DNA of 64,000 nucleotides from positions 27,734,742-27,798,741 of the forward strand of contig OV277870.1 of assembly GCA_922989275.2 (NCBI GenBank), in the 5' to 3' direction. A model generated the notes under the pieces. It made no database searches. It was not told the origin of the DNA and saw nothing but the letters and a program-made list of their open reading frames with translations. Position 1 is the first letter of the stretch; each line of letters opens with the position of its first letter. The stretch comes from Gari tellinella. Its lineage: Eukaryota > Mollusca > Bivalvia > Cardiida > Psammobiidae. Below are positions 1 through 64,000 of the stretch, piece by piece. A program made the position numbers and the translations under genes.

Positions 1-1135
1 AGTTTGCAACAGACAGTGTTTTGGAAGAGTTCGCGTAAGAAAGACAGTTGCAGTTAATTTGAAACATCTCACGTGTTTCGTTGCTGATTAACATTTTGTA
101 GATTCTTGCGTTTCAGCCAATAAACAGTTCGAGTGTGCAGACAGTCCTTTGGAATCATTGATTTCAGCGCATTTACAGTTGAAAGTTGAATTCCGCTTAA
201 GCTGGTGCTAGGGGGGCGTGAGCACTGTTGCATATTTAAGTATTGCTCATGAACAGACTCAAATAAACCGAGTCTGCAAATTTCAGTATTTGATTTGTTT
301 TCTGTGCTTTCAAAGGATCTCCCCTTATTCAGATTATATGATTCTAACGAATACTAACACATTATAAACTAACTGTGTGCACCGTCTCCAATGCAGTTTG
401 GTTAACACGATCAGGTGTGTTTCCGTTACATATTTTAAGCTGTGAGTTTGTGAAAATTGTTAGTCGTAATCTGAATCCTCAATATTGGTCGTGACTTGTC
501 CAATGCCGAAAAGCAATTTGGATGCAGACCTGATCTAGGTCCAAAATGATATTCACTCTTTTCAATGTTTATTTGGTTTACATTCTTCAAATTATATTTG
601 GATAGTAGTGTCTATGCAGACGTTATTACAACCACAGGGGACCGTCACAATAGAAGTCAGAACATCCCCCCAAAGATGTATAAACACATGTAGATATATA
701 GACAAGGGGTCGAACTTCAAGTTTCCGAATTTTACCCCTCCCCCAAGTTATGCCTATATACGGTATATCGGGTAAAGCTATTTGCCAATAAGTAGTATTA
801 AGTATAACCTTCGTATATGCAAAGCGAAAAACTCCTAGTTAAAACGGTTCTCAGATGTCACAAGGCAGAATCCCGAGAAACACCGCAATTTTGACAGGTA
901 GGCAACAACCTCGTAACAGCCCGCTTACCGACTATAACAGAAAGCGTTCAAATGACGTCACGTAAAATGGCTGCTCACAGCTAAACAAATGGTTTGGAAA
1001 CAATTTCATTTGTCCAGCAGTGTACATGAAGTTAATCGAATGCGGTTTTCACAGTAAGTGTCATTGTTGCCTAACCTGCTATTGCACGAAGCCCTGATTC
1101 CGCCCTGGCAAGTATTCTAATAGCTGTATTAATGG
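1..1135. other. Gene-free AT-rich stretch
   Basis: No open frame of note and no recognised repeat with clear ends. A short hairpin lies at 254-276 (CAGACTC / GAGTCTG around a 9-base loop) and is probably part of a dispersed repeat, but nothing else in the window confirms this. Confidence 0.5.
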
Positions 1136-1164
1136 ATAAGAGGGCGTTCTTGTTCAGAAACAGC

Positions 1165-1290
1165 CCTTCATATTTAACTCCTTCATCGCCGAATTCGCAT
1201 AACGTCGACTTTGTAAACCGCTTGGATCCTGATAAGACGCCGAGTCACCCGTCATACTGCCTTACATCTAACTTTGAAATGATCTTGCAG
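1165..1290. repeat. Decayed TTAA-class (D/E-like) MITE fragment
   Basis: Contains TTAACTCCTTCATCGCC near 1173, then a half copy of the shared core (TTGGATCCTGATAAGACGCCG, decayed). After that comes the family-typical ACTGCCTTA...AACTTTG inner segment. The right half of the palindrome is gone. The small open frame over this region is a by-product of the repeat. Confidence 0.45.
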
Positions 1291-1692
1291 ACAATTCATT
1301 TGGAACAGAGAGCAGTATGGCGGTGAATGGGGTCAACGATTAGTTTGGCGCCGATAGGGTTAAGAATTTTCAGGCTCTTCTCTCAATTGGACGTTTAATA
1401 TAATGGCTGTAATGTAGCGTAACATAGAGCAATTTTTCATAGAGTCCTATAGACACCGTCAATTTACGCTTTCATTGCCATTATTGAGTTGACGAAATGA
1501 AGTTCATACTGAGATTCTGCTTTATTAGAATTGTGACTAACTTTATGACATTTAGTACTTAAACCATACTTGCCTACCATTGTACAAGTAGGAAGGAAAC
1601 TAAGTTGATAAAGTCAGCAGGAAATATAACATGTTTGACATTTACGTTTCAGATAAAATGCAATAACCAATTTATGCCTGGATGATATTGCT

Positions 1693-1878
1693 TTAACTCA
1701 TTTGCGCCCAGTGGATTCTTCCATGTTTTATATTGGATTAGTCCATTTTTATCAAAGGGATGCCTGGTCAAAATTTTCATTTCCTTTTGTTTTATATTGA
1801 AATTCCATAATGCGGCGTCTGATCAGTCTACACTGTTTGCCTATGTCCCAAATATGGGATCGTGGGCACAAATTGCTT
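1693..1878 (+). mobile_element. Family A MITE, TTAA-class, core half deleted
   Basis: Begins TTAACTCATTTGCGCCCA and ends in the family tail ATGGGATCGTGGGCACAAATTG. Family A has ends reading CCCATTTGYGCCCA next to TTAA, which suggests a piggyBac-like transposase as mover (family knowledge; no enzyme is encoded here). The left half of the central palindrome is deleted, leaving TAATGCGGCGTCTGATCAG and the right arm. Compare the fuller copies at 4002 and 47355. Confidence 0.75.
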
Positions 1879-2167
1879 GAAACTTTATTTTGTACTTGCT
1901 AGGTGTTCTAAAGATATTTCAGTATTTGTCTATACAACATAACATTCATATGAAATTACAAACAGAGCAGAACATAATAAAATGTCGGGAAATGCGGCGT
2001 TTCATCATGGTCTAGATATACACTGTTTGTCAATTCATTTAAGTAGACACTAGGTTTAAATCGGATAACTAAGTCGCTTCATGGGAAAACCTTATTGCAG
2101 TACAAATGACTGATCTACTGTTCTTTGCTAGTTATTTGAAGGAAAGTGTACTACCTGATCAGAGATG

Positions 2168-2345
2168 AACAGTAAAACCTCTCTATTACGAACACTAAAT
2201 AGAAAGCTTATTGAGTGTTAAAATGGCGGATGACATTGTAAAGTAATGTGACAGTAAAACAGAAATTGTTTTACTGTCATCTTGCTTTAAGTTGTCGTTT
2301 GTCATAAACATATAAATCTTAACGTAATATTGTGGTCGTATCAGA
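2168..2345. mobile_element. Family F MITE (TA-class), copy 1, right end decayed
   Basis: The left end reads CAGTAAAACCTCTCTATTACG. The middle is a hairpin around 2240-2295 (TGACAGTAAAACAGAAA facing TTTTACTGTCATCTTGCTTTAAG). The right end keeps only GTGGTCGTA of the expected mirror image. Family F has TA target duplications, shown best at 61412-61587. Confidence 0.65.
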
Positions 2346-2825
2346 AAAATGACACATAGATTGGCCCTGATCTTTACTTTTATTGCAATAAATAATTCCG
2401 GTTTACTCCTGACGCAGCTGAAATAAAAGCTTTGACAAAGAAAGAAGGCTTTGATATACAGCCTTTGCTATGACAGTGTAGGTGTTAGTTAACGATAAAC
2501 AAAGAAGGGAATCGAATTAAGGATCCAATTTCAGCCGTGATTACCGCGAGGTGTATTGTTATATTACGGTATTCCATTTACGATTTTTCCGTAGGTTATT
2601 CTGTTCCTTATTCTAAGTATAAGTATATAGAATGATCTTTACATAAATGCCATACAGAGGAAGCTGCAGGGCTGTTGTTGATTAAAATGGAAAGAGCATA
2701 ATCAATCTTCGGCACGCTGTGGGAGAGATATATAGGATCTGTCATGAGTCGATGTTTAACACAAGCTGATCTCAAACGAGTCTAGAATTGAAATGTTATT
2801 AAGCGAGCCTTGGCGAGCTTACATG

Positions 2826-3197
2826 TACAGTGCTCCCTCTCTACAACGACATCCAGTGGAAGACACAGATTGTGTGTGTTGTTCGGCGAGAGTCGTTATA
2901 GAGAGGGAAAATGAAGACTTGGCTTATATTTGCAAACAGCTTGAATCCAGATCAGACGCCGCGTAACGCGGCGTCTGATCTGGATTCAAGCTGTTTGTCA
3001 CTCATAATTATATTTATTCTATCATAATGTCAACTGATATGTAATTTTAAGAAAAACAGCAGACGACAATTTTAAGCAGACGACATTGCAGCAGTTAAAG
3101 CGTTAGACATAATTGTCCGGTTTTGGGAACTGAGACAAGGGTCGTTGTAAAGAGGGAGTCGTTATTGGGAGGGCCGTTGTAGAGAGTGAACGCTGTA
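2826..3197 (-). mobile_element. Family C MITE, TA-flanked
   Basis: Ends are TA-CAGTGCTCCCTC and GAGTGAACGCTG-TA. Inside are ACAACGAC-type subterminal motifs and an intact palindromic core at about 2932-2999 with GCGTAACGC at its centre. Reversed relative to the copies at 11260 and 44465. Length 372 including the TAs. It has no coding capacity and must be moved in trans. Confidence 0.85.
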
Positions 3198-3467
3198 GTA
3201 ACTTTTCTATTCTAGACGAGTTTGAGATCAACTTGTCTTAAACATCGACGAGTGACAGATTCTTTTTCTCTCATTACCAACGATTTATGCTTTTTATAAA
3301 GCAATATGCTTTTTTTTTTGGAACCCCGTTGACGTCAAAACGCCGTTATGAATAGTGACGTTGTAGTGACACCATCAACCATGTCTTACATATTTTGGAG
3401 ATGAGGATATTCGTGATCGTTGTTCGCTGTAGAAAACAAGGGTAGTTATGTGAGAAAATGATATTAT

Positions 3468-3530
3468 TTGCAAACAGTTGTGATCCAGATATGTTCGGCG
3501 TTTTATCTGGATAACATTTGTTTGTGATTA
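3468..3530. repeat. Degenerate shared palindromic core
   Basis: TTGCAAACAGTTGTGATCCAG, then ATGTTCGGCG, then ATCTGGATAACATTTGTTTG: a worn copy of the ~60-bp core without recognisable transposon ends. Confidence 0.5.
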
Positions 3531-3559
3531 TCGGCTTGTATTTCTTATACGATAAACTA

Positions 3560-3835
3560 AATACATTAAGAACGAAAATTGCTGCAGATGATTTATTTAT
3601 TTAAAGATCAAAATGGCATAGCGTTCAGATTGTTTTATCATAAAACTCTTTGCATGCTAGTGGCGGATATAAGAGCCATAGTGATTACCTTTGCAAACAG
3701 TTGGGATCGCGATGAGACGCCGCTTAATGCGGCGTCTCATCAGGATCCAAATTGTTTGACACTCTGACCATGTTTTGAAAAACATTTTAAGAGTAGCAGA
3801 CGACAAAAATACCCAGCACGCAAACATTTAAATCA
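3560..3835. mobile_element. D/E-like MITE remnant with intact core
   Basis: The core at about 3691-3759 is well preserved (GAGACGCCGCTTAATGCGGCGTCTC centre). It is followed by the family D/E inner segment TTGACACTC...GCAGACGAC. Terminal TTAA ends are not clear. Confidence 0.55.
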
Positions 3836-4001
3836 AATATTATACGGTGAAAATGTATTTGGCATGTCGAGATACTTTGACATTTTAACGCTACCGCCTC
3901 TGTTACATGTCCAATGTAAAAAATATCACCTATTTTAACCTTTACCCTGTCGTAATGTCCTCTGACTTTGTAATCGGCATCTGCAATACAATTATGTTTA
4001 A

Positions 4002-4235
4002 TTAATCCATTTGCGCCAAAGTGGATTCCTCCATGTTTATAATTTTATATTGGATAAGTCCATTATTATCAAAGGGATGCCTGGTTAAAGTTTTCATTTT
4101 TATTTTGTCTTATATTGAAATTCCTATCAGCAAACAGTGTAGACTCTGACCGGACACCGCATAATGCGGCGTCTGATCAGCTTCTACACTGTTTGCCTAT
4201 GTCCCATATAAGGGATCGTGGGCACAAGTGGGTTG
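4002..4235 (+). mobile_element. Family A MITE, nearly full length
   Basis: Runs from TTAATCCATTTGCGCC to GGATCGTGGGCACAAGTGGG. The core at about 4133-4198 is complete: GCAAACAGTGTAGACTCTGA, then ACGCCGCATAATGCGGCGT, then the mirror arm. The family A core carries GTAGACTCTG arms where families B-E carry TTGGATCC-type arms, but the GATCAGACGCCG heart is the same. Confidence 0.85.
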
Positions 4236-4832
4236 GGATTATACTCTTTAGACTGCATCTAAGGTTCATAGAAAAGTGACCTCTTGTTTAACATAGACAA
4301 CAGGTTTGAGCAGATGGTAAAGTAGTCTAAGAATAGTCAATAACTGTATTTTGTCGAGAAAGATGGATATAACCGTTATCGTGTTCTTATGCCTTAAGGT
4401 ATGTGCTAACTTTGTTACAATATACCACGCTAAGGTCAACACACATGCCATTTGCAAATAAAAGCATCTATCGCAATCCACCGACGTCTACTGACATAAA
4501 CTCAAGCAACATAATTATAGTATATGACGTTTCGACCTCTGAATATTCGAATTAATTCTTTCTCTGCCACAGTTACCAACGTGCGGTTTTCAAACATTTA
4601 GACCCTGATTAGACGCGTCCAACTAGGATCTGTATTATATATCAAATATATGGATATGTCTCCGGTAAAAGTCTAAAGTCAATTATACATTTTATCCTTA
4701 TCTTGCTTAAGCGCGGCTTTGCTATAATTTTGAAACAGCATGCTTTTTAGAAAAAATACTTTATTATCCCCGTAATAGGTGTGCAAAGTTCGGGGAGTTC
4801 ACCATCATCCATACACAGTACAGCATAGAGTG

Positions 4833-5082
4833 TACAGTGGAGAATGTGTTATTCTTTCTCAATAAACGCGTTTACGCTAAAACTATTATTTACAATGCAA
4901 ACAGTTTGGAGCCAGATCAGACGCCGGGTAACCCGGCGTCTGATCAGGCTCCAACCTGTTTGCCACCAAGAGAAACATGAATTATCAGAATTGTCCAAAA
5001 GTTGTACTTTTCTACGTTTTAGTACTTTGCGTTTGCGTACGTTTGCGTTTAAACGGGAAATAATAACAGATTCTCCACTGTA
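4833..5082 (+). mobile_element. Family B MITE, TA-flanked, copy 1
   Basis: TA-CAGTGGAGAATGTGTTATTC at the left, CAGATTCTCCACTG-TA at the right. The inner arms differ: CAATAAACGCGTTTACGC on one side, GCGTTTGCGTACGTTTGCG on the other. The core at about 4896-4965 has GGGTAACCC at its centre. The TA target duplication is demonstrated by an empty site for the copy at 20988. The palindrome makes open frames on both strands with near-identical peptides; these are not genes. Confidence 0.9.
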
Positions 5083-5334
5083 TATCTAATACAGTAGCTT
5101 ATAAAGTTTTTTTAAATATTTTTTAACATGTAGCATAGATGACAATATACCGTACACACATTTACAGAGGGACACATAATGAGGATCTATAGTCACTGCC
5201 CCACAAACATTCTTCTTTACAGCTTTTGATTTATTCATCTTCTTGGTAAGAATAGTAGTTATACTGATTCCTCTCTTGGATATGTTCCGTAAAATTTAGT
5301 TTCTATATACCAGCGCGTGTGTATATGTTATTGG

Positions 5335-5830
5335 GATTAAGTGTAATCAGGGATTATGCGTAATCCCTGAACATTTTAGGAATTAGGCGTAATCACTTGG
5401 CGTTTTAGGGAGTTGATGAAATGTCCCTTTTTCATCAAATTAATTAGATTTGTACTATCATGACATTTCTAATGATTTTAAACATCATGCTTAAACACTC
5501 ATGGTCTAGTGAATGTTCATACAGAGTTTCTCGCCCAAGTAAATAAGACTAAGTGAACAGTGTGCATTTAAATCAAGATAATTAAAATCCATGATATTTG
5601 TCCTGTTGATAAGGTTAACAATATTTTATAGCGTGGTACTTGCCTATGAACTGAATGAACTGAACGAGGTAAGATTCATTACAAAAGTAACTGCCAACGT
5701 TTTATAAAAACAACCAAAAGCTTACAAAGTACGCCTTTTCCCTGGGAGATTAAGGGTGTTCGTGAAAGCCCTTGTTTTTCAGGGATTTCACGTATACCCT
5801 GATTAAAATTAATCCCTGTAACATATATGC
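5335..5830. repeat. Cluster of GGGATTA/TAATCCC motifs
   Basis: At 5335-5450 and again at 5745-5825, short inverted motifs of the type AGGGATTA-TGCG-TAATCCCT recur. No terminal repeats are seen. It could be the remnant of a larger dispersed element; its identity is unknown. Confidence 0.35.
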
Positions 5831-6324
5831 GTCTATCTGTTGCATTGCACTTCACTTTCAGAACGTTTAATGTAATGTGTAACACATTACTAACATACTG
5901 ATTATATCGAAACAAAACATAAACGGTAACTAACCATAAAATGCAACAGCTGTATGGTTATGATGCAAACTTTTAATACACTTCATTTGAGGCATATTAA
6001 AATATGTACATACACATGTAATGTGTAATGAAAATAGGTAAATAAATCCGGTAAAAGATACAGATGTATGAAAAATTGATAACGATCTCACATGCCTCGG
6101 GTTACTCTCTCATTTAATATAAATAATAATATACACATGTATATCTAGATATATACATATATATATACATAATTATTTGATTGAAAAGTTGGTACCCTGG
6201 ATGTCCCCTCCTTACAATAGCGTGTTTGTATGTTAGGCAATACACGAGAGTGTCCCCGCCACTCACATTTCGTGCATATTTATATTTGAATTCTTACATA
6301 GTTTCACAATGTATCAAAACAAAA

Positions 6325-6480
6325 TAAACCCTCACTATAACAACTACGGCATTGTGTTAATTATCAAATGTTCAAGACAGGTGACTGCTTATAGCAAGTT
6401 GACAATAAAACAGAAAACCTTATGTTTTACTGTTGCAGTCCTTTAAGCTGTCACCTGACGTTCACAAAAATCAATTAGGC
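6325..6480. mobile_element. Family F MITE relic (copy 2)
   Basis: Hairpin GACAATAAAACAGAAAACC facing TGTTTTACTGTTGCAG, followed by CTTTAAGCTGTCACCTG. This is the F core with decayed ends. The left end is represented by CTCACTATAACAACTACGG. Confidence 0.5.
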
Positions 6481-7359
6481 TTCGTGTTAGAGTTTGTAAT
6501 AAATAGGTTTTACAAAATAGAAATAATAATTATACTAAATAGCATACTGTCTATATAAAAACACTACAGTAATGGCATAAGAAGATATGATACATTGTTC
6601 CGTGACTTTTGATCAAGGTGTTAATTGTATGACATTTGTTATGTCATGTCTCCAATTTTAAATTCATATTTGGCTTCTTTCATAACATCTTAAAGCGGTC
6701 GGCACCATTGCATGGCAAAGGTTAGTATTCCTTTTCAAGAAATCAAACTTACATGTCAAGCATCAGCATTCGTGGCACCTCCGCCCTGAACAAAACAGAG
6801 TACCTATCAACAAGCTGACACTCGGAAAGCTTTTATATACATTACACTTTGAGAGAGGTTGACTAGAATTGTCTTGGGTGTTCAATATTGTTTAGCACTT
6901 CAGAAATAAAACCTTACGGTAAAGTCTTACACAAATATACTCACTACTCATGTGTAAACTAATCGATAGCATATTAACCACTTACTTCATATCCTATTTT
7001 TGAAAGCAGCTGCTCTTTTAAAGTATGTTGAAATCCTGAATGCAAAGTCTGCTTTATTTCAGTATACTTTAAGCTACTTCAACTGTGAAGTAATTACTCG
7101 AATGAGTAAATGAAATATATAGCAACGGGTTAAAGTAGGAGGGATAATCTTTAGTATGAGCAGATGTTCATGCAGATGTTCAAACCAAATATTTCTACAA
7201 ACGCTAATTGTAGTCCAACATATTAATTTACTTGCAAATTTCGGTCATTTAAGCGTTTTAGAGTATGAGTTGAACTGTTTTAAGCATCCTTTGGAGAAAA
7301 AATATCAGTAAAGTTGGTACTGTGGGTTATTCTCGCTAAAAGTAGAAATTAACTGGTCA
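6481..7359. other. Gene-free stretch
   Basis: AT-rich, with no repeat ends, RNA gene or convincing open frame recognised. Confidence 0.5.
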
Positions 7360-7610
7360 TACTTGATCAAAGTTTAGTTTCAACTTTATTTTTTTTACAA
7401 ATAGCATCGGAAACTGTAATTTCGAAACTTCACGCGCACGGCTTCTTTATATAAATAGATCATGTACAGCTTGCGTTGCATAACAGCAGTGACATCAACA
7501 TTGTGTAGCATATACACCCATCGAATACGGACCATCTAATACGGAAACAGATTGTTGGTCCTGTTTTCGCTTGTTTTTAGAATAGGTATATAATTAGACA
7601 CAAAACACAG
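7360..7610 (+). repeat. Dispersed repeat J, copy 1
   Basis: Shares an ordered series of blocks with 13005-13220: CTTCTTTATATAAATAGA, a TGTAGCATATA block, a GATACGG-type block and GGTATATAATTAGA/GGTATATAATAAAC. The copies are clearly diverged. Type unknown. Confidence 0.5.
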
Positions 7611-8236
7611 TGTGTACATAGATAACATAAATTATTGAACATTTTTATATATTTTATTACATGGAATTATTTGTTGTTTGTTAGTTTTCTGAGTTCACAG
7701 TGTGATCAGTTCACCGAGAAAGCTAGTGTAGTGAACAAGTGCCGGGGTATCTCGTTAAGAAACATTTGTACTATGTGAAACCCTTTTACCTTTACGTGTG
7801 TTCTTTTAAGGATGCAATGTAATATATGTAGTACCGTTCATGTGCCATGCTGCTAAAGGTATCAGAACAATATACAGGACAGCGTTTGTAAACAAAAAAC
7901 CTATGCAACTAGCTTAACGTTCTGCTAAAAGAAATTGTATGCTGGAAGAGATAAATGTGTCATTCTTTTCAGCTTAGTATAAATATATAATTGTAGTTCT
8001 GGTAAAGTTCAATATCAGATTTACACAGACCTTTATAAGGAGACATATAAAACAACGTGAACGCTACAATGCATACAACTTAGATATTTGGTGTAGAGCA
8101 TAACCTTATACGACTTTATTGAGTGTTGTTCTCGTATAGTCATTAGTGTCAATCATGACACTGCTCCAGAGGTTGCCAGTTTTTCTAAATCTTGTACTAA
8201 TAAAAGTTATAAATCGTCTTCTTAAAACCCGTATCC

Positions 8237-8486
8237 TACAGTGGAGAATTTGTTATTCTTTCCCAATAAAGGCGTTTACGCTAAAACTATTATTTACAGT
8301 GCAAACAGTTTGGAGCCAGATCAGACGCCGGGTAACCCGGCGTCTGATCAGGCTCCAAACTGTTTGCCAACAAGATAAACAAGAATTATCAGAATTGTCC
8401 AAAAGTTGTTCTTTTCTACGTTTTAGTGCTTTGCGTTTGCGTACGTTTGCGTTTAAACGGGAAAGAATAACAGATTCTCCACTGTA
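8237..8486 (+). mobile_element. Family B MITE, TA-flanked, copy 2
   Basis: TA-CAGTGGAGAATTTGTTATTC to CAGATTCTCCACTG-TA, 250 bp including both TAs. The core at about 8301-8368 is intact. Nearly the same as the copies at 4833 and 34722, so probably among the younger insertions. Confidence 0.9.
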
Positions 8487-9790
8487 CATCTTTACGATCA
8501 CTTAGTAGAGCTATATGCAATGTGTGAATATCCCGAGGTTTATCGCGTACACCGTATTGGGGCTATCTATAGGCGTGTCGAGTGTGTAATATTGTTCACC
8601 AATCGTTGACGCTTAATTTCGTACGTCAAAGGTGTCATTGTGTGTATGCGTACTCTGGTGTTTCTTCTAGACTACAATATGAATCACACATTTTTGTTAT
8701 AATTCAGTGAAGAACACACATCATAGTAGTATTCATATGTTTCCTCACTTTAAACAAGTGTGTAACACAGTAATACATTGTCGAAATTTAATGGTGGACT
8801 TGAACGGGGATTTCTGACTGCATCTAAAATATCATCTTTAGGATTATATTTTTATATAATAAAATGCCGACAAGTAAAATTCATAATTTGACCACATCCT
8901 ATTCAAATAAATAAATATTGCAATACGTTTAACATAAATATTACCCTTTTTTAAAGTGCATTTTATTGATAAAATCAAACAGTTTTATGTAACGGATTGC
9001 GAAGCCCTTTAGCCCAAAAGAAATATTCAGTAAAAAACTGAAGATTTTAAAAAACGTTTCATTTTTCTGTTATTTTTCTACAAAACCGAACATAAACATC
9101 CTGTTTCGTGGTCGCCTTGCACAAGTTTGATTGTTCGTAAGTACATGGAGCACAGCTATCGGATTATGTATAATTTATTGAATTGTGTTACGATAAATTG
9201 GATCAGCGCGTAGTTATTTTTCAATAGGGTTACTGGCATTGGTGATTCATTCTGAACGACGTTTTCCTATTCACTTAGGATTGATTTCATTTTCTCGTGA
9301 ATGATAGATAGTTCTCTCTGAAAAACGGAGACCAATCTGCGACCATAAGCTCTACATCTTTTGACGCACAATGGTTTACACAACGTTTGATACAGAAATG
9401 ATATAAAGAGCATTTGGCGTTTGCTGGTACCTTTTGAAAATAGATGACATACTCAGTTCACTATGTTGCTATGCGTTTTATCTGAATCAAAATTGTACTG
9501 CATTCGTATTAAAGCGTCGTTTAAAAAATATCAGAAAACCTTATCATGCTATAAACTTAACAGATGAAAATCAACAAGCCTGTTTTAAAGTAACATTCTT
9601 TGTGTAAACCATCACCAACATCTATTGGTTATATATCTTGTTTTACATTGGACACATTGACCGAGGCATGCGTTAGGTCTAATATTTTGAAAATAAGCTT
9701 TTAACTAATTGTAATCAGTAGGATACATGCATGTTTAAATGCAAATGATGTATCGAACAATACTATATACAGTAACAATTGTATTTCATT
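8487..9790. other. Gene-free stretch
   Basis: AT-rich sequence; no gene, RNA or repeat boundary recognised. Confidence 0.5.
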
Positions 9791-9980
9791 TTAACCCTTC
9801 CACTCTCAATGACGCTTCAAATCGCGTTTGCAAACAGTTTGACACTCGTTTTGAAATTTCTTCATTCATACTGCCTTATTTTTTAAATGTGAAGCGACAT
9901 TGCAGAAAAGAAAATTGAAGACGACAATGAAACGGTGAAGGGGTACAAACTCACGTCAACAATGAGAGTGAAAGGGTTAA
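9791..9980 (-). mobile_element. Family D MITE lacking its core, TTAA-class
   Basis: Starts TTAACCCTTCCACTCTCAATG and ends AATGAGAGTGAAAGGGTTAA, a clean terminal inverted repeat bounded by TTAA. The palindromic heart is missing: AAACAGTTT runs straight into GACACTCG. This is a natural core-less derivative. Confidence 0.8.
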
Positions 9981-10454
9981 ATAAGGGCGACTACAGTGAC
10001 TGTTAAAATATAGTTGCCTGTGGTTTTGAGTGACATGAACTAATTAAAAAAAGATTACTATTCAAGTCACTGTATGTTTTTACAAGTTTGAAGTCTGAAT
10101 ACTGTACAGCATGATATCGTTTTAACAATGAAGCAAAACATAAGTACACAAACATCCCGCAAGTTGGATCAATAAGAATACAGTGTGCCTATTGAGTTAT
10201 TTAGTAAATTGAAGATTCATGAGCGCGCACGCGTGTTGATCAACATAATGTATCTGTAAATTAAGCTGTGGACAATGTAGGTCCCAGGGTGGATAGGACA
10301 ACACTGACTTTTAAATCACTATTGTTATTTATCGGCATTGTAATCATGCCATTGATATATTAAATAGTTGATTCATTTTAAAGTTGAATTTACACACTAA
10401 TGATGATTTATTTTTATTATCTTGGTAATTATATAAAAAGAATACCCCTTGTTC

Positions 10455-10627
10455 GGGCTTTGTTTCCTTGTAATTTCATCAAGTATCATGTTTAGTTTAG
10501 ATATAAATGTAGTTATTTGCCTTTTCACGCTTTGTAAGTACATTTATATTTATTCATGTGAATCACTTTTGACCGCATAACTCCTGTGTGAACAGAGCGA
10601 TATAGAAATATGGTTTAATAATAATAG
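10455..10627 (-). mobile_element. S-element (short ATT-tailed repeat), copy 1
   Basis: Reverse complement of the insertion at 20356-20577. It has an ATTATTATT tract, then a TATATCGCTCTGTTCACACAG block, then TCACATG...AATGTACTTACAAAGC. The shared landmark is the ATATAGCGCTCTT...CACACAGGAGTTGTG block. Likely a retroposed or MITE-like short element. Confidence 0.6.
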
Positions 10628-11139
10628 TACTCATAAATTACAAATTCCAATAACGTACTTCTCCCGTGCAACATACAGTACATACTAGATAGACACAAAC
10701 AATGAAAAATGATAAGTACAATGCTACATGTACGCCCTTTTATCACTATTCTAAGCAAACGGTTACCGGTAGTTAACGCAACCGAGCCTTAATAACTGGA
10801 GACCGCATACGCAGAAATAGCTAGACATAATACGACCAACTTTTGAATATCTGAACTCACTCAAGTAGAAACCAATATGTCAAAATAAAAACACATCTCG
10901 GGAAAATTACAAAGTTGAAGAGCATATTAGATAATATAGGTCATGTACCGTAATCGACACTGTACAATATGTACGCTCCATTATCGTGTCATCATTTCAT
11001 GAGGAGACAATGCGTCTCATATCAATATGCTGTTCACTAACGTGTTATCATATGTAGATTATATTTACAGACGATAATATGTTCTTCTTTCCCGCTATAC
11101 ACTGCAGAAAACACTATAATTTTGCTTTATGTAATAATT

Positions 11140-11212
11140 ACAGTTCAAACAGTTTGGAACTAGCTCAGACGACAAGAAACACTGCCTCTGATTTTGCTTT
11201 AAATAGTGTGCC
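11140..11212. repeat. Degenerate shared core
   Basis: GTTCAAACAGTTTGGAACTAG, then a decayed centre, then CTCTGATTTTGCTTTAAATAG and GTGCCACTC. Probably a family B relic, since ACTGCAGAAAAC precedes it, but the ends are lost. Confidence 0.4.
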
Positions 11213-11259
11213 ACTCAGCTGTTGAAACATTATCAACATCTTATAAACATATCATGTTA

Positions 11260-11606
11260 TACAGTGCTCTCTCCCTACAACGGCCTCCCAACAACGACTC
11301 CCTCCTTATAACGACTATTTACGCGGTTTCCTGAACACAACAATTATGGCATGCGCTTTTACTGCTGCAATATTGTCTGCATTAAACTGTCATTTGCCTT
11401 TTTAAAAGTTATATATAAGTGAATAAATATAATGACGAGTGACAAACAGCTTGAATCCAGATCAGACGCGCGGCGTCTGATTTGGATTCAAGCTTTTCGC
11501 AAATGTAAACCAAGTCTTAATTTCACTCCCTGTAACGACTCCCTCCGAAAAACACACACACGCATTGTCTCCCATCTGTTGGCGTTGTAGAGATTGGATC
11601 ACTGTA
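11260..11606 (+). mobile_element. Family C MITE, TA-flanked
   Basis: TA-CAGTGCTCTCTCCCTACAAC at the left and GGATCACTG-TA at the right. ACAACG motifs are spaced at roughly 16-18 bp near the left end (CTACAACGG, CAACAACGAC, TTATAACGAC). The core at about 11448-11500 has lost its central spacer, leaving ACGCGCGGCGT. Confidence 0.85.
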
Positions 11607-13004
11607 CATGTTAACCTATTTTCTGGGCGTTTTAGTTTCGTTTTAAAGGCGAAGATGAACGTCGTGCCTATATTACGAAAAGGCGCCAACATTCACTCAT
11701 TCACTTCTACTACTAAGTGAAAAATGCCAACAAGGGACATTTCAGAAGCACCTTATCAATTGAAGTAAATGATCCTTTTAAGCAAGGTTAGTTTACACAC
11801 AATTTGTAATTTTTTGTCGGCTCTAAATGACATTTTTGTAATCATTGGTTGTAAATATTGCATAGCTGGGTAACTTGATTAAGTCGGTTTTCCATGTACT
11901 TCTACAATTGAATTGGACCATCTGGAATTGTGGTCTGACATAGTAAAATAACATGCTTTTAAAAGTGTAGATTACATTTGCTTCGTTTTACTTTCAAACA
12001 TATGTATGGTCGACTTAACTTTACTCGTGTTATCAAAACTCCACTGTATATTAATTCTTGAAGGGAAATCCCCATTGGCTTAGCTTAAGATTGGTTTGGA
12101 TGATTGCTGCTATATTAATATCTGTCCTATTGAATCAAATGAATATACAGTAATAATGCCACATGAAGGATGTCTACAATATTACAATGTACACTTGTAA
12201 CGATAATGCTACACGCTTAACTTTCCTGAGTCCTCGTTATTGCCATGACAAAATATCGCAAGCGGTGTACCTTATTGGCGGACATGTATGTTGCAGTACT
12301 CCATGTTCATAAAAGCAGATAGAGCAGCTGTGAATATTAAACTAACTAGTACAATATTTGGTATACTGTGACTGTACATTTTAATATCTTGTTGATGATT
12401 AAATGGGGAAATTTAAGTAGATGAAGTCCAAAGAATTTCATCGACACTTTGAATAGGTCCAATGTAGTTCTTACATCCACACATATAATATATTGTTGTT
12501 TATATCGATAATAAATCGATATACACCTTTGTATATGTATTTTGCTACGCCTATCGTCTGATCTTGAATACATAACCAGCTCAAATAATACAAGACACCG
12601 GATCACACACTGTGAGGATATTCGTTTTATTGTATACAATAATTTTTTTACAATGTTCTTTTTTTACTTAATTTCTTTAAGAACATTTAGTTTAACTTAG
12701 CTTGAAATCGGGAATATATATTTGCTTAATCAAATAACCAGAGTTTTGCATAATTATGTAAAACTTCTGCAGCGTATAAGTATGAACCGAAACTGTGGAA
12801 ATCATGTGACCACCAACAATTACGCCAATCAAGACGTCATAATTTATATTGATGATGTATTGTTTTGTCAACTTGATCCGCCATTTTATCGGTTATTTAC
12901 GAATTTTAAAGTACGAATTAATCTATTTTTAGCTTTATCCTTTAGAGGAAAACATTAGCAAACGTGGGAGCTAGGGATTATTTGTGTTTCAAACGGAAAT
13001 AAGA
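11607..13004. other. Gene-free stretch
   Basis: AT-rich. Small open frames on both strands have no recognisable domain and no supporting context. Confidence 0.45.
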
Positions 13005-13220
13005 TGTTCACAATTAATCAATATTTGGTTTCAATATTTTAAAAAATTGCGCAATGCTTCTTTATATAAATAGAATATGTATAACTTGAGAGGCATAAAA
13101 GAAGTTCCTTGAACATCGTGTAGCATATAAACCATCTTATACAAACCAGCTGATACGGGAAAAGATGTTTTGGCCTGTATGAACGTGTATTTATAAAAAG
13201 GTATATAATAAACATGAATA
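13005..13220 (+). repeat. Dispersed repeat J, copy 2
   Basis: Diverged partner of 7360-7610, with the same block order (GCTTCTTTATATAAATAGA, GTGTAGCATATA, TGATACGGG, GGTATATAATAAAC). Confidence 0.5.
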
Positions 13221-13554
13221 TCAACAATCTTGTATGTGGTAAGTCATAGACTCACATCTCAAGCTGTATTCTAGCTGTAAATAAGTTCCATGTTTAATTT
13301 TTACGTCAATATAAATGACGATATTGCATAAAAATGAATTTCTAACGTCATTATGATATTTAGAACAAAATACTGATACATGTTATTTTCTTTTAAAAAA
13401 AACCCACACAAAACACTGAAACGTGTTTTTAAGGTCTTAGTTTCTCTGCAAAATTATTTATGATGGGAATTATAATATTTAGAAAGAAGATATAAACAAC
13501 TTAAACATTCGCGGAAAATATTTGCTACTGTCTTTTCATCCATGAAAATAGTTA

Positions 13555-13790
13555 CCGGCGGACGTGGTCCAGTGGTAGCACACTCTACAACGATGCCAGG
13601 TTAGTTCGATCCCCTCCGAACCCGATCCTTTTGATGAGATTTTCTAATAACCGAGGTCCGATATATCAGTGCTTCACATTGGTCATCTAAAACAACCAGA
13701 GACCTCTATCGATAATAAAAGTAGGGCATCACAGCCAGGTTTTCTGTATTTTCACCCCTTTCTCTTTGGCGTCCAATTAGCCCATAGAAG
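13555..13790 (+). mobile_element. tRNA-derived SINE
   Basis: The head has an intact pol III box A at 13565-13575 (TGGTCCAGTGG, matching TRGYNNARNGG) and box B at 13604-13612 (GTTCGATCC, matching GWTCRANNC), with normal spacing. Downstream is a conserved-looking SINE body (GAGGTCCGATATATCAG ... ACCAGAGACCTCT ... AAAGTAGGGCAT). It is not a tRNA gene: no acceptor stem pairing or complete cloverleaf was found. The 3' limit is uncertain. Confidence 0.7.
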
Positions 13791-14104
13791 ACAGAAACGG
13801 ACGTAAACAAACATGCCAAACAAAACCAGGAATGTAGTCTGATAGAAGTGTATACTTGAAACATAAACTTTCGCCAAATGAAATTTCCCAACGGGTTGCG
13901 TTGCACAGTTATTGTTTAAACATTCAAGCCAATATGTCCATTGTCCATTTATTACGAAACACAAACTCGGATTACTCAGTGGAAATCCACTACTATGTGC
14001 ATATTCAGTTACAGTAAGTAACAACAACTCTATACCTAAGGTTGGCGTTTACATACCGTGCATATGACCTTACTGTTTTCCATTAAATGGTTTAATCATT
14101 AATA

Positions 14105-14165
14105 TATTTGCGAACGGTTAGATAATTCTTGGTCTGTGAACAATCCCAACCGTTTGCCAACCAGA
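14105..14165. repeat. Degenerate shared core
   Basis: TTTGCGAACGGTTAGATAATTC facing AATCCCAACCGTTTGCCAACC. Outer arms survive; the GATCAGACGCCG heart is gone. Confidence 0.35.
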
Positions 14166-14801
14166 TTTAATATGATTGAAAAAATCAGTGCCTATCTTTT
14201 ATTAATTTGCTTTTGCGCTTATACATGTGATTGTTAGATTTAACTGGAGAGGATAACGTCTTCCACATCGAAATGACTGTGAGACTCCTGAGTCCACATG
14301 CAAAGTAAAGAAAACCAAACACAATACTTTGATGCTTAGATTGCTAGTGGGATTCAATAACATAAACGTAAACAAGAAAGCGCCCATAAGAGTATTGTAT
14401 ATTACTTCAATATTTTATTAAGCGCTCATATATACAAAGTATGATGAACAACCTTTGTTAGTTCATTTACACGTTATTTTGATACATCGGGAATTAAATG
14501 TGGTTTAATACCTTCAAATACCAATCAAGTAAGAAAGTTGTTTATAAGTCTGCTAAGTGAGCGCATGAATTTGGGTTTGTCATAGTGTCTATGACACTAA
14601 ATATTTCATAACGCGCTGATAAATGATATGATGAAGAGGATTTCAGAAGATAGTTTTGACTCACCCAATTCGCTAAAAAGCAACGCATTGGATAAAAACA
14701 TTGACCTAAAAACCTATATTTTAGTTCTTGACAGAGGGAAGGAATGCTCTTAGCTAAAAAATGACAATAAACCCCAGAACTGCTGCAAGGTAGGGTGATT
14801 T

Positions 14802-16814
14802 TACAGTGGAGAAACTGTTATTCTTTCCCGTTTATGCGTACGCATGTGTAAACGATGCGCAAACGATACGCAAACGAAACGATAAACGTTAAACACGTTT
14901 GAGCGTTTATAAGTGGATTTTGCGTTTATAAGCGGATTGTTCCGTTTGTAAAAACGTTTCAATCGGCATACCTTTGTTACTATCTAGACCGATCAATTAT
15001 ACGAATTAAAAAAATCCGAAAGATATTTAAATAATTATACTGGGTTTATAGTACCCTTCTTATGGCTACATGTATGCCTAGATCAAACTGTGAGTGTATA
15101 CAGTATGACAGGGTGTATGTATATCTAATTAGTGATTGCCAGAGGCCTTGACCGGATAAGCCTGCTGTGTCCAAGTCAGGCATTACTATATCCCATATAT
15201 TGTCATGTTGATGCAGTCAACAATAATTGACATTCTAGTCATGCTTAGTAACTCGGCGTCTGATCTGGATGGAATCATTGATGTAGACCAGGACCTGAGT
15301 AACTCGGCGTATGGTATTTATCCAAGCATTGGTTCATATCAAATGATTAGTAACTCGGCGTCTGATCTGGCTCCAATCAATGATACTGTTTGCAAATCTT
15401 CCCGTCTGAAAATTGCGTCACTTATGCAGTTTGTCAAGATCAAATAAATACTGTTCTTCATCTACGCAAATGCATTTTCTCAATATCGCTAAATTTGTAT
15501 GTGACCTTTGAAAACATTTTCTATGTACATGTAGATGAGACGCCGATAAGTTCGCCATCTAATCAAGATCTAAACTGATGTACGTTATAGAACGAATTAA
15601 TATTTTGATTAAAAAAACAGACAGTTTGGTTCTCCATCATAATGCTGAGTGACTCGGCGTTCCAACGAGATCGCAACTGTTAAATGTTATTATATTAATT
15701 AAAATCATATTGATTTCTTTGCAAACGGTTTGAATCTATTTCAATTACTTTGGGGGAGTTAGGGGTAACATTAGTAAAATGTTAAATCGGCAATACATCA
15801 GGATCCAAACTGACATCTTTGATCAAGTCAAATTAGATCTACTTTATATGATAGATTTACACTAGTGTGGCCATTTCTTGTGAAGTTAATCTGACCATAA
15901 AAATGACAATATTGGTGACGGACTATAAATTGTAAAATTGCCCCCACAGACTCGCACCCCTAATTAGGATTATACTTACTTTGATAAGCCGAAGTTTTAT
16001 TATCCCATATCCGGTTGATGTCGCAACGAGTTGTCGGGTAGTTACACCACAGAATTATATTATACAAGAATTCCGCGGTTACACGATGAGCAATTATTAT
16101 ATTGCTGTTTGACCATGTACAGTTATACTTTACAGATAGATAAAATCTGTATTTACATCACATCAATATATAATGTGATTTAATGATTCTTTTGTATATG
16201 TTGACTCGACACTGGAATAACGTCTGAACTTATCAGGTATGCCGTTTAGATGATTTTATGATAATTTTAGATAGATTATTCTTGTTATATCCTATCATTA
16301 TATAAACTATGTAAATCATGTGCGGGCCATTCCAAAAAAATGGATCTAACAGGGTTTTCACAGTTTCAATTCCATGTATAGAATTTAGTACAAATGTGTG
16401 AGTGTAACAACATATATTTGTAAGAAATCAGAATGTGCACAATTTGATCATAGTAATTCGGCATCTGATCTGGATCCAAACATTGATGCGAAGCAGATGT
16501 TCAGTAATTTAACAACTGATCTGAATCCAAGCAATTAACAAATATTTCGGTTGGAACAAAACGCACCACCATATTTTTAAACGAAACACAGATCGTCGAA
16601 TTTAACGATCGATCGCTTTACAAAACAAACAAATATAAGACTTTTTTAAAGTACAGAATGAAAAAGTACCTTTATTTCGTTGTTTAAGCATAAAAAATGA
16701 CCTGCACAACGATAAATTGACTATTTACTTATAAGTGCGTTTAAACGCACTTACAAACGCACTTATAAGTTTCAAACGCACTTAGTGGGACAGAATAACA
16801 GTTTCCCCGCTATA
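14802..16814. mobile_element. 2.0-kb element with family B-type ends and half-core array
   Basis: The left end is TA-CAGTGGAGAAACTGTTATTC. The right end, reversed, reads TA-TAGCGGGGAAACTGTTATTC, matching over about 28 bases with few differences. Both subterminal zones are rich in GCGTTTATAAG-type motifs (14830-14960 and 16725-16790, inverted). The interior holds at least six directly repeated half-cores (CTCGGCGTCTGATCTGG type) at 15247, 15298, 15349, 15640, 16452 and 16501. No transposase was seen. It may be a longer non-autonomous relative of B, or an eroded parent. Confidence 0.6.
15247..15399 (+). repeat. 51-bp tandem repeat of half-cores (3 units)
   Basis: AGTAACTCGGCG starts at 15247, 15298 and 15349, exactly 51 bp apart. 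Units one and three continue TCTGATCTGG; unit two is diverged. The frame across them reads as a 17-residue repeat (SNSASDL...), which is an incidental consequence of 51 being divisible by three. Confidence 0.75.
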
Positions 16815-17396
16815 ACCTTTAAAGAAAATGCTATCATATCACTATATACGCATCAAAAACACTAGGCGCTGCTGCCGTATCCGATTGATCAGGGAATGGA
16901 CTGTATAAGAGTGGTTTACTGCATACATATGAGTTATATGAAAAACATTTAACACAAAGTCTGAAGTGTTCAGTAACGGAATAAACTTATGTCATAATCA
17001 TAGTCGTATGTTCCTAGGACTGTTGGAATGAACATGTGTACCGGTATATTTTCCAACGGCTGAATGTACTCCTCCCACGCCCTATCAGACATTTACATAA
17101 CTTATCAGACATGTTGTCGTCGTTTCCTTCAAACAGTTTTTATCTCTCTTCACACGTTTCGCTATAAATCAACATTTAATGTAGCAAGCGAAACTTCGTT
17201 GGCATATACTTTTACAAACGGAAGAGGCTCCAAGGAACATGATGTCAAAGTATTTTTATCATTCACCATTACAAAACTAAATGTTTGGTAGCGATTCAAT
17301 ATGTTTAACCTTTTGACAGCCATAAACTATATAGTGTCTTGTCAGTTTAGAATCGAACACAAATGTTATTTCACACGGATTTGGTTAAATACTACT

Positions 17397-17490
17397 AATA
17401 TTCTTATTATCATACCCGATTTGTATAGCGCTCTTTTTAACACATGAGTTGTGAGTTCAAAAGCGTACACATATGATTGCATTTATACAG
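17397..17490 (+). mobile_element. S-element fragment, copy 2
   Basis: TTATTATCATACCCGATTTG, TATAGCGCTCTTTTTAACACA, then GAGTTGTGAGTTC. Same landmark order as the insertion at 20356-20577, truncated downstream. Confidence 0.5.
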
Positions 17491-17547
17491 TTTACACAGT
17501 TATGTGTTTTACAGACATGGAAAGACACTATAAAATACCAAATAAAG

Positions 17548-17748
17548 AAGAACTTCTCTATATCGTCCACTTATAAAACGAAGGTTACTACTTATATATA
17601 AGACGCTTACAGCGTAAAGCAAGGAGACAGTAAAACAGAAAGCTCCTAAAGGAGATTTCTGTTTAACTGTCACATTGCTTTAAGCAGAAACATGCCATAA
17701 ACGCCTAATAGTTCACATAATAAAGTTGTCGTAATAGAGAGGAAATGT
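17548..17748. mobile_element. Family F MITE, copy 3
   Basis: Left TCTCTATATCGTCCACTTA and right AGTTGTCGTAATAGAGAGG are decayed F ends. The centre at about 17621-17692 is a strong hairpin: AAAGCAAGGAGACAGTAAAA on one side and TTTAACTGTCACATTGCTTT on the other, with a TCCTAAAGGA tip. Confidence 0.7.
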
Positions 17749-17960
17749 TTAACAACGCAGGTCGATGAGGTTGGCTAGCAGAACTGACGGTTCCTTACTA
17801 GCCGAGACTTCATTGTTTTCTAAGACATTTTGTAACTGTCTACAATATCATATTACAAACATGAGACTAACTTCAAATAACAAGTCAAGTCTGGAAGTAT
17901 GCAAGATGTCAGTATATTCGCCATATTTTCCAGTTGAGAAGACGTCATTCGTTTCCGTTT

Positions 17961-18140
17961 TAGCCCAGTTGTGCCAACGATCCCAAAAATGGGACGTCGG
18001 CAAATAGTGTACCGTTTAAACGCCGCATAATTCGGCGACTGGTCGGAGTCTACAGTACTTGCTGAAAGGAATTTCAAAATAAACAACACAAACAAGAAAA
18101 TTTAGAACAAGCATCCCTCAGATCAATAATGAATTTATCA
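17961..18140 (-). mobile_element. Family A MITE, diverged, one end lost
   Basis: CCCAGTTGTGCCAACGATCCC matches the A tail reversed. The core is recognisable at about 18010-18065 (GCCGCATAATTCGGCGAC). The inner segment AGGAATTTCAAAATAAACAAC follows. The far TTAA end is not found. Confidence 0.65.
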
Positions 18141-18409
18141 ATTTATCAATTATAATAGCATCGAGGAATCCGCTCGGTGCAAACTAGAAAATGAAGCTAA
18201 ATCCGAAATCAGTGCAATAATCTTACATTGCGTGCTTATGCATGAGTAGGTCTAATATTTCCTTTCAACACATATACATTCCGTGCTTCTTTAATCTGTC
18301 AGCAAATAGAACACATTTGTTTGGCGTTTAGCTTATGCCATTCTGTGATGATCGCGAAGCAACAAACGCTTCAAATACCACACTCTTTACTGTTCATTGT
18401 AAATAATGT

Positions 18410-18606
18410 AGGTACCCATTTTAACCTCTTTGTGGAGATGAGCAATTCGCGTCACATATCTTGCTCAAGAACATTTCTGTACATAATCGGGGGCTCAGAA
18501 AAAAATCCCCGACTCATACCGCTGGCCCGACTAGGCATCGAAATCACGACCCAGGGTACCGTAGTCCAATGTATTACCATTGGACCACTACCGCCGATGA
18601 TATGCA
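18410..18606 (-). mobile_element. tRNA-derived SINE, reversed
   Basis: Read on the minus strand, the head has box A TGGTCCAATGG (18588-18578) and a box B-like TTTCGATGC (18543-18535, first base off consensus). The body then contains TCTTGAGCAAGATATGTGAC and GAATTGCTCATCTCCAC, a body type common in mollusc SINEs (family knowledge). It ends near GGGTACC at 18410. A 146-codon open frame on the plus strand across this area is incidental. Confidence 0.7.
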
Positions 18607-18624
18607 CCGTAAGTAATATTTTTC

Positions 18625-18692
18625 ATATTGTAGCAGATGGAAACTTAAAGCAGGCACAGGCTGCGTTACTTTCAGCATGCTTTAAAGGGTCA
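18625..18692. repeat. Family G core fragment
   Basis: TAGCAGATGGAAACTTAAAGC and AGCATGCTTTAAAGGGTC flank a short hairpin. Same arrangement as the G elements at 46362 and 57223, but without TTAA ends at the left. Confidence 0.45.
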
Positions 18693-19121
18693 CCATTATT
18701 TTCTACTCGTAACAGGCCAAGGGGTATTGGGTTAATACGGGTGGCAGTGCAATGCATATGAAGCGTATACGTAATGTTCATACACAGAAAGAAGATGTTA
18801 TTTGTTCCCGCATACAAATTTATATTTAATAACTCTTTGCATTTATTTTCAAAACTGAGTAGTTGACAGTTTGGACAAAATATCGGGACGCCGGGCTATT
18901 TGGTAGTGGCAAAACCTTTTCTAACACAGTAATGTTGATTGAAAAAGAATAACGCATTCCTATTTACATGAGTTTCCCACATTACCATATTTCATGTCGT
19001 AACTGTTATCGTACCTCGGGCATCATACGCACTATTATGTTTTCAATAGGTTTATGGTCATTTAGATTCTATCCATTTACTTATCTACCATCAAGCCTGT
19101 ATTTGGCAATCAATCAAATGC

Positions 19122-19330
19122 AGTCGAACTTCAGTATCTCGAACTCGTTTAACTCGAACTATCCGACAGTTTGACATATGAACTCCATTATTTCATGCTC
19201 GGTTAAGTCGAATATACACATAATTCAAAGTTAAAACGTGGTTTAGCCATGTTTTAAGTTTGAAATACAGGAATGTTCGGCAAAACCGACTCGAGATATT
19301 TAAGTTCGAAGGTAGCATAATAGTCGTTGT
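19122..19330. mobile_element. pogo-like MITE relic (CAGTCGAAC ends)
   Basis: CAGTCGAACTTCAGTATCTCG, GAACTCG and TTAACTCGAACTATCC at the left face CTCGAGATATTTAAGTTCGAA at the right. CAGTCGAAC...TTCGA repeats are typical of pogo/Tigger-type short elements (family knowledge). A similar relic lies at 22803. The 19190 duplication boundary falls inside it. Confidence 0.4.
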
Positions 19331-19869
19331 GTTATTTGTTGTGTTCAAGACAGGCGGCAGCTTAAAGCAGGGATATGATAATGCATACGTTTCCTATGTC
19401 CCTGCATTTAGCGGTCACATCGGCTACACAATCGACCGCATCTTCCGTTTGTGTTCGTCTTAATCAGGTTTGGCTATAAGTACTCGCCCAGTTATCGATG
19501 GCTATGAGAACCCCTTTAACTGAATTGACCGTAAGTACTTCCTAACCTTATCAATAGTTCCGTAACGTATGTAATATGAAAAATATGCAAATGCCAGTGT
19601 CTGTGGCGGTGATCTGGTCTTCCGATTGAACAACTAGTGTAGCAATTTCTGTCGGTAGATGATAAGCCTAGTCTGGACCATTGTTTATTTGTATTAAATA
19701 AGAACTACTCCTGGTAAAGTACTTCCGAATTTTCATTGTCAAAAGGGATTGTTAGAATGTCTGACAGTTTTGAAATTCACAAGTCACCGAAATTCCACGT
19801 CTCTGAACAGGATCCATTCTTCGGAAATTGACATTTAAACGATATTTGTCAACTGAAAGGAAACTTATA

Positions 19870-20082
19870 TTAACACTTTGCCTGCTGGTCGCGACTTAAT
19901 TGAATTTTGCAAACAGTTAAGATCCAGATCAGACGCCGCGTAACGCGGTGTCTGATCTGGATCCAAACTGTTTGACACTCGTCTTTAGGTTTCGTTACTT
20001 AAACAAGGTATATATCTATATTTAACAAACTTTGAAGACGACAATATAGAAGCAGACGACATCACCGCTGGATAAGGGTTAA
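19870..20082 (+). mobile_element. Family E MITE, TTAA target duplication proven
   Basis: TTAA (19870-19873), CACTTTGCCTGCTGGTCGCGA at the left, CTGGATAAGGG at the right, TTAA (20079-20082). Copy 2 of the segment has a single TTAA at 21637-21640 and no element, so the insertion duplicated TTAA. CCCTTTGCCTGCC-like ends are typical of piggyBac-like elements (family knowledge). The shared core is at about 19908-19972. Confidence 0.9.
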
Positions 20083-20355
20083 AAAACAACAATGCAGAAA
20101 ACCATTACAGCATCAGACATTTTTACGATTGACGGGTTAGTATCAAGTCAATAATTACACACAATAGTGTTAAATAAAAAAGTCTAAAAAATTTCAATAT
20201 ACGCTTACAGTTATCTTGTTGGAAAAGGTCGCTGCCCGATATGGATATTATAAATCTAATATCCTGAAGATAAAACCAAACTTACAGATCCAGCTGGAGA
20301 GTTGAAGTTAAAAAGACAACAATAGTTTAATTAAAGTTGATATTTTAAACTGTTA

Positions 20356-20577
20356 TTATTATTATTATTATTATACCTGATTTATATAGCGCTCTTTTCA
20401 CACAGGAGTTGTGCGTGCAAAGGCGCTTCACATGTAGTTATATAAATGTACCTACAAAGCAAGAAAGAAACATAAATACATTTGATACAATATTGAGATG
20501 CATGGAAACATAGAAATTCTTTCAATATTATTACCAAGATTATAAAATTGTTATAGTAAGTTTGTAAAATCATTTTT
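20356..20577 (+). mobile_element. S-element insertion, copy 3
   Basis: About 220 bp present in copy 1 and absent from copy 2, where AAACTATTATTGCTTTA is continuous (21899-21915). It begins with an ATT tract, then ACCTGATTTATATAGCGC and CACACAGGAGTTGTGCGTG. It ends near a T-run. Flanking TTATT could be a target duplication, but the ATT tract makes the exact edge ambiguous. Confidence 0.75.
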
Positions 20578-20700
20578 TTATTGCTTTACAGTTGGAATTG
20601 TAGTTTACATCCTGTTACGGAAAGAATGAAATGTAAAACATATATTTACCTTGACAAAATCTGCTTGAATAAAACCCAATTCATTGACATTTATACACCA

Positions 20701-22023
20701 TTTATTTCATGCTCGGTTAAGTCGAATATACACATAATTCAAAGTTAAAACGTGGTTTAGCCATGTTTTAAGTTTGAAATACAGGAATATTCGGCAAAAC
20801 CGACTCGAGATATTTAAATTCGAAGGTAGCATATAGTCGTTGTGTTATTTGTTGTGTTCAAGATAGGGGGCAGCTTAAAGCAGGAATATGATAATGCAGA
20901 CGTGTCCTATGTCCCTGCATTTAGCGGTCACATCGGCTACACAATCGACCGCATCTTCCGTTTGTGTTCGTCTTAATCAGCTTTGGCTACAGTGGAGAAT
21001 CTGTTATTCTTTCCCGTTTAAACGCAAACGTACGCAAACGCAAAGCACTAAAACGTAGAAAAGAACAACTTTTTGACAATTCTGATAGTTTATGCTTATC
21101 TTAGTGGCAAACAGTTTAGAGCCTGATCAGACGCCGGGTTACCCGGCGTCTGATCTGGCTCCAAACTGTTTGCACTGCAAATAATAGTTTTAGCGTAAAC
21201 GCGTTTGTTGGGAAAGAATAACAGATTATCCACTGTATAAGTACTCGCCCAGTTATCGATGGCTATGAGAACCCCTTTAACTGAATTGACCGTAAGTACT
21301 TCCTAACCTTATCAATAGTTCCTTAACGTATGTAATATGAAAATTATGCAAATGCCAGTCTGTGTGGCGGTGATCTGGTCTTCCGATTAAACAACTAGTG
21401 TAGCAATTTCTGTCGGTAAATGATAAGCCTAGTCTGGGCCATTGTTTATGTGTATTAAATTAGAACTACTCCTGGTAAAGTACTTCCGAATTTTCATTCT
21501 CAAAAGGGATTGCTATTAGAATGTCTGACAGTTTTGAAATTCACAAGTCACCGAAATTCCATGTCTCTGAACAGGATCCAGTCTACATGAATTTTGCATT
21601 TCAACGATGTTTTTTTCAACTTAAATGACACTTATATTAACATTAGCAATGCAGAAAGCCATTAAAGCATCAGCTATTTTTACGATTGAAGGGTTAGTGT
21701 CAAGTCAATAATTACGCACAATGGTGTTAAATAAAAAAAGTCTAAATAATTTCAGTTACAATTAGCTGGTTGGAAAAGGTCACTGCACGTTATAGATATT
21801 GTTAATCTAATATTCTGGAGATAAAATCAAACCTTTAGATCCAGCTGGAGAGCTGAAGTTGAAAAGGCAACAATAGTTTATTTAAAATTGATATTTAAAA
21901 CTATTATTGCTTTACTGTTGAAATTGTAGTTTATATCCTGTTACGGAAATAATGAAATGTAAAATATATATTTACTATGACAAAATCTGTTTGACTATTC
22001 TCTGTTCATGGGCATTTATACAC
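20701..22023 (+). repeat. Tandem segment, copy 2
   Basis: Second direct copy, starting TATTTCATGCTCGG immediately after copy 1 ends. Interrupted only by the family B element at 20988-21237. The first ~285 bp differ from copy 1 at about a dozen positions, while the last ~250 bp look clearly more diverged. Confidence 0.85.
20988..21237 (-). mobile_element. Family B MITE with demonstrated TA duplication
   Basis: GGC-TA-[CAGTGGAG...CACTG]-TA-TAAG here, against GGC-TA-TAAG in copy 1. This shows precise insertion at TA with duplication of the dinucleotide, as for Tc1/mariner-class transposases. The core at about 21109-21172 is intact. Reversed relative to the copy at 4833. Confidence 0.95.
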
Positions 22024-22187
22024 CGTTTCTTTTACATCTGAAAACGACTTCGAAAATCTTGCGCTTTCATTAATACAAAATCCATTCTATTCGTTATATT
22101 TGAATATGTGTTTTGTCAGTAGCGTGTTCAAATACCACTATTTGCTGTGAATGTTAGAAGTTTGTGTCCCGTGTGCAGCGTGCAGAG

Positions 22188-22407
22188 TACAGTAAAGCTA
22201 ACGTTTTCTTTCCTAATAACCCCAATTGCGCTTAAACTATTTTTTCGTTGCAAACATTTTGAGCCAGATCAGACGCCTGATCAGGCTAAAACATGTTTGT
22301 CACTGAAATTGAAACTGATAGTCGGAATTGCTAAAATGTTGTTATTTTCTATATTTTACTGCAATGCGTTTGCGTTTGAACGAAATAATAACGATTTCTC
22401 CACTGTT
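22188..22407 (+). mobile_element. Family B MITE, old copy
   Basis: TA-CAGTAAAGCTAACGTTTTC at the left, AACGATTTCTCCACTG at the right, with the usual inner arms. The core (22250-22300) has lost its middle: AGACGCC runs into TGATCAGGC. It is more diverged than other B copies. The 145-codon open frame here is a by-product. Confidence 0.75.
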
Positions 22408-22802
22408 TTTCAGACCGGTAGCCAACTCGCAATCGATGGCGATCGACAGCCATCGATTTCTTTACTGAACTCATCACTGGTTTACATTTGCAATGGACGA
22501 CATTCGATTTGGGTTTTCGCTGCAGAGAAACATGTGACTGACGTACATGGAGGTGATAATACGGACAGGCAGTGGGTCATTTAAGTATATCGCAGGCGTT
22601 AATGTCCCTTGGAGCGTAACGTTTAAAGCTTTTGGAAATACCTATGGCAATATGTCACGGTACTACGGTTTCTTAGCTTATTCATACAGTAAACGCGTTT
22701 GTTGACATAGTGTACAGCAGCTAGTGTCTATCTAACAAGAATTATGCATTATGAAATGTATCGCCTTCCCTCTTTTTAATACTTATCTAGTAAGACTTGA
22801 TA

Positions 22803-23020
22803 TACAGTCGAATCTTGATACTTCGAACTCGCTTAAATATATCATACTGGTATTTCGTAAGTTGAATTTTGATCAGTACATCTCGATTTAGTCGAACATT
22901 CCCGTATTTCAAAGTTAAAATATGGCTAACGCATGTTTGAAGTATCGAGTATCGAGTTTCGAATTGTTTTCAAAGTGCAGTTGGTCTAGCATTTAGTATA
23001 TCTCGAAACCGAGTATTAAC
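22803..23020. mobile_element. pogo-like relic, copy 2
   Basis: TACAGTCGAATCTTGATACTTC, GAACTCGCTTAAATAT and internal TTTAGTCGAACATTCCCG resemble 19122-19330. The right end (ATATCTCGAAACCGAG) is approximate. Confidence 0.4.
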
Positions 23021-23407
23021 ACACACTTTATGTTGGAGTTAAGTTAAGTTGCTGACACCGACAACAACTATGACGCCAATAACGACGGAGAAGCAACACC
23101 TCATAATTTGTCTCGCTTTCACTCCTCAGTCTCGACGAGACAATTATCGACATGGTTACCTACCATATAGCCTAATTGTTATAAGTTAATACAAGTTTCA
23201 ACAATTCAACTTTACACGAACTCTCGTTTACTGATCATCCAAAAAGAAGTTTCGAACTTTCAAGAATTTGCAATTTGTTTGATTCAGATTAGACACGGGT
23301 TCTGATCGGAAGTCAAACATATTTATTAACAATATCAAACGACAATAATAATTATTTCAAACGACACACTATGGTTTGTTGCGAATGATTAACATAATAT
23401 AGATTGA

Positions 23408-23628
23408 TTTAACCCCTTCACTGCCTTACTTCGAATACAATGGTTAGTTACAAACAGAGTTGATCCTATTCAGAGGCCGCGATACGCGGCGTCTGATCAG
23501 GATCAAAACTGTTTGTCACTTATTTCAATATTTCTTAAGTCAAAATATCTAGAATTTGAACTTAAGAAAAAAAAAGCAGACGATAGATTTTAAAACTGAA
23601 GATATCATGACATAGAAGGGGTTAGATA
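23408..23628. mobile_element. TTAA-class MITE (D/E-like)
   Basis: TTAACCCCTTCACTGCCTTAC at the left and CATAGAAGGGGTTAG at the right. The core at about 23450-23515 reads GGCCGCGATACGCGGC at its centre. The right inner part carries GCAGACGATAGA, as in E. Confidence 0.75.
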
Positions 23629-24734
23629 TACAGCGTAGATAAAACGAATGCAATTAGGTGTAAAGTTGGAATGATAGACGTCATGCCTTTGGTTCATCAG
23701 TTTGTTGCATATCATACATACTCTTTTGAAAGACTTTTCACGAATTATGACATAATGTGCGTTGCTATTTCTAGGAAAATAAATTAAAATCTTCAGAAAA
23801 ATATAACCATCTAAAAATGTTTGATGTAAGAAACTATATATCTAAACAAAACACCCGTGTTTACAGCAGAAAACTTTTTAAAAACTAGTGCCATAACTCA
23901 ATCTACGTACGATCGGTGGAAAATCTCGAGAATCAGAGCCGCAAGTGACAAGTCACCACTTCGCCAGTAGCTTTAAGGATATCCACAGTAGTGGACGAAA
24001 CTGTCAGCAATGAAAAAGACAATGCTGTGAACAGAAGAAAAACTCTTTTCTAAATATAGATTTGACGATGAACACAATTAAGAAGAACATGCAACTATGT
24101 AGATATATCTAACATAGTTTGACGGAAGTATTTAAATTGGAAACACTTTTTGAAATGAGCGCTAAACAATAGTTCATTTCTTGAAGTGTTTCTGTATAAT
24201 TACTTTTACATATATTTATAGTTAAAGTGTGTATCTGGCTAGGTAGTTGCATATTAACATCCCAAGCAAAATGCTGCCAAATAAAAGGTTCATTAGAAGT
24301 TGTCTCATACACTTTTCTATACTTTAGCTGTAATAGTTATTTGAAACCGAATACAGAAGTCTCGCCAATCCAAGTTTAGATAATAATTGCCTTCAAAGGA
24401 GTAAAGTTTTAACAAGCTTAGAACATGTATGATTTGTTTGATTCCGGCCATGCAATATCAAATGAAAATTCCCTAAAGTCCACCCTGTGGAACATCTAGT
24501 AACTACTCATGTGGCACTTGAAACTTCAAATGTACAATTATAGTATCAAATTACGTCTGGTCCATGTCCTATAATTGTATATGGTTGTTGTATTTCAATA
24601 TATTGTCAAATAACAAACACAACATACTCTGATCAGACAGTTCCTGTAGGATCTTGATCTTAGAGTGTTAGCATTGGACAACTGCACTATACTATCGTAA
24701 GTGACGCATAGACGCATGACTGTGAAACAATTGA

Positions 24735-24933
24735 TTAACCCATTTGTGCCCACGACCCAATATATGGGACATAGGCAAACAGTGTAGACTCTGATCAGAC
24801 GCCACTGTTTGCTGATAGAAATTTTAATTTAAAACAAAATGAAAATGAAAATTTGGACCAGGCTTCCCTTTGATAAAAATAGACTAATCCAAGATACAAA
24901 CATGGAAAAAATCACTGGGCGTAAATGGGCTAA
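24735..24933 (-). mobile_element. Family A MITE, core nearly deleted
   Basis: TTAACCCATTTGTGCCCACGA at the left; CTGGGCGTAAATGGGCTAA at the right. The core is reduced to AACAGTGTAGACTCTGATC, AGACGCC, then ACTGTTTGC: the whole right half of the palindrome has been removed. Confidence 0.85.
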
Positions 24934-25494
24934 ACCAATTGAAAGGACAGTGTATACCAAAGCTTGGCGCATTCCATGTATGCAATATTAGTTGTTACCT
25001 GCAAAGGAATATATCCATTCTAAATGGTTACGAAGGCAGTTGAACGTTAACTTGCTTTTCGATAATCTGTTTTCTTTTTAGATACCTAATTACAGTGCCA
25101 ATGACAGTGTGTTACACTAGTACGTACAAAACGGGTCAGGATAACTTTTTGTACGTAAGAAGAATCAGATAACTCTCGTAAGACTTCACTGAAAATTCAA
25201 GATATCTAGACATTTCTTTCTAACCTTGATGGAAAACATGACATAAAGCCAATGCAACAAAGCAAACTATTAATTCAACGTTGATTGGTTTTAGGATTAC
25301 GTTTATCAATTCAGAGTTTGTTAGTAGATTTAACTAGACGGCTGCAGATAAAGTGCGTGAGAAGATGAACTACTTCAGACTCTGCAGTGATTAAGCCTTG
25401 TACTGTCAGGACATTGTCTGTTTCAAAAGAGTATTCTGCTTTCATTTGTCATACTTAGAAGTTTAAAAAGAAAATATTTGATATGATTCACAGT

Positions 25495-25550
25495 GTTAAT
25501 GCTGTTCAGACGCCGATACATTCGGCGTATGACCAGGATCCAAGCTCTAT
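25495..25550. repeat. Isolated core remnant
   Basis: TTCAGACGCCGATACATTCGG, CGTATGACC, then AGGATCCAAGC. Heart and right arm of the core without visible transposon ends. Confidence 0.45.
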
Positions 25551-28500
25551 AAAGATGTCTATGTAGACGGGTTTAGGCAAAACACAGGTTGACTGTCAGC
25601 CAGACAGGAAGGAAATAGTTAATTATTTCTTGTTGAGGTCTTGAGTGGTGTGTCACATTGGATTACTAAACGTGATTTTCTTATCTACTCTTTCATGAGT
25701 ATCTCGAATAGACTATCGAGCGTAGCACTGTGCTCTTTTTAATGTGAGATTTATGCAATTTATTTATTCCTATGATATCAGAATAACATAATTTAAACCA
25801 AAATCAGGTATTTGGTTTGACATGAGCCTCCCTGAGTTATCATACTTGGCCCCCGATGATTTTACGAATATTTATGCTATTCGAAAACAAATCAACCAAC
25901 AACGATGTCAGCATGTCTATTGATTCTTTACTTTCAGGTTGTTACATCTAGAAACTCGTGGAATAATATTAGGTAAAGCGTACAGGTAGAAGAGGGCTTG
26001 TAAAACTGCATAAACTGTGCCGCGAAAAATTCAATTAAACCTTTTTGCAACCTTTTAACTAGGGTCCTTATTAAGTTTGATTGTTGATTTGTCCCATAAC
26101 CTGAATACTTACACGTTGTTATTTTTATATCCACAACGGAATTTAAATTTACGGATATTTGAATAGATATGCAAATAAAGCAATATATAATAGGGCGTTT
26201 ATTCCTTTCACAAATATGTCAGTTGATACACTAAACAGAAGCTTGAAACATCCACATTAAAACGCAATGAATGACACAAAGCATTTACACAAATTAGAAT
26301 GTATTACCAAAAACTGTGAAAAGGCCCCTAAGATCATAGTAAAAGTAATAAAAGTGAACAATAGAAAACAGTTTATATTTAAACATATGTCTGCTATTAT
26401 ATCAAACTTGCTTAGTTCAATGTCAGTATGACAATTAGAAACCTAATGGCATAACCCCTTCTATTCCTTTACTTGTAAACAAAAATTAAGCGCAAATAAC
26501 ATTTTATAAAGTGTATATGTTGGCAATATGTTTGGAATTTTAAATAATATCTAAATACAATGATGCTCATTTATAACAAAACAGGATATTGGGCAAAACT
26601 AAATATATCGAATCAAAAGTTATTCGCCCCTTTTTATTAAAGTTTAGTAAAATCGACCTGATATACAAAAATTATATTAACGAAATAACTAAGAAGACGA
26701 CTTCGTTTTAAGTGAGCTTCACTGAAGCCTGATGATTTAAGCATGGAAATATTCCTTTTAGCATAAAATTGTTGGCGGGGTCTTCCCTATAAAAAACTCT
26801 TTTATTTTAACGAATAACGTTTCCTTGCCGTATCATGTTGACGATAATATCTTCAAACCTCAATAAACATTTAAATACCATACTGAATGTATCAAGCAAA
26901 TCTTTTTGTAATTTAGAAACATTACACCCTGAAAAATAACGTAAAAATTTAGGTTGAACATGTAGGATTGTATTTGGACAAAACAAGCTTGAAATTGAAA
27001 CGTAACGAGTATTAAGGTATATCCAACTACTGAAACATTATTTGTCTCAAAGATTTAAACAACCCATGATGACTGGGCTCAATTTATTATAATCACTTTC
27101 ATAAGAGCTGAATATAAGGGTTACAAGTACATGCCCGCTCACAAAAACGACTGCATGACAGAAATCGCTTTAAAAATAAGTATCTTATAACTTGAGTTAT
27201 CTCGAATTTCGTATATGACCCTTGTTCGGATTTATGATATTCTGTTTCCAAAATTCTTTCAACATTTGTTTTCTAACATTTTTTGTATTCATATACAAGG
27301 AAGACGGTTAAAAAATAGTATGAACGCGATTTTAACAGAAATTTACTTACATATTTGTTATGGAGATGTTTGAAACGCGATACAGACAATCGACATATTT
27401 GATCCACGCATATTTTCTCTAAATGCGAGGAAAACACAACAAAGCATCTGAATTAAACTTATTTTGCATTCTCTCGCAGATATTTCTATGTTCCATCAAA
27501 AACACCCGCGTGGCACACATGATGTTGGAACAAGGTGGGAAATGTTAAACGGAGTTTGGATGGAGTTTACAAGGGTGGCTAATATCTTTATGCACCTAAC
27601 CGTGATAACGTGTTGATCTATCTGTCTAGACGTTATCTCATTTCCCCTTATTGCTTATGCTGATGCATTACAGCCTAAACCAATATCATACCAGGTTACT
27701 GTTTGATATAGGACAGATGTAATGTTAGAAACACAGTTGGAAGCTGCCACCTGTCGCGGAATAGTTTTCACGCTTTTGTTGAATTAGTTGTTTAAGATTT
27801 AGAAGTACGTTTACTATTGTTAGCGGGTATCTCTATGTATGGCATACTATATTCATTTTATTATCTCATTGAGTGAATGAAAGGTTTAAACGATTTATAT
27901 ATTCTATTATTATTTCATTCAATAGTCTTTTATTTTCTAATATACTAATTGATTAATTTACAAAAATAAAAAAGCGATATCGATACGTCCTAATTTGAAA
28001 TTTGTTAAAATCTGGTCAATTCTTACTACATGTTTCCTGTGCAGAGATGCATGATTCATAGACTTCTAAATACTCATTCCTTAGCTTATTGACGTCAAAT
28101 ATCATTTAGTCCATTCCATGGCATGACATCATCAATATCAATCAATAATCGGCTGCTTTTATTTTCAAGTTTAGGTTAAGGAATTTTGACGTAAAAATAT
28201 TGTAATGAGTGTCATTATCAATCCTGATAATACACCGCTTTAACACTTAGAAATAACAACTGTACTAGGAATAAGGAATTAAATGTATAAGGTCGTCCTT
28301 CCATTATGGATCATTTTGATATGCACAGTATAAAAGGCATATAAAATTCCGAAACAACGACCCCTGGAAAAGGTTATCTCCTTTCATCTGCTATAAGCCG
28401 AATGAAAATCCACCTCAAAATTTGAAAGTTGTCTATTTTCAAACATACCGCTTCTGTTAAATAGGATGGGTCGAAAATCTCATTTAACTCATTGACGTGT

Positions 28501-29040
28501 CATTTTGATAGCCTGACTGGTAATAAATGGGTTCTTTAACCCAGACCGTTTTATTTCAACCAAAAAGATGACACAGGTTTTAACAGCAAAGCTCATTAGC
28601 CCCATTCCTTATCAAAATACGGTTGATATATCAATAATGGTTTTGCACGAATACTGTCATATATTACCCGCAACATTTTTAATTACGTCTCTTCTCTAGT
28701 CTAGTGACTGCACTACGGGGTATATGTGAAGTGCACTATATTGGTCAAATAGTCTTGTGAAACGAGTTAATTTGGTGATACAGGTTTTTCTTAATATGTT
28801 AAACACGTTTATTTTTATATATGTTTTTAACAAATATATCAAGGCATACTTCGCTAGTTTTAACTGCTATTAGTAAACGGATTTAGTGTGTATACCCTAT
28901 CGTCATTCGCAGGATTGTACTTGTCAAAAACCGTGGCATAAATAGCTTTCTTTGACCATTTTATACTGCTTAATTCTAGATTGAGTCAAATTGTTTAATT
29001 ACGAGTAAGTTTGAATTTAAAACGAATTCGAAGTATCAAT
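25551..29040. other. Featureless AT-rich stretch
   Basis: About 3.5 kb without gene, RNA gene, core or recognisable MITE end. It is the largest gap in the repeat carpet. Only short, unsupported open frames occur. Confidence 0.5.
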
Positions 29041-29042
29041 AT

Positions 29043-29149
29043 GTATAGGTTAGACCATGGTTGCAAGCGAATAAACGATATAGTTCGAGGGGGCGTAGCC
29101 CCCGAGAACTATGTCGTTTATTCGCGCGCAACCATGGTCTAACCTATTT
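29043..29149. mobile_element. Long hairpin, foldback MITE type
   Basis: Two ~42-base arms (ATAGGTTAGACCATGGTTGC ... and its mirror) surround a GC-rich tip GGGGGCGTAGCCCCC. Nearly perfect pairing suggests youth or conversion. It has no coding content. Confidence 0.75.
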
Positions 29150-30002
29150 ATCACTGGCTTGGGCTCGAGGAAAACAAGATGACCATTGGTTTCTGCTTTT
29201 TGTTTTAGACGAAAAAGTCATAGTTTTGTTATATCTTACTAAAATTGAAACGTTATTTCAATGAGAAGTTTGAGACATTAAGCATGTTTTGACACCAACA
29301 TAAATAACGATTATTGAAGCTCTATATGTAAGCACAATTCATTAGTAATTGTCTTTAAAATCTAGGTCACACTGTACATAATATAACGTCATCAAGCGCG
29401 TGTGCAGTTCACCTCTGGCCTCAGCTGTTTTTTAAAGACACTGAAGACATGCGTATTCCGGTTTTTACATATACAGCTGAAACAATGCATATATCTAGGT
29501 CAAGAGGAGCGGTGTAGATCTAGATATTTTATTGCTACTGTGAACTTTCCGTATTGCTTCAGTTTAAATCCTTGATCTGGTGTTTATTCCGATTATTTAT
29601 TATTAAGGCTACATTGCAGGCAAAAGGTTTTCGCGGTAGCTGGCTCGGAGGATTGCTAGAATTGTGACGTCAAATTGCCTTGAGATGACGGAAGCGTGGA
29701 ATAAGTGAACAGTTTGTTAGTAATTCCATGGTTTGTTGAAATAAACGATATATTCACAGGTTTTCGAGGCATCTCATTGGCCGAGAGCTCCAAGCCATGT
29801 GCTAAATATACTTAACCGTATAAGCCAAATAGATTGCGGAAAATAAAGGGAAGAGGGATCATTAATATTATATATGACCAACCCAATGCTATACTGAGTT
29901 TTGAAATTGATTTCGGGATTGATATGACCATTCCGTTTATATTTTGTTTCATAATACGTATTCAGGAGGATGCTTTATTATACGGGCGTTTTAATAAAAT
30001 GC

Positions 30003-30252
30003 TACACTGGAGAAAACGTTCTTCTTTCCCAATAAACGCGTTAACGCTAAAGCTATTCATTCTATTACAAACAGTTTGGAGCCAGATCAGACGCCGGGTA
30101 ACCTGGCGTCTGATCAGGCTCCAAACTGTTTGCCACCAAGATAAAAATGAGTTATCAGAATTGTCCAAAAGTTGTACTTTTCTACGTTTTAGCGTTTTGC
30201 ATTTGCGTTTCGTTTCGTTTAAACGGGAACGAATAGCAGATTCTCCACTGTA
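30003..30252 (+). mobile_element. Family B MITE, TA-flanked
   Basis: TA-CACTGGAGAAAACGTTCTTC (one base changed at the end) to CAGATTCTCCACTG-TA. The core at about 30066-30133 is intact except for one base at its centre. Overlapping open frames on both strands (172 and 99 codons) are artefacts of the palindrome. Confidence 0.9.
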
Positions 30253-30437
30253 TATATCCACTTATGATGTTTATCGACAATATAGTTTCATCACGACCAT
30301 TAATGGTTTGTATTCTAAAAAATCGTCTAAAGAGCAGAATTTAATGTTTTAATGTTTTAACTGAGCATTTGCATGGTCGGTAAGGTATTTATGATTATTA
30401 TTTGATAAGACTTTTGTTTAATTTCTTGACTCACTTA

Positions 30438-30683
30438 TTAACCCTTTCACTGCCAAATCGTTGTAAGAGTTTTACTCCTTCACTGTTTCATTGTCGCCTG
30501 CTTCAATAGTGTTGACTGCAATGTCGTTTCAAAGTAACAAAATAAGGTAGTTTGACTGAATACATTTCAAAAGGAGTGTAAAATAGTTTGTATCCTGGTC
30601 AGACGTCGCGCGACGCGACGACTGATCAGGAAACAAACCTTTGCAAACGGGATTTTAAGCGTCAATGAGACTTAAAGGGTTAA
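30438..30683 (+). mobile_element. Family D MITE, full length, TTAA-class
   Basis: TTAACCCTTTCACTGCC at the left, GTCAATGAGACTTAAAGGGTTAA at the right. The core at about 30585-30650 has a GTCGCGCGACGCGAC centre. The left inner region is TTCATTGTCGCCTGCTTCAA, typical of D. Confidence 0.85.
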
Positions 30684-31624
30684 TAGACATCCGCTTAACA
30701 ACACAGACACACCCGCCTGTGAGTAGCCTTATCAAGTATATCAGGATACTTGTAGCTCAATTGTTTTATTTGTTCATCAACAGATCAATCGTTAAGAGCA
30801 CGTGCTTCCTTTTCAAACAGCCAATAATGTAATGTATCCAAACTCTTGTAAAACGAACAAGGATTTGCAGATTCCAATGTTGTAATTTTTGTCTGCCGTA
30901 ATCTGTCTTCTGAAGTATCGCCTGATTCGGACTTATCTTGGGCATGAGTTTTAAAATTTTCATTTAATGTCTGTTTATTCGACAAAATGATACGATAGTC
31001 AAACAGTGTTTATAAATTCAAATGTTGAAATAATCAACGACTGAACTGCTCGAATATTTAGCTAAGTAGCATAGCGTTATAGGGTGATTTTTAAACACAT
31101 GCAGAACTTCACATTCAGTGTAAACTCATTTTCATAGTTTATATTGCAGAAGTACTGTATTTGTCAATAAAAAGTCAACGTTTTAGAATAGAATAGAAAC
31201 AACTTATTGACTTAACTCTTTTGACTGCGATCATAACGTAATAGCCAATTACACACAGTTACTTCCATTTATACCACCTGATTTAGTCACCCGTCTTCTT
31301 TTACTGATAACATTTTAAATCTTTTAGAAACATTAATATGGCTTTCAAGTTACGCAGCATCCATTCAGTACCAAAATGGTCAAGATGTAAGATTTATTGT
31401 GCTTGATATTAACAGAATAACCAAACAAACCAACATACTTCATGTAAAACAGCACTAAACCATAATAGTTCAGTCTATGTAATCAGACAGTTAAAATTGA
31501 GTACATGTATAATGCAAATTACAAGTATATACAAAAAACATGAAACGTTTAAGGCTTAAAAGGCACCGATGACAGTACACACCAGCTGCCATTGTTATTC
31601 TGACGGACTCCCACTGTACGTCTC

Positions 31625-31840
31625 TTAACCCCTTCATTTCCGCGACGTCATAAATTTTAAACAATTGTCGTCTGCTTTAATTCTTAAATTTTAATTTTTT
31701 CCTACTTTGACTGAAGAAATATTGAAATGAGTGTCAAACAGTTTGGATTCTAAGCAGACGCCGCGTACCGCGGCGTCTGATCAGGATCCAAACTGTTTGC
31801 AAAACAGGTTGTGCTCGGGGTAGGGCAGTGACGGGGTTAA
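31625..31840. mobile_element. Family D MITE, TTAA-class
   Basis: TTAACCCCTTCATTTCCGCG at the left, GGCAGTGACGGGGTTAA at the right. The core at about 31736-31800 has a perfect CGCCGCGTACCGCGGCG centre. Only ~32 bp separate it from the next element. Confidence 0.85.
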
Positions 31841-31872
31841 ACAGAAATTCACATAATATCTTGAGGTAACGG

Positions 31873-32084
31873 TTACCCTTGTTCTTGCTGATCGCGACAT
31901 TTCCGATTTTTGCAAACAATTTAGATCCAAATCAGACGCCGCGTAACGCGTCGTCTGAAATTGATCCAAACTGTTTGACACTTGTCTGTAGTTTTTGTAC
32001 CTAAGCAACGTATAATTCTACATTTAATTGTTTTTGCAGACGACAATTTCAAAGTTGACGATATAATCGCAGGATAAGGGTTGG
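31873..32084 (+). mobile_element. Family E MITE, copy 2
   Basis: Left TTACCCTTGTTCTTGCTGATC aligns with the E end at 19870; right CAGGATAAGGGTTGG. The core at about 31912-31978 is slightly decayed. Flanking TTAA has mutated to TTAC/TTGG, so this is older than the 19870 copy. Confidence 0.75.
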
Positions 32085-32947
32085 TATATTATTTTCCTAG
32101 CAAAGGCAGTGTTAGAGTACTGATGAATGAAAACGCGTTTGACAACGTAACCTTTTGTGTAACCTTTGTCTTTCATGGTAAAGGTAATTGCATGTAACTA
32201 AAACACAAAAAGTCACCATAACAATACAACTATGGCATGCGCTCTTAAACTATATGTACTTTAAGTGCTGAAATCTAACCAACAGAGACTTAACGCAAAC
32301 ACATCTGCAGGCAGCATATTCATTTAATTCAACTAATTTACGAGCTTTTTGTGAATCACAGAAGAGTTTAGTTATTCCAAAAATTCAATACTTAAATGAC
32401 ATGCCTTTAAAATAGTGTGGCAAAACAGCTGCCAGTTCTTAGACAATTATATTTATTTAGAGAGAAACTCTAGTTACTGTTAGTTACAAACGTCGCCCTC
32501 ATATCATTGCGTTTAATGAATCTGTTGAGAATTACATCATTATTGAGATATTGAATAAACATTTTTTTTCCAAGTATTGTTTAGTTTTCTGTATTAGCGA
32601 TCCAAATAACTAAAAAGACATGAGAAAACAGAACATCATAGATCAAAGTTTTACATATCTTTATTATGATAAATGTTCGCAGTTGCATGGTACTTATCTT
32701 AAATCAGCAAGATAACCAAATTTAACAAGTAGTAAACCGATATACATTAAAAACCTCTTCAACATAGTCCATTAATAAGCGTACAATATTTCATCTGCAT
32801 TTTATTTTAAGAAAACAGTAAATTAGTGAATAAGAAGAAATTACATTTAAATGAGTATATCATCAAATTTGTTTCCATCACCTTCCATTATGTTCTTATT
32901 GTTTGTCTTCAAGGTAAAACATGCGATGCTATACACACATCATGGAA

Positions 32948-33303
32948 CAGTGCTCCCTCCCTACAACGACACTGACAACAACGACTCCCGCCTTGCAACG
33001 ACACTTGCCGCTGTTCCATAAACAGTACAATTATGTATAACGCTTTTACTGCTGTAAAAACGTCTGCTTAAAGCTGTATTTTGCGGTTATTCTCAAAGTT
33101 ACATATTTGACACTTTGACAGAACAACAACGTAATGACGATTAAAAAACAGCTTGAATTCAGATCAGACAACGCATACGCGGCCTTTGATCTGGATTCAA
33201 GCTGTTTGCAAATGTAAAATAATTTCCCTTCCTATTACGACTCCTTCCGAACAACGCACACGTTTGTGTCCCTTATTTGATGGCGTTGTAGTGAAGAGTG
33301 CTA
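32948..33303 (+). mobile_element. Family C MITE
   Basis: CAGTGCTCCCTCCCTACAACG at the left, GTAGTGAAGAGTGCTA-TA at the right. The left flanking TA has decayed to AA. The core at about 33152-33210 is worn (GACAACGCATACGCGGC). Confidence 0.8.
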
Positions 33304-33379
33304 TAACTTAATATTGTGTTATAGGTAACATGTGCTTGCTATACTATTATTAACCATTTCCTTATCCAAAGCATAGCTT

Positions 33380-33450
33380 TCATTACATTTGAAAACAGTT
33401 TGGATCCAGATAAAAAGCGGTGTCTTAATATCTGAACCCAAATTGAATTT
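33380..33450. repeat. Degenerate core
   Basis: GAAAACAGTTTGGATCCAG, ATAAAAAGCGGTGTC, then CTGAACCCAAATTG. Arms recognisable; no transposon ends. Confidence 0.4.
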
Positions 33451-33635
33451 GACTTGTATTCAGCTTTTGTTTCGTTCAATAACCATAGAACCTGATATTG
33501 AGATATTTGGAGAGGATACATTTAAAATAGACGACTATTCATCATGATAATTGTTAAGTCAAAGACAACAATACTCATAAATAATGAAAATTAATAACTT
33601 ATTATTTTACGGGCAATAAGGAATACAGTCGATTT

Positions 33636-33705
33636 TGCAAATAATTTGGATTTGATCAGCTGAAACGCTACACGGCATCTGACCAGGTCCAAATTATTTG
33701 AAATC
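33636..33705. repeat. Isolated core without ends
   Basis: TTGCAAATAATTTGGATTTG, TCAGCTGAAACGCTACACGGC, then CCAGGTCCAAATTATTTG. The matching AATTATTT/AAATAATT change on both arms suggests compensatory change, or conversion between arms. Confidence 0.5.
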
Positions 33706-33711
33706 GTTAGA

Positions 33712-33946
33712 TACCGTGAAGAAAACGTTATTCTTTCCCGTTTAAACGCAAAACACTAAAAACGTAGAAAAGTGCAACTTTTGGACAATTCTGATAATTC
33801 ATGTTAATCTTGGAGGCAAACAGTTTGGAGCCTGATCAGACGCCGGGTTACCCGGCGTCTGATCTTGCTCCAAACTGCCTGCACTGCAAATAACAGGTTT
33901 AGCGTAAACGCGTTTATTGGGAAAGAATAACGTTTTCTCCACTGTA
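33712..33946 (-). mobile_element. Family B MITE
   Basis: TA-CCGTGAAGAAAACGTTATTC at the left, AACGTTTTCTCCACTG-TA at the right, reversed orientation. The core at about 33819-33880 is intact. The GCGTACGTTT stretch of the arm is shortened. It lies 6 bp after the isolated core at 33636. Confidence 0.85.
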
Positions 33947-34300
33947 TGTATCAGCTATTTTGGCCTTTAAGCTGCCTTTGAAATAAAATAACAGACCACT
34001 CTATTTTAACACGGCAGTAAAAGTGGTAAAAGCAAATATAAAAATATTATGTATCAGTTATATATGCCCAACCTTACACATATCATTATAAAGACACCTG
34101 TTTGACTAGTATCTTAATGTTACGCATAACGCCATAGCAACAACTTATCTTTACTGTTACTAAAACACGTAGTTTTAAATATTTTGAATAATAAACATTC
34201 TTTTCGTTCGTTTTCTTACTCCCAATTAGTGTTTGCTTAAAGAAAGATAAAGTGAAGCGGACACTATCTAAAAGAACTAGATGTTTCTTTCATATCAATG

Positions 34301-34513
34301 ACCCGTTTCATAATACTTCGTACGACAAAAAAGGTCGTAAGTCAAAACATGATTTGTCTAATCCTGTCTTGTGACATTTCTTTGGAATCGCATTTTAAGA
34401 CGATTCCAAAATGATGTCACAAGATATGAACAGATGGGGGAATACATAATAAAAGAGACGTTTATAACCTGACTTACGACAACATATGTCGTACCAAGTT
34501 TTATGAAACGGGC
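34301..34513. mobile_element. MITE with CCCGTTTCAT ends and nested hairpin
   Basis: ACCCGTTTCATAATACTTCG, TACGACA at the left; TGTCGTACCAAGTTTTATG, AAACGGG at the right. A second inverted pair sits inside: TCTTGTGACATTTCTTTGGAA facing TTCCAAAATGATGTCACAAGA. Target duplication not resolved. No other copy in the window. Confidence 0.75.
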
Positions 34514-34721
34514 CCCAGGGTATGTATTGTTTTCGTAAATGATTTATCTAGCATATGTCTTCTCTCTTAAATTTTGATGTGAAGGGCACTGAAGAGGTCA
34601 CATACCTCCTAATTGTAATAGGGGAATGCATTGGTTTGATATTATCCTATAAACACTTAAATAAATAGGTGTGGCCTATGTAACATATAAATTACCTTAT
34701 GAATAAAAGATCAGACTATTC

Positions 34722-34970
34722 TACAGTGGAGAATCTGTTATTCTTTCCCAATAAACGCGTTTACGCTAAAACTATTATTTGCCGTGCAAACAGTTTGAAG
34801 CCAGATCAGACGCCGGGAACCCGGCGTCTGATCAGGTTCCAAACTGTTTGCCACCAAGACAAACAAGAATTATCAGAATTGTCCAAAAGTTGTTCTTTTC
34901 TACGTTTTAGTGTTTTGCATTTGCGTACGTTTGCGTTCAAACGGGAAAGAATAACAGATTCTCCACTGTA
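34722..34970 (+). mobile_element. Family B MITE, TA-flanked
   Basis: TA-CAGTGGAGAATCTGTTATTC to CAGATTCTCCACTG-TA, close to the family consensus. The core at about 34785-34850 lacks two bases of the central spacer (CCGGGAACCCGG). Confidence 0.9.
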
Positions 34971-34999
34971 CATACAATAAATCAACTTTATGTTTTATA

Positions 35000-35140
35000 T
35001 ACAGGGCTCAAGATAAGGGGGTATTTCAAAACTAAAACCTTTATTTCTGGATAAAACCCTTTGGTGTCATCACTCATTAGAATCGTCTCGCATAGACGAT
35101 TCTAATGAGTAGTGATACCATATGATTTTGTGCTGAAATA
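35000..35140. mobile_element. Repeat K, copy 1 (AAGGGGG ends, hairpin)
   Basis: AGGGCTCAAGATAAGGGGGTA at the left, then an exact hairpin CATTAGAATCGTCTCG facing its mirror (ACGATTCTAATGAG). Shares CGACGATTCTAATGAGTAGTGA-type sequence and the AAATAAAG/TTTCAAAA blocks with 48785-48958. The right end is unclear. Confidence 0.5.
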
Positions 35141-35207
35141 AGTGAGAATATGTTGGATTTGTTCAATTTACTCGCTCTTATCTGGATCCCTGTATATACA
35201 TGTAAAA

Positions 35208-35366
35208 TACATACACATTACCAGTTGACAGTGCGATACAGAGTGATGTATTTAGCTCGGGACGATTTTGGCGGAAATAGCCGATCTGATCGGTTGTTTC
35301 CGCCAAAAACGTCGAGAGCTAAATGCAACACTCTGTAGCACACTGCCAACTGGTGATGTGTTTATT
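35208..35366. mobile_element. Long hairpin, foldback MITE type
   Basis: Arms of about 66 bases (CCAGTTGACAGTGCGATACAG ... TTTGGCGGAAATAGCCGATC) face a near-perfect mirror ending ACTGCCAACTGG. Weaker pairing extends outwards. Single copy in the window. Confidence 0.75.
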
Positions 35367-35535
35367 ATATGCCTTGAATACACACCAGAAACAATTAAAT
35401 ATTTGTTTAAATCATTTTATAGCCAAAATTTATTACTTATTTGAAACAGAACAAGATTTATTGTTTGCCACAATGAATAACGCGGCACTTATACACGTAT
35501 ACGTAAATGACGTCACGTTAACTCGAAAGCAAGGT

Positions 35536-35600
35536 CAGAGTAAAATACAAAGTGGCTGATACAAGGTGGCTGATACAGACTCTTGTATTTTACTGTGCAA
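35536..35600. repeat. Hairpin with 15-bp direct repeat in loop
   Basis: AGAGTAAAATACAA faces TTGTATTTTACTGTG. The loop contains GTGGCTGATACAAGGTGGCTG, i.e. GTGGCTGATACA twice in tandem. Confidence 0.55.
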
Positions 35601-36077
35601 ATACACGCGGAAACGCTCGATATCATGCAAAGGCATATAATAAAACCACTTGTATACAGTGAGTCCAGGCAAATTCTCCACACTCAAGTCAAAAAAGCAG
35701 TATTACAAATAGTAAACATTTCATAAACTTTGAATTACGCGTATGTTAGGCTGACAAGACACAGATTGATCGAACTTGTAGAGAGGAACGAGGAACTATA
35801 CATAAGTTCTCATGTGGCAAGTTCGAGGGATCACGTGTAGACCATAATTCGTAAATCTAGATTTACCGAAAGGTCAATTACTAAATTGCGACATATTTAT
35901 TGCTTGTCTATTCTAGAGGAGGAAATACTTGTTTCAAAAGAGAGACAGAACTCGTTTCCGATGTCTGTGTTTTGCTGTTAAAAGATTAGATCTTTAGTTG
36001 ATAGATGCTAAAACGTCACATATTGTGAGAAATACGTAAACGACAAGAAACTTCATCCTCATAGTATTGTAAAGTCA

Positions 36078-36476
36078 TACGGTCCAGACTGTTTAATTTT
36101 CATAAATAAGAGGTGGAAATCAAGAGAAAAAAAATTCGATTCCGAATACGTCTCATATCACGAGACGATACTGGATTTGTTCCATATTTATATATTAGAT
36201 TAGTCATTTTGATCCAAGGGATACATGGTCAAAATTTTCATTTTTATTTTGTTTTATATTGAAATTCCTATCAGCAAACAGCATAGACTCTGACCAGACG
36301 CCGCACATTGCGGCGTCTGGTCAGTGTCTACACTGTTTGCCTATGTCTCAAATATGGGATCGTGGGCACAAATTGGTTAATATTATTCGGTCCAGACTGC
36401 TTAATTTTCATATATAAGAGGTGGAAATCCGAGTAAAATCTTAATTCGATTCCAAATACATCTCATAGAACGGGAC
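36078..36476 (+). repeat. 308-bp-spaced direct duplication flanking a family A MITE
   Basis: GGTCCAGACTG ... AAGAGGTGGAAATC (from 36081) recurs from 36389, about 95 bp long on each side. The family A element lies exactly between, so the tandem unit is flank plus A element, with one A copy at the junction. Confidence 0.75.
36171..36380 (+). mobile_element. Family A MITE
   Basis: The body from TATTAGATTAGTCATTTTGAT to GGGCACAAATTGGTTAA is recognisable. The core at about 36275-36340 is complete (CGCCGCACATTGCGGCG). The left TTAA end has decayed. Confidence 0.8.
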
Positions 36477-36731
36477 GACAAACGAGTACTATTAACTATT
36501 ATCTCCTGTTATTGCAAATTGTATATGGCAAACATGTTTATGAAACATATTACACTGCAATATACATCGCTCATTCCTATTATCATGACCATAAACACAA
36601 GCAAATAGCAATAAAATGAAGAAATTGACAAGTCCAAGAAAATCTATCCATTAAAATAAGTTAAACGGAACATTGTTTGGAAACTTACCAGACGCCGATT
36701 AAATTTGACGCTGAACTACTCCGAATGGATG

Positions 36732-37070
36732 TACAGCGCTCCCTCTCTACAACGACACCCATTGTGAGACAAACATTGTGTGCGTTGTTCAGAGGGAGTC
36801 GTTACAGGGAGGGAAATTGGTTTACATCTGCAAACAGCTTGAATCCAGTTATCGTCGTCTGATCTGGATTTAAGTTGTTTGTCACCCGTCATTATATTTA
36901 TTCCATCAAAATGTAATTTTTAGAAAAAACCAGCATACGACAATTTGAAGCAGACGATCTTGCAGCAGTTAAAGTGTTAAACATTCTGCCTTTTTTGGGC
37001 ACAGCCGTTAGGGTCGTTGTAAGGAGGGAGTCGTTATTGGGAGGGCCGTTGTAGGGAGGTAACACTGTTA
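36732..37070 (-). mobile_element. Family C MITE, TA-flanked
   Basis: TA-CAGCGCTCCCTCTCTACAAC at the left, GTAGGGAGGTAACACTGT-TA at the right. The core at about 36835-36885 has lost its AGACGCCG left half (GAATCCAGTTATCGTCGTCTG). Reversed like the copy at 2826. Confidence 0.85.
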
Positions 37071-37139
37071 TAGTTTTGGCAGAAACGCGTGTATGTATAG
37101 GAAAGTGGAAAAACATTAGCGTGCTTTCCTCTAGCCGTC

Positions 37140-37879
37140 GATTATAAGGAAACATTTAAGAAAAGTATTGACAAATATATAGTATATTACATACTTGAAT
37201 GCAGAATTACCTAGCGTTACACTGTAAACTAACACGGTTATTTCTACAACCGAAACAATCCAGTTAGATTCCGAGTCCTCTGACGTCTTTTCATTTGGAA
37301 AACCCCTTCGCAACAGCGGTATTTTAGTCCAAAAGTTTTTGTGTTCAGATATATCTATAGATTATTCTTACTTTTCTGGAGTGCGGCCTAAAATTGGCTG
37401 ATTTAAACTTTTTCAAATGTCACAGATGTGGTTATCTTATTCATAGTTGTAATATTTAACAAGAATAAATATTGACCAAATCAAACCATCAAGCCCGGTA
37501 TTAGTTTATTTCCAAATTAAATGTTTAGATCGTAAATTCCTTCTGTACATCATTTGCGTTGGCATTTGTGGTGTCTGCTTGTCAAACTGTTGTATTCCTG
37601 AATATTATTCCTATAATAAATTCTCGAAAACTCGACGTTACCCGTATTTATTCAGATGAGTAGCTTTCGATGCCTCTTCTAACGTACAACATCAGATTTG
37701 CAAAGTTTAAACAGCAATACGTTATTTCAGATATGAATACGTTTGACTTAAACGATCTTGAGTTATCCATGATCGACTATATTTGGTAATGACGTGTGTC
37801 GTTATCACAAACCTCCACACTTTACCCATAACCTAATAAATACGCCCTTTTACACTTTTAATATATTCAATCTGTGAAA
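37140..37879. other. Gene-free stretch
   Basis: No repeat end, RNA or convincing frame recognised. Confidence 0.45.
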
Positions 37880-38720
37880 AAAATAGTTTCACTTAATGGG
37901 ACTTTCACATACACGATTCTTTCTTACAATTCCTTACACGTCGCCAACACGTATTAAATCATATGCATCAGTAAATGATCCGCTCATGTTCGTGAAAAAC
38001 TTGCAAGTTTTTGTAAGGATTCGTTGAAGAATATGACCATTATTTTATGTCAAAAAAGTGCATACGATTGTCCACGGAGTTATTATTCCGTAACTTACTC
38101 GTAAAAATCCGTTTAGTATCGCAAACCGGTTGTAACAGCATGTAATCTTACGTAAATAAACCCGCAAGGATCCGTAAATTGCCCGTAACGTGTTTGTATT
38201 TATCCGTTGTATTATCGTGGAGATTTTCCGTCAAACATTTTCTTAACCCTCAAAAAAGACTACAAACATTTAAGTGAAATATTATTTAAGTCATACCGAT
38301 GTTCTTTCGCTTCAAGCCAGTTGTCGAATGATGACACCTTGAAAATTGCATACATTTTGGTCCTATAAGGCAAATCGCGTGAGTGTACGTAAGTTACTCG
38401 TGACAACTCATAAAGGTGCCTTCACATACACAGATGTTTCTTACGAGAGTCTTTACGGATCTCAAAACCGTAGTCAATCGAAACCTTCCGTAAATAACTA
38501 GTAAATATCCGTAAACACATCGCAGATATACGCAAACAATTCCTTACCATCCGCAAAACTCGACGACAACCGTAAGCATCTGTAAATCGAGAATCGATTG
38601 TTTTGACTTCTTAAAAAACTTGTCTATGGTTTACCACGGATGGACTTTTCAGATAATAACTCGTAAATAATCATTAACAATCCGCAACTAATCAAAAACT
38701 GTTCGTAACAACACGTACAC
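37880..38720. repeat. CCGTAA-rich degenerate repeat tract
   Basis: Dense loose repetition of CCGTAA, CGTAAA and CGTAAT motifs from about 38020 to 38710. It has two internal starts sharing CTTTCACATACACGATTCTTTC (37902) and CCTTCACATACACAGATGTTTC (38419), about 520 bp apart. No open frame spans it. Confidence 0.55.
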
Positions 38721-38786
38721 CTAACATTTGCAAACACTTTACAACCAAATTTGTCCGCGCGTGACGCGAGCATTCATCATGACTGA

Positions 38787-41126
38787 TAGTAGAGGGCATT
38801 TACAGATTTTGGGGAACTAATTTGTACAGAAATGATTTTTGTGTTTTCATATGCTATGACATGAACCGAATAACAGAAAAAAAGTCCCAAGAAATCACAC
38901 GATGCGAAATATGATTTTTGGGGTAAAATGACTAAAACAATAAACGAAAATGCGAATTTTTGGAATTTCGCCACTATGACCATGGTTTTGAACAAAAAAG
39001 CTCCAACTTTTCAGATTATGCACATATTCCATTACACTCCAGGCTAGTACCACACCAGTTTAAGAAAAATTTTTTGGGGTAAAATTGTAAAAAATAAGTT
39101 AAAAAACACACATTTTTGGAATTTCGATACTGTGTCCTTAACTATGAAAAAAAATGTTCAAGTTTGAAATAATAGTTGCACACACCTTCTAAATCGAGTA
39201 AGTTTTTAGGTAAAGATAAATATTTGTTTTAAAAGAATGTGTTTTTATGGTAAAAATGTATTTAAAAAAAAAAACAAAAAAAACCCATGAATTTTTGAAG
39301 TTTATTTATTATGGCTTTAATATGAATATAAATGCTCCAACTCAATACGTTACACAAAATGTTCTATTAAATAAAGATAAAAAAGATCATTACCAGATAG
39401 AAAATGAAATATTATTTAAAAACAAATATATTTTTGGGTAAAACCTTAGAGAATTCCTAAAAATCAGGATTTTAGGAGTTTTTTTTCCAGTGGCTTTGAA
39501 TATGAATCATTTAGCTCTAAATCTTCATGCAAGATACATATTCCATTTAAATGTTATAAATTACTTGTAAGAATACCTGCATGCTTGAATAAAAGTTTAT
39601 TTTGTCAGTGAAAATGAATTTAGTTAAATGAACACACGTTAAGATCTTGTAGTAGAGGGCATTTAAAAAATATTGGGGGAAAAAATGCACAGAAATGATT
39701 TTGTGTTTTCATATGCTCCAATATGTACCGAATAACAAAAAAAAAATCAAGGAAAATCAAACAATGCGAAATCCGATTTTTTGGGGTAAAATGATTGAAT
39801 TGATAAACAAAAATGATAATATTTGGAAATTCCAGACTGTGATCCTGGGTGTTAACATAAAGGCTCCAAATCTACAAATTAGACTGAATGTTACATGCAC
39901 TGTCAAATAGTACTAATTGGGATACATAAACCTTTCAAAAAAATGGTTCTTTTTGGGTGAAAATCATGAAAATTTTAAACAAAAACCAAATTTTTGGAGA
40001 TTTTAGTAGAGATTACCTGATGTCAAACACGAAAATAAGCACATAAATTGTTTATATGGTAGAGCATGTACCAAATAATAGAAGCAAAATCTAGGAAAAT
40101 CAATCTATACGAAATATGTTTGTTTGAGGCAAAATTGTTGAAATAGTAAATGAAAACGCTAATTTTAGGGATTTCAGTACTGTGTCGTTGGTTATCAATA
40201 TAAAAGCTCCAAATTTACAGGCTAGATACTTATACATCTCTATTGTGAAAAGTATTATTAAGGATAAATAAAATTTTGAATTATGAAGTTTGGGATAAAA
40301 ATGTTGATATAATAAATGAAAACGCAAATTTTTGGAATTTCCCTACTGTGAACGTGGATATCAATATAAATGCACCAAATAAGCAGGTTAGACAAAAAAT
40401 CATTTTAACTGTGTAATGGTACTAGTAAGGAAAAATAAAACTTTCAAAAAACTGATTTTTGGGTTTAAATTGTCAAAATATTAAACCAAAATCACCAATT
40501 TTGGGGATTTTTGTAGACGCTCATTATCCCTGCCATCAAAATCAAAATTGATTTATGCGTTATTATATGCTTTAATATGTACAAATTAATAGAAAAATAA
40601 TCTAGGAAAATCGAACAATACCAAATATGTTTTTTGGGTAAATAAAATGTAAATGGGCTTTATTTAGGATTTTACTTCTGTGGTGGTGGCTATTAAAACG
40701 AAAGCTCCAAATCTACAGGTTAAACGAATACTCAATTGCACTGTGGAATGGTACTTATAAAGATGAATAAAACTGTCAAAAAACTGATTTATGCAGTTAA
40801 GTTGTTATAATAATTAAACAAAAAACACCAATTTTCGAGATTTTAGCAGAGATCTCCTGGTCTGAAAACTCCAAATAAAGCCTTAAGCAAATAAAGGGAA
40901 AAGCGTTGAGAGTTGATTTATGTGTTTGAGTATGTTTCAACATGAATTAAATAACAGCAAAATAAAGGGAAATCCAACAAAGCCAAATACATATATGTCA
41001 TTTCGAAGTAAACTGGTTAAAAAATTAGTTTCAATGTGATTTTTTGAAATTTCCACAACATGGCTTTAGATATAAATGTAAAAGCTTCAAATGTACAGGT
41101 AAGACACAATATACTTTGTACTGTAG
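38787..41126 (+). repeat. Left arm of the foldback-like element
   Basis: Sub-repeat landmarks CAGAAATGATTTTTGTG / GATTTATGYGTT recur near 38827, 39690, 40549 and 40913. The terminal TAGTAGAGGGCATTTA is repeated internally at 39651, showing that arm ends were duplicated inside the arm. Confidence 0.75.
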
Positions 41127-41134
41127 GCTATAAT

Positions 41135-41318
41135 CACTCTGATTTGGGTCCTCACTATTTGCCAATGATATATATTCTCGTTCCGCATACAATTAGGGTT
41201 AAGTAACAACCTATATTCGTTTCACACACAATAAGGGTTAAAAGACAGCATTTTGATAATTAAACCAATGTACTAGCTTAGAAGCAACATTTAAAATGCC
41301 ACTTGTCAAATCAGAGTG
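41135..41318. repeat. Inverted repeat in the element's middle
   Basis: CACTCTGATTTG (41135-41146) faces CAAATCAGAGTG (41307-41318). Between them the motif AATTAGGGTTAAGTAACA / AATAAGGGTTAAAAGACA occurs twice. It could be a small MITE nested in the middle region. Confidence 0.45.
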
Positions 41319-42289
41319 TGCACTGATAGTAGGCAATAAGCACCACAAAAAGAATATTGACTGTTATTGACCTGGTGATATATATACTATAAGTTATTTC
41401 ATATACATGTATATATAGTAAGCACTGTTAGATCAATTAATTACATTAATTACAATGTATGCCCAATGTGCGTATACTATGATTTGCTGATATTCACACA
41501 GTTGTCAGATTCCATTATGACAGCTCAAAGTACAGGATAGCTCATGTCTATTTGTTTCCAACCAACACCAGAACCAACCAGTATCGTGCAGAAAATCCAA
41601 CAATGCAGAAAAGTGTTCGTTTATGTTTTGATTTCTTTTATTGGTGGAGGGGGTGTATTTTTTCAAATCACTATAATATATTTTTGAGCTTGTTATGTGT
41701 AATTTTGGATAAACTAGTTGCAGATCTCATTTGAAAGGACTGTGTCAAGCCTACGTTATGTTTCCAATAACTAATTCGCATATTGTGTGTACCTATAACC
41801 GAACATTTTCCTTTAAAACTTGACACGAGGACATCTGAAATGCTGATCTCCCTTATAAATGGACTCGGCCACCCTGGGACATATCAGACCTAGTTGTTTG
41901 ACCTTAGTAATGAATTTCAAAACAAATTCAAAATAGTAGTTATCCTTACTTATAAAAGTCTCCATTCATATATTTGTCTTAACTATATTTTTAAGTTTTA
42001 TATTCATGTTATATTGCTGTAACAATGTACTCAATATACTTTCAAATGGATTTGGAGCTTTTCTAATCATATTAATTGTCATAATATATACATTAAAAAT
42101 GTGCCCTATTTAAGTTTACCATTTAATTAAAACTTTTAATCAATTAAACTCTTTGATTTATCTTCACTTGAACTAAGCTACATTAAAATGGTGTATGTGT
42201 GTAAGTTATAGACCTTGAACGTATAGTTTGATGTCTAAGGTCACAGTATAGTGAAGTGAAAAGATATGGGTTTTCATTTAACTATTTAC

Positions 42290-44302
42290 ATTTTTTACCC
42301 CCCCCCCCAAAAAAAAAAAAAAATCAGATTTTTAAACCTTAGTTCATCCTAATAAGTACAAGGCTACAGTACACAGTAATATGTACCTTACCTGTAAATT
42401 TGTAGCTTCTATATTCTCGTCTAAGTCCATGTGTGGAATTTCCAAAAACTCGCATTTACATTAATTGTTTTAATCAGTTTACCCCAAAATTTATATTTGG
42501 CTTTGTTGGATTTTCCTAGATTATTTTACAAACAAGAATTGATGATTTTGGTTTAATATTTTGACAATTTTACCCCGAAAAACAGTTTTTTGACACCTTC
42601 ATTTATCCTAACAAGGACCATTCTGAAGTAGACATGAGTTTTTGTCTAGCCCGGATATTTGGAGTTTTTATATTGATATCCATGGTCACAGAAGGGAAAT
42701 TCCAAAAAATAGCTTTTTCAGTTATTATTTCAACCATTTTATCCAAAATCATATTTCGGATTCTTTGATTTCCCTACATTATTTGTCTGTTATTTGGTAC
42801 ACATTGAAACATAATTGCTGATAAATCAATTCTGTGCATATTTTCCTTTATTTTGATTTCAATGTCAAAATCTGTCAACAATCCCAAAAATATGAAATTT
42901 TGGTTTAATAATTTTACCATTTTACCCCAATAATCTTTTGTTTTAAGTTGTGTTCATCCTACCTAGAGCCATTCCATGGTAGACATGAATATGTGAGCAT
43001 ACTGTAGATTTGGACCTTTTATATTGATATCCTCGATCACAGAAGGGAAATCCCAAAAATTAGCGATTTAAGTTATTATTTCAACCATTTTACCCAAAAT
43101 AATATTTTGCATAGTTTGATTTTCATAGACTTTTTGTCTGTTATTTGGTACATATTTAAGCAAATAATAACATATAAATCAACTCTGTGCACCATTTCCT
43201 TTATTTCCTTTTTGATATCAGGGTCTGTTTGAAATCTTCAACATTTGTGATTTTGGTTTAATATTTTGACAATTTCACCCCAAAAATCATTTTTTTGAAC
43301 ATTTTATTTATCTTAACAAGAACCATTCCAAAGCTGACATGAACATTTGTCTAGCCTGTAGATTTCGAGCTTTTATATCGATATTCTCGATCACAGCAGG
43401 GAAATCCCCAAAATTAGCGATTTAAGTTATTATTTCAACCATTTTACCCAAAAAACATAGTTTGCATTGTTTGATTTTCATAGACTTTTTGTCTATCATT
43501 TGGAACATATTTAAGCAAATAATAACATATAAATCAATTCTGTGTACCATTTCCTTTATTTCCTTTTTGATGTCAGGGTCTGTTTGAAATTCTCAAAATT
43601 TGGGATTTTGGTTCAATATTTTGACAATTTCACCCCAAAAATCAGTTTTTTGAAAATTTTATTTATCTTAACAAGTACTATTCCACAGCTGACATGAACA
43701 TTTGTCTAGCCTGTAGATTTGGAGCTTTTATATCGATATCCTTGATCACAGCAGGGAAATCCCCAATATTAGCGATTTCAGTTATTATTTCAACCATTTT
43801 ACCAAAAAATCATAGTTTTCATTATTAAATTTTCCTAGACTTTTTGTCAGTTATTTGGAACATATTTAAGCAAATTATAACATATAAATCAACTTTGTGC
43901 ACCATTTCCTTTATTTGATTTTAGATGTCACGGTCTGTTTGAATTCTTCAAAATTTGTGATTTTGGTTTAATATTTTGACAATTTCACCCCAAAAATTAG
44001 TTTTTTTAAAATGTTACATATCTTAACAAGTACCATTCCATAGTTTACATGAATATTTGTCTAGCCTGTAAATTTCGAGCTTTTATATTGATTTGTACGA
44101 TCGCAGTTTGGAAATCCCAAAAAATCGTGCTTTTACATATTATTTCAGCCATTTTACCCCAAAAATCATATTTCGCATCGTGTGATTTCTTGGGACTTTT
44201 TTTCTGTTATTCGGTTCATGTCGTAGCATATGAGGGCACAAAAATCATTTTGTACAAATTAGTTCCTTTATTTGTGTTTTTGACGCTAAATGCCCTCTAC
44301 TA
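42290..44302 (-). repeat. Right arm, ~355-bp sub-repeats
   Basis: ACCATTTCCTTTATTT begins at 43191, 43546 and 43901, giving a 355-bp period, with an older unit upstream. Each unit carries ATTTTACCCCAAAAATCA-type blocks, mirroring the left arm. The inner boundary is a C-run followed by an A-run (42299-42322). Confidence 0.8.
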
Positions 44303-44464
44303 TGACTGTAAATGTGGCTCTAACCTTATTTGAGCATCTATTCAAACAGTGTACATCTGATTGACTTGTCCCGAGAAAACAGTGTAGACTTGGGACAAAT
44401 AAAGATCCTTCTGGTACTGGTCCATTATATTAATCAATTTGCAATATTAAATTGCGATCTTAGA

Positions 44465-44825
44465 TACAGCGCTCCCTCTCTACAACGGCCCTCCCAACAA
44501 CGACTCCCTCCTTACAACGACTCTTGCCGCTGTCCCCAAAACAAGACAATTATATGCCTAATACTTTCGCTTCTGCAATATCGTCTGCTTAAAACTGTCG
44601 TCTGCTGTTTTCTCAAAGTTACATATTCGACATTTTGACAGAAAAAACTTAATGGCGAGTGACAAACAGCTTAAATACAGATCAGACGGCGCGTTACGCG
44701 TCGTCTGATCTGGATTCAAGCTGTTTGCAATGTAAGCAAATTTCCCTCTCTATAACGACTCCCTCCGAACAACGCACACAATCTTTGTCTCCCACTGGAT
44801 ATCGTTGTAGAGAGGGAGCGCTGTA
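44465..44825 (+). mobile_element. Family C MITE, TA-flanked, near consensus
   Basis: TA-CAGCGCTCCCTCTCTACAAC at the left, AGAGAGGGAGCGCTG-TA at the right, 361 bp including the TAs. The core at about 44664-44730 is intact (GGCGCGTTACGCGTC centre). The best model copy for family C. Confidence 0.9.
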
Positions 44826-45294
44826 GTTACAAACATTGACTAAATCAAAGGTTAATTTTTTATCACATCTATTAAATAAAAAATCAATAATAGGATATTG
44901 CAGATATTGCATAAAATGAATTAATGAATCTAAATATTTAAATACTGTCATATCAAAGATGATCATTAACGTGAAAGGTTATACAGCTCGTATTAATTTA
45001 CATAAGTTACTGATTTCCGATTGAGTTTGTCTTGAAAAATGACAAACATGTGTTAAATTGTGTCTGTTTTATCGAACTTGCCAGTGTAAACGTCCAAAAC
45101 ATTTTATTTAACGAGACCGATTTGAATACAGTTGACATTTCAAGTAATAGAGTTATGTTCATATTTTAGTGAGAGAAAAGGACCACCATCACTTTCAGTG
45201 CTGCAGTATCGTCTGTTTACACACTACTCCCTGCATTTGTTCAAAAACAGATTAGTAAAAGTATGGCTTTCAAATCACTATAAAATGAATTGAA

Positions 45295-45352
45295 AACTAT
45301 TCCGATGCAGCTGAATAAAGCATTGGATCAGGATCCAAATGTTTTACAGGTT
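45295..45352. repeat. Core remnant
   Basis: CAGCTGAATAAAGCATTGGATC, AGGATCCAAATGTTTTACAGG: right arm of the core only. Confidence 0.3.
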
Positions 45353-45752
45353 ATAGTCTATCGTGCTCAGCACTCCAAGGGTGTAACTAGAACTAATTCA
45401 GCCGCTTACTTATGGATTTATGCACATACATTCGGATTTGCAATTTCAACTAAGCACTTGAAATAGAATACGTTTCAGCAATTTTCATGAAGGGCATTTT
45501 AAAGTTCAAATGTTAAAACCAAGGAGAGTGTTCCTTAAATCATGCTACTGTTTTATTGACATGTTATAAACTTGTCATATTATATCTTTATTATTGAGTA
45601 CACACAGATATCACAAATAAATAAACCAATACATATTCATGAATCGTTTAAAATCGCCAAACACAACCTTATTTGCATCACACTCTGGGGTAATTTGTTT
45701 GTTTTATTCCAAGACGTTAAACTTGGGTTTTAATTCTTTTTATTATACAAAC

Positions 45753-45911
45753 GGAATATTACTATACTTTGCATATCTTATGCACCGGATCACTCGAGTT
45801 GTGTGTATAAAGGCTATATCCAACGAGACCGAAGGTCGAGTTTGATATAGCCTTTACACACACAACGAGAGTGATCCGGTGCATAAGATATGCAAAGTAT
45901 AGTAATGTTCC
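45753..45911. mobile_element. Long hairpin, foldback MITE type
   Basis: About 72-base arms (GGAATATTACTATACTTTGC ... AGGCTATATCCAAC) pair with only about five mismatches. The tip is CGAGACCGAAGGTCGAG. The largest near-perfect hairpin in the window. Confidence 0.8.
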
Positions 45912-46361
45912 TTTTATTATATACCTCATATAATAATAATAAAATAAAAAAGGATAGAAATGTTTCGAGCTATTTTCTATGCCCCTGTAGTGTGTAAAGT
46001 AGTTCCGAACTTCCGACTACACAGTAAACGTTCTTTTCCCATTACACAAGGTACATGGGTTATACGGAATTTTCAATCCGTCAAGGTGTATTTGTTCGAT
46101 AAAATACGGAAATATTTCGGGCAGAACATTGGTAGGTATATAATAGAATTAAATAGCAGGCTCACATACTCCTGATCAGACGACACTTAACACGACCGCA
46201 ATGCAGTTATAGTCAGGACTAGTATTCTAATTTCTAAAACAAGGTAAATAACGAATATTCAGTGATAAATATACCCAAATCAATCCACCATTAATAACTC
46301 ATCTTATCTCGTTTAAAAACTGTTTGAAATTTTTATCGGTTTCTTGAGTGTACACGCATAT

Positions 46362-46618
46362 GTTAACCCGTTACTTCATAAATACGCCATTTGGCGCCTC
46401 CATTTTATTCCTCTACTAAAGAAAATAGTTCCAATTAATACAGTAATAAATATGTATAATATATACGAAATATGTTCTATTTTCTAGCAGATGGTAGCTT
46501 AAAGCAGGCTGAAAGTAAAGCAGAATGCGCCTCATGACGCATTCTGCTTTACTTTCAACCTGCTTTAAGTAGTTACCTATTATCAATACTAGAAATAGAT
46601 TATGCGGTAATCGGGTAA
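46362..46618. mobile_element. Family G MITE, TTAA-class
   Basis: Starts TTAACCCGTTACTTC, ends near TAATCGGGTAA. Central hairpin at about 46495-46572: CTTAAAGCAGGCTGAAAGTA with its mirror TTACTTTCAACCTGCTTTAAG. Shares the AAGAAAATAGTTC and ACAGTAAT blocks with 57223-57441. Its hairpin resembles that of TA-class family F. Confidence 0.7.
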
Positions 46619-47354
46619 ACTCTAATCCAGGCGTATTATCGTCTGCTGTGAAGTAGTCGTCTAAAAAGTGTTAAATCTATAAATGCAGCTATGTTTGAAT
46701 AAATAATCCCAAAGCCAAAAAAGTAGCATGGCATTTAATAATTCATTTTTGATGACAAAGACAACACATTGATAAGTAATTTAAAACGATCGCGGCTGTT
46801 TCTTCGTTGTGTATGTGTTTTAATAAAATTCAAATTTTCTTTTTCTTTTTTCAAAAAGTAAGAGTTGCTTAATATATAGGCCCAATCATACAAACCAATA
46901 AAATGAAATATAGGTTCCCCGAATTTGGGTTGTCCTATAAAAGCTGGAAATTGTTCGTCACTTAGGTCTTTTATGGGTAAATGTTGTTAAACTGTTAAAA
47001 ATTACCCTCGTTACTACGACATTTTTGGAAAGTTAAAAACTTACTGTCAGCCATAAATAACTATAAGGAGGAGTTCTTGTCTATGTTACATTACATGGAA
47101 AAAGTAAAGGACAATGGAGATGCCTGTTCGAGTTTACACCGTTTGCCTTACTATTTCTCATTTTGGTAAAATTATGCCAATTACCTATATAAACACATAT
47201 TCATTATTTAGGAGAAAACGGTTTAAGTTAAATAATTTATAAAATGCATAATGTGAAAATAATTGTCAAGATTCGAGTCTGTGCGGCTAGGGCACACTTT
47301 ATTAACAGCAATCGTAATACATTGTATATATCAAATGAGAGAGCCGTGCGAATG
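46619..47354. other. Gene-free stretch
   Basis: Nothing recognised. Confidence 0.45.
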
Positions 47355-47578
47355 TTAACTCATTTGCGCCCAGTGGAGTCTTCCATGTTTTATATTGGAT
47401 TAGTCCATTTTTTATCAAAGGGATGTCTGTTAAAAATGTTGTTTTCATTTTGTTTAATAATGGAATTCAAATCAGCAAATAATGTAGACACTGATCAGAC
47501 GCCGCATAATGCGGCGTCTGATCAGAGTCTACACTGTTTTCCGATGTCCCACATATGGGATCGTGGGCACAAATATGG
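47355..47578 (+). mobile_element. Family A MITE, near consensus
   Basis: TTAACTCATTTGCGCCCAGTG at the left, ATGGGATCGTGGGCACAAAT at the right. The core at about 47484-47545 is perfect at its heart (GACGCCGCATAATGCGGCGTC). The 139-codon frame over it is a by-product. Confidence 0.85.
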
Positions 47579-47694
47579 TAATGAAAGTGCGTGTTCTCTC
47601 TTATGTGTTCACTCATTGCCGTTCTTCATAAATACCTTTTCTTGCAGTAGTTCTGTGGAATAATTGTCATGGGGAATTATTCTGTGCATTTGAT

Positions 47695-47930
47695 TGAGAG
47701 TATCCCTCTGCGATCTTTATAAGGAACGCAGGTTGGTGGTTTGATCCCATGTGTTGTTTCGCAACGAATGATATTAGCCAAAATCATTTTTCCTGAAATC
47801 ATCACCATCATATCTCATTATCCCTCATCACTCTGTGGCGCTTTATAACATATTTCGTTTTGCTGTGCCGTAATCTCCACTCATCTATCAATCCACTGCT
47901 GTTCAGGGTATGCGTAGACAGTAAATAAAA
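47695..47930 (+). mobile_element. SINE-like repeat H
   Basis: A box B-like GGTTTGATCCC lies at about 47738. The body then reads CGCAACGAATGATATTAGCC, CATCTCATTATCCCTCATC, GTGGCGCTTTATA and GCTGTGCCGTAATCTCC. A reversed copy lies at 59495-59640 and a 3' fragment at 62865-62938. Box A not identified, so the tRNA origin is tentative. A GATACAA tandem (47935-47955) follows. Confidence 0.55.
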
Positions 47931-48093
47931 GTTACAAGATACAAGATACAAGACACTTTATTTATAGTCGGGTGTTTTCACAACATAATTATATAACATT
48001 AGCTAAAAGCTATTTACCGACATAATAACATAAGTTTCTTAACAATAAAATTAACTTAAAGTTATAGGAGAGGTAAATGAGATTGTGCGCGAT

Positions 48094-48329
48094 TTAACCA
48101 TTTCACTCTAAATGGCGCCAAAATGCGCATTTGAAACCAGTAGTTGAGCTGCTTAACGCGGCGTCTGATCAGGATCCATACTGTTCGGCATTATTTTTGA
48201 AAAGTGTTCAGTCATGCTGCCTTAAACTTAACTTTGCAACAATATTGAAGACAACAATATTGACGATGACGGCTATATTGCGGTGAAGGTGTAAACATTC
48301 ACGATATATTTGGTCATGAAAGGGTTATA
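48094..48329 (-). mobile_element. Family D MITE, half core
   Basis: TTAACCATTTCACTCTAAATGG at the left, GGTCATGAAAGGGTTA at the right. The core keeps only its right half (ACGCGGCGTCTGATCAGGATC). Confidence 0.75.
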
Positions 48330-48512
48330 ATCTCGTGCAATGCAACTGAGTGTTCCTCTAATGAAAAGGTCAAATGTTATTGACCTTCGCACAACGATAT
48401 CATATCCTTATCATTTCTTTTTCAAAACCAATATCAATTTGCAATCTTTTGCATTACTGTATAATGTAATCGAAACATCTACTGTCAAGTTTAAAACGTA
48501 TTTGTTATGTTG

Positions 48513-48641
48513 CGGCGTCCAATAGGATCTTAACTGTTTGCTAATAGGAATTTCAATATTAAAAAATCAGGCACACCTTACATCACACATGGACTAAATA
48601 ATATACGTAGAAATAATCCACAAGGCGCAAATGCGTTAACA
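48513..48641 (-). mobile_element. Family A MITE fragment
   Basis: GGCGTCCAATAGGATCTTAAC then CTGTTTGCTAATAGGAATTTC and the A head reversed, ending GGCGCAAATGCGTTAAC. The tail half is absent. Confidence 0.6.
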
Positions 48642-48784
48642 CTTTGTACTAAGCATCGGCAAATGTCGTGCGCGCCGATACTTTTAGAATTTTATAAACT
48701 ATGCATCTTCTGCCAGATCTTATCTTTTTAAAAATGCAGCACTATATTTACTGCTGACCACGAAGGTGGTTAAACCTCTTATCT

Positions 48785-48958
48785 CTCAAGGGTTCCAGAT
48801 AAGGGGGAGTAAACTGAACAACTTCGGTATTTTCTCACATATTTTAACACCAGCTCTTCGAGACGATTCTAATGAGTAGTGACACTATAGTGTTAAAAGC
48901 AGAAATAAAGATTTTTATTTTTGAAATACTCCCCTTAACTGGAGCCCTGCTCTCTCAA
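48785..48958. mobile_element. Repeat K, copy 2
   Basis: CAGATAAGGGGGAGTAAA at the left and ATACTCCCCTTAACTGGAG at the right form terminal inverted repeats. Internal ACACCAGC ... GACGATTCTAATGAGTAGTG matches 35000-35140. Confidence 0.6.
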
Positions 48959-49253
48959 AGTAGTTGCTGTGAGTATCGTGTGTTAGAATATAAACAGGGG
49001 ATCATCCTATCCGCATCATCTCCCTAAAGTGCTATAAAGATAATGGTGCCAGATGTGTCGCAGGCTTTAAGCGTTAATTTATTGCTAATTATCTAGCACC
49101 AAATTTTAAATGTGTTTCAGTAGTCACAAACCTTCCAATTACTTTAAATAATTAATCAGCTGAGCGTCTTACGACTATCTGTCAGACGTTGTTGTTTAAT
49201 TAATTAACAAGTAACAATTCGTTTTAATGGAATCGTTTGGCAGTTACCTGACT

Positions 49254-49450
49254 TTAACCCTTTAATTACCAAATATTTCGTGAGATGTTTACCCCTTCGC
49301 CGTTTCATTGTCGTTTGTTTCAATTTTGCTGTCTACATGTCGTTTCAAAGTTAGAAAAATAAGTCAGTATCAAATTGAGTGTCAAAAGATTGGATCCTGA
49401 TCAGACGCAACAAACGCGTTTTTAGGCGTCAATGAAACCGAAAGATATAA
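49254..49450 (+). mobile_element. Family D MITE, old
   Basis: TTAACCCTTTAATTACC at the left. D inner segment GTTTCATTGTCGTTTG. The core is truncated to TTGGATCCTGATCAGACGC and runs directly into the right arm CGTCAATGAAACCG. Confidence 0.65.
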
Positions 49451-50423
49451 ATGTAATAGATCAACTACCTTGTAAAGGCCAAATGTTTGTTATATGTAGC
49501 TCGTTTTATCTATATATAGTATATAGCCTGTGTGTCATATATATACAACGTGTAGAAGTTACACAATATAAATACTAAAATACTAAAGTTCTGGGTCCCT
49601 GCTTAAACAGCGCATGAGTCTGGAAACGTTCTGAATCATTTGATTGGTAAGATTTGAGCCCAGGCTCAAATCCGTCCTCTCAAATTATTTAGAACAAACT
49701 TAGCCTCATACAAGCGTTGGGCCTGGTCATGATTATCATTCTTAGATCAGATTGATTGATTGCGCTGGGGTTTACGGTACCGCACCACATAAGGATGGAA
49801 TATTACGCTGAGAGCAGGTTTTTGAAGATTTCCTTATATAACTAAATGTAAACCGGTGACACCCGGGGTTGGGCCATCTTTGGCATCCACGGCATAATTT
49901 GAACCAAGTTTGATTGAAACCCTGTATATAATCAAGGAGTACTTAGACCTAAGTACTCCGTGATATAAAAGATTGTGGTAAATATCTTAGCTCATGCAAT
50001 TACGGTGTCAGACAAGAAGATTTGTAAAGTTTCAGTTCAGAAATTTATCTTAGCCCCTATTACGTAGTTATTCATTGAATCTGACCTGATAAACGACCTA
50101 TATATAATTTAAAGCTAGACAAATATATCAAGGCATTACCTTGAAAAATATTTCACTATATAACACAATGTACATGTATGTAAAACTGTACAGTCCGGAG
50201 CGAAACATAGTTTGACCGAGGTGGCATAAGAGGTTTTGAACAATAATAATGTTGAATCTTTAATTGAAAATGAGCTGCGTCATGTCAAAATCTATCTTAT
50301 TGCATTGCAATATTGTGAAGACCAAACATTGGTTTTAAAACATTCTTTGCATCTAAGTTTGGTTTACACTACCAAATATCGTAGACAATACTGCTAAATA
50401 CAATGCTTTAGACGATTGTGGGT

Positions 50424-50501
50424 GTCAAACAGAGTAGAACAAGACCAGCCGCCGCGTCACAGACGCGGCGGCTGGCTTTGATCTACACTGTTTGCAATTC
50501 A
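50424..50501. repeat. Solitary GC-rich core hairpin
   Basis: GTCAAACAGAGTAGAACAAG, CCAGCCGCCGCGTC facing GACGCGGCGGCTGG, then ATCTACACTGTTTGC. It has the outer arms of the core but a heart changed to CCAGCCGCCGCG on both sides. No transposon ends were found. Confidence 0.6.
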
Positions 50502-50795
50502 ATAAGGCAGGTTTTGTCAAGACATGGCTCAAATGTTTTAAGCTCTGTCACCTAGATTCGCTATGATCTGTTTTTAACTCTTACAGTATACAATCAGGAT
50601 TATGTGTAAAAATGTGTAACAAATCTTTAATGAATTAAAGTGACTGTCGTTAAAACGAAATATTAACTTGATTGCTCAGATCTACACTATTCGTGCGAAG
50701 GGAATTAGCAAAGAAAATATTGCAGAAAACAATGTATAGCCGAAGATTTATCCGATATTGAAAAAACCTTTTGGCGCCAAAATATCCATTTATTT

Positions 50796-50910
50796 TTCCC
50801 CTTCACCGCTATCTTTTAGTCTGCTTCAATATTGTCGTTTGCAAAAACATTCTAAAGTTAGATTTAAGGCAGTATTACTTCACAAATATTGATATGATTG
50901 TCAGACATCT
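50796..50910 (+). mobile_element. Family D MITE, left part only
   Basis: CCCCTTCACCGCTATC, TCTGCTTCAATATTGTCG, AAAGTTAGATTTAAGGCAG: the D left inner segment without core or right end. Confidence 0.5.
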
Positions 50911-51344
50911 TGGGACCACGATCCTCAAAAATATTTTCTCAAAATATGCCACAAATTAATTTTTGACTGATGTTTTGGTTTCACCTCAGAGGAGTTGTCC
51001 AAACAAGTAGATGAACACCATTTCTGTAATTTGTTAATTATTGGAAGACATTTAAACCGATACGATATTACCAACCTTTGATCTTTTTCTTATTTATTTA
51101 AAAAAGACGATATAATGGCATACTTACTTAAAATGCATTATTATCGTAAACATAATTGTTTCAGAATATGCATGACCATTAGTTGCAATAACTAAGATAA
51201 TATGTTTGTAAAGGCCACAAAGGAAAGGTTGCCAGTGGAAATGTTTCTCATGCACAATAATTATTGTCGACTTCAAATACATTTTGATACGATTCAGACA
51301 TTCATATTGAGGGTTGAAAATGACAACAAGTTTACAATTCTGAA

Positions 51345-51560
51345 TTTATCCTTTCACTGCCAGGTTTTCGATACATTTTACCCCTTCACCGTTTCATTGT
51401 CGTCTGCTTCAATTTTATTGTCTGCAATATCGTTTCGAAGTTAAAAGATAGACTGGTTGACTAAACAAAATTCAAAACGAATGTAAAACGGTTTGGATCC
51501 TGATCAGATGCTGCATCACGCAGTGTCTGACCTGGATTCAAACTGTTTGGAAGGTCCACT
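51345..51560 (+). mobile_element. Family D MITE
   Basis: CCTTTCACTGCCAGG, TTTACCCCTTCACCGTTTC, GTCGTCTGCTTCAATTTTA; core at about 51490-51550 with matching substitutions on both sides (GATGCTGCATCACGCAGTGTC). The right TTAA end is not seen after TTTGGAAGG. Confidence 0.65.
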
Positions 51561-52199
51561 TTATGCGACTCCGGTGGTGAACAGGTAAAACCCTGTCTCT
51601 GCAAAACAATGTATACAATAATTGTGAGCAGATGTTATGGTTTTGAAATTGTTTATACATGTATAGACATCCCGCGATCGTTTTTCGATATGCAAAATGA
51701 TAACTGATAAGTACAGATGAGTGGTTGCTGCTGCAACTGCCCGTTTAATTCATAGGTTAAGACATTTGTTTGATAAACGGTGATATCATAATATCCCCAA
51801 ACGCACATGAATAGCAATGTGTCGCCATTTCTGACTCTCCATAACACAGCTGTCGTCACTGTCATTCACTCTACAGAATAACTTCCACATGCTACAGGCG
51901 AACGGTGATAACAAATGCAGTAAGAACTATTGTTAGTAACGTATCTGGATCTAAACTATTTGGTTATGTTGTACATATGTAGTTGTTTCTTAGACAAATG
52001 AAACATATTTTGGGTTAGTCTGGAAATTATTACAGACGATGCTTTTAGCAAAATACAATTTATAGCGTGTTGAACCTATTTCCAAGTAAAAAGATATTTC
52101 TATAACTACTCGAATATTTGATATGATTCACATTGAACAAAATGATTTAACACAAAAGTCGTCTTTATTGTTTTGTTAAAGGATGTATTTTAAGTTAAT

Positions 52200-52345
52200 G
52201 ATTACTTAGGCTATACATCTAAAGGACAAGCCGCTACTAACGTTTGGTCGAACAGTACCTATAACGACGTATTAATGATTTGTATGAATCATTCTCCTTT
52301 TGAAAAGTATCGAAACGATTGGATCCATTATAGGAATAAACAACA
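52200..52345 (+). repeat. Diverged repeat L, copy 1
   Basis: Blocks GACAAGCCGCTACTAACG, TATAACGACG, ATTCTCCTTTTGAAAAG and CGAAACGATTGGATCCAT recur in order at 54135-54260. The Tc1-like element and ~1.8 kb lie between. Confidence 0.5.
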
Positions 52346-53051
52346 TGTTTTGCCGTTTACGGCTATATGAAACCTTTAGCTTTGATGGGGTTGAGTTTTG
52401 TAAACGCTCGAAGGGCGTTTACGATAAACTTACCTCGCGCAGCAAATGGGTTCATACATCGTAAATTGCAAACAAATTGTCGCTTACTCCTGATATTCGT
52501 ATTCTTATTTTCTGTCTTGTCCATTTAATGTTTATTTTGACCAAATCTGTGTTCATGTATATAAATATATCATATACCGGCCAAAAAGGTTTAATAGATT
52601 TAATTCTGGATGTAACAGCCATTCGATCTCTATAATATATGGTATGAAAAGTAGTTAAAAAACCTGTTTTGGAGTTGATTACAAAGTGAAGTAGTTACCA
52701 AGTAGAAAGTAGCTGTGTGCTTAACGAACCCTTATAAGACATTAGAAATAAATAATGCAACTTAAAAACATAATTATCTATTATTAAAGAATTTTTCAAA
52801 AAAGTAGATCGCGTTTGTTTATTTCAGTCCAACTACACGTCATAGCAATCATTGGCTAGTTGCTAGGTCGTTAATTCTATGGCCGAGACAGCGTCCTCTT
52901 TCGAACTGACTTGGACCAGTTTCGATGTGTAGGTTCATAGGGAAAAATACTGCATATCTTTAATACGATTACATAAAGATTTTACAGGGTGAATGTAAAG
53001 ATTTGTATTTAAACCATTCACATGTTCGGTGCTATGTGACTTTATGCTAGA

Positions 53052-53849
53052 CTTGGCAAAACTGCTAAGTACCCCAGGGACTATGTTGAAATTTTCTTTT
53101 TCATGGATCGTCGTTACGTAAAGGGCTTTTCAGATTTCTGAAATATAAAAATTATTAATGCTTTTATATGTTCAAGAACAAAGCATAGTTCCGTTCAAAA
53201 AGCTACAATTTTGGAGCAATGTCAAAAATGTGTTAGGCCACCATAAGCTCTCACTACAGCCATGCACCGAACTCTCATAGACACGATGCAATTCCTGAAG
53301 AATGTTATGCCCATGGATTGTGGACGTCTTTGTTTATCTGCTACACTTCCGGTTCTGCGGTACCATGCCAGAAGCTTGATCATTGATTGTTTCGGCGAGC
53401 AAATATTGTTGAAAAGTACTCTACTTGGTCAGATAATGCTGGTATCATACCATAACAGAGAAAGAAACGTGAGGAAGATGTTAAAATGGAAGACGTTTTC
53501 AATTACCTCAGCATGGGGTAGCCCGTTCTGTAAAAGTCCTATGGTTCTATCTTTTTTCTTCAAGAGGCATCCGACCCATTTTTTGTTTTTTCTAACTGTC
53601 GAAGTCAAGACAGTAATTTATCAATTGAAATTTTTGAAATAATAACACAGCCCGTGCTGTACGTGCTACTTACTCTGGTTCGAGACTGTGTACCGCCTAC
53701 ACGAAACGGCTGACTGAACACAAATAAAACCGGTTTCAGTCGATCAAGAATCTCCATGCACACGTTTTGGCGTGTAAACAAAACTCATTTGATTCAAATC
53801 TAAAAAAATAAAGGATATTTATGTTGGGGTACTTAGCAGTTTTGCTGAG
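53052..53849 (-). mobile_element. Deleted Tc1-like transposon
   Basis: Terminal inverted repeats include a perfect 21-base GCAAAACTGCTAAGTACCCCA (53056-53076) and its mirror (53825-53845), extending a few bases outward to CTYR. TA follows at 53850-53851; the left flank is GA, probably a decayed TA. At ~800 bp it is about half the length of a full Tc1 element. It keeps only the N-terminal transposase region. Its ends match none of the MITE families here. Confidence 0.65.
53222..53570 (-). pseudogene. Tc1-like transposase N-terminus, broken
   Basis: Read on the minus strand, one frame from about 53570 down gives KKKDRTIGLLQNG and LPHAEVIENVFHFN, then a TGA stop at 53431-53429. It then continues open with SMIKLLAWYRRTGSVADKQR and ITFFRNCIVSMRVR to a stop at 53224-53222. 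This matches the order of the Tc1 paired-like helix-turn-helix region: R-IIGL-LQ-G, EVA--FNV, I-RL--RY--TGSV-D--R, then T---R-IV---LR-R (family knowledge). The catalytic DDE domain is absent. An unrelated 126-codon frame on the plus strand is a shadow. Confidence 0.6.
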
Positions 53850-54134
53850 TATATTTGCGTTAATTGTTTGTTTGTTTATTTTTCTCAAGAATATTATAAT
53901 CACATTTACGCTCACAGTCATTGCAAATTAGAAGGACAAAATTGGTGTTTGTTTTTATGACAATTTGCTTAACAGGAAAGCAGTACTGACCCTTGAAAAA
54001 GGACTCCGAAAAGTGTTTTATACAGGTCTATCATTTATTGTACGTATAACAGAAATATTTATTTTACAGTAAACTATGTGTAAGTGACTAATATGAGCGT
54101 TACTTGCAGTAAATAAGCTATTAGGTCTTAACAT

Positions 54135-54260
54135 TTAAAAGGGGCAAGACGCTACTAAAGTGTTATCAAAATGTACACATGACGACATTTTGATGACATA
54201 TTTGTTTCATCCTCCTCTTGAAAGATTTCGAAAACGGTTGAATTCATAGGTTACTTAAAC
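54135..54260 (+). repeat. Diverged repeat L, copy 2
   Basis: GGCAAGACGCTACTAAAG, CATGACGACATTTTG, CATCCTCCTCTTGAAAG and CGAAAACGGTTGAATTC parallel 52200-52345. TAAACCATTCRCATRTTCGG also recurs (53010 and 54258). Confidence 0.5.
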
Positions 54261-54855
54261 CATTCGCATATTCGGTCGTTACAAATTTGATTGATCAGTA
54301 GTGTGATTATATGTGAGGGTACTCTCAACATTTTTATTCGATCTTATTGTTTAACGAGAGCCTCCAAAGTATTAAATGCAGCATGCGTAATATTTCCACT
54401 GAGAATATTTTTGATAAATTAAATAATGAATGTCATCTTATTTTGTCTTCAAGGACTTGTACTACGTCACAGATGTATTTTATCCTTAACAAAAAATGAC
54501 GGTTTAGACATGTGCTGTTTGTAGAAATGTCATTTACAATAATTTACAACATCGTCTTTTATGCCTTCAATGTCCAAGTATGAACCTTTTTCTGTTTTAC
54601 ATCTATTGAATATTAAAAAATATTAACATGAGTATTGTCATATGTCGAACATTTCCCAAATTACCAATGAGCAATGACAGATTATTATTTATGCTTTCGG
54701 TGGATTACTAGGAAATACATGTAGCAGTGGATTATCACTTGATAATTTCACTGTTTCAAGCAGTAGGTTTTTCGTCGGGCGTGCTTGTCTTATGAATGTC
54801 CCCCTTACGGCTCCCCAATAATCGTAGTTTATCACGTCCTATCATTTTATTCCGG

Positions 54856-55078
54856 TGTAAGTAGAATGACCCACCCCTGCTAAAATGACCAATGGGTCAT
54901 GTCACTACGTAGAACAGTGAGCCGGGTCATTTTACTGCGTAGAAAAATGACCCCAGATCGTAGAAAAGGGCCCCATCGAATCGTAGTAGAATGAAACCCT
55001 AACGGTTTGGGGTCATTTCCCTACGTAGTATAAAGACCCGGGTTCTTTTGCACGGGCAGGTCATTCTACTGCGTAACA
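54856..55078. mobile_element. Nested MITE with CCGG duplication
   Basis: TGTAAGTAGAATGACC at the left, GGTCATTCTACTGCGTAACA at the right. CCGG flanks both sides (54852-54855 and 55079-55082). The short copy of repeat I has a single CCGG at 62468-62471 with no insert. GTAGAATGACC / GGTCATTTTACTGCGTAG motifs recur through the element. Confidence 0.85.
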
Positions 55079-55970
55079 CCGGCAGTCCGATTTGTCGCGA
55101 ACCACTCAACGGAAGAAAACAAACCACAGAGCAGAAGTAACGACGTAATTCCGATGACGTCAAATCATCAAATCAATGACGTCATTGTACGATTTGATAT
55201 AAACTTGGGGCTCAACACGGGATAAATAATGTACTTTTGCTTTCAATTGTCGAATACGTTCCTTGAAAAAGTGGCTTAAGGGGGTAGGTGCACCTTGGTA
55301 AAGTAAATACCGAATTCTTCAAACTTTGCATACTGATAGTAAAATTAGTTTCTATGACAAAACTGGTGAAAAAAGTGGGGGTACCGGACCTTTCTTTTTA
55401 ACAATTTGAGATTTTTCAAGGCTACCCCCCTAAAATTGAAGCTTCATAAAAACTCCTACTTTTTTGTACTACGGTTTTTCAATCTTTATTTAAACAATCT
55501 ATTTGTACCAAAAGTATCCTAATTTATATTACCATAGTAAGAATAAACCCTGAAAAAAATGTTTTTTCAAGATCCAAAATAAAAATATTTGATTTTACCA
55601 GAAAGGAGTAAAATTTACCCCACCCACTTTTTTATAATGGGAGAATAAGGCACTGTGAAAATTGCCCTACAAATTGTAGCAAACTAAATACCAAATTTTT
55701 TATTTGTTGTATTTAGCCTTGCAAACAAAAAGTTTTAGTGAAATAGCAAATAAAACACAGGGTCCCGTACCTTTTAAAAAAGATATAGATCATTTTATCT
55801 AAAAAATCCATTTTTTCTCATTTTTTCAATTTTTTGTGTACTTTTAGCAAAAATATTTTTTTTCCAAAAAATTTCATTTTATCTATTGAGTTATCTATAA
55901 TTTATACTAAAAACTGTACTATCATGAAAATTTCATGCTTATATTCTGAGAAATTGAAATGAAATTGGAT

Positions 55971-56783
55971 GTAACAAAATACAACCTACCTATGAAAACA
56001 GTGTATGCTGTTAACTACGAATAGGACATAAAACTTAAAAAGTCCCTTCCGGAACGAAAATCCAATTTTTTCCCGGGAAAATAGTGTTTTGTTACTGTAT
56101 GCATTCACCAAAAATGAGTTCTTACCATTTTTTTGAAAACGAGTTCGTAAATTTTTTCGGAAATTTCATAATGCTCAAAAAGACAGGCCGACATCCTTAA
56201 AAGCATACATAAATGGAATGACTGTATTTTTTCAATCGGATGTAACAAAATACAACCTACCTATGAAAACAGTGTATGCTGTTAACTACGAATAGGACAT
56301 AAAACTTAAAAAGTCCCTTCCGGAACGAAAATCCAATTTTTTCCCGGGAAAATAGTGTTTTGTTATTGTATGCATTCACCAAAAATGAGTTCTTACCATT
56401 TTTTTGAAAACGAGTTCGTAAATTTTTTCGGAAATTTCATAATGCTCAAAAAGACAGGCCGACATCCTTAAAAGCATACATAAATGGAATGACTGTATTT
56501 TTTCAATCGGATGTAACAAAATACAACCTACCTATGAAAACAGTGTATGCTGTTAACTACGAATAGGACATACAACTTAAAAAGTCCCTTCCGGAACGAA
56601 AATCCAATTTTTTCCCGGGAAAATAGTGTTTTGTTACTGTATGCATTCACCAAAAATGAGTTCTTACCATTTTTTTGAAAACGAGTTCGTAAATTTTTTC
56701 GGAAATTTCATAATGCTCAAAAAGACAGGCCGACATCCTTAAAAGCATACATAAATGGAATGACTGTATTTTTTCAGTGTCAG
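55971..56783 (+). repeat. 271-bp tandem repeat, three units
   Basis: GTAACAAAATACAACCTACC begins at 55971, 56242 and 56513. The three units differ at only a few positions (e.g. GTTACTG/GTTATTG, CATAAAAC/CATACAAC). Near-identity implies recent amplification or homogenisation. Collapse or expansion in assembly is also possible. Confidence 0.9.
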
Positions 56784-56784
56784 A

Positions 56785-56903
56785 TTGAATTTAATCCATT
56801 TCGGGAACATCACACTGTTATATTTTCACTCGTGGCTTCGCAACGAGTGAAAATATAACGTCTGATGTTCACGAAATGGATTAATTTTCTATCTTATACT
56901 GAA
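56785..56903. repeat. Terminal hairpin of repeat I
   Basis: AATTTAATCCATTTCGGGAA, CACTGTTATATTTTCACTCG, a GGCTTCGC loop, then the mirror CGAGTGAAAATATAACGTC. The copy at 62720-62845 pairs the same way. Confidence 0.75.
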
Positions 56904-57222
56904 AATAACCAACAGTTATCTTCTATCTATTACTATCGACTGCTGAAAATAACAATTCTAATAAATTTAATAAGTAAAATAATAACAATAATAATAGCTA
57001 TTCCTAGCGGTTGATCATATTTATCTAATTTGATGGTCCGATAAAAATGTCAATGTAAGCAACGGTTTGTTTGATCGTGAAATTACAGGTTTCAACAATG
57101 TAGCTCATCATGCCTCACGTGCGGCATGTTTACTGCTTTGTCTCCTCCGAAAGTTGTAAGACAGATGTTGTAGATCTATAACTGTCCTGGATGTTTTACT
57201 ATAAAATAAGTATGTGGATCAT

Positions 57223-57441
57223 ACTAACCCTTTCCCCCAAAAGAAGCATCTTACAGCGCATTGTATGTGTCATCCCACCCAAGAAAATAGTTCAAATTAA
57301 AACAGTAATGAACATGTAAAATAATAAAAATGTTCCATACTGTAGCAGATTGTAACTTAAAGCATGTTAAAAATAAAGCAGAATGCGCCCTAAGGTCGCC
57401 TGTCTTTCAAATTTAAAACAAACTATCAGGTAAAGGGTTAA
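57223..57441. mobile_element. Family G MITE, TTAA-class
   Basis: CTAACCCTTTCCCCC at the left, AGGTAAAGGGTTAA at the right. Shared blocks with 46362: AAGAAAATAGTTCAAATTAA, ACAGTAATGAACATG, TGTAGCAGATTGTAACTTAAA, AAAGCAGAATGCGCC. The right half of the hairpin has been lost. Confidence 0.7.
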
Positions 57442-58036
57442 GCAAAAAACCTCTTAGAAAAGCTTGTTATCACAGTGTGGGCTCTAGCACAAACACGCTA
57501 CATGAAGCGGGACACCATGACGTAGTTTGTGATGAAGATACTATTTAAAACGAAACTTATTTAAGTAAAATAGGTATAATAGTATAATTTTGGCAGTGTT
57601 ATTTGAAGTAAAATAGGCATACTACATAACCAGTTATGATTATTAGATTCGATTAGCTCATTTAAAGATTTGTGGTACATAATCTCAATAAAAATGACTG
57701 AATGAGACGCTAACTAGCAGTTTTTCCCTATGTGTGTTTATCATACACAACACATCGTTTTAACACTATTTGAAAAAGGCTATGATACAAGCACAATACC
57801 GGTAAATAGTTCGTGACTAAATAGTATTATTCCACTGCTGTAATCGAATTTATGGAACCAAGATATCCTTTGTCAAGGCCAAGACAAATGACCTCAATTA
57901 ACCTTTTTGCTGCCTTTTAACGATGTCTCTGATATTGGAAAACCAAATTAACGAAGAGCAGACACCGAAAAACGCCATTCTGCATGATTCATGTAGTACA
58001 CTTACATGTCAGTATCAGTCAGTAATTTTTTTTAAG

Positions 58037-58353
58037 TACTGTGCTCCCTCCCAACAACGGCCCTCTCAACAACGACTCCCTCCTTATAACGACACTTGCC
58101 ACTGTTTCCCAAACCGGACAATTGTGCCTAACGATTTTCATGGCTGCAATACCGTCTGCTTAAGTTTGTTGTCTACTGTTTTTTCTCAAAGTTACATAAT
58201 GGACATTTTGACATAAAAAACAACTAAATAACGAGTGACAAACAGCTTGAATATGAATTCAAACAGTTTTCAAATGTAAGCCAATTGCCCTCCCGAACAA
58301 CGTACATATTGTTTGTCTCCCATTGGATGTCGTTGTAGAGAGGGAACGCTGTA
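58037..58353 (+). mobile_element. Family C MITE, core mostly lost
   Basis: TACTGTGCTCCCTCCCAACAAC at the left, GAGAGGGAACGCTG-TA at the right. At about 58243-58275 the core is collapsed to CAGCTTGAATATGAATTCAAAC, AGTTTTC: outer arms without the GACGCCG heart. Confidence 0.8.
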
Positions 58354-58728
58354 GAATTTAACAGAAGCTCAATCATACAGCGACATCAGCTAATCACAAA
58401 TTGAAAAAAACACTTTTTATACACGGTTTTAGATACAAATTGGCAATTTGGTAGACTTTTCGACAATCCGCAAAATAGGTTATTAGACAACGACATTATT
58501 TAAGTTGAATTTTACTAATGTCAGTAACAGAGCCAGGCAAACTCTGTCAAGATGCATTGTTCATTGATAACAAATTAAGATGTTGCTAAAAATAAATAGT
58601 TAACCTTTCACCAGTGTGTAATCCGCAACTGCAATAATTCATACGATTTAAAAGTGTGCGCTTTTGTTTATGTATATCTTAATCTTGTATATCTAGATCA
58701 CTATTGGTGTCAAAATCATGTTAAATAG

Positions 58729-59028
58729 CTTCTTTATAACAGTTGCCGTATCAGGCTGTATATATGGGGCTATGCGACTGATATTGGTTTTATTAGAGTT
58801 GCTGCTGATTTGGATGTTAATCGCCTGACTGATTCGGTTGACGATTTGAAAAGAAAGGCAAGTCAGTTATGTCAGTTCATGCAGTTTTGCATAAAACAAT
58901 GTAAATTCAATAAATCTAAAGAGTACGTTTCCAAACATAAATTAGTCCGATGCGGGTTTCACAAGCGTGACGTCTATTCAAATAAATCAGACAAAGAAGC
59001 CTTAAGAGAATGTGACCTAGATACATAA
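58729..59028 (+). CDS. Uncharacterised 99-codon open frame
   Basis: Open from a TAG at 58726-58728 to a TAA at 59026-59028. It has no ATG near its start (a TTG at 58810), so if real it would be an exon. The composition is protein-like: hydrophilic, Lys-rich, with the cysteines CQFMQFCIKQC clustered, then CGFHKRD. No family recognised. It overlaps no recognised repeat. Chance is a serious alternative. Confidence 0.2.
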   Translation, partial: LLYNSCRIRLYIWGYATDIGFIRVAADLDVNRLTDSVDDLKRKASQLCQFMQFCIKQCKFNKSKEYVSKHKLVRCGFHKRDVYSNKSDKEALRECDLDT

Positions 59029-59494
59029 TACGTTTTCAGCTGATACAATTTATGTGGTCCGGTTTCAATTACAGATAAGCATATTAGGGCAATAAATCAG
59101 GATTGTATTCAGTATGAATTGCCTTATTTATATTGCCAGTAACTCCTCTAGATAAAATACAGAACAGAAGTAAGTAAACAACACACGCGATTAAATACAA
59201 CAGAGGGAACAAATAAAATTAAACTTTTGATTATCAATTCATTTAAAGTAACGAATATCGCATTTACTGTCAAACTTTATCACCGGTTCTATTTTTAAAT
59301 ATACATATTAAGCGTCTGACAAATACTTTTCAAGCAAGGCGTCAGGTATCTTTACTGAAAATATCGATCAGATAAACCTTTGAAACCTAATCCGCGATTA
59401 ATCTGAATTCTATCCGTCTCAAAAGACGATTTAATCGGCAATAGTACCGAAATAATAAGGATTGTTATATGTGCTTTCAATTGTATTCATTTTG

Positions 59495-59640
59495 AGTGTA
59501 ATCAGTGATGATGATGCCTTTGGTTTTACGGCAATGCGATATAACATAGATCATATAGCGCCCATGAAATTATCAGGGGTGCTGAGATGTGATGCTGATG
59601 ATTGCGGAAGTCATTCGTTGCGATGATATTTGTTTAAGTT
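59495..59640 (-). mobile_element. SINE-like repeat H, reversed fragment
   Basis: On the minus strand: CGCAACGAATGACTTCCGC, CATCTCAGCACCCCTGATAA, GGGCGCTATATGATC, GCATTGCCGTAAAACC, in the same block order as 47695-47930. Confidence 0.55.
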
Positions 59641-59874
59641 CTGCTGCTTATCAAAGACAATAAAAGGCAGTGGTTAACTGTAAACGACACCATTACTTCA
59701 TTGCAAAACATACTGTTTACAAAATGTTCTATTACCGCTTGAAAAGACGCAATTATTCACATTGTTTTTAACATTGGTGAGTTTTACAATCAAGGCCGCA
59801 GCACGTATCGTGGTTATACCTCATTCAACCATTTACTCCATAATGTTTATCTTGTTTTAAAGACATATGTCTAC

Positions 59875-59965
59875 TTAAAACATATTGAAGGTAAGGCAGG
59901 CTGACTGTGTTGTACAGCGACTTCTCTACATTCAGCCTGCTTTTAACTACTATCTGATAGGATTT
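59875..59965. repeat. Family G-type hairpin remnant
   Basis: AAGGCAGGCTGACTGTG faces CATTCAGCCTGCTTTTAACTA, then CTATCTGATAG. Same CAGGCTGA / TCAGCCTG stem as G; no TTAA ends. Confidence 0.4.
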
Positions 59966-60425
59966 AGTTATCGTTTGTAAGGGGAAGGGGCACATTCATG
60001 TCTGTATCAGTTTAAACTATTCCTTTAGTGGAGGAATACATTAAGTATGTAGCATATGTGTTTATATGATAATTGATTAAATGAATCAATAAATAAACGA
60101 AATCGACTTCCGATCTTACAGTGTTAACAAAACAACAGTTTTAAACCCAGACAGTATTGTTTCGATGAGGATCAGTTCAACATGTTATACTTTTAATGTT
60201 TCAGTGATAATTATTAAATAGGGCCTTTTCTCAAACAGTCTATTCTTGGAAAACAGTTTAATTTACTGGTCAAACACAATTTTATATGACATTTGCTTAT
60301 GGATATAACTGTTTGTCACTTCTGTTTACAATTCCCCGGTCTGAATGCCTTACACCTAGATTAAAGAAATAAAAGCATTGACGCATGTTAATTCGCCATT
60401 GGAAAGTGAAGGTGATAATTTGTTA

Positions 60426-60787
60426 TACAGCGTTCCCTGCTTACAACGACCTTCTGTACAACGATTCTCTCCTTACAACGAGGCTTGCCACAGTTCCCTA
60501 AGCATACAATAATGTCTAAAACTTTTACTACTGCAATATCGTCTGCTTAGAATTATCGTCAGCTTGTTTTTCTCAACGATACATATAAACGGACATTTTG
60601 ATGAATAAATATAATTACGAGTGACAATCAGCTTGAATCCAGATCAGACGTCGGGTCACGCGGCATCTGATCTGGATTCAAGGTGTTTGCAAATGTAAGC
60701 CAATGTCCCTCCCTATAACGACCCCTCCAATCAACGAATATAATCCTTGTCTCCCTTTGATAGTCGTTACAGAGAGGGAGCGCTGTA
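60426..60787 (+). mobile_element. Family C MITE, TA-flanked
   Basis: TA-CAGCGTTCCCTGCTTACAAC at the left, AGAGAGGGAGCGCTG-TA at the right. The core at about 60628-60691 is nearly intact (GACGTCGGGTCACGCGGCATC). 362 bp. Confidence 0.9.
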
Positions 60788-61334
60788 CACCACACATTTG
60801 AACGTGTAATATAACTAGATATAATACAATTTGTCATTTACATTTTAGGGTAGTACTAACGAAATAGTCACATGCAATACTCTCGTAAGCAAAAACGTAC
60901 AAGGCCATCCTTCTTGTTGGACAAAACAGACGGATTGCTTATGAAATTAACATACATGTATTTACCTATTGTATTGAATGGAATACTAACGTGTCTGGGA
61001 TTATAGTCGCATTATTATCTTTTAGGGTGACTGATCTTTTAGGGTGACAAAGCAATTAAGTTTGTACTCGTATGCTGCGCCTTTGAACAGCATATTCTAA
61101 ACTCATGTAAGACGTTTGCGAAAGTTTAGTAACGAAATAATTAAACACACTGTAACATTTTACATAAACTATGATTTCTTTGTCACAAAACTATACATGT
61201 TTATTCTTGGCGCGGTGTTATATTCTACAATTAGAATTAACTTTAACACAACTGAAAGGGTTTTATTGTATACTTGTAGTAACTTGTTTATCTCAACAGT
61301 TTATCCACGTCTAAATGTACTACGCTTACAATAT

Positions 61335-61740
61335 ATCAGTGGTTATATGAACTTTTTGCATTGACTTAACCTAAGTGTTTCTAAACCTAATCAATGGTCC
61401 CATTACTTATATACTTTAAAACCTCTCTATTGCGACCACTAAAAAGAGGGCTTATTGTCTGTATAAAAGACAGATGACAGCTTTAAGAGCTTTCTGTTTC
61501 ACTTTCACCTTGATTTAAACAGCCACCTGTTTTAAACGACTAATATTTGACACATTTTAGTGGTCGTAATAGAGAGGTTCTACTGTAATATGAAAATTAT
61601 GCAAATGCAGTCTCTATGGAGGTGATCTGGTCTTCCGATTTTACATTCAAACAACTATTGTAGCAATTACTGTCAGTATATGATACGCCTTGTCTGGACA
61701 AACGTTTGTTTGAATAAACGGCAAGTGTCTCCAGATAACG
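61335..61740 (+). repeat. Third, partial copy of the 19190 segment
   Basis: GAACTTTTTGCATTGAC ... CTAAACCTAATCAATGGTCCC and AATATGAAAATTATGCAAATG, GTGATCTGGTCTTCCGATT correspond in order to 19508-19690. Interrupted by a family F element. So the segment is a dispersed repeat, not only a local duplication. Confidence 0.7.
61412..61587. mobile_element. Family F MITE with TA duplication
   Basis: TA-CTTTAAAACCTCTCTATTGC at the left; ATAGAGAGGTTCTACTG-TA at the right. The related sequence at 19570 reads through one TA (GTATG-TA-ATATG). The interior has GGGCTTATTGTC and a weak hairpin (GCTTTAAGAGCTTTCTGTTTC). Confidence 0.8.
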
Positions 61741-62315
61741 TTATTCAGAATAAATTATCACTTAACTACCAAATGCGGCTAGATTTACTAGGTCTTTAAA
61801 CGGACGCCTAATACTGATTAATATTTTCCGATATCTGATCTGTTGCCAAAATGTTTGCAATTGATATAATTGAAATGCAGTTTCTTGAAAATAATTATTC
61901 TCAACAAAACTACATAGAGACCTAACTTAACTGGTACTTGAAAAAAAGTATCTATAAATGGCGTCGAGTAACTCTGTACCTTCTAAATATTAAATTTGAT
62001 TGGTGCATATATCGATGTATATTTATTAACAAAAACGTATAATTGATGATTAAAACTACAATAATCAGAAAATGGGAACGCTGTGTCTAGTAAGGTTACT
62101 TCATTTCACCGGAATTGTTCCTCCAGAGACCTTCCTACCAACAAATCATTGTTCTCAGATTTTATTGTCATAGGTGATTGCTTTGTTTATTTGGCGGAAA
62201 TTGTTCCATCGGCAAAGAACCAAAAGTAGTGTTTGTCGATGGTTTTCATCCAATAGTCTGATATGCAACGATTGAGAAAAGTCAAAATTATCCTAATCCT
62301 AACCAATTATCATCA

Positions 62316-62868
62316 TTTATGTATGCTTTTCGGTGGATAATCACGAAATAGCAGTGGATTATCACTTGGTAATCCACTGCAGTGGATTATCACCAATCGT
62401 TTTTATTATGAATTTTCCCCGTAGGGCTCCCCGAGAATCGTAGTCAATCGTGTCTTATCGTTAAATTCCGGCAGTCCGATTTGTCGCGATCTACTCACCG
62501 GAAGAGCACGAATCCAAACTCGGGAGCAACGAAGTAATTCGGATGACGTCAAATCAATAAATAAGTGACGTCATCGTACGGGAAACTGTTTCGAAAATGT
62601 GTTCGATATAAAGTTGGGGCTCAACACGGGGTAAATCATTTACTTTCGCTTTCCCAATTGTCGAATAATTTCGTTAAAAAAGTGGCTTAAAAGCATACAT
62701 AAATAGAATAATTGTATTTTTTCAGTATAAGATCGAATTTAATCCATTTCGTGAACATCAGACTGTTATATTTTCACTCGCCACTCGTGAAAATATAACG
62801 TCTGATGTTCACTCAATGGATTAAATTTCTATCTTATACTGAAAAAAACCAATTATTCTCTATATCAT
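62316..62868. mobile_element. Complex repeat I, internally deleted copy
   Basis: Follows 54688-56910 block for block but lacks the CCGG-flanked MITE and everything between AAAGTGGCTTAA and AAAAGCATACATAAAT (about 1.5 kb, including the 271-bp array). The terminal hairpin is kept with a shorter loop. GTGGATTATCAC is repeated three times at its left edge. Confidence 0.7.
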
Positions 62869-62938
62869 CTCTTCATTTGACGTATTTTGTTTCGCAATGC
62901 CGTAAATTCCAACCCATTCATCCATCCATCCAGTTTCT
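62865..62938 (+). mobile_element. Repeat H 3' fragment
   Basis: CATTTGACGTATTTTGTTTCG, CAATGCCGTAAATTCC, then CATCCATCCATCC: end of the H body. Confidence 0.4.
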
Positions 62939-64000
62939 TCTTATTAATTTCTAGTAATCTTGTGGGAAGATAATAGGATATTAGTTTAAGCATAAACTAA
63001 TTTTCTCATGAATAACGTTTCAATTGCCCGGTATCGGGTTTGAACATTTCTACACTTGTATTTCGTCTGTCAAATTAGCGTGCATTTAATTAGTTTCAAG
63101 AAAATTGCCCTGGTCTCCGAAAAATTCATAGTTTTAGACCGTTGCTTTAATACAACACTGATTTCACATATAGTTTAAACCTTGGTGCAATTAGATGTTT
63201 TGTACGTTGAAAGATAATGCATAGTCAATGCTTAATTATAAACAAAGTTATACACAGTTATAGTAATCATGGTATGGTAAAATCTCTTCGATTAGTTATA
63301 TACAAATAATTTGAATAGGGACATTTCATAAATATCTGTACATGTCTTTCAATAACAACAATGAACTAATTCAGTCATTTCTAAATAATATTAAATGATT
63401 GATAGATATATGCATACCAGCTATGAGATAAATAGAATAAGACATTTCGCATGCTATAAGATATGAACTATTTAACTAAAAATCATTATTCTATCTTTAT
63501 TTTATTTTCATATTCAATAGTGTATGATACACATCATTTTTGTAAGGTATGCCACCCATACTCGTATTAGTTATTTTAAATGATACACCGTTTCCTTATT
63601 ATAAGGAGCAATTGAAGATCGGAAAATGTATCAAGATGTAATAAATCCTTAGAGGAAGATAACATCACGAGGTGGTAAACAGGATTTAAAGGATCCGTCA
63701 AGAAATAAGAAATTGCATATATTATGTAACATGATATTCTGAACTTCAAACGATGATAATTCTCGATGATAAAACAGTTCTTTTGATGATTTTAAATGAA
63801 ATGTTTTACCTGATAAGAATACAGATTCTAACGTAAGATTTGTATGTAATAAAAGTATTTGAAATGTATGGTCAGTCTTGCATAGAGCAGTTATTTTTAA
63901 ATCATGATTATTTTTTTCAGTTTAGGTAAGCTTTTAACCTAAGAGTCTGTAATAAACACCACGTGTATATTATGCTTTCCCTCTTTTGAAATAATGCTTA
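62939..64000. other. Gene-free stretch
   Basis: AT-rich; nothing recognised on either strand. Confidence 0.45.

Follow-up and report, generated by a model that had tools for sequence, protein, structure and literature searches.

A palindromic core shared by TTAA-flanked and TA-flanked MITEs in the genome of the bivalve Gari tellinella

In the stretch of Gari tellinella DNA analysed here (64 kb of contig OV277870.1, hereafter the window), short elements flanked by TTAA and short elements flanked by TA carry the same palindrome of about 65 letters, which we call P1. How did elements with such different ends come to have one core? A first-pass annotation of the window had distinguished five families, A to E, and had proposed that the core was exchanged between transposon superfamilies, moved on its own, or was selected for a common function. 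The six palindromes it quoted (two of A and one each of B, C, D and E) were located correctly to within a few bases. The P1-bearing elements of the window are listed here by position, strand and type.

4833..5082, minus strand: B-family MITE, TA at both ends; core near 4897-4963
8237..8486, minus: B-family MITE, TA-flanked; core 8301-8368, predicted DNA hairpin -40.3 kcal/mol
20988..21237, plus: B-family MITE, TA-flanked; core near 21106-21173
22206..22406, minus: old B copy, palindrome tip deleted
30003..30252, minus: B-family MITE, TA-flanked
33712..33946, plus: B-family MITE, TA-flanked
34722..34970, minus: B-family MITE, TA-flanked
2826..3197, plus: C-family MITE, TA-flanked; core 2932-2999, no stem mismatch
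11260..11606, minus: C-family MITE, small deletion at palindrome centre
32947..33294, minus: C-family MITE, ends eroded
36732..37068, plus: C-family MITE, palindrome partly deleted
44465..44825, minus: C-family MITE, TA-flanked; core 44664-44730; in this family the right inner arm shows homology to D2/E2 (TTAA)
58037..58353, minus: C-family MITE, about 33 bp of palindrome deleted
60426..60787, minus: C-family MITE, TA-flanked
4002..4234, minus: A-family MITE, TTAA type, one end mutated; core 4133-4198
24735..24933, plus: A-family MITE, one palindrome half largely deleted
36174..36381, minus: A-family MITE, bounds approximate; core near 36274-36340
47355..47574, minus: A-family MITE, one end mutated; core 47484-47545
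31625..31840, plus: D element of the first-pass annotation, TTAA-flanked; core 31736-31800
30438..30683, minus: D-group MITE, TTAA flanks at both ends
19870..20082, plus: E element of the first-pass annotation, TTAA-flanked; core 19908-19972
31873..32082, plus: another E copy; core near 31911-31979; TTAA mutated on both sides, reading TTAC at the left and GGGTTGG at the right

Abundance and structure of the core

The palindrome is real and very abundant. We counted 60 half-sites with at most two mismatches in the window, far beyond chance (mean 1.14, maximum 4 in 100 shuffles). Genome-wide, exact P1 12-mers number 273,870 and 273,607, against 1 and 2 for the reversed control; exact inner palindromes occur 172,728 times in the 1.6 Gb, and for them the control count is zero. 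For comparison, 20 stretches of 10 kb, two from each of C1 to C10 (at 10 and 30 Mb), contained 72 exact half-sites, consistent with the genome-wide rate, and 17 of the 20 had at least one half-site with up to two mismatches. The outer CAAACAG and inner GAT.AGA blocks of the core are invariant across seven families. As DNA, the B core at 8301-8368 is predicted to fold into a hairpin of -40.3 kcal/mol (z -17) and the C core at 2932-2999 into one of -42.1 kcal/mol (z -15) with a stem free of mismatches. The core lies off-centre in several families.

Families, ends and candidate transposases

P1 occurs inside the TTAA-flanked families A, D, E, E2, F and G and inside the TA-flanked families B and C. 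E2, F and G go beyond the five families first described, as does a single copy (L028, 2169-2415) with GGGGCCC-type ends that resemble those of the P4 element described below. By our own reading, TA stands at both ends in 27 of 35 copies of B and 8 of 17 of C, and TTAA at both ends in 3 of 6 copies of A, 3 of 9 of D, 3 of 4 of E2, 6 of 8 of F and 2 of 3 of G; in D2, none of the seven copies has TTAA at both ends and six have it at the left. In copies lacking an intact pair, the ends are mutated, truncated or placed differently. Family consensuses measure 209-361 bp. Of the five stop-to-stop frames of at least 130 aa in the window, three were scanned against Pfam, with no match. The P1-bearing families are thus short, high-copy, noncoding elements with terminal inverted repeats and target duplications, i.e., non-autonomous cut-and-paste transposons (MITEs). 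TTAA duplication and CCC/CTC-type termini place A, D, E, E2, F and G with piggyBac/TTAA MITEs, and TA duplication with CAGT/CAGC-type inverted termini places B and C with Tc1/mariner or pogo MITEs. D, E and E2 appear to be variants of a single TTAA group in which the termini have changed.

That TTAA and TA targets imply different transposases, as first proposed, is supported on the TTAA side by complete piggyBac elements, which by eye carry D-like and E2-like termini: the D-variant termini CCCTTTCGGCGCCA are similar in L031, L033, L034 and L037, and the E2 termini CCCTTAGACCGCCACTCGCG in L038. No autonomous partner with A, F or G termini was seen in the 12 loci read of 86 matches. On the TA side the assignment is by analogy only. 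Matches to DDE_1 (pogo-type) are abundant, with 150 scored of 486 candidates. The four loci read of these 150 included one complete element (L044, 111-3103), with termini other than those of B and C, and no autonomous element with B or C ends, so it is by their ends only that these two families are assigned to Tc1/mariner-pogo. In L041 and L042, B-type ends are paired at a spacing of about 200 bp, as they are in MITEs nearby.

Long palindromes, P1 or of other sequence, are common in the MITEs. Counting as long any palindrome of score 13 or more, we found one in 49 of 56 MITEs with intact ends and in 13 of 56 random stretches (pooled p = 4e-12; many of the 56 are repeated copies from the same families, and in a few the palindrome belongs to an element nested within). 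By end type, the counts are 15 of 18 against 5 of 18 for TTAA and 34 of 38 against 8 of 38 for TA. Further classes, P2 to P6, have other sequences and sit in the same kinds of element. P2 is common to TTAA and TA ends, and P3/P4 to two other end types. In the six complete autonomous elements read, which represent about three families, four being near-copies, the P1 core is absent. The five complete piggyBac elements among them have no palindrome of score 11 or more, and the threshold used for MITEs is passed by one of the six, a pogo-type element with a single 14-bp AT-rich stem.

Arm homology and probable transfer of the core

The arms of families A to E had been described as different. The arms of A and B gave no convincing alignment with D2 or E2. 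For C the description is not confirmed: the right inner arm of this TA family aligns with D2 (score 46 against a null maximum of 24 in 300 shuffles) and E2 (38 against 27, also in 300 shuffles), both TTAA families. Parts of the right arm, including GCAGACGACA, are common to D2, E2, G and C. The C family also contains a probable relic of a D terminus, matching at 14 of 17 bases, a score reached in 3 of 2000 shuffles. Given the homologous arm and this probable relic, C looks like a TTAA MITE captured inside TA ends. A comparable nesting is seen in L010, where a P2 TTAA element (5115-5357) lies within TA-type ends (4984-5388).

B has little in common with other families beyond the core, which is separated from that of D2 by two of 29 positions, one changed on both sides and the other on one side. 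The core distances are 0.202 between B and D2, 0.190 between C and E2, and 0.242 between B and C. Since the B and C cores are each nearer to those of TTAA families than to each other, no single tree accounts for both end type and core. These distances and the capture route visible for C support the proposed exchange between superfamilies. Strict clustering of cores by family had been named as the outcome that would speak against exchange, and for the recent past it nearly obtains: when family labels are taken solely from the arms, 87 of 96 copies have their nearest core within their own arm family. Exchange is therefore not frequent, and the transfer looks old and rare. We inspected 22 symmetrical cores in which one or both arms were unclustered: by eye, 16 adjoin D/E-type or B-type arms or TTAA-type ends, and 6 are unclear. 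In these 22 we noticed by eye no target duplication or empty site belonging to the core itself. The suggestion that it moved on its own has little support.

Matched changes and decay

Compared with D2, the family consensuses show 27 matched two-sided and 2 one-sided changes. Within families, 82 copies labelled by arms only carry 307 one-sided changes; of their two-sided changes, 39 are matched and 21 unmatched. In a stricter set of B and C, 104 one-sided and 4 matched changes are near the expectation for independent decay, in opposition to the pattern among consensuses (Fisher p = 4e-22). In 25 cores hand-picked from the 112 with both halves, a choice that favours symmetrical ones, both sides have changed in 22 of 33 pairs. 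By cell, 83 show two-sided change and 13 one-sided change giving a G-T pair, and about 65 of the 798 do not pair. None of 500 shuffles reached any of five pairing measures on these cores. Matched change among families over mainly one-sided decay within them supports the proposed selection for a common function.

Without a core-similarity filter, B has 34 two-sided changes, 21 of them matched, against 11.3 expected if its halves were independent. This excess may reflect subfamilies or some repair. One mismatch is retained in 33 of 40 B cores, which argues against frequent repair. Rare repair between families would give two-sided change too, and selection and repair are not cleanly separated.

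Agreement with the consensus is slightly better in core than in arms in five families (B 0.957 and 0.890, D2 0.875 and 0.816, A 0.913 and 0.898, F 0.944 and 0.917, E2 0.979 and 0.973), a difference that simple decay of dead copies does not call for. Deletions of at least 6 bp number 30 in 11,006 bp of core and 38 in 27,068 bp of arm (p = 0.007, families pooled). In the core their density is about twice that in the arms, a modest excess that speaks in favour of a hairpin module.

A proposed hairpin module passed between superfamilies

Our preferred explanation, to which we give a probability of roughly 0.55, is that P1 is an internal DNA-hairpin module of MITEs which selection preserves in lineages that amplify and which capture has carried from one transposon superfamily to another. 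The autonomous partners read, which share with the MITEs little beyond the outermost 14 bp or so, would presumably supply the transposase, and the module would have moved between MITE lineages that use different ones. In C, a D-type TTAA MITE may have been captured inside TA-type ends and then have lost one TTAA end; after such captures, most sequence outside ends and hairpin would have drifted away. We infer that selection, rather than repair, maintains the near-perfect hairpin in copies that still amplify, inserted copies decaying mainly on one side. Its likeliest use would be as a DNA structure formed in vivo at strand separation, raising the chance that a very short element is mobilised by any transposase. 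It could act as a cruciform hinge that brings together ends only 200-360 bp apart, or through exposure or replication pausing at the element. Against this explanation count the co-segregation of arms and cores (87 of 96), the off-centre core, the few autonomous families with a 14-bp stem in one of their six elements, the two-sided excess in B and the slightly better agreement of cores than of arms with the consensus.

Self-repair, one half being copied onto the other by replication template switching or through the mismatch repair of an extruded hairpin, could make the core symmetrical with no selection, chance nesting having spread it. Changes between families, almost all two-sided, fit such an origin, as do the 39 matched variants in arm-labelled copies, of which the 21 in B exceed independent decay. 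Yet one-sided changes prevail within families (307 to 39, or 104 to 4 in the stricter set), the B mismatch persists, and repair alone explains neither the blocks invariant over seven families nor the palindromes of other sequence in the same kind of element; we consider it unlikely. An RNA role, in which a transcribed stem-loop of about 65 nt feeds small-RNA pathways, is very improbable: the stem is within the length range of animal pre-miRNA hairpins, but the loops are very short, two-sided matched cells outnumber one-sided G-T cells by 83 to 13, and no Rfam family reaches gathering scores in the 64-kb window.

The two other accounts concern how the core came to lie between different arms. 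Bacterial REP sequences are high-copy palindromes linked to transposition, and P1 could likewise be a mobile hairpin inserted independently into several MITE families. The B and D2 cores, which differ at 2 of 29 positions between unaligned arms, would fit, as would the GGGGCCC-type ends around a P1-type core in L028. Against this, core families track arm families, C has arm sequence homologous to D2/E2 together with the core, 16 of the 22 cores with unclustered arms adjoin known arm types or TTAA-type ends, and no target duplication or empty site was noticed by eye around the 22 cores. Independent insertion is improbable. Little better placed is a single ancient MITE lineage whose ends diverged gradually until only the constrained core was recognisable. 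It draws on the right-arm parts common to D2, E2, G and C and on the graded differences, by eye, among piggyBac-type termini; it has difficulty with the near-identity of the B and D2 cores between unaligned arms. Moreover, TA|CAGT... and TTAA|CCC... ends are expected to be cut by different transposases, so their interconversion by small steps is unlikely.

The hairpin-module explanation may be extended, more tentatively and with the odds against it. MITE success in this genome would then depend on a cis-acting hairpin independent of the transposase, which at least two, possibly three or four, superfamilies obtained by mutual capture (P1, P2, P3/P4) or by their own evolution (P5, P6). Its role would be mechanical, bringing together or exposing very short ends; on the same reading it would be needed only in miniature elements and be absent from multi-kilobase autonomous ones.

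Comparison with known systems

The TTAA-flanked families resemble piggyBac/TTAA MITEs in their flanks, their CCC-type termini and, by eye for D and E2, a similarity to the ends of complete piggyBac elements in the genome, although the five complete partners read have no internal palindrome module. B and C resemble Tc1/mariner-pogo MITEs in their TA flanks, CAGT/CAGC termini and short size, in a genome where DDE_1 matches abound. Palindromic transposons of C. elegans and bacterial REP have been cited as palindromic repeats (PMC3212995). They share with P1 a high copy number and a tie to transposition, whereas in Gari the palindrome forms only a short stretch inside the element, set between arms that are not palindromic and apart from the terminal repeats.

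Two systems are partial precedents. In Acropora corals, CMITE families whose terminal inverted repeats differ have in common a conserved interior of about 75 bp, the origin of which was called mysterious; all those described are TTAA-flanked and about 100 bp long, with about 1600 copies estimated in A. millepora, and the mechanisms of MITE origin and evolution were called unclear (PMC2872659). As far as the text of that paper goes, the word stem "palindrom" does not occur in it. Differing termini over a common interior and TTAA ends are found in both systems, and the left end of CMITE family VI, CCCTTTCACTGCCA, equals the D-group end here. By their description CMITEs are nevertheless set apart from the Gari elements: B and C are TA-flanked, elements measure 209-361 bp, and the module is a near-perfect palindrome with 172,728 exact inner cores. 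MER6 carries a SINE core domain, the V-domain, within a mariner-derived MITE (PMC6887750). As in Gari, a conserved domain of one transposon type is described inside an unrelated DNA-transposon MITE; in Gari, the shared module is a palindrome in DNA, and cut-and-paste MITEs appear to be both its donor and its recipient.

The genome offers numerous parallel examples of one internal structure, in paired, family-specific variants, lying between different ends and so probably served by different transposases; the question of MITE origin thereby becomes testable. Since a shared core can merge families with unrelated ends, caution is needed in repeat annotation. The shared hairpin suggests a module independent of any one transposase, passed between elements, that may aid their multiplication. 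SINEs with different heads and tails share conserved central domains, and the Gari module would be their DNA counterpart.

The core is spread over the whole genome

The window, positions 27734742-27798741 of contig C15, contains 60 sites with at most two mismatches to GATCAGACGCCG, where 1.14 are expected. The ~60-65-bp palindromic core inside MITEs to which they belong, hereafter P1, was searched by its parts in the whole genome (1,597,604,326 bases, 80 contigs). The exact half-site 12-mer occurs 547,477 times (reversed control, 3) and the exact inner palindrome 172,728 times (control, 0). Twenty 10-kb stretches at fixed positions on ten contigs held 170 sites within two mismatches, including 72 exact ones; three of the 20 had no site. 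Given these counts and this sample, P1 is spread over the genome rather than confined to a local cluster. The six palindromes quoted in the first-pass annotation were found, on rechecking, to be placed correctly within a few bases. In 288 kb (the window and the sampled loci L001-L028), 148 P1 cores were scored, 112 of them with both halves. Their flanks fell into 19 arm clusters of at least two members and 85 single arms, an arm being the element sequence on either side of the core.

Element families and probable transfer of the core

The main element types bearing P1 were defined by reading their copies from end to end.

Table. P1-bearing element types, with target site, end sequence and copies with the target site intact at both ends
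Family A: TTAA then CCCATTTGTGCCCACGATCCC; 3 of 6 copies read
D group: TTAA then CCCTTTCACTCTCAATGACG; D, 3 of 9; D2 (the subset used as reference), 0 of 7, with the left end intact in 6 of 7
Family E2: TTAA then CCCTTAGCCTGCCACTC; 3 of 4
Family F: TTAA then CTCTTTCCTCCCTG; 6 of 8
Family G: TTAA then CCCATTTYATGCGGG; 2 of 3
Family B: TA then CAGTGGAGAATCTG; 27 of 35
Family C: TA then CAGCGCTCCCTCTC; 8 of 17
GGGGCCCGTTTTAC-ended P1 element: L028 2169-2415; type represented by a single copy

These families had been described as having different inner arms. We aligned 144 arm pairs with the cores removed, the scores being uncorrected for multiple testing and the left-arm rows of the short D set being set aside, and the description holds for most of them, B included, but not for C. 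The right arm of C aligns with that of D2 (score 46, maximum of 24 in 300 shuffles) and with E2 (38 against 27); weaker alignments were obtained with a truncated D arm (30 against 24) and with G (27 against 23). Wholly unrelated arms can thus be rejected for C with D2 and E2. The same arm includes a 17-base stretch matching at 14 positions the D-group terminus GGCAGTGAAAGGG followed by TTAA, a level reached in 3 of 2000 shuffles. From this homology and this stretch, C appears to be a TTAA element of D type lying within TA-type ends, its left end having been lost. A comparable arrangement is found in L010, where a TTAA element with another palindrome, P2, at 5115-5357 is nested in TA-type ends at 4984-5388. 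The match between arms A_R and GGG_L (36 against 32) was not counted as homology because both are AT-rich.

The arms of B showed no significant similarity to any TTAA family in these shuffle-tested alignments, and its core differs from that of D2 by one two-sided and one one-sided difference over 29 positions. Hence, the transferred part in B would comprise little or nothing beyond the core. Among the older copies of B, some have GACACTCAG adjoining the core, which by eye resembles GACACTCG in D.

The annotation had set strict clustering of the cores by family against exchange. Such clustering is largely present but not strict: among the 96 of 196 cores labelled by their arms alone, the nearest other core had the same label in 87 and a different one in 9. 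Moreover, the core of each TA family is closer to TTAA families than to the other TA family (mean distances: B-D2 0.202, C-E2 0.190, C-D2 0.232, B-C 0.242). Distances and labels together fit at least two old transfers with little recent exchange.

Pairing is kept between families and mostly decays within them

In the consensuses of seven families (G was excluded owing to a one-base indel), both halves share the invariant pattern CAAACAG.....A..C.GAT.AGA.G.C, and the remaining stem positions vary between families with the halves in step. Relative to the D2 consensus, 27 differences are present in both halves and 2 in a single half; over all 21 family pairs, which are non-independent, 124 differences are two-sided and 8 one-sided. 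We also analyzed pairing in 25 cores chosen by hand from 112, a choice that favours symmetrical cores. Of their 798 cells, 91.9% are paired; both sides have changed in 22 of the 33 pairs, and 83 cells are changed on both sides compared with 13 changed on one side with a G-T pair kept. None of 500 shuffles attained any of the five pairing measures, and an independent fold also recovered the hairpin.

Within families, this pattern of matched change is reversed, as most changes are one-sided. In 82 arm-labelled copies of A, B, C, D2 and E2, we counted 307 one-sided changes (87 giving G-T), 39 two-sided changes that keep pairing (matched) and 21 unmatched two-sided ones. Family B contributed 150, 21 and 13, respectively, its 34 two-sided changes comparing with 11.3 expected under independent halves, while those of A, C, D2 and E2 are near or modestly over expectation. 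A stricter set, of 92 of 137 cores grouped by core similarity, gave 70 one-sided and 3 matched changes in B (35 copies), 34 and 1 in C (12 copies), 97 and 11 in D (22 copies), 41 and 10 in Dp (9 copies), and 40 and 26 in an A group that mixes A and F cores. Comparing B and C of this set with the family differences from D2 yields a Fisher p of 4e-22, the sites being not strictly independent. We put the arm-labelled counts first, although they are less clear-cut, because grouping by core similarity disfavours matched changes. At one stem position, 33 of 40 B cores have unlike letters. The one-sided excess therefore indicates that inserted copies decay largely as dead DNA, while amplifying lineages retain the hairpin. 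In five families, C being left out, cores agree with the family consensus slightly better than arms do, which may reflect arm subfamilies.

Other palindromes in the same kinds of elements

A motif-independent scan of the 288 kb found 158 short-spacer palindromes, many from sequence classes other than P1. The inner palindrome of one such class, P2, has 87,833 exact copies in the genome (control, 0). P2 was seen in elements flanked by TTAA, and its variant P2v in those flanked by TA; the halves of the two are similar (0 of 1000 shuffles). Among 100 listed P2 places, all on contig C1, one variable pair reads C/G 50 times and T/A 39 times, the other 11 being unmatched. The halves of P3 and P4 are also alike (0 of 1000 shuffles), and their host elements have CAGGGCTCC and GGGGCCC ends. 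TA elements also contain P5, seen in one copy, and P6, seen in three; the P1 half of D and the P5 half scored 19 (1 of 1000 shuffles), for which we claim no homology.

Table. Elements of other palindrome classes in the window
46363-~46620: P2/P2v class, core near 46529
17543-17742: P2/P2v class
61417-61587: P2/P2v class
6327-6513: P2/P2v class
34998-35196 and 34300-34518: P3/P4 element types (ends CAGGGCTCC and GGGGCCC), cores palindromic and related

In 264 kb scanned, a palindrome score of at least 13 was reached by 15 of 18 TTAA and 34 of 38 TA elements with intact inverted ends, compared with 5 of 18 and 8 of 38 random stretches of the same length from the same loci (pooled p = 4e-12; the set includes many copies of the same families, B foremost). 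In some elements the palindrome belongs to a nested one, e.g., L010 8804-9265 and 4984-5388. A long palindrome is thus a general feature of these MITEs, beyond one particular sequence.

Several other repeats were observed. A TA-flanked 148-bp element (L013 3792-3939) is nearly a single long palindrome, and the window has further short-spacer inverted repeats outside P1-P6 at 29094, 35286 and 45830 (stems of 28-34 bp). It also holds a 271-bp unit repeated three times in tandem with ~99% identity (55963-56776), and a diverged tandem array of 4.7 copies of a 355-bp unit (42543-44211) related to 39686-40844.

Transposase-encoding elements

The genome has 86 piggyBac-domain matches, and the 12 loci read included five complete elements. 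Four (L031, L033, L034, L037) are near-copies, possibly recently active, that end in TTAA then CCCTTTCGGCGCCA, by eye like some D-group ends; the fifth (L038) ends in TTAA then CCCTTAGACCGCCACTCGCG, by eye like E2. At least 150 DDE_1 matches were scored among 486 candidates; one of the four loci read was complete, a pogo-type element (L044 111-3103), and no partners of B and C were found among these four. The P1 core is absent from all six complete elements read. No palindrome scoring 11 or more is present in any of the five piggyBac elements, and L044 has a single 14-bp AT-rich stem, which would pass the MITE cut-off of 13. Since the core is missing and palindromes are scarce there, the hairpin looks like an addition to the MITEs, which seem to share with the transposase-encoding elements read little beyond the outermost bases.

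A hairpin proposed to be under selection in amplifying lineages

We favour the explanation that selection on amplifying lineages would keep a DNA hairpin aiding the mobilisation of very short elements, and that this hairpin module may have passed among lineages by capture. Its role could be mechanical or one of exposure, e.g., a cruciform letting ends 200-360 bp apart meet; such a role fits a hairpin that occurs whatever the end type, is missing from the long elements read, and varies in sequence while staying paired. The main rival is that palindrome repair, acting without selection, accounts for the symmetry. A function as RNA is disfavoured by the 83 both-sided against 13 one-sided G-T cells, and no Rfam family was found in the window at gathering scores.

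The predicted single-strand fold energies of two cores are -40 and -42 kcal/mol. The copies that retain both arms, 162 from eleven element types, carry 30 deletions of at least 6 bp over 11,006 bases of core and 38 over 27,068 bases of arm, a ratio of 1.94 (p = 0.007); 18 of the 30 core deletions span the palindrome centre. Insertions were not enriched in these cores (6 versus 21 in arms). The core deletions hint at extrusion or slippage in vivo.

Origin and known relatives

Neither of two forms of the inner palindrome, nor the P2 half, matched viral contigs. The half-core had three viral matches, in contigs of 49-69% GC that lack the paired CAAACAG arms; we read these as chance. The sole prokaryotic match, an exact inner palindrome in a 61% GC stretch of a bacterial contig (L045 2664-2692), resembles a terminator hairpin and is read as coincidence.

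Searches of the open-licence PMC literature turned up no account of P1 or of any palindromic core common to TTAA and TA elements, and papers containing the motif as literal text, judged by title, were not relevant. Known MITEs do offer related cases. In the CMITEs of Acropora corals, all of them with TTAA, a conserved 75-bp interior of unknown origin and role is combined with differing termini, and one CMITE terminus equals the D-group end here (PMC2872659). MER6 carries a SINE V domain within a mariner-derived MITE (PMC6887750). Satellite repeats and pearl-type MITEs are the subject of PMC5139131, in which one, DTC84, has a palindrome near a repeat junction. Coral CMITEs and MER6 are partial precedents for a shared interior.
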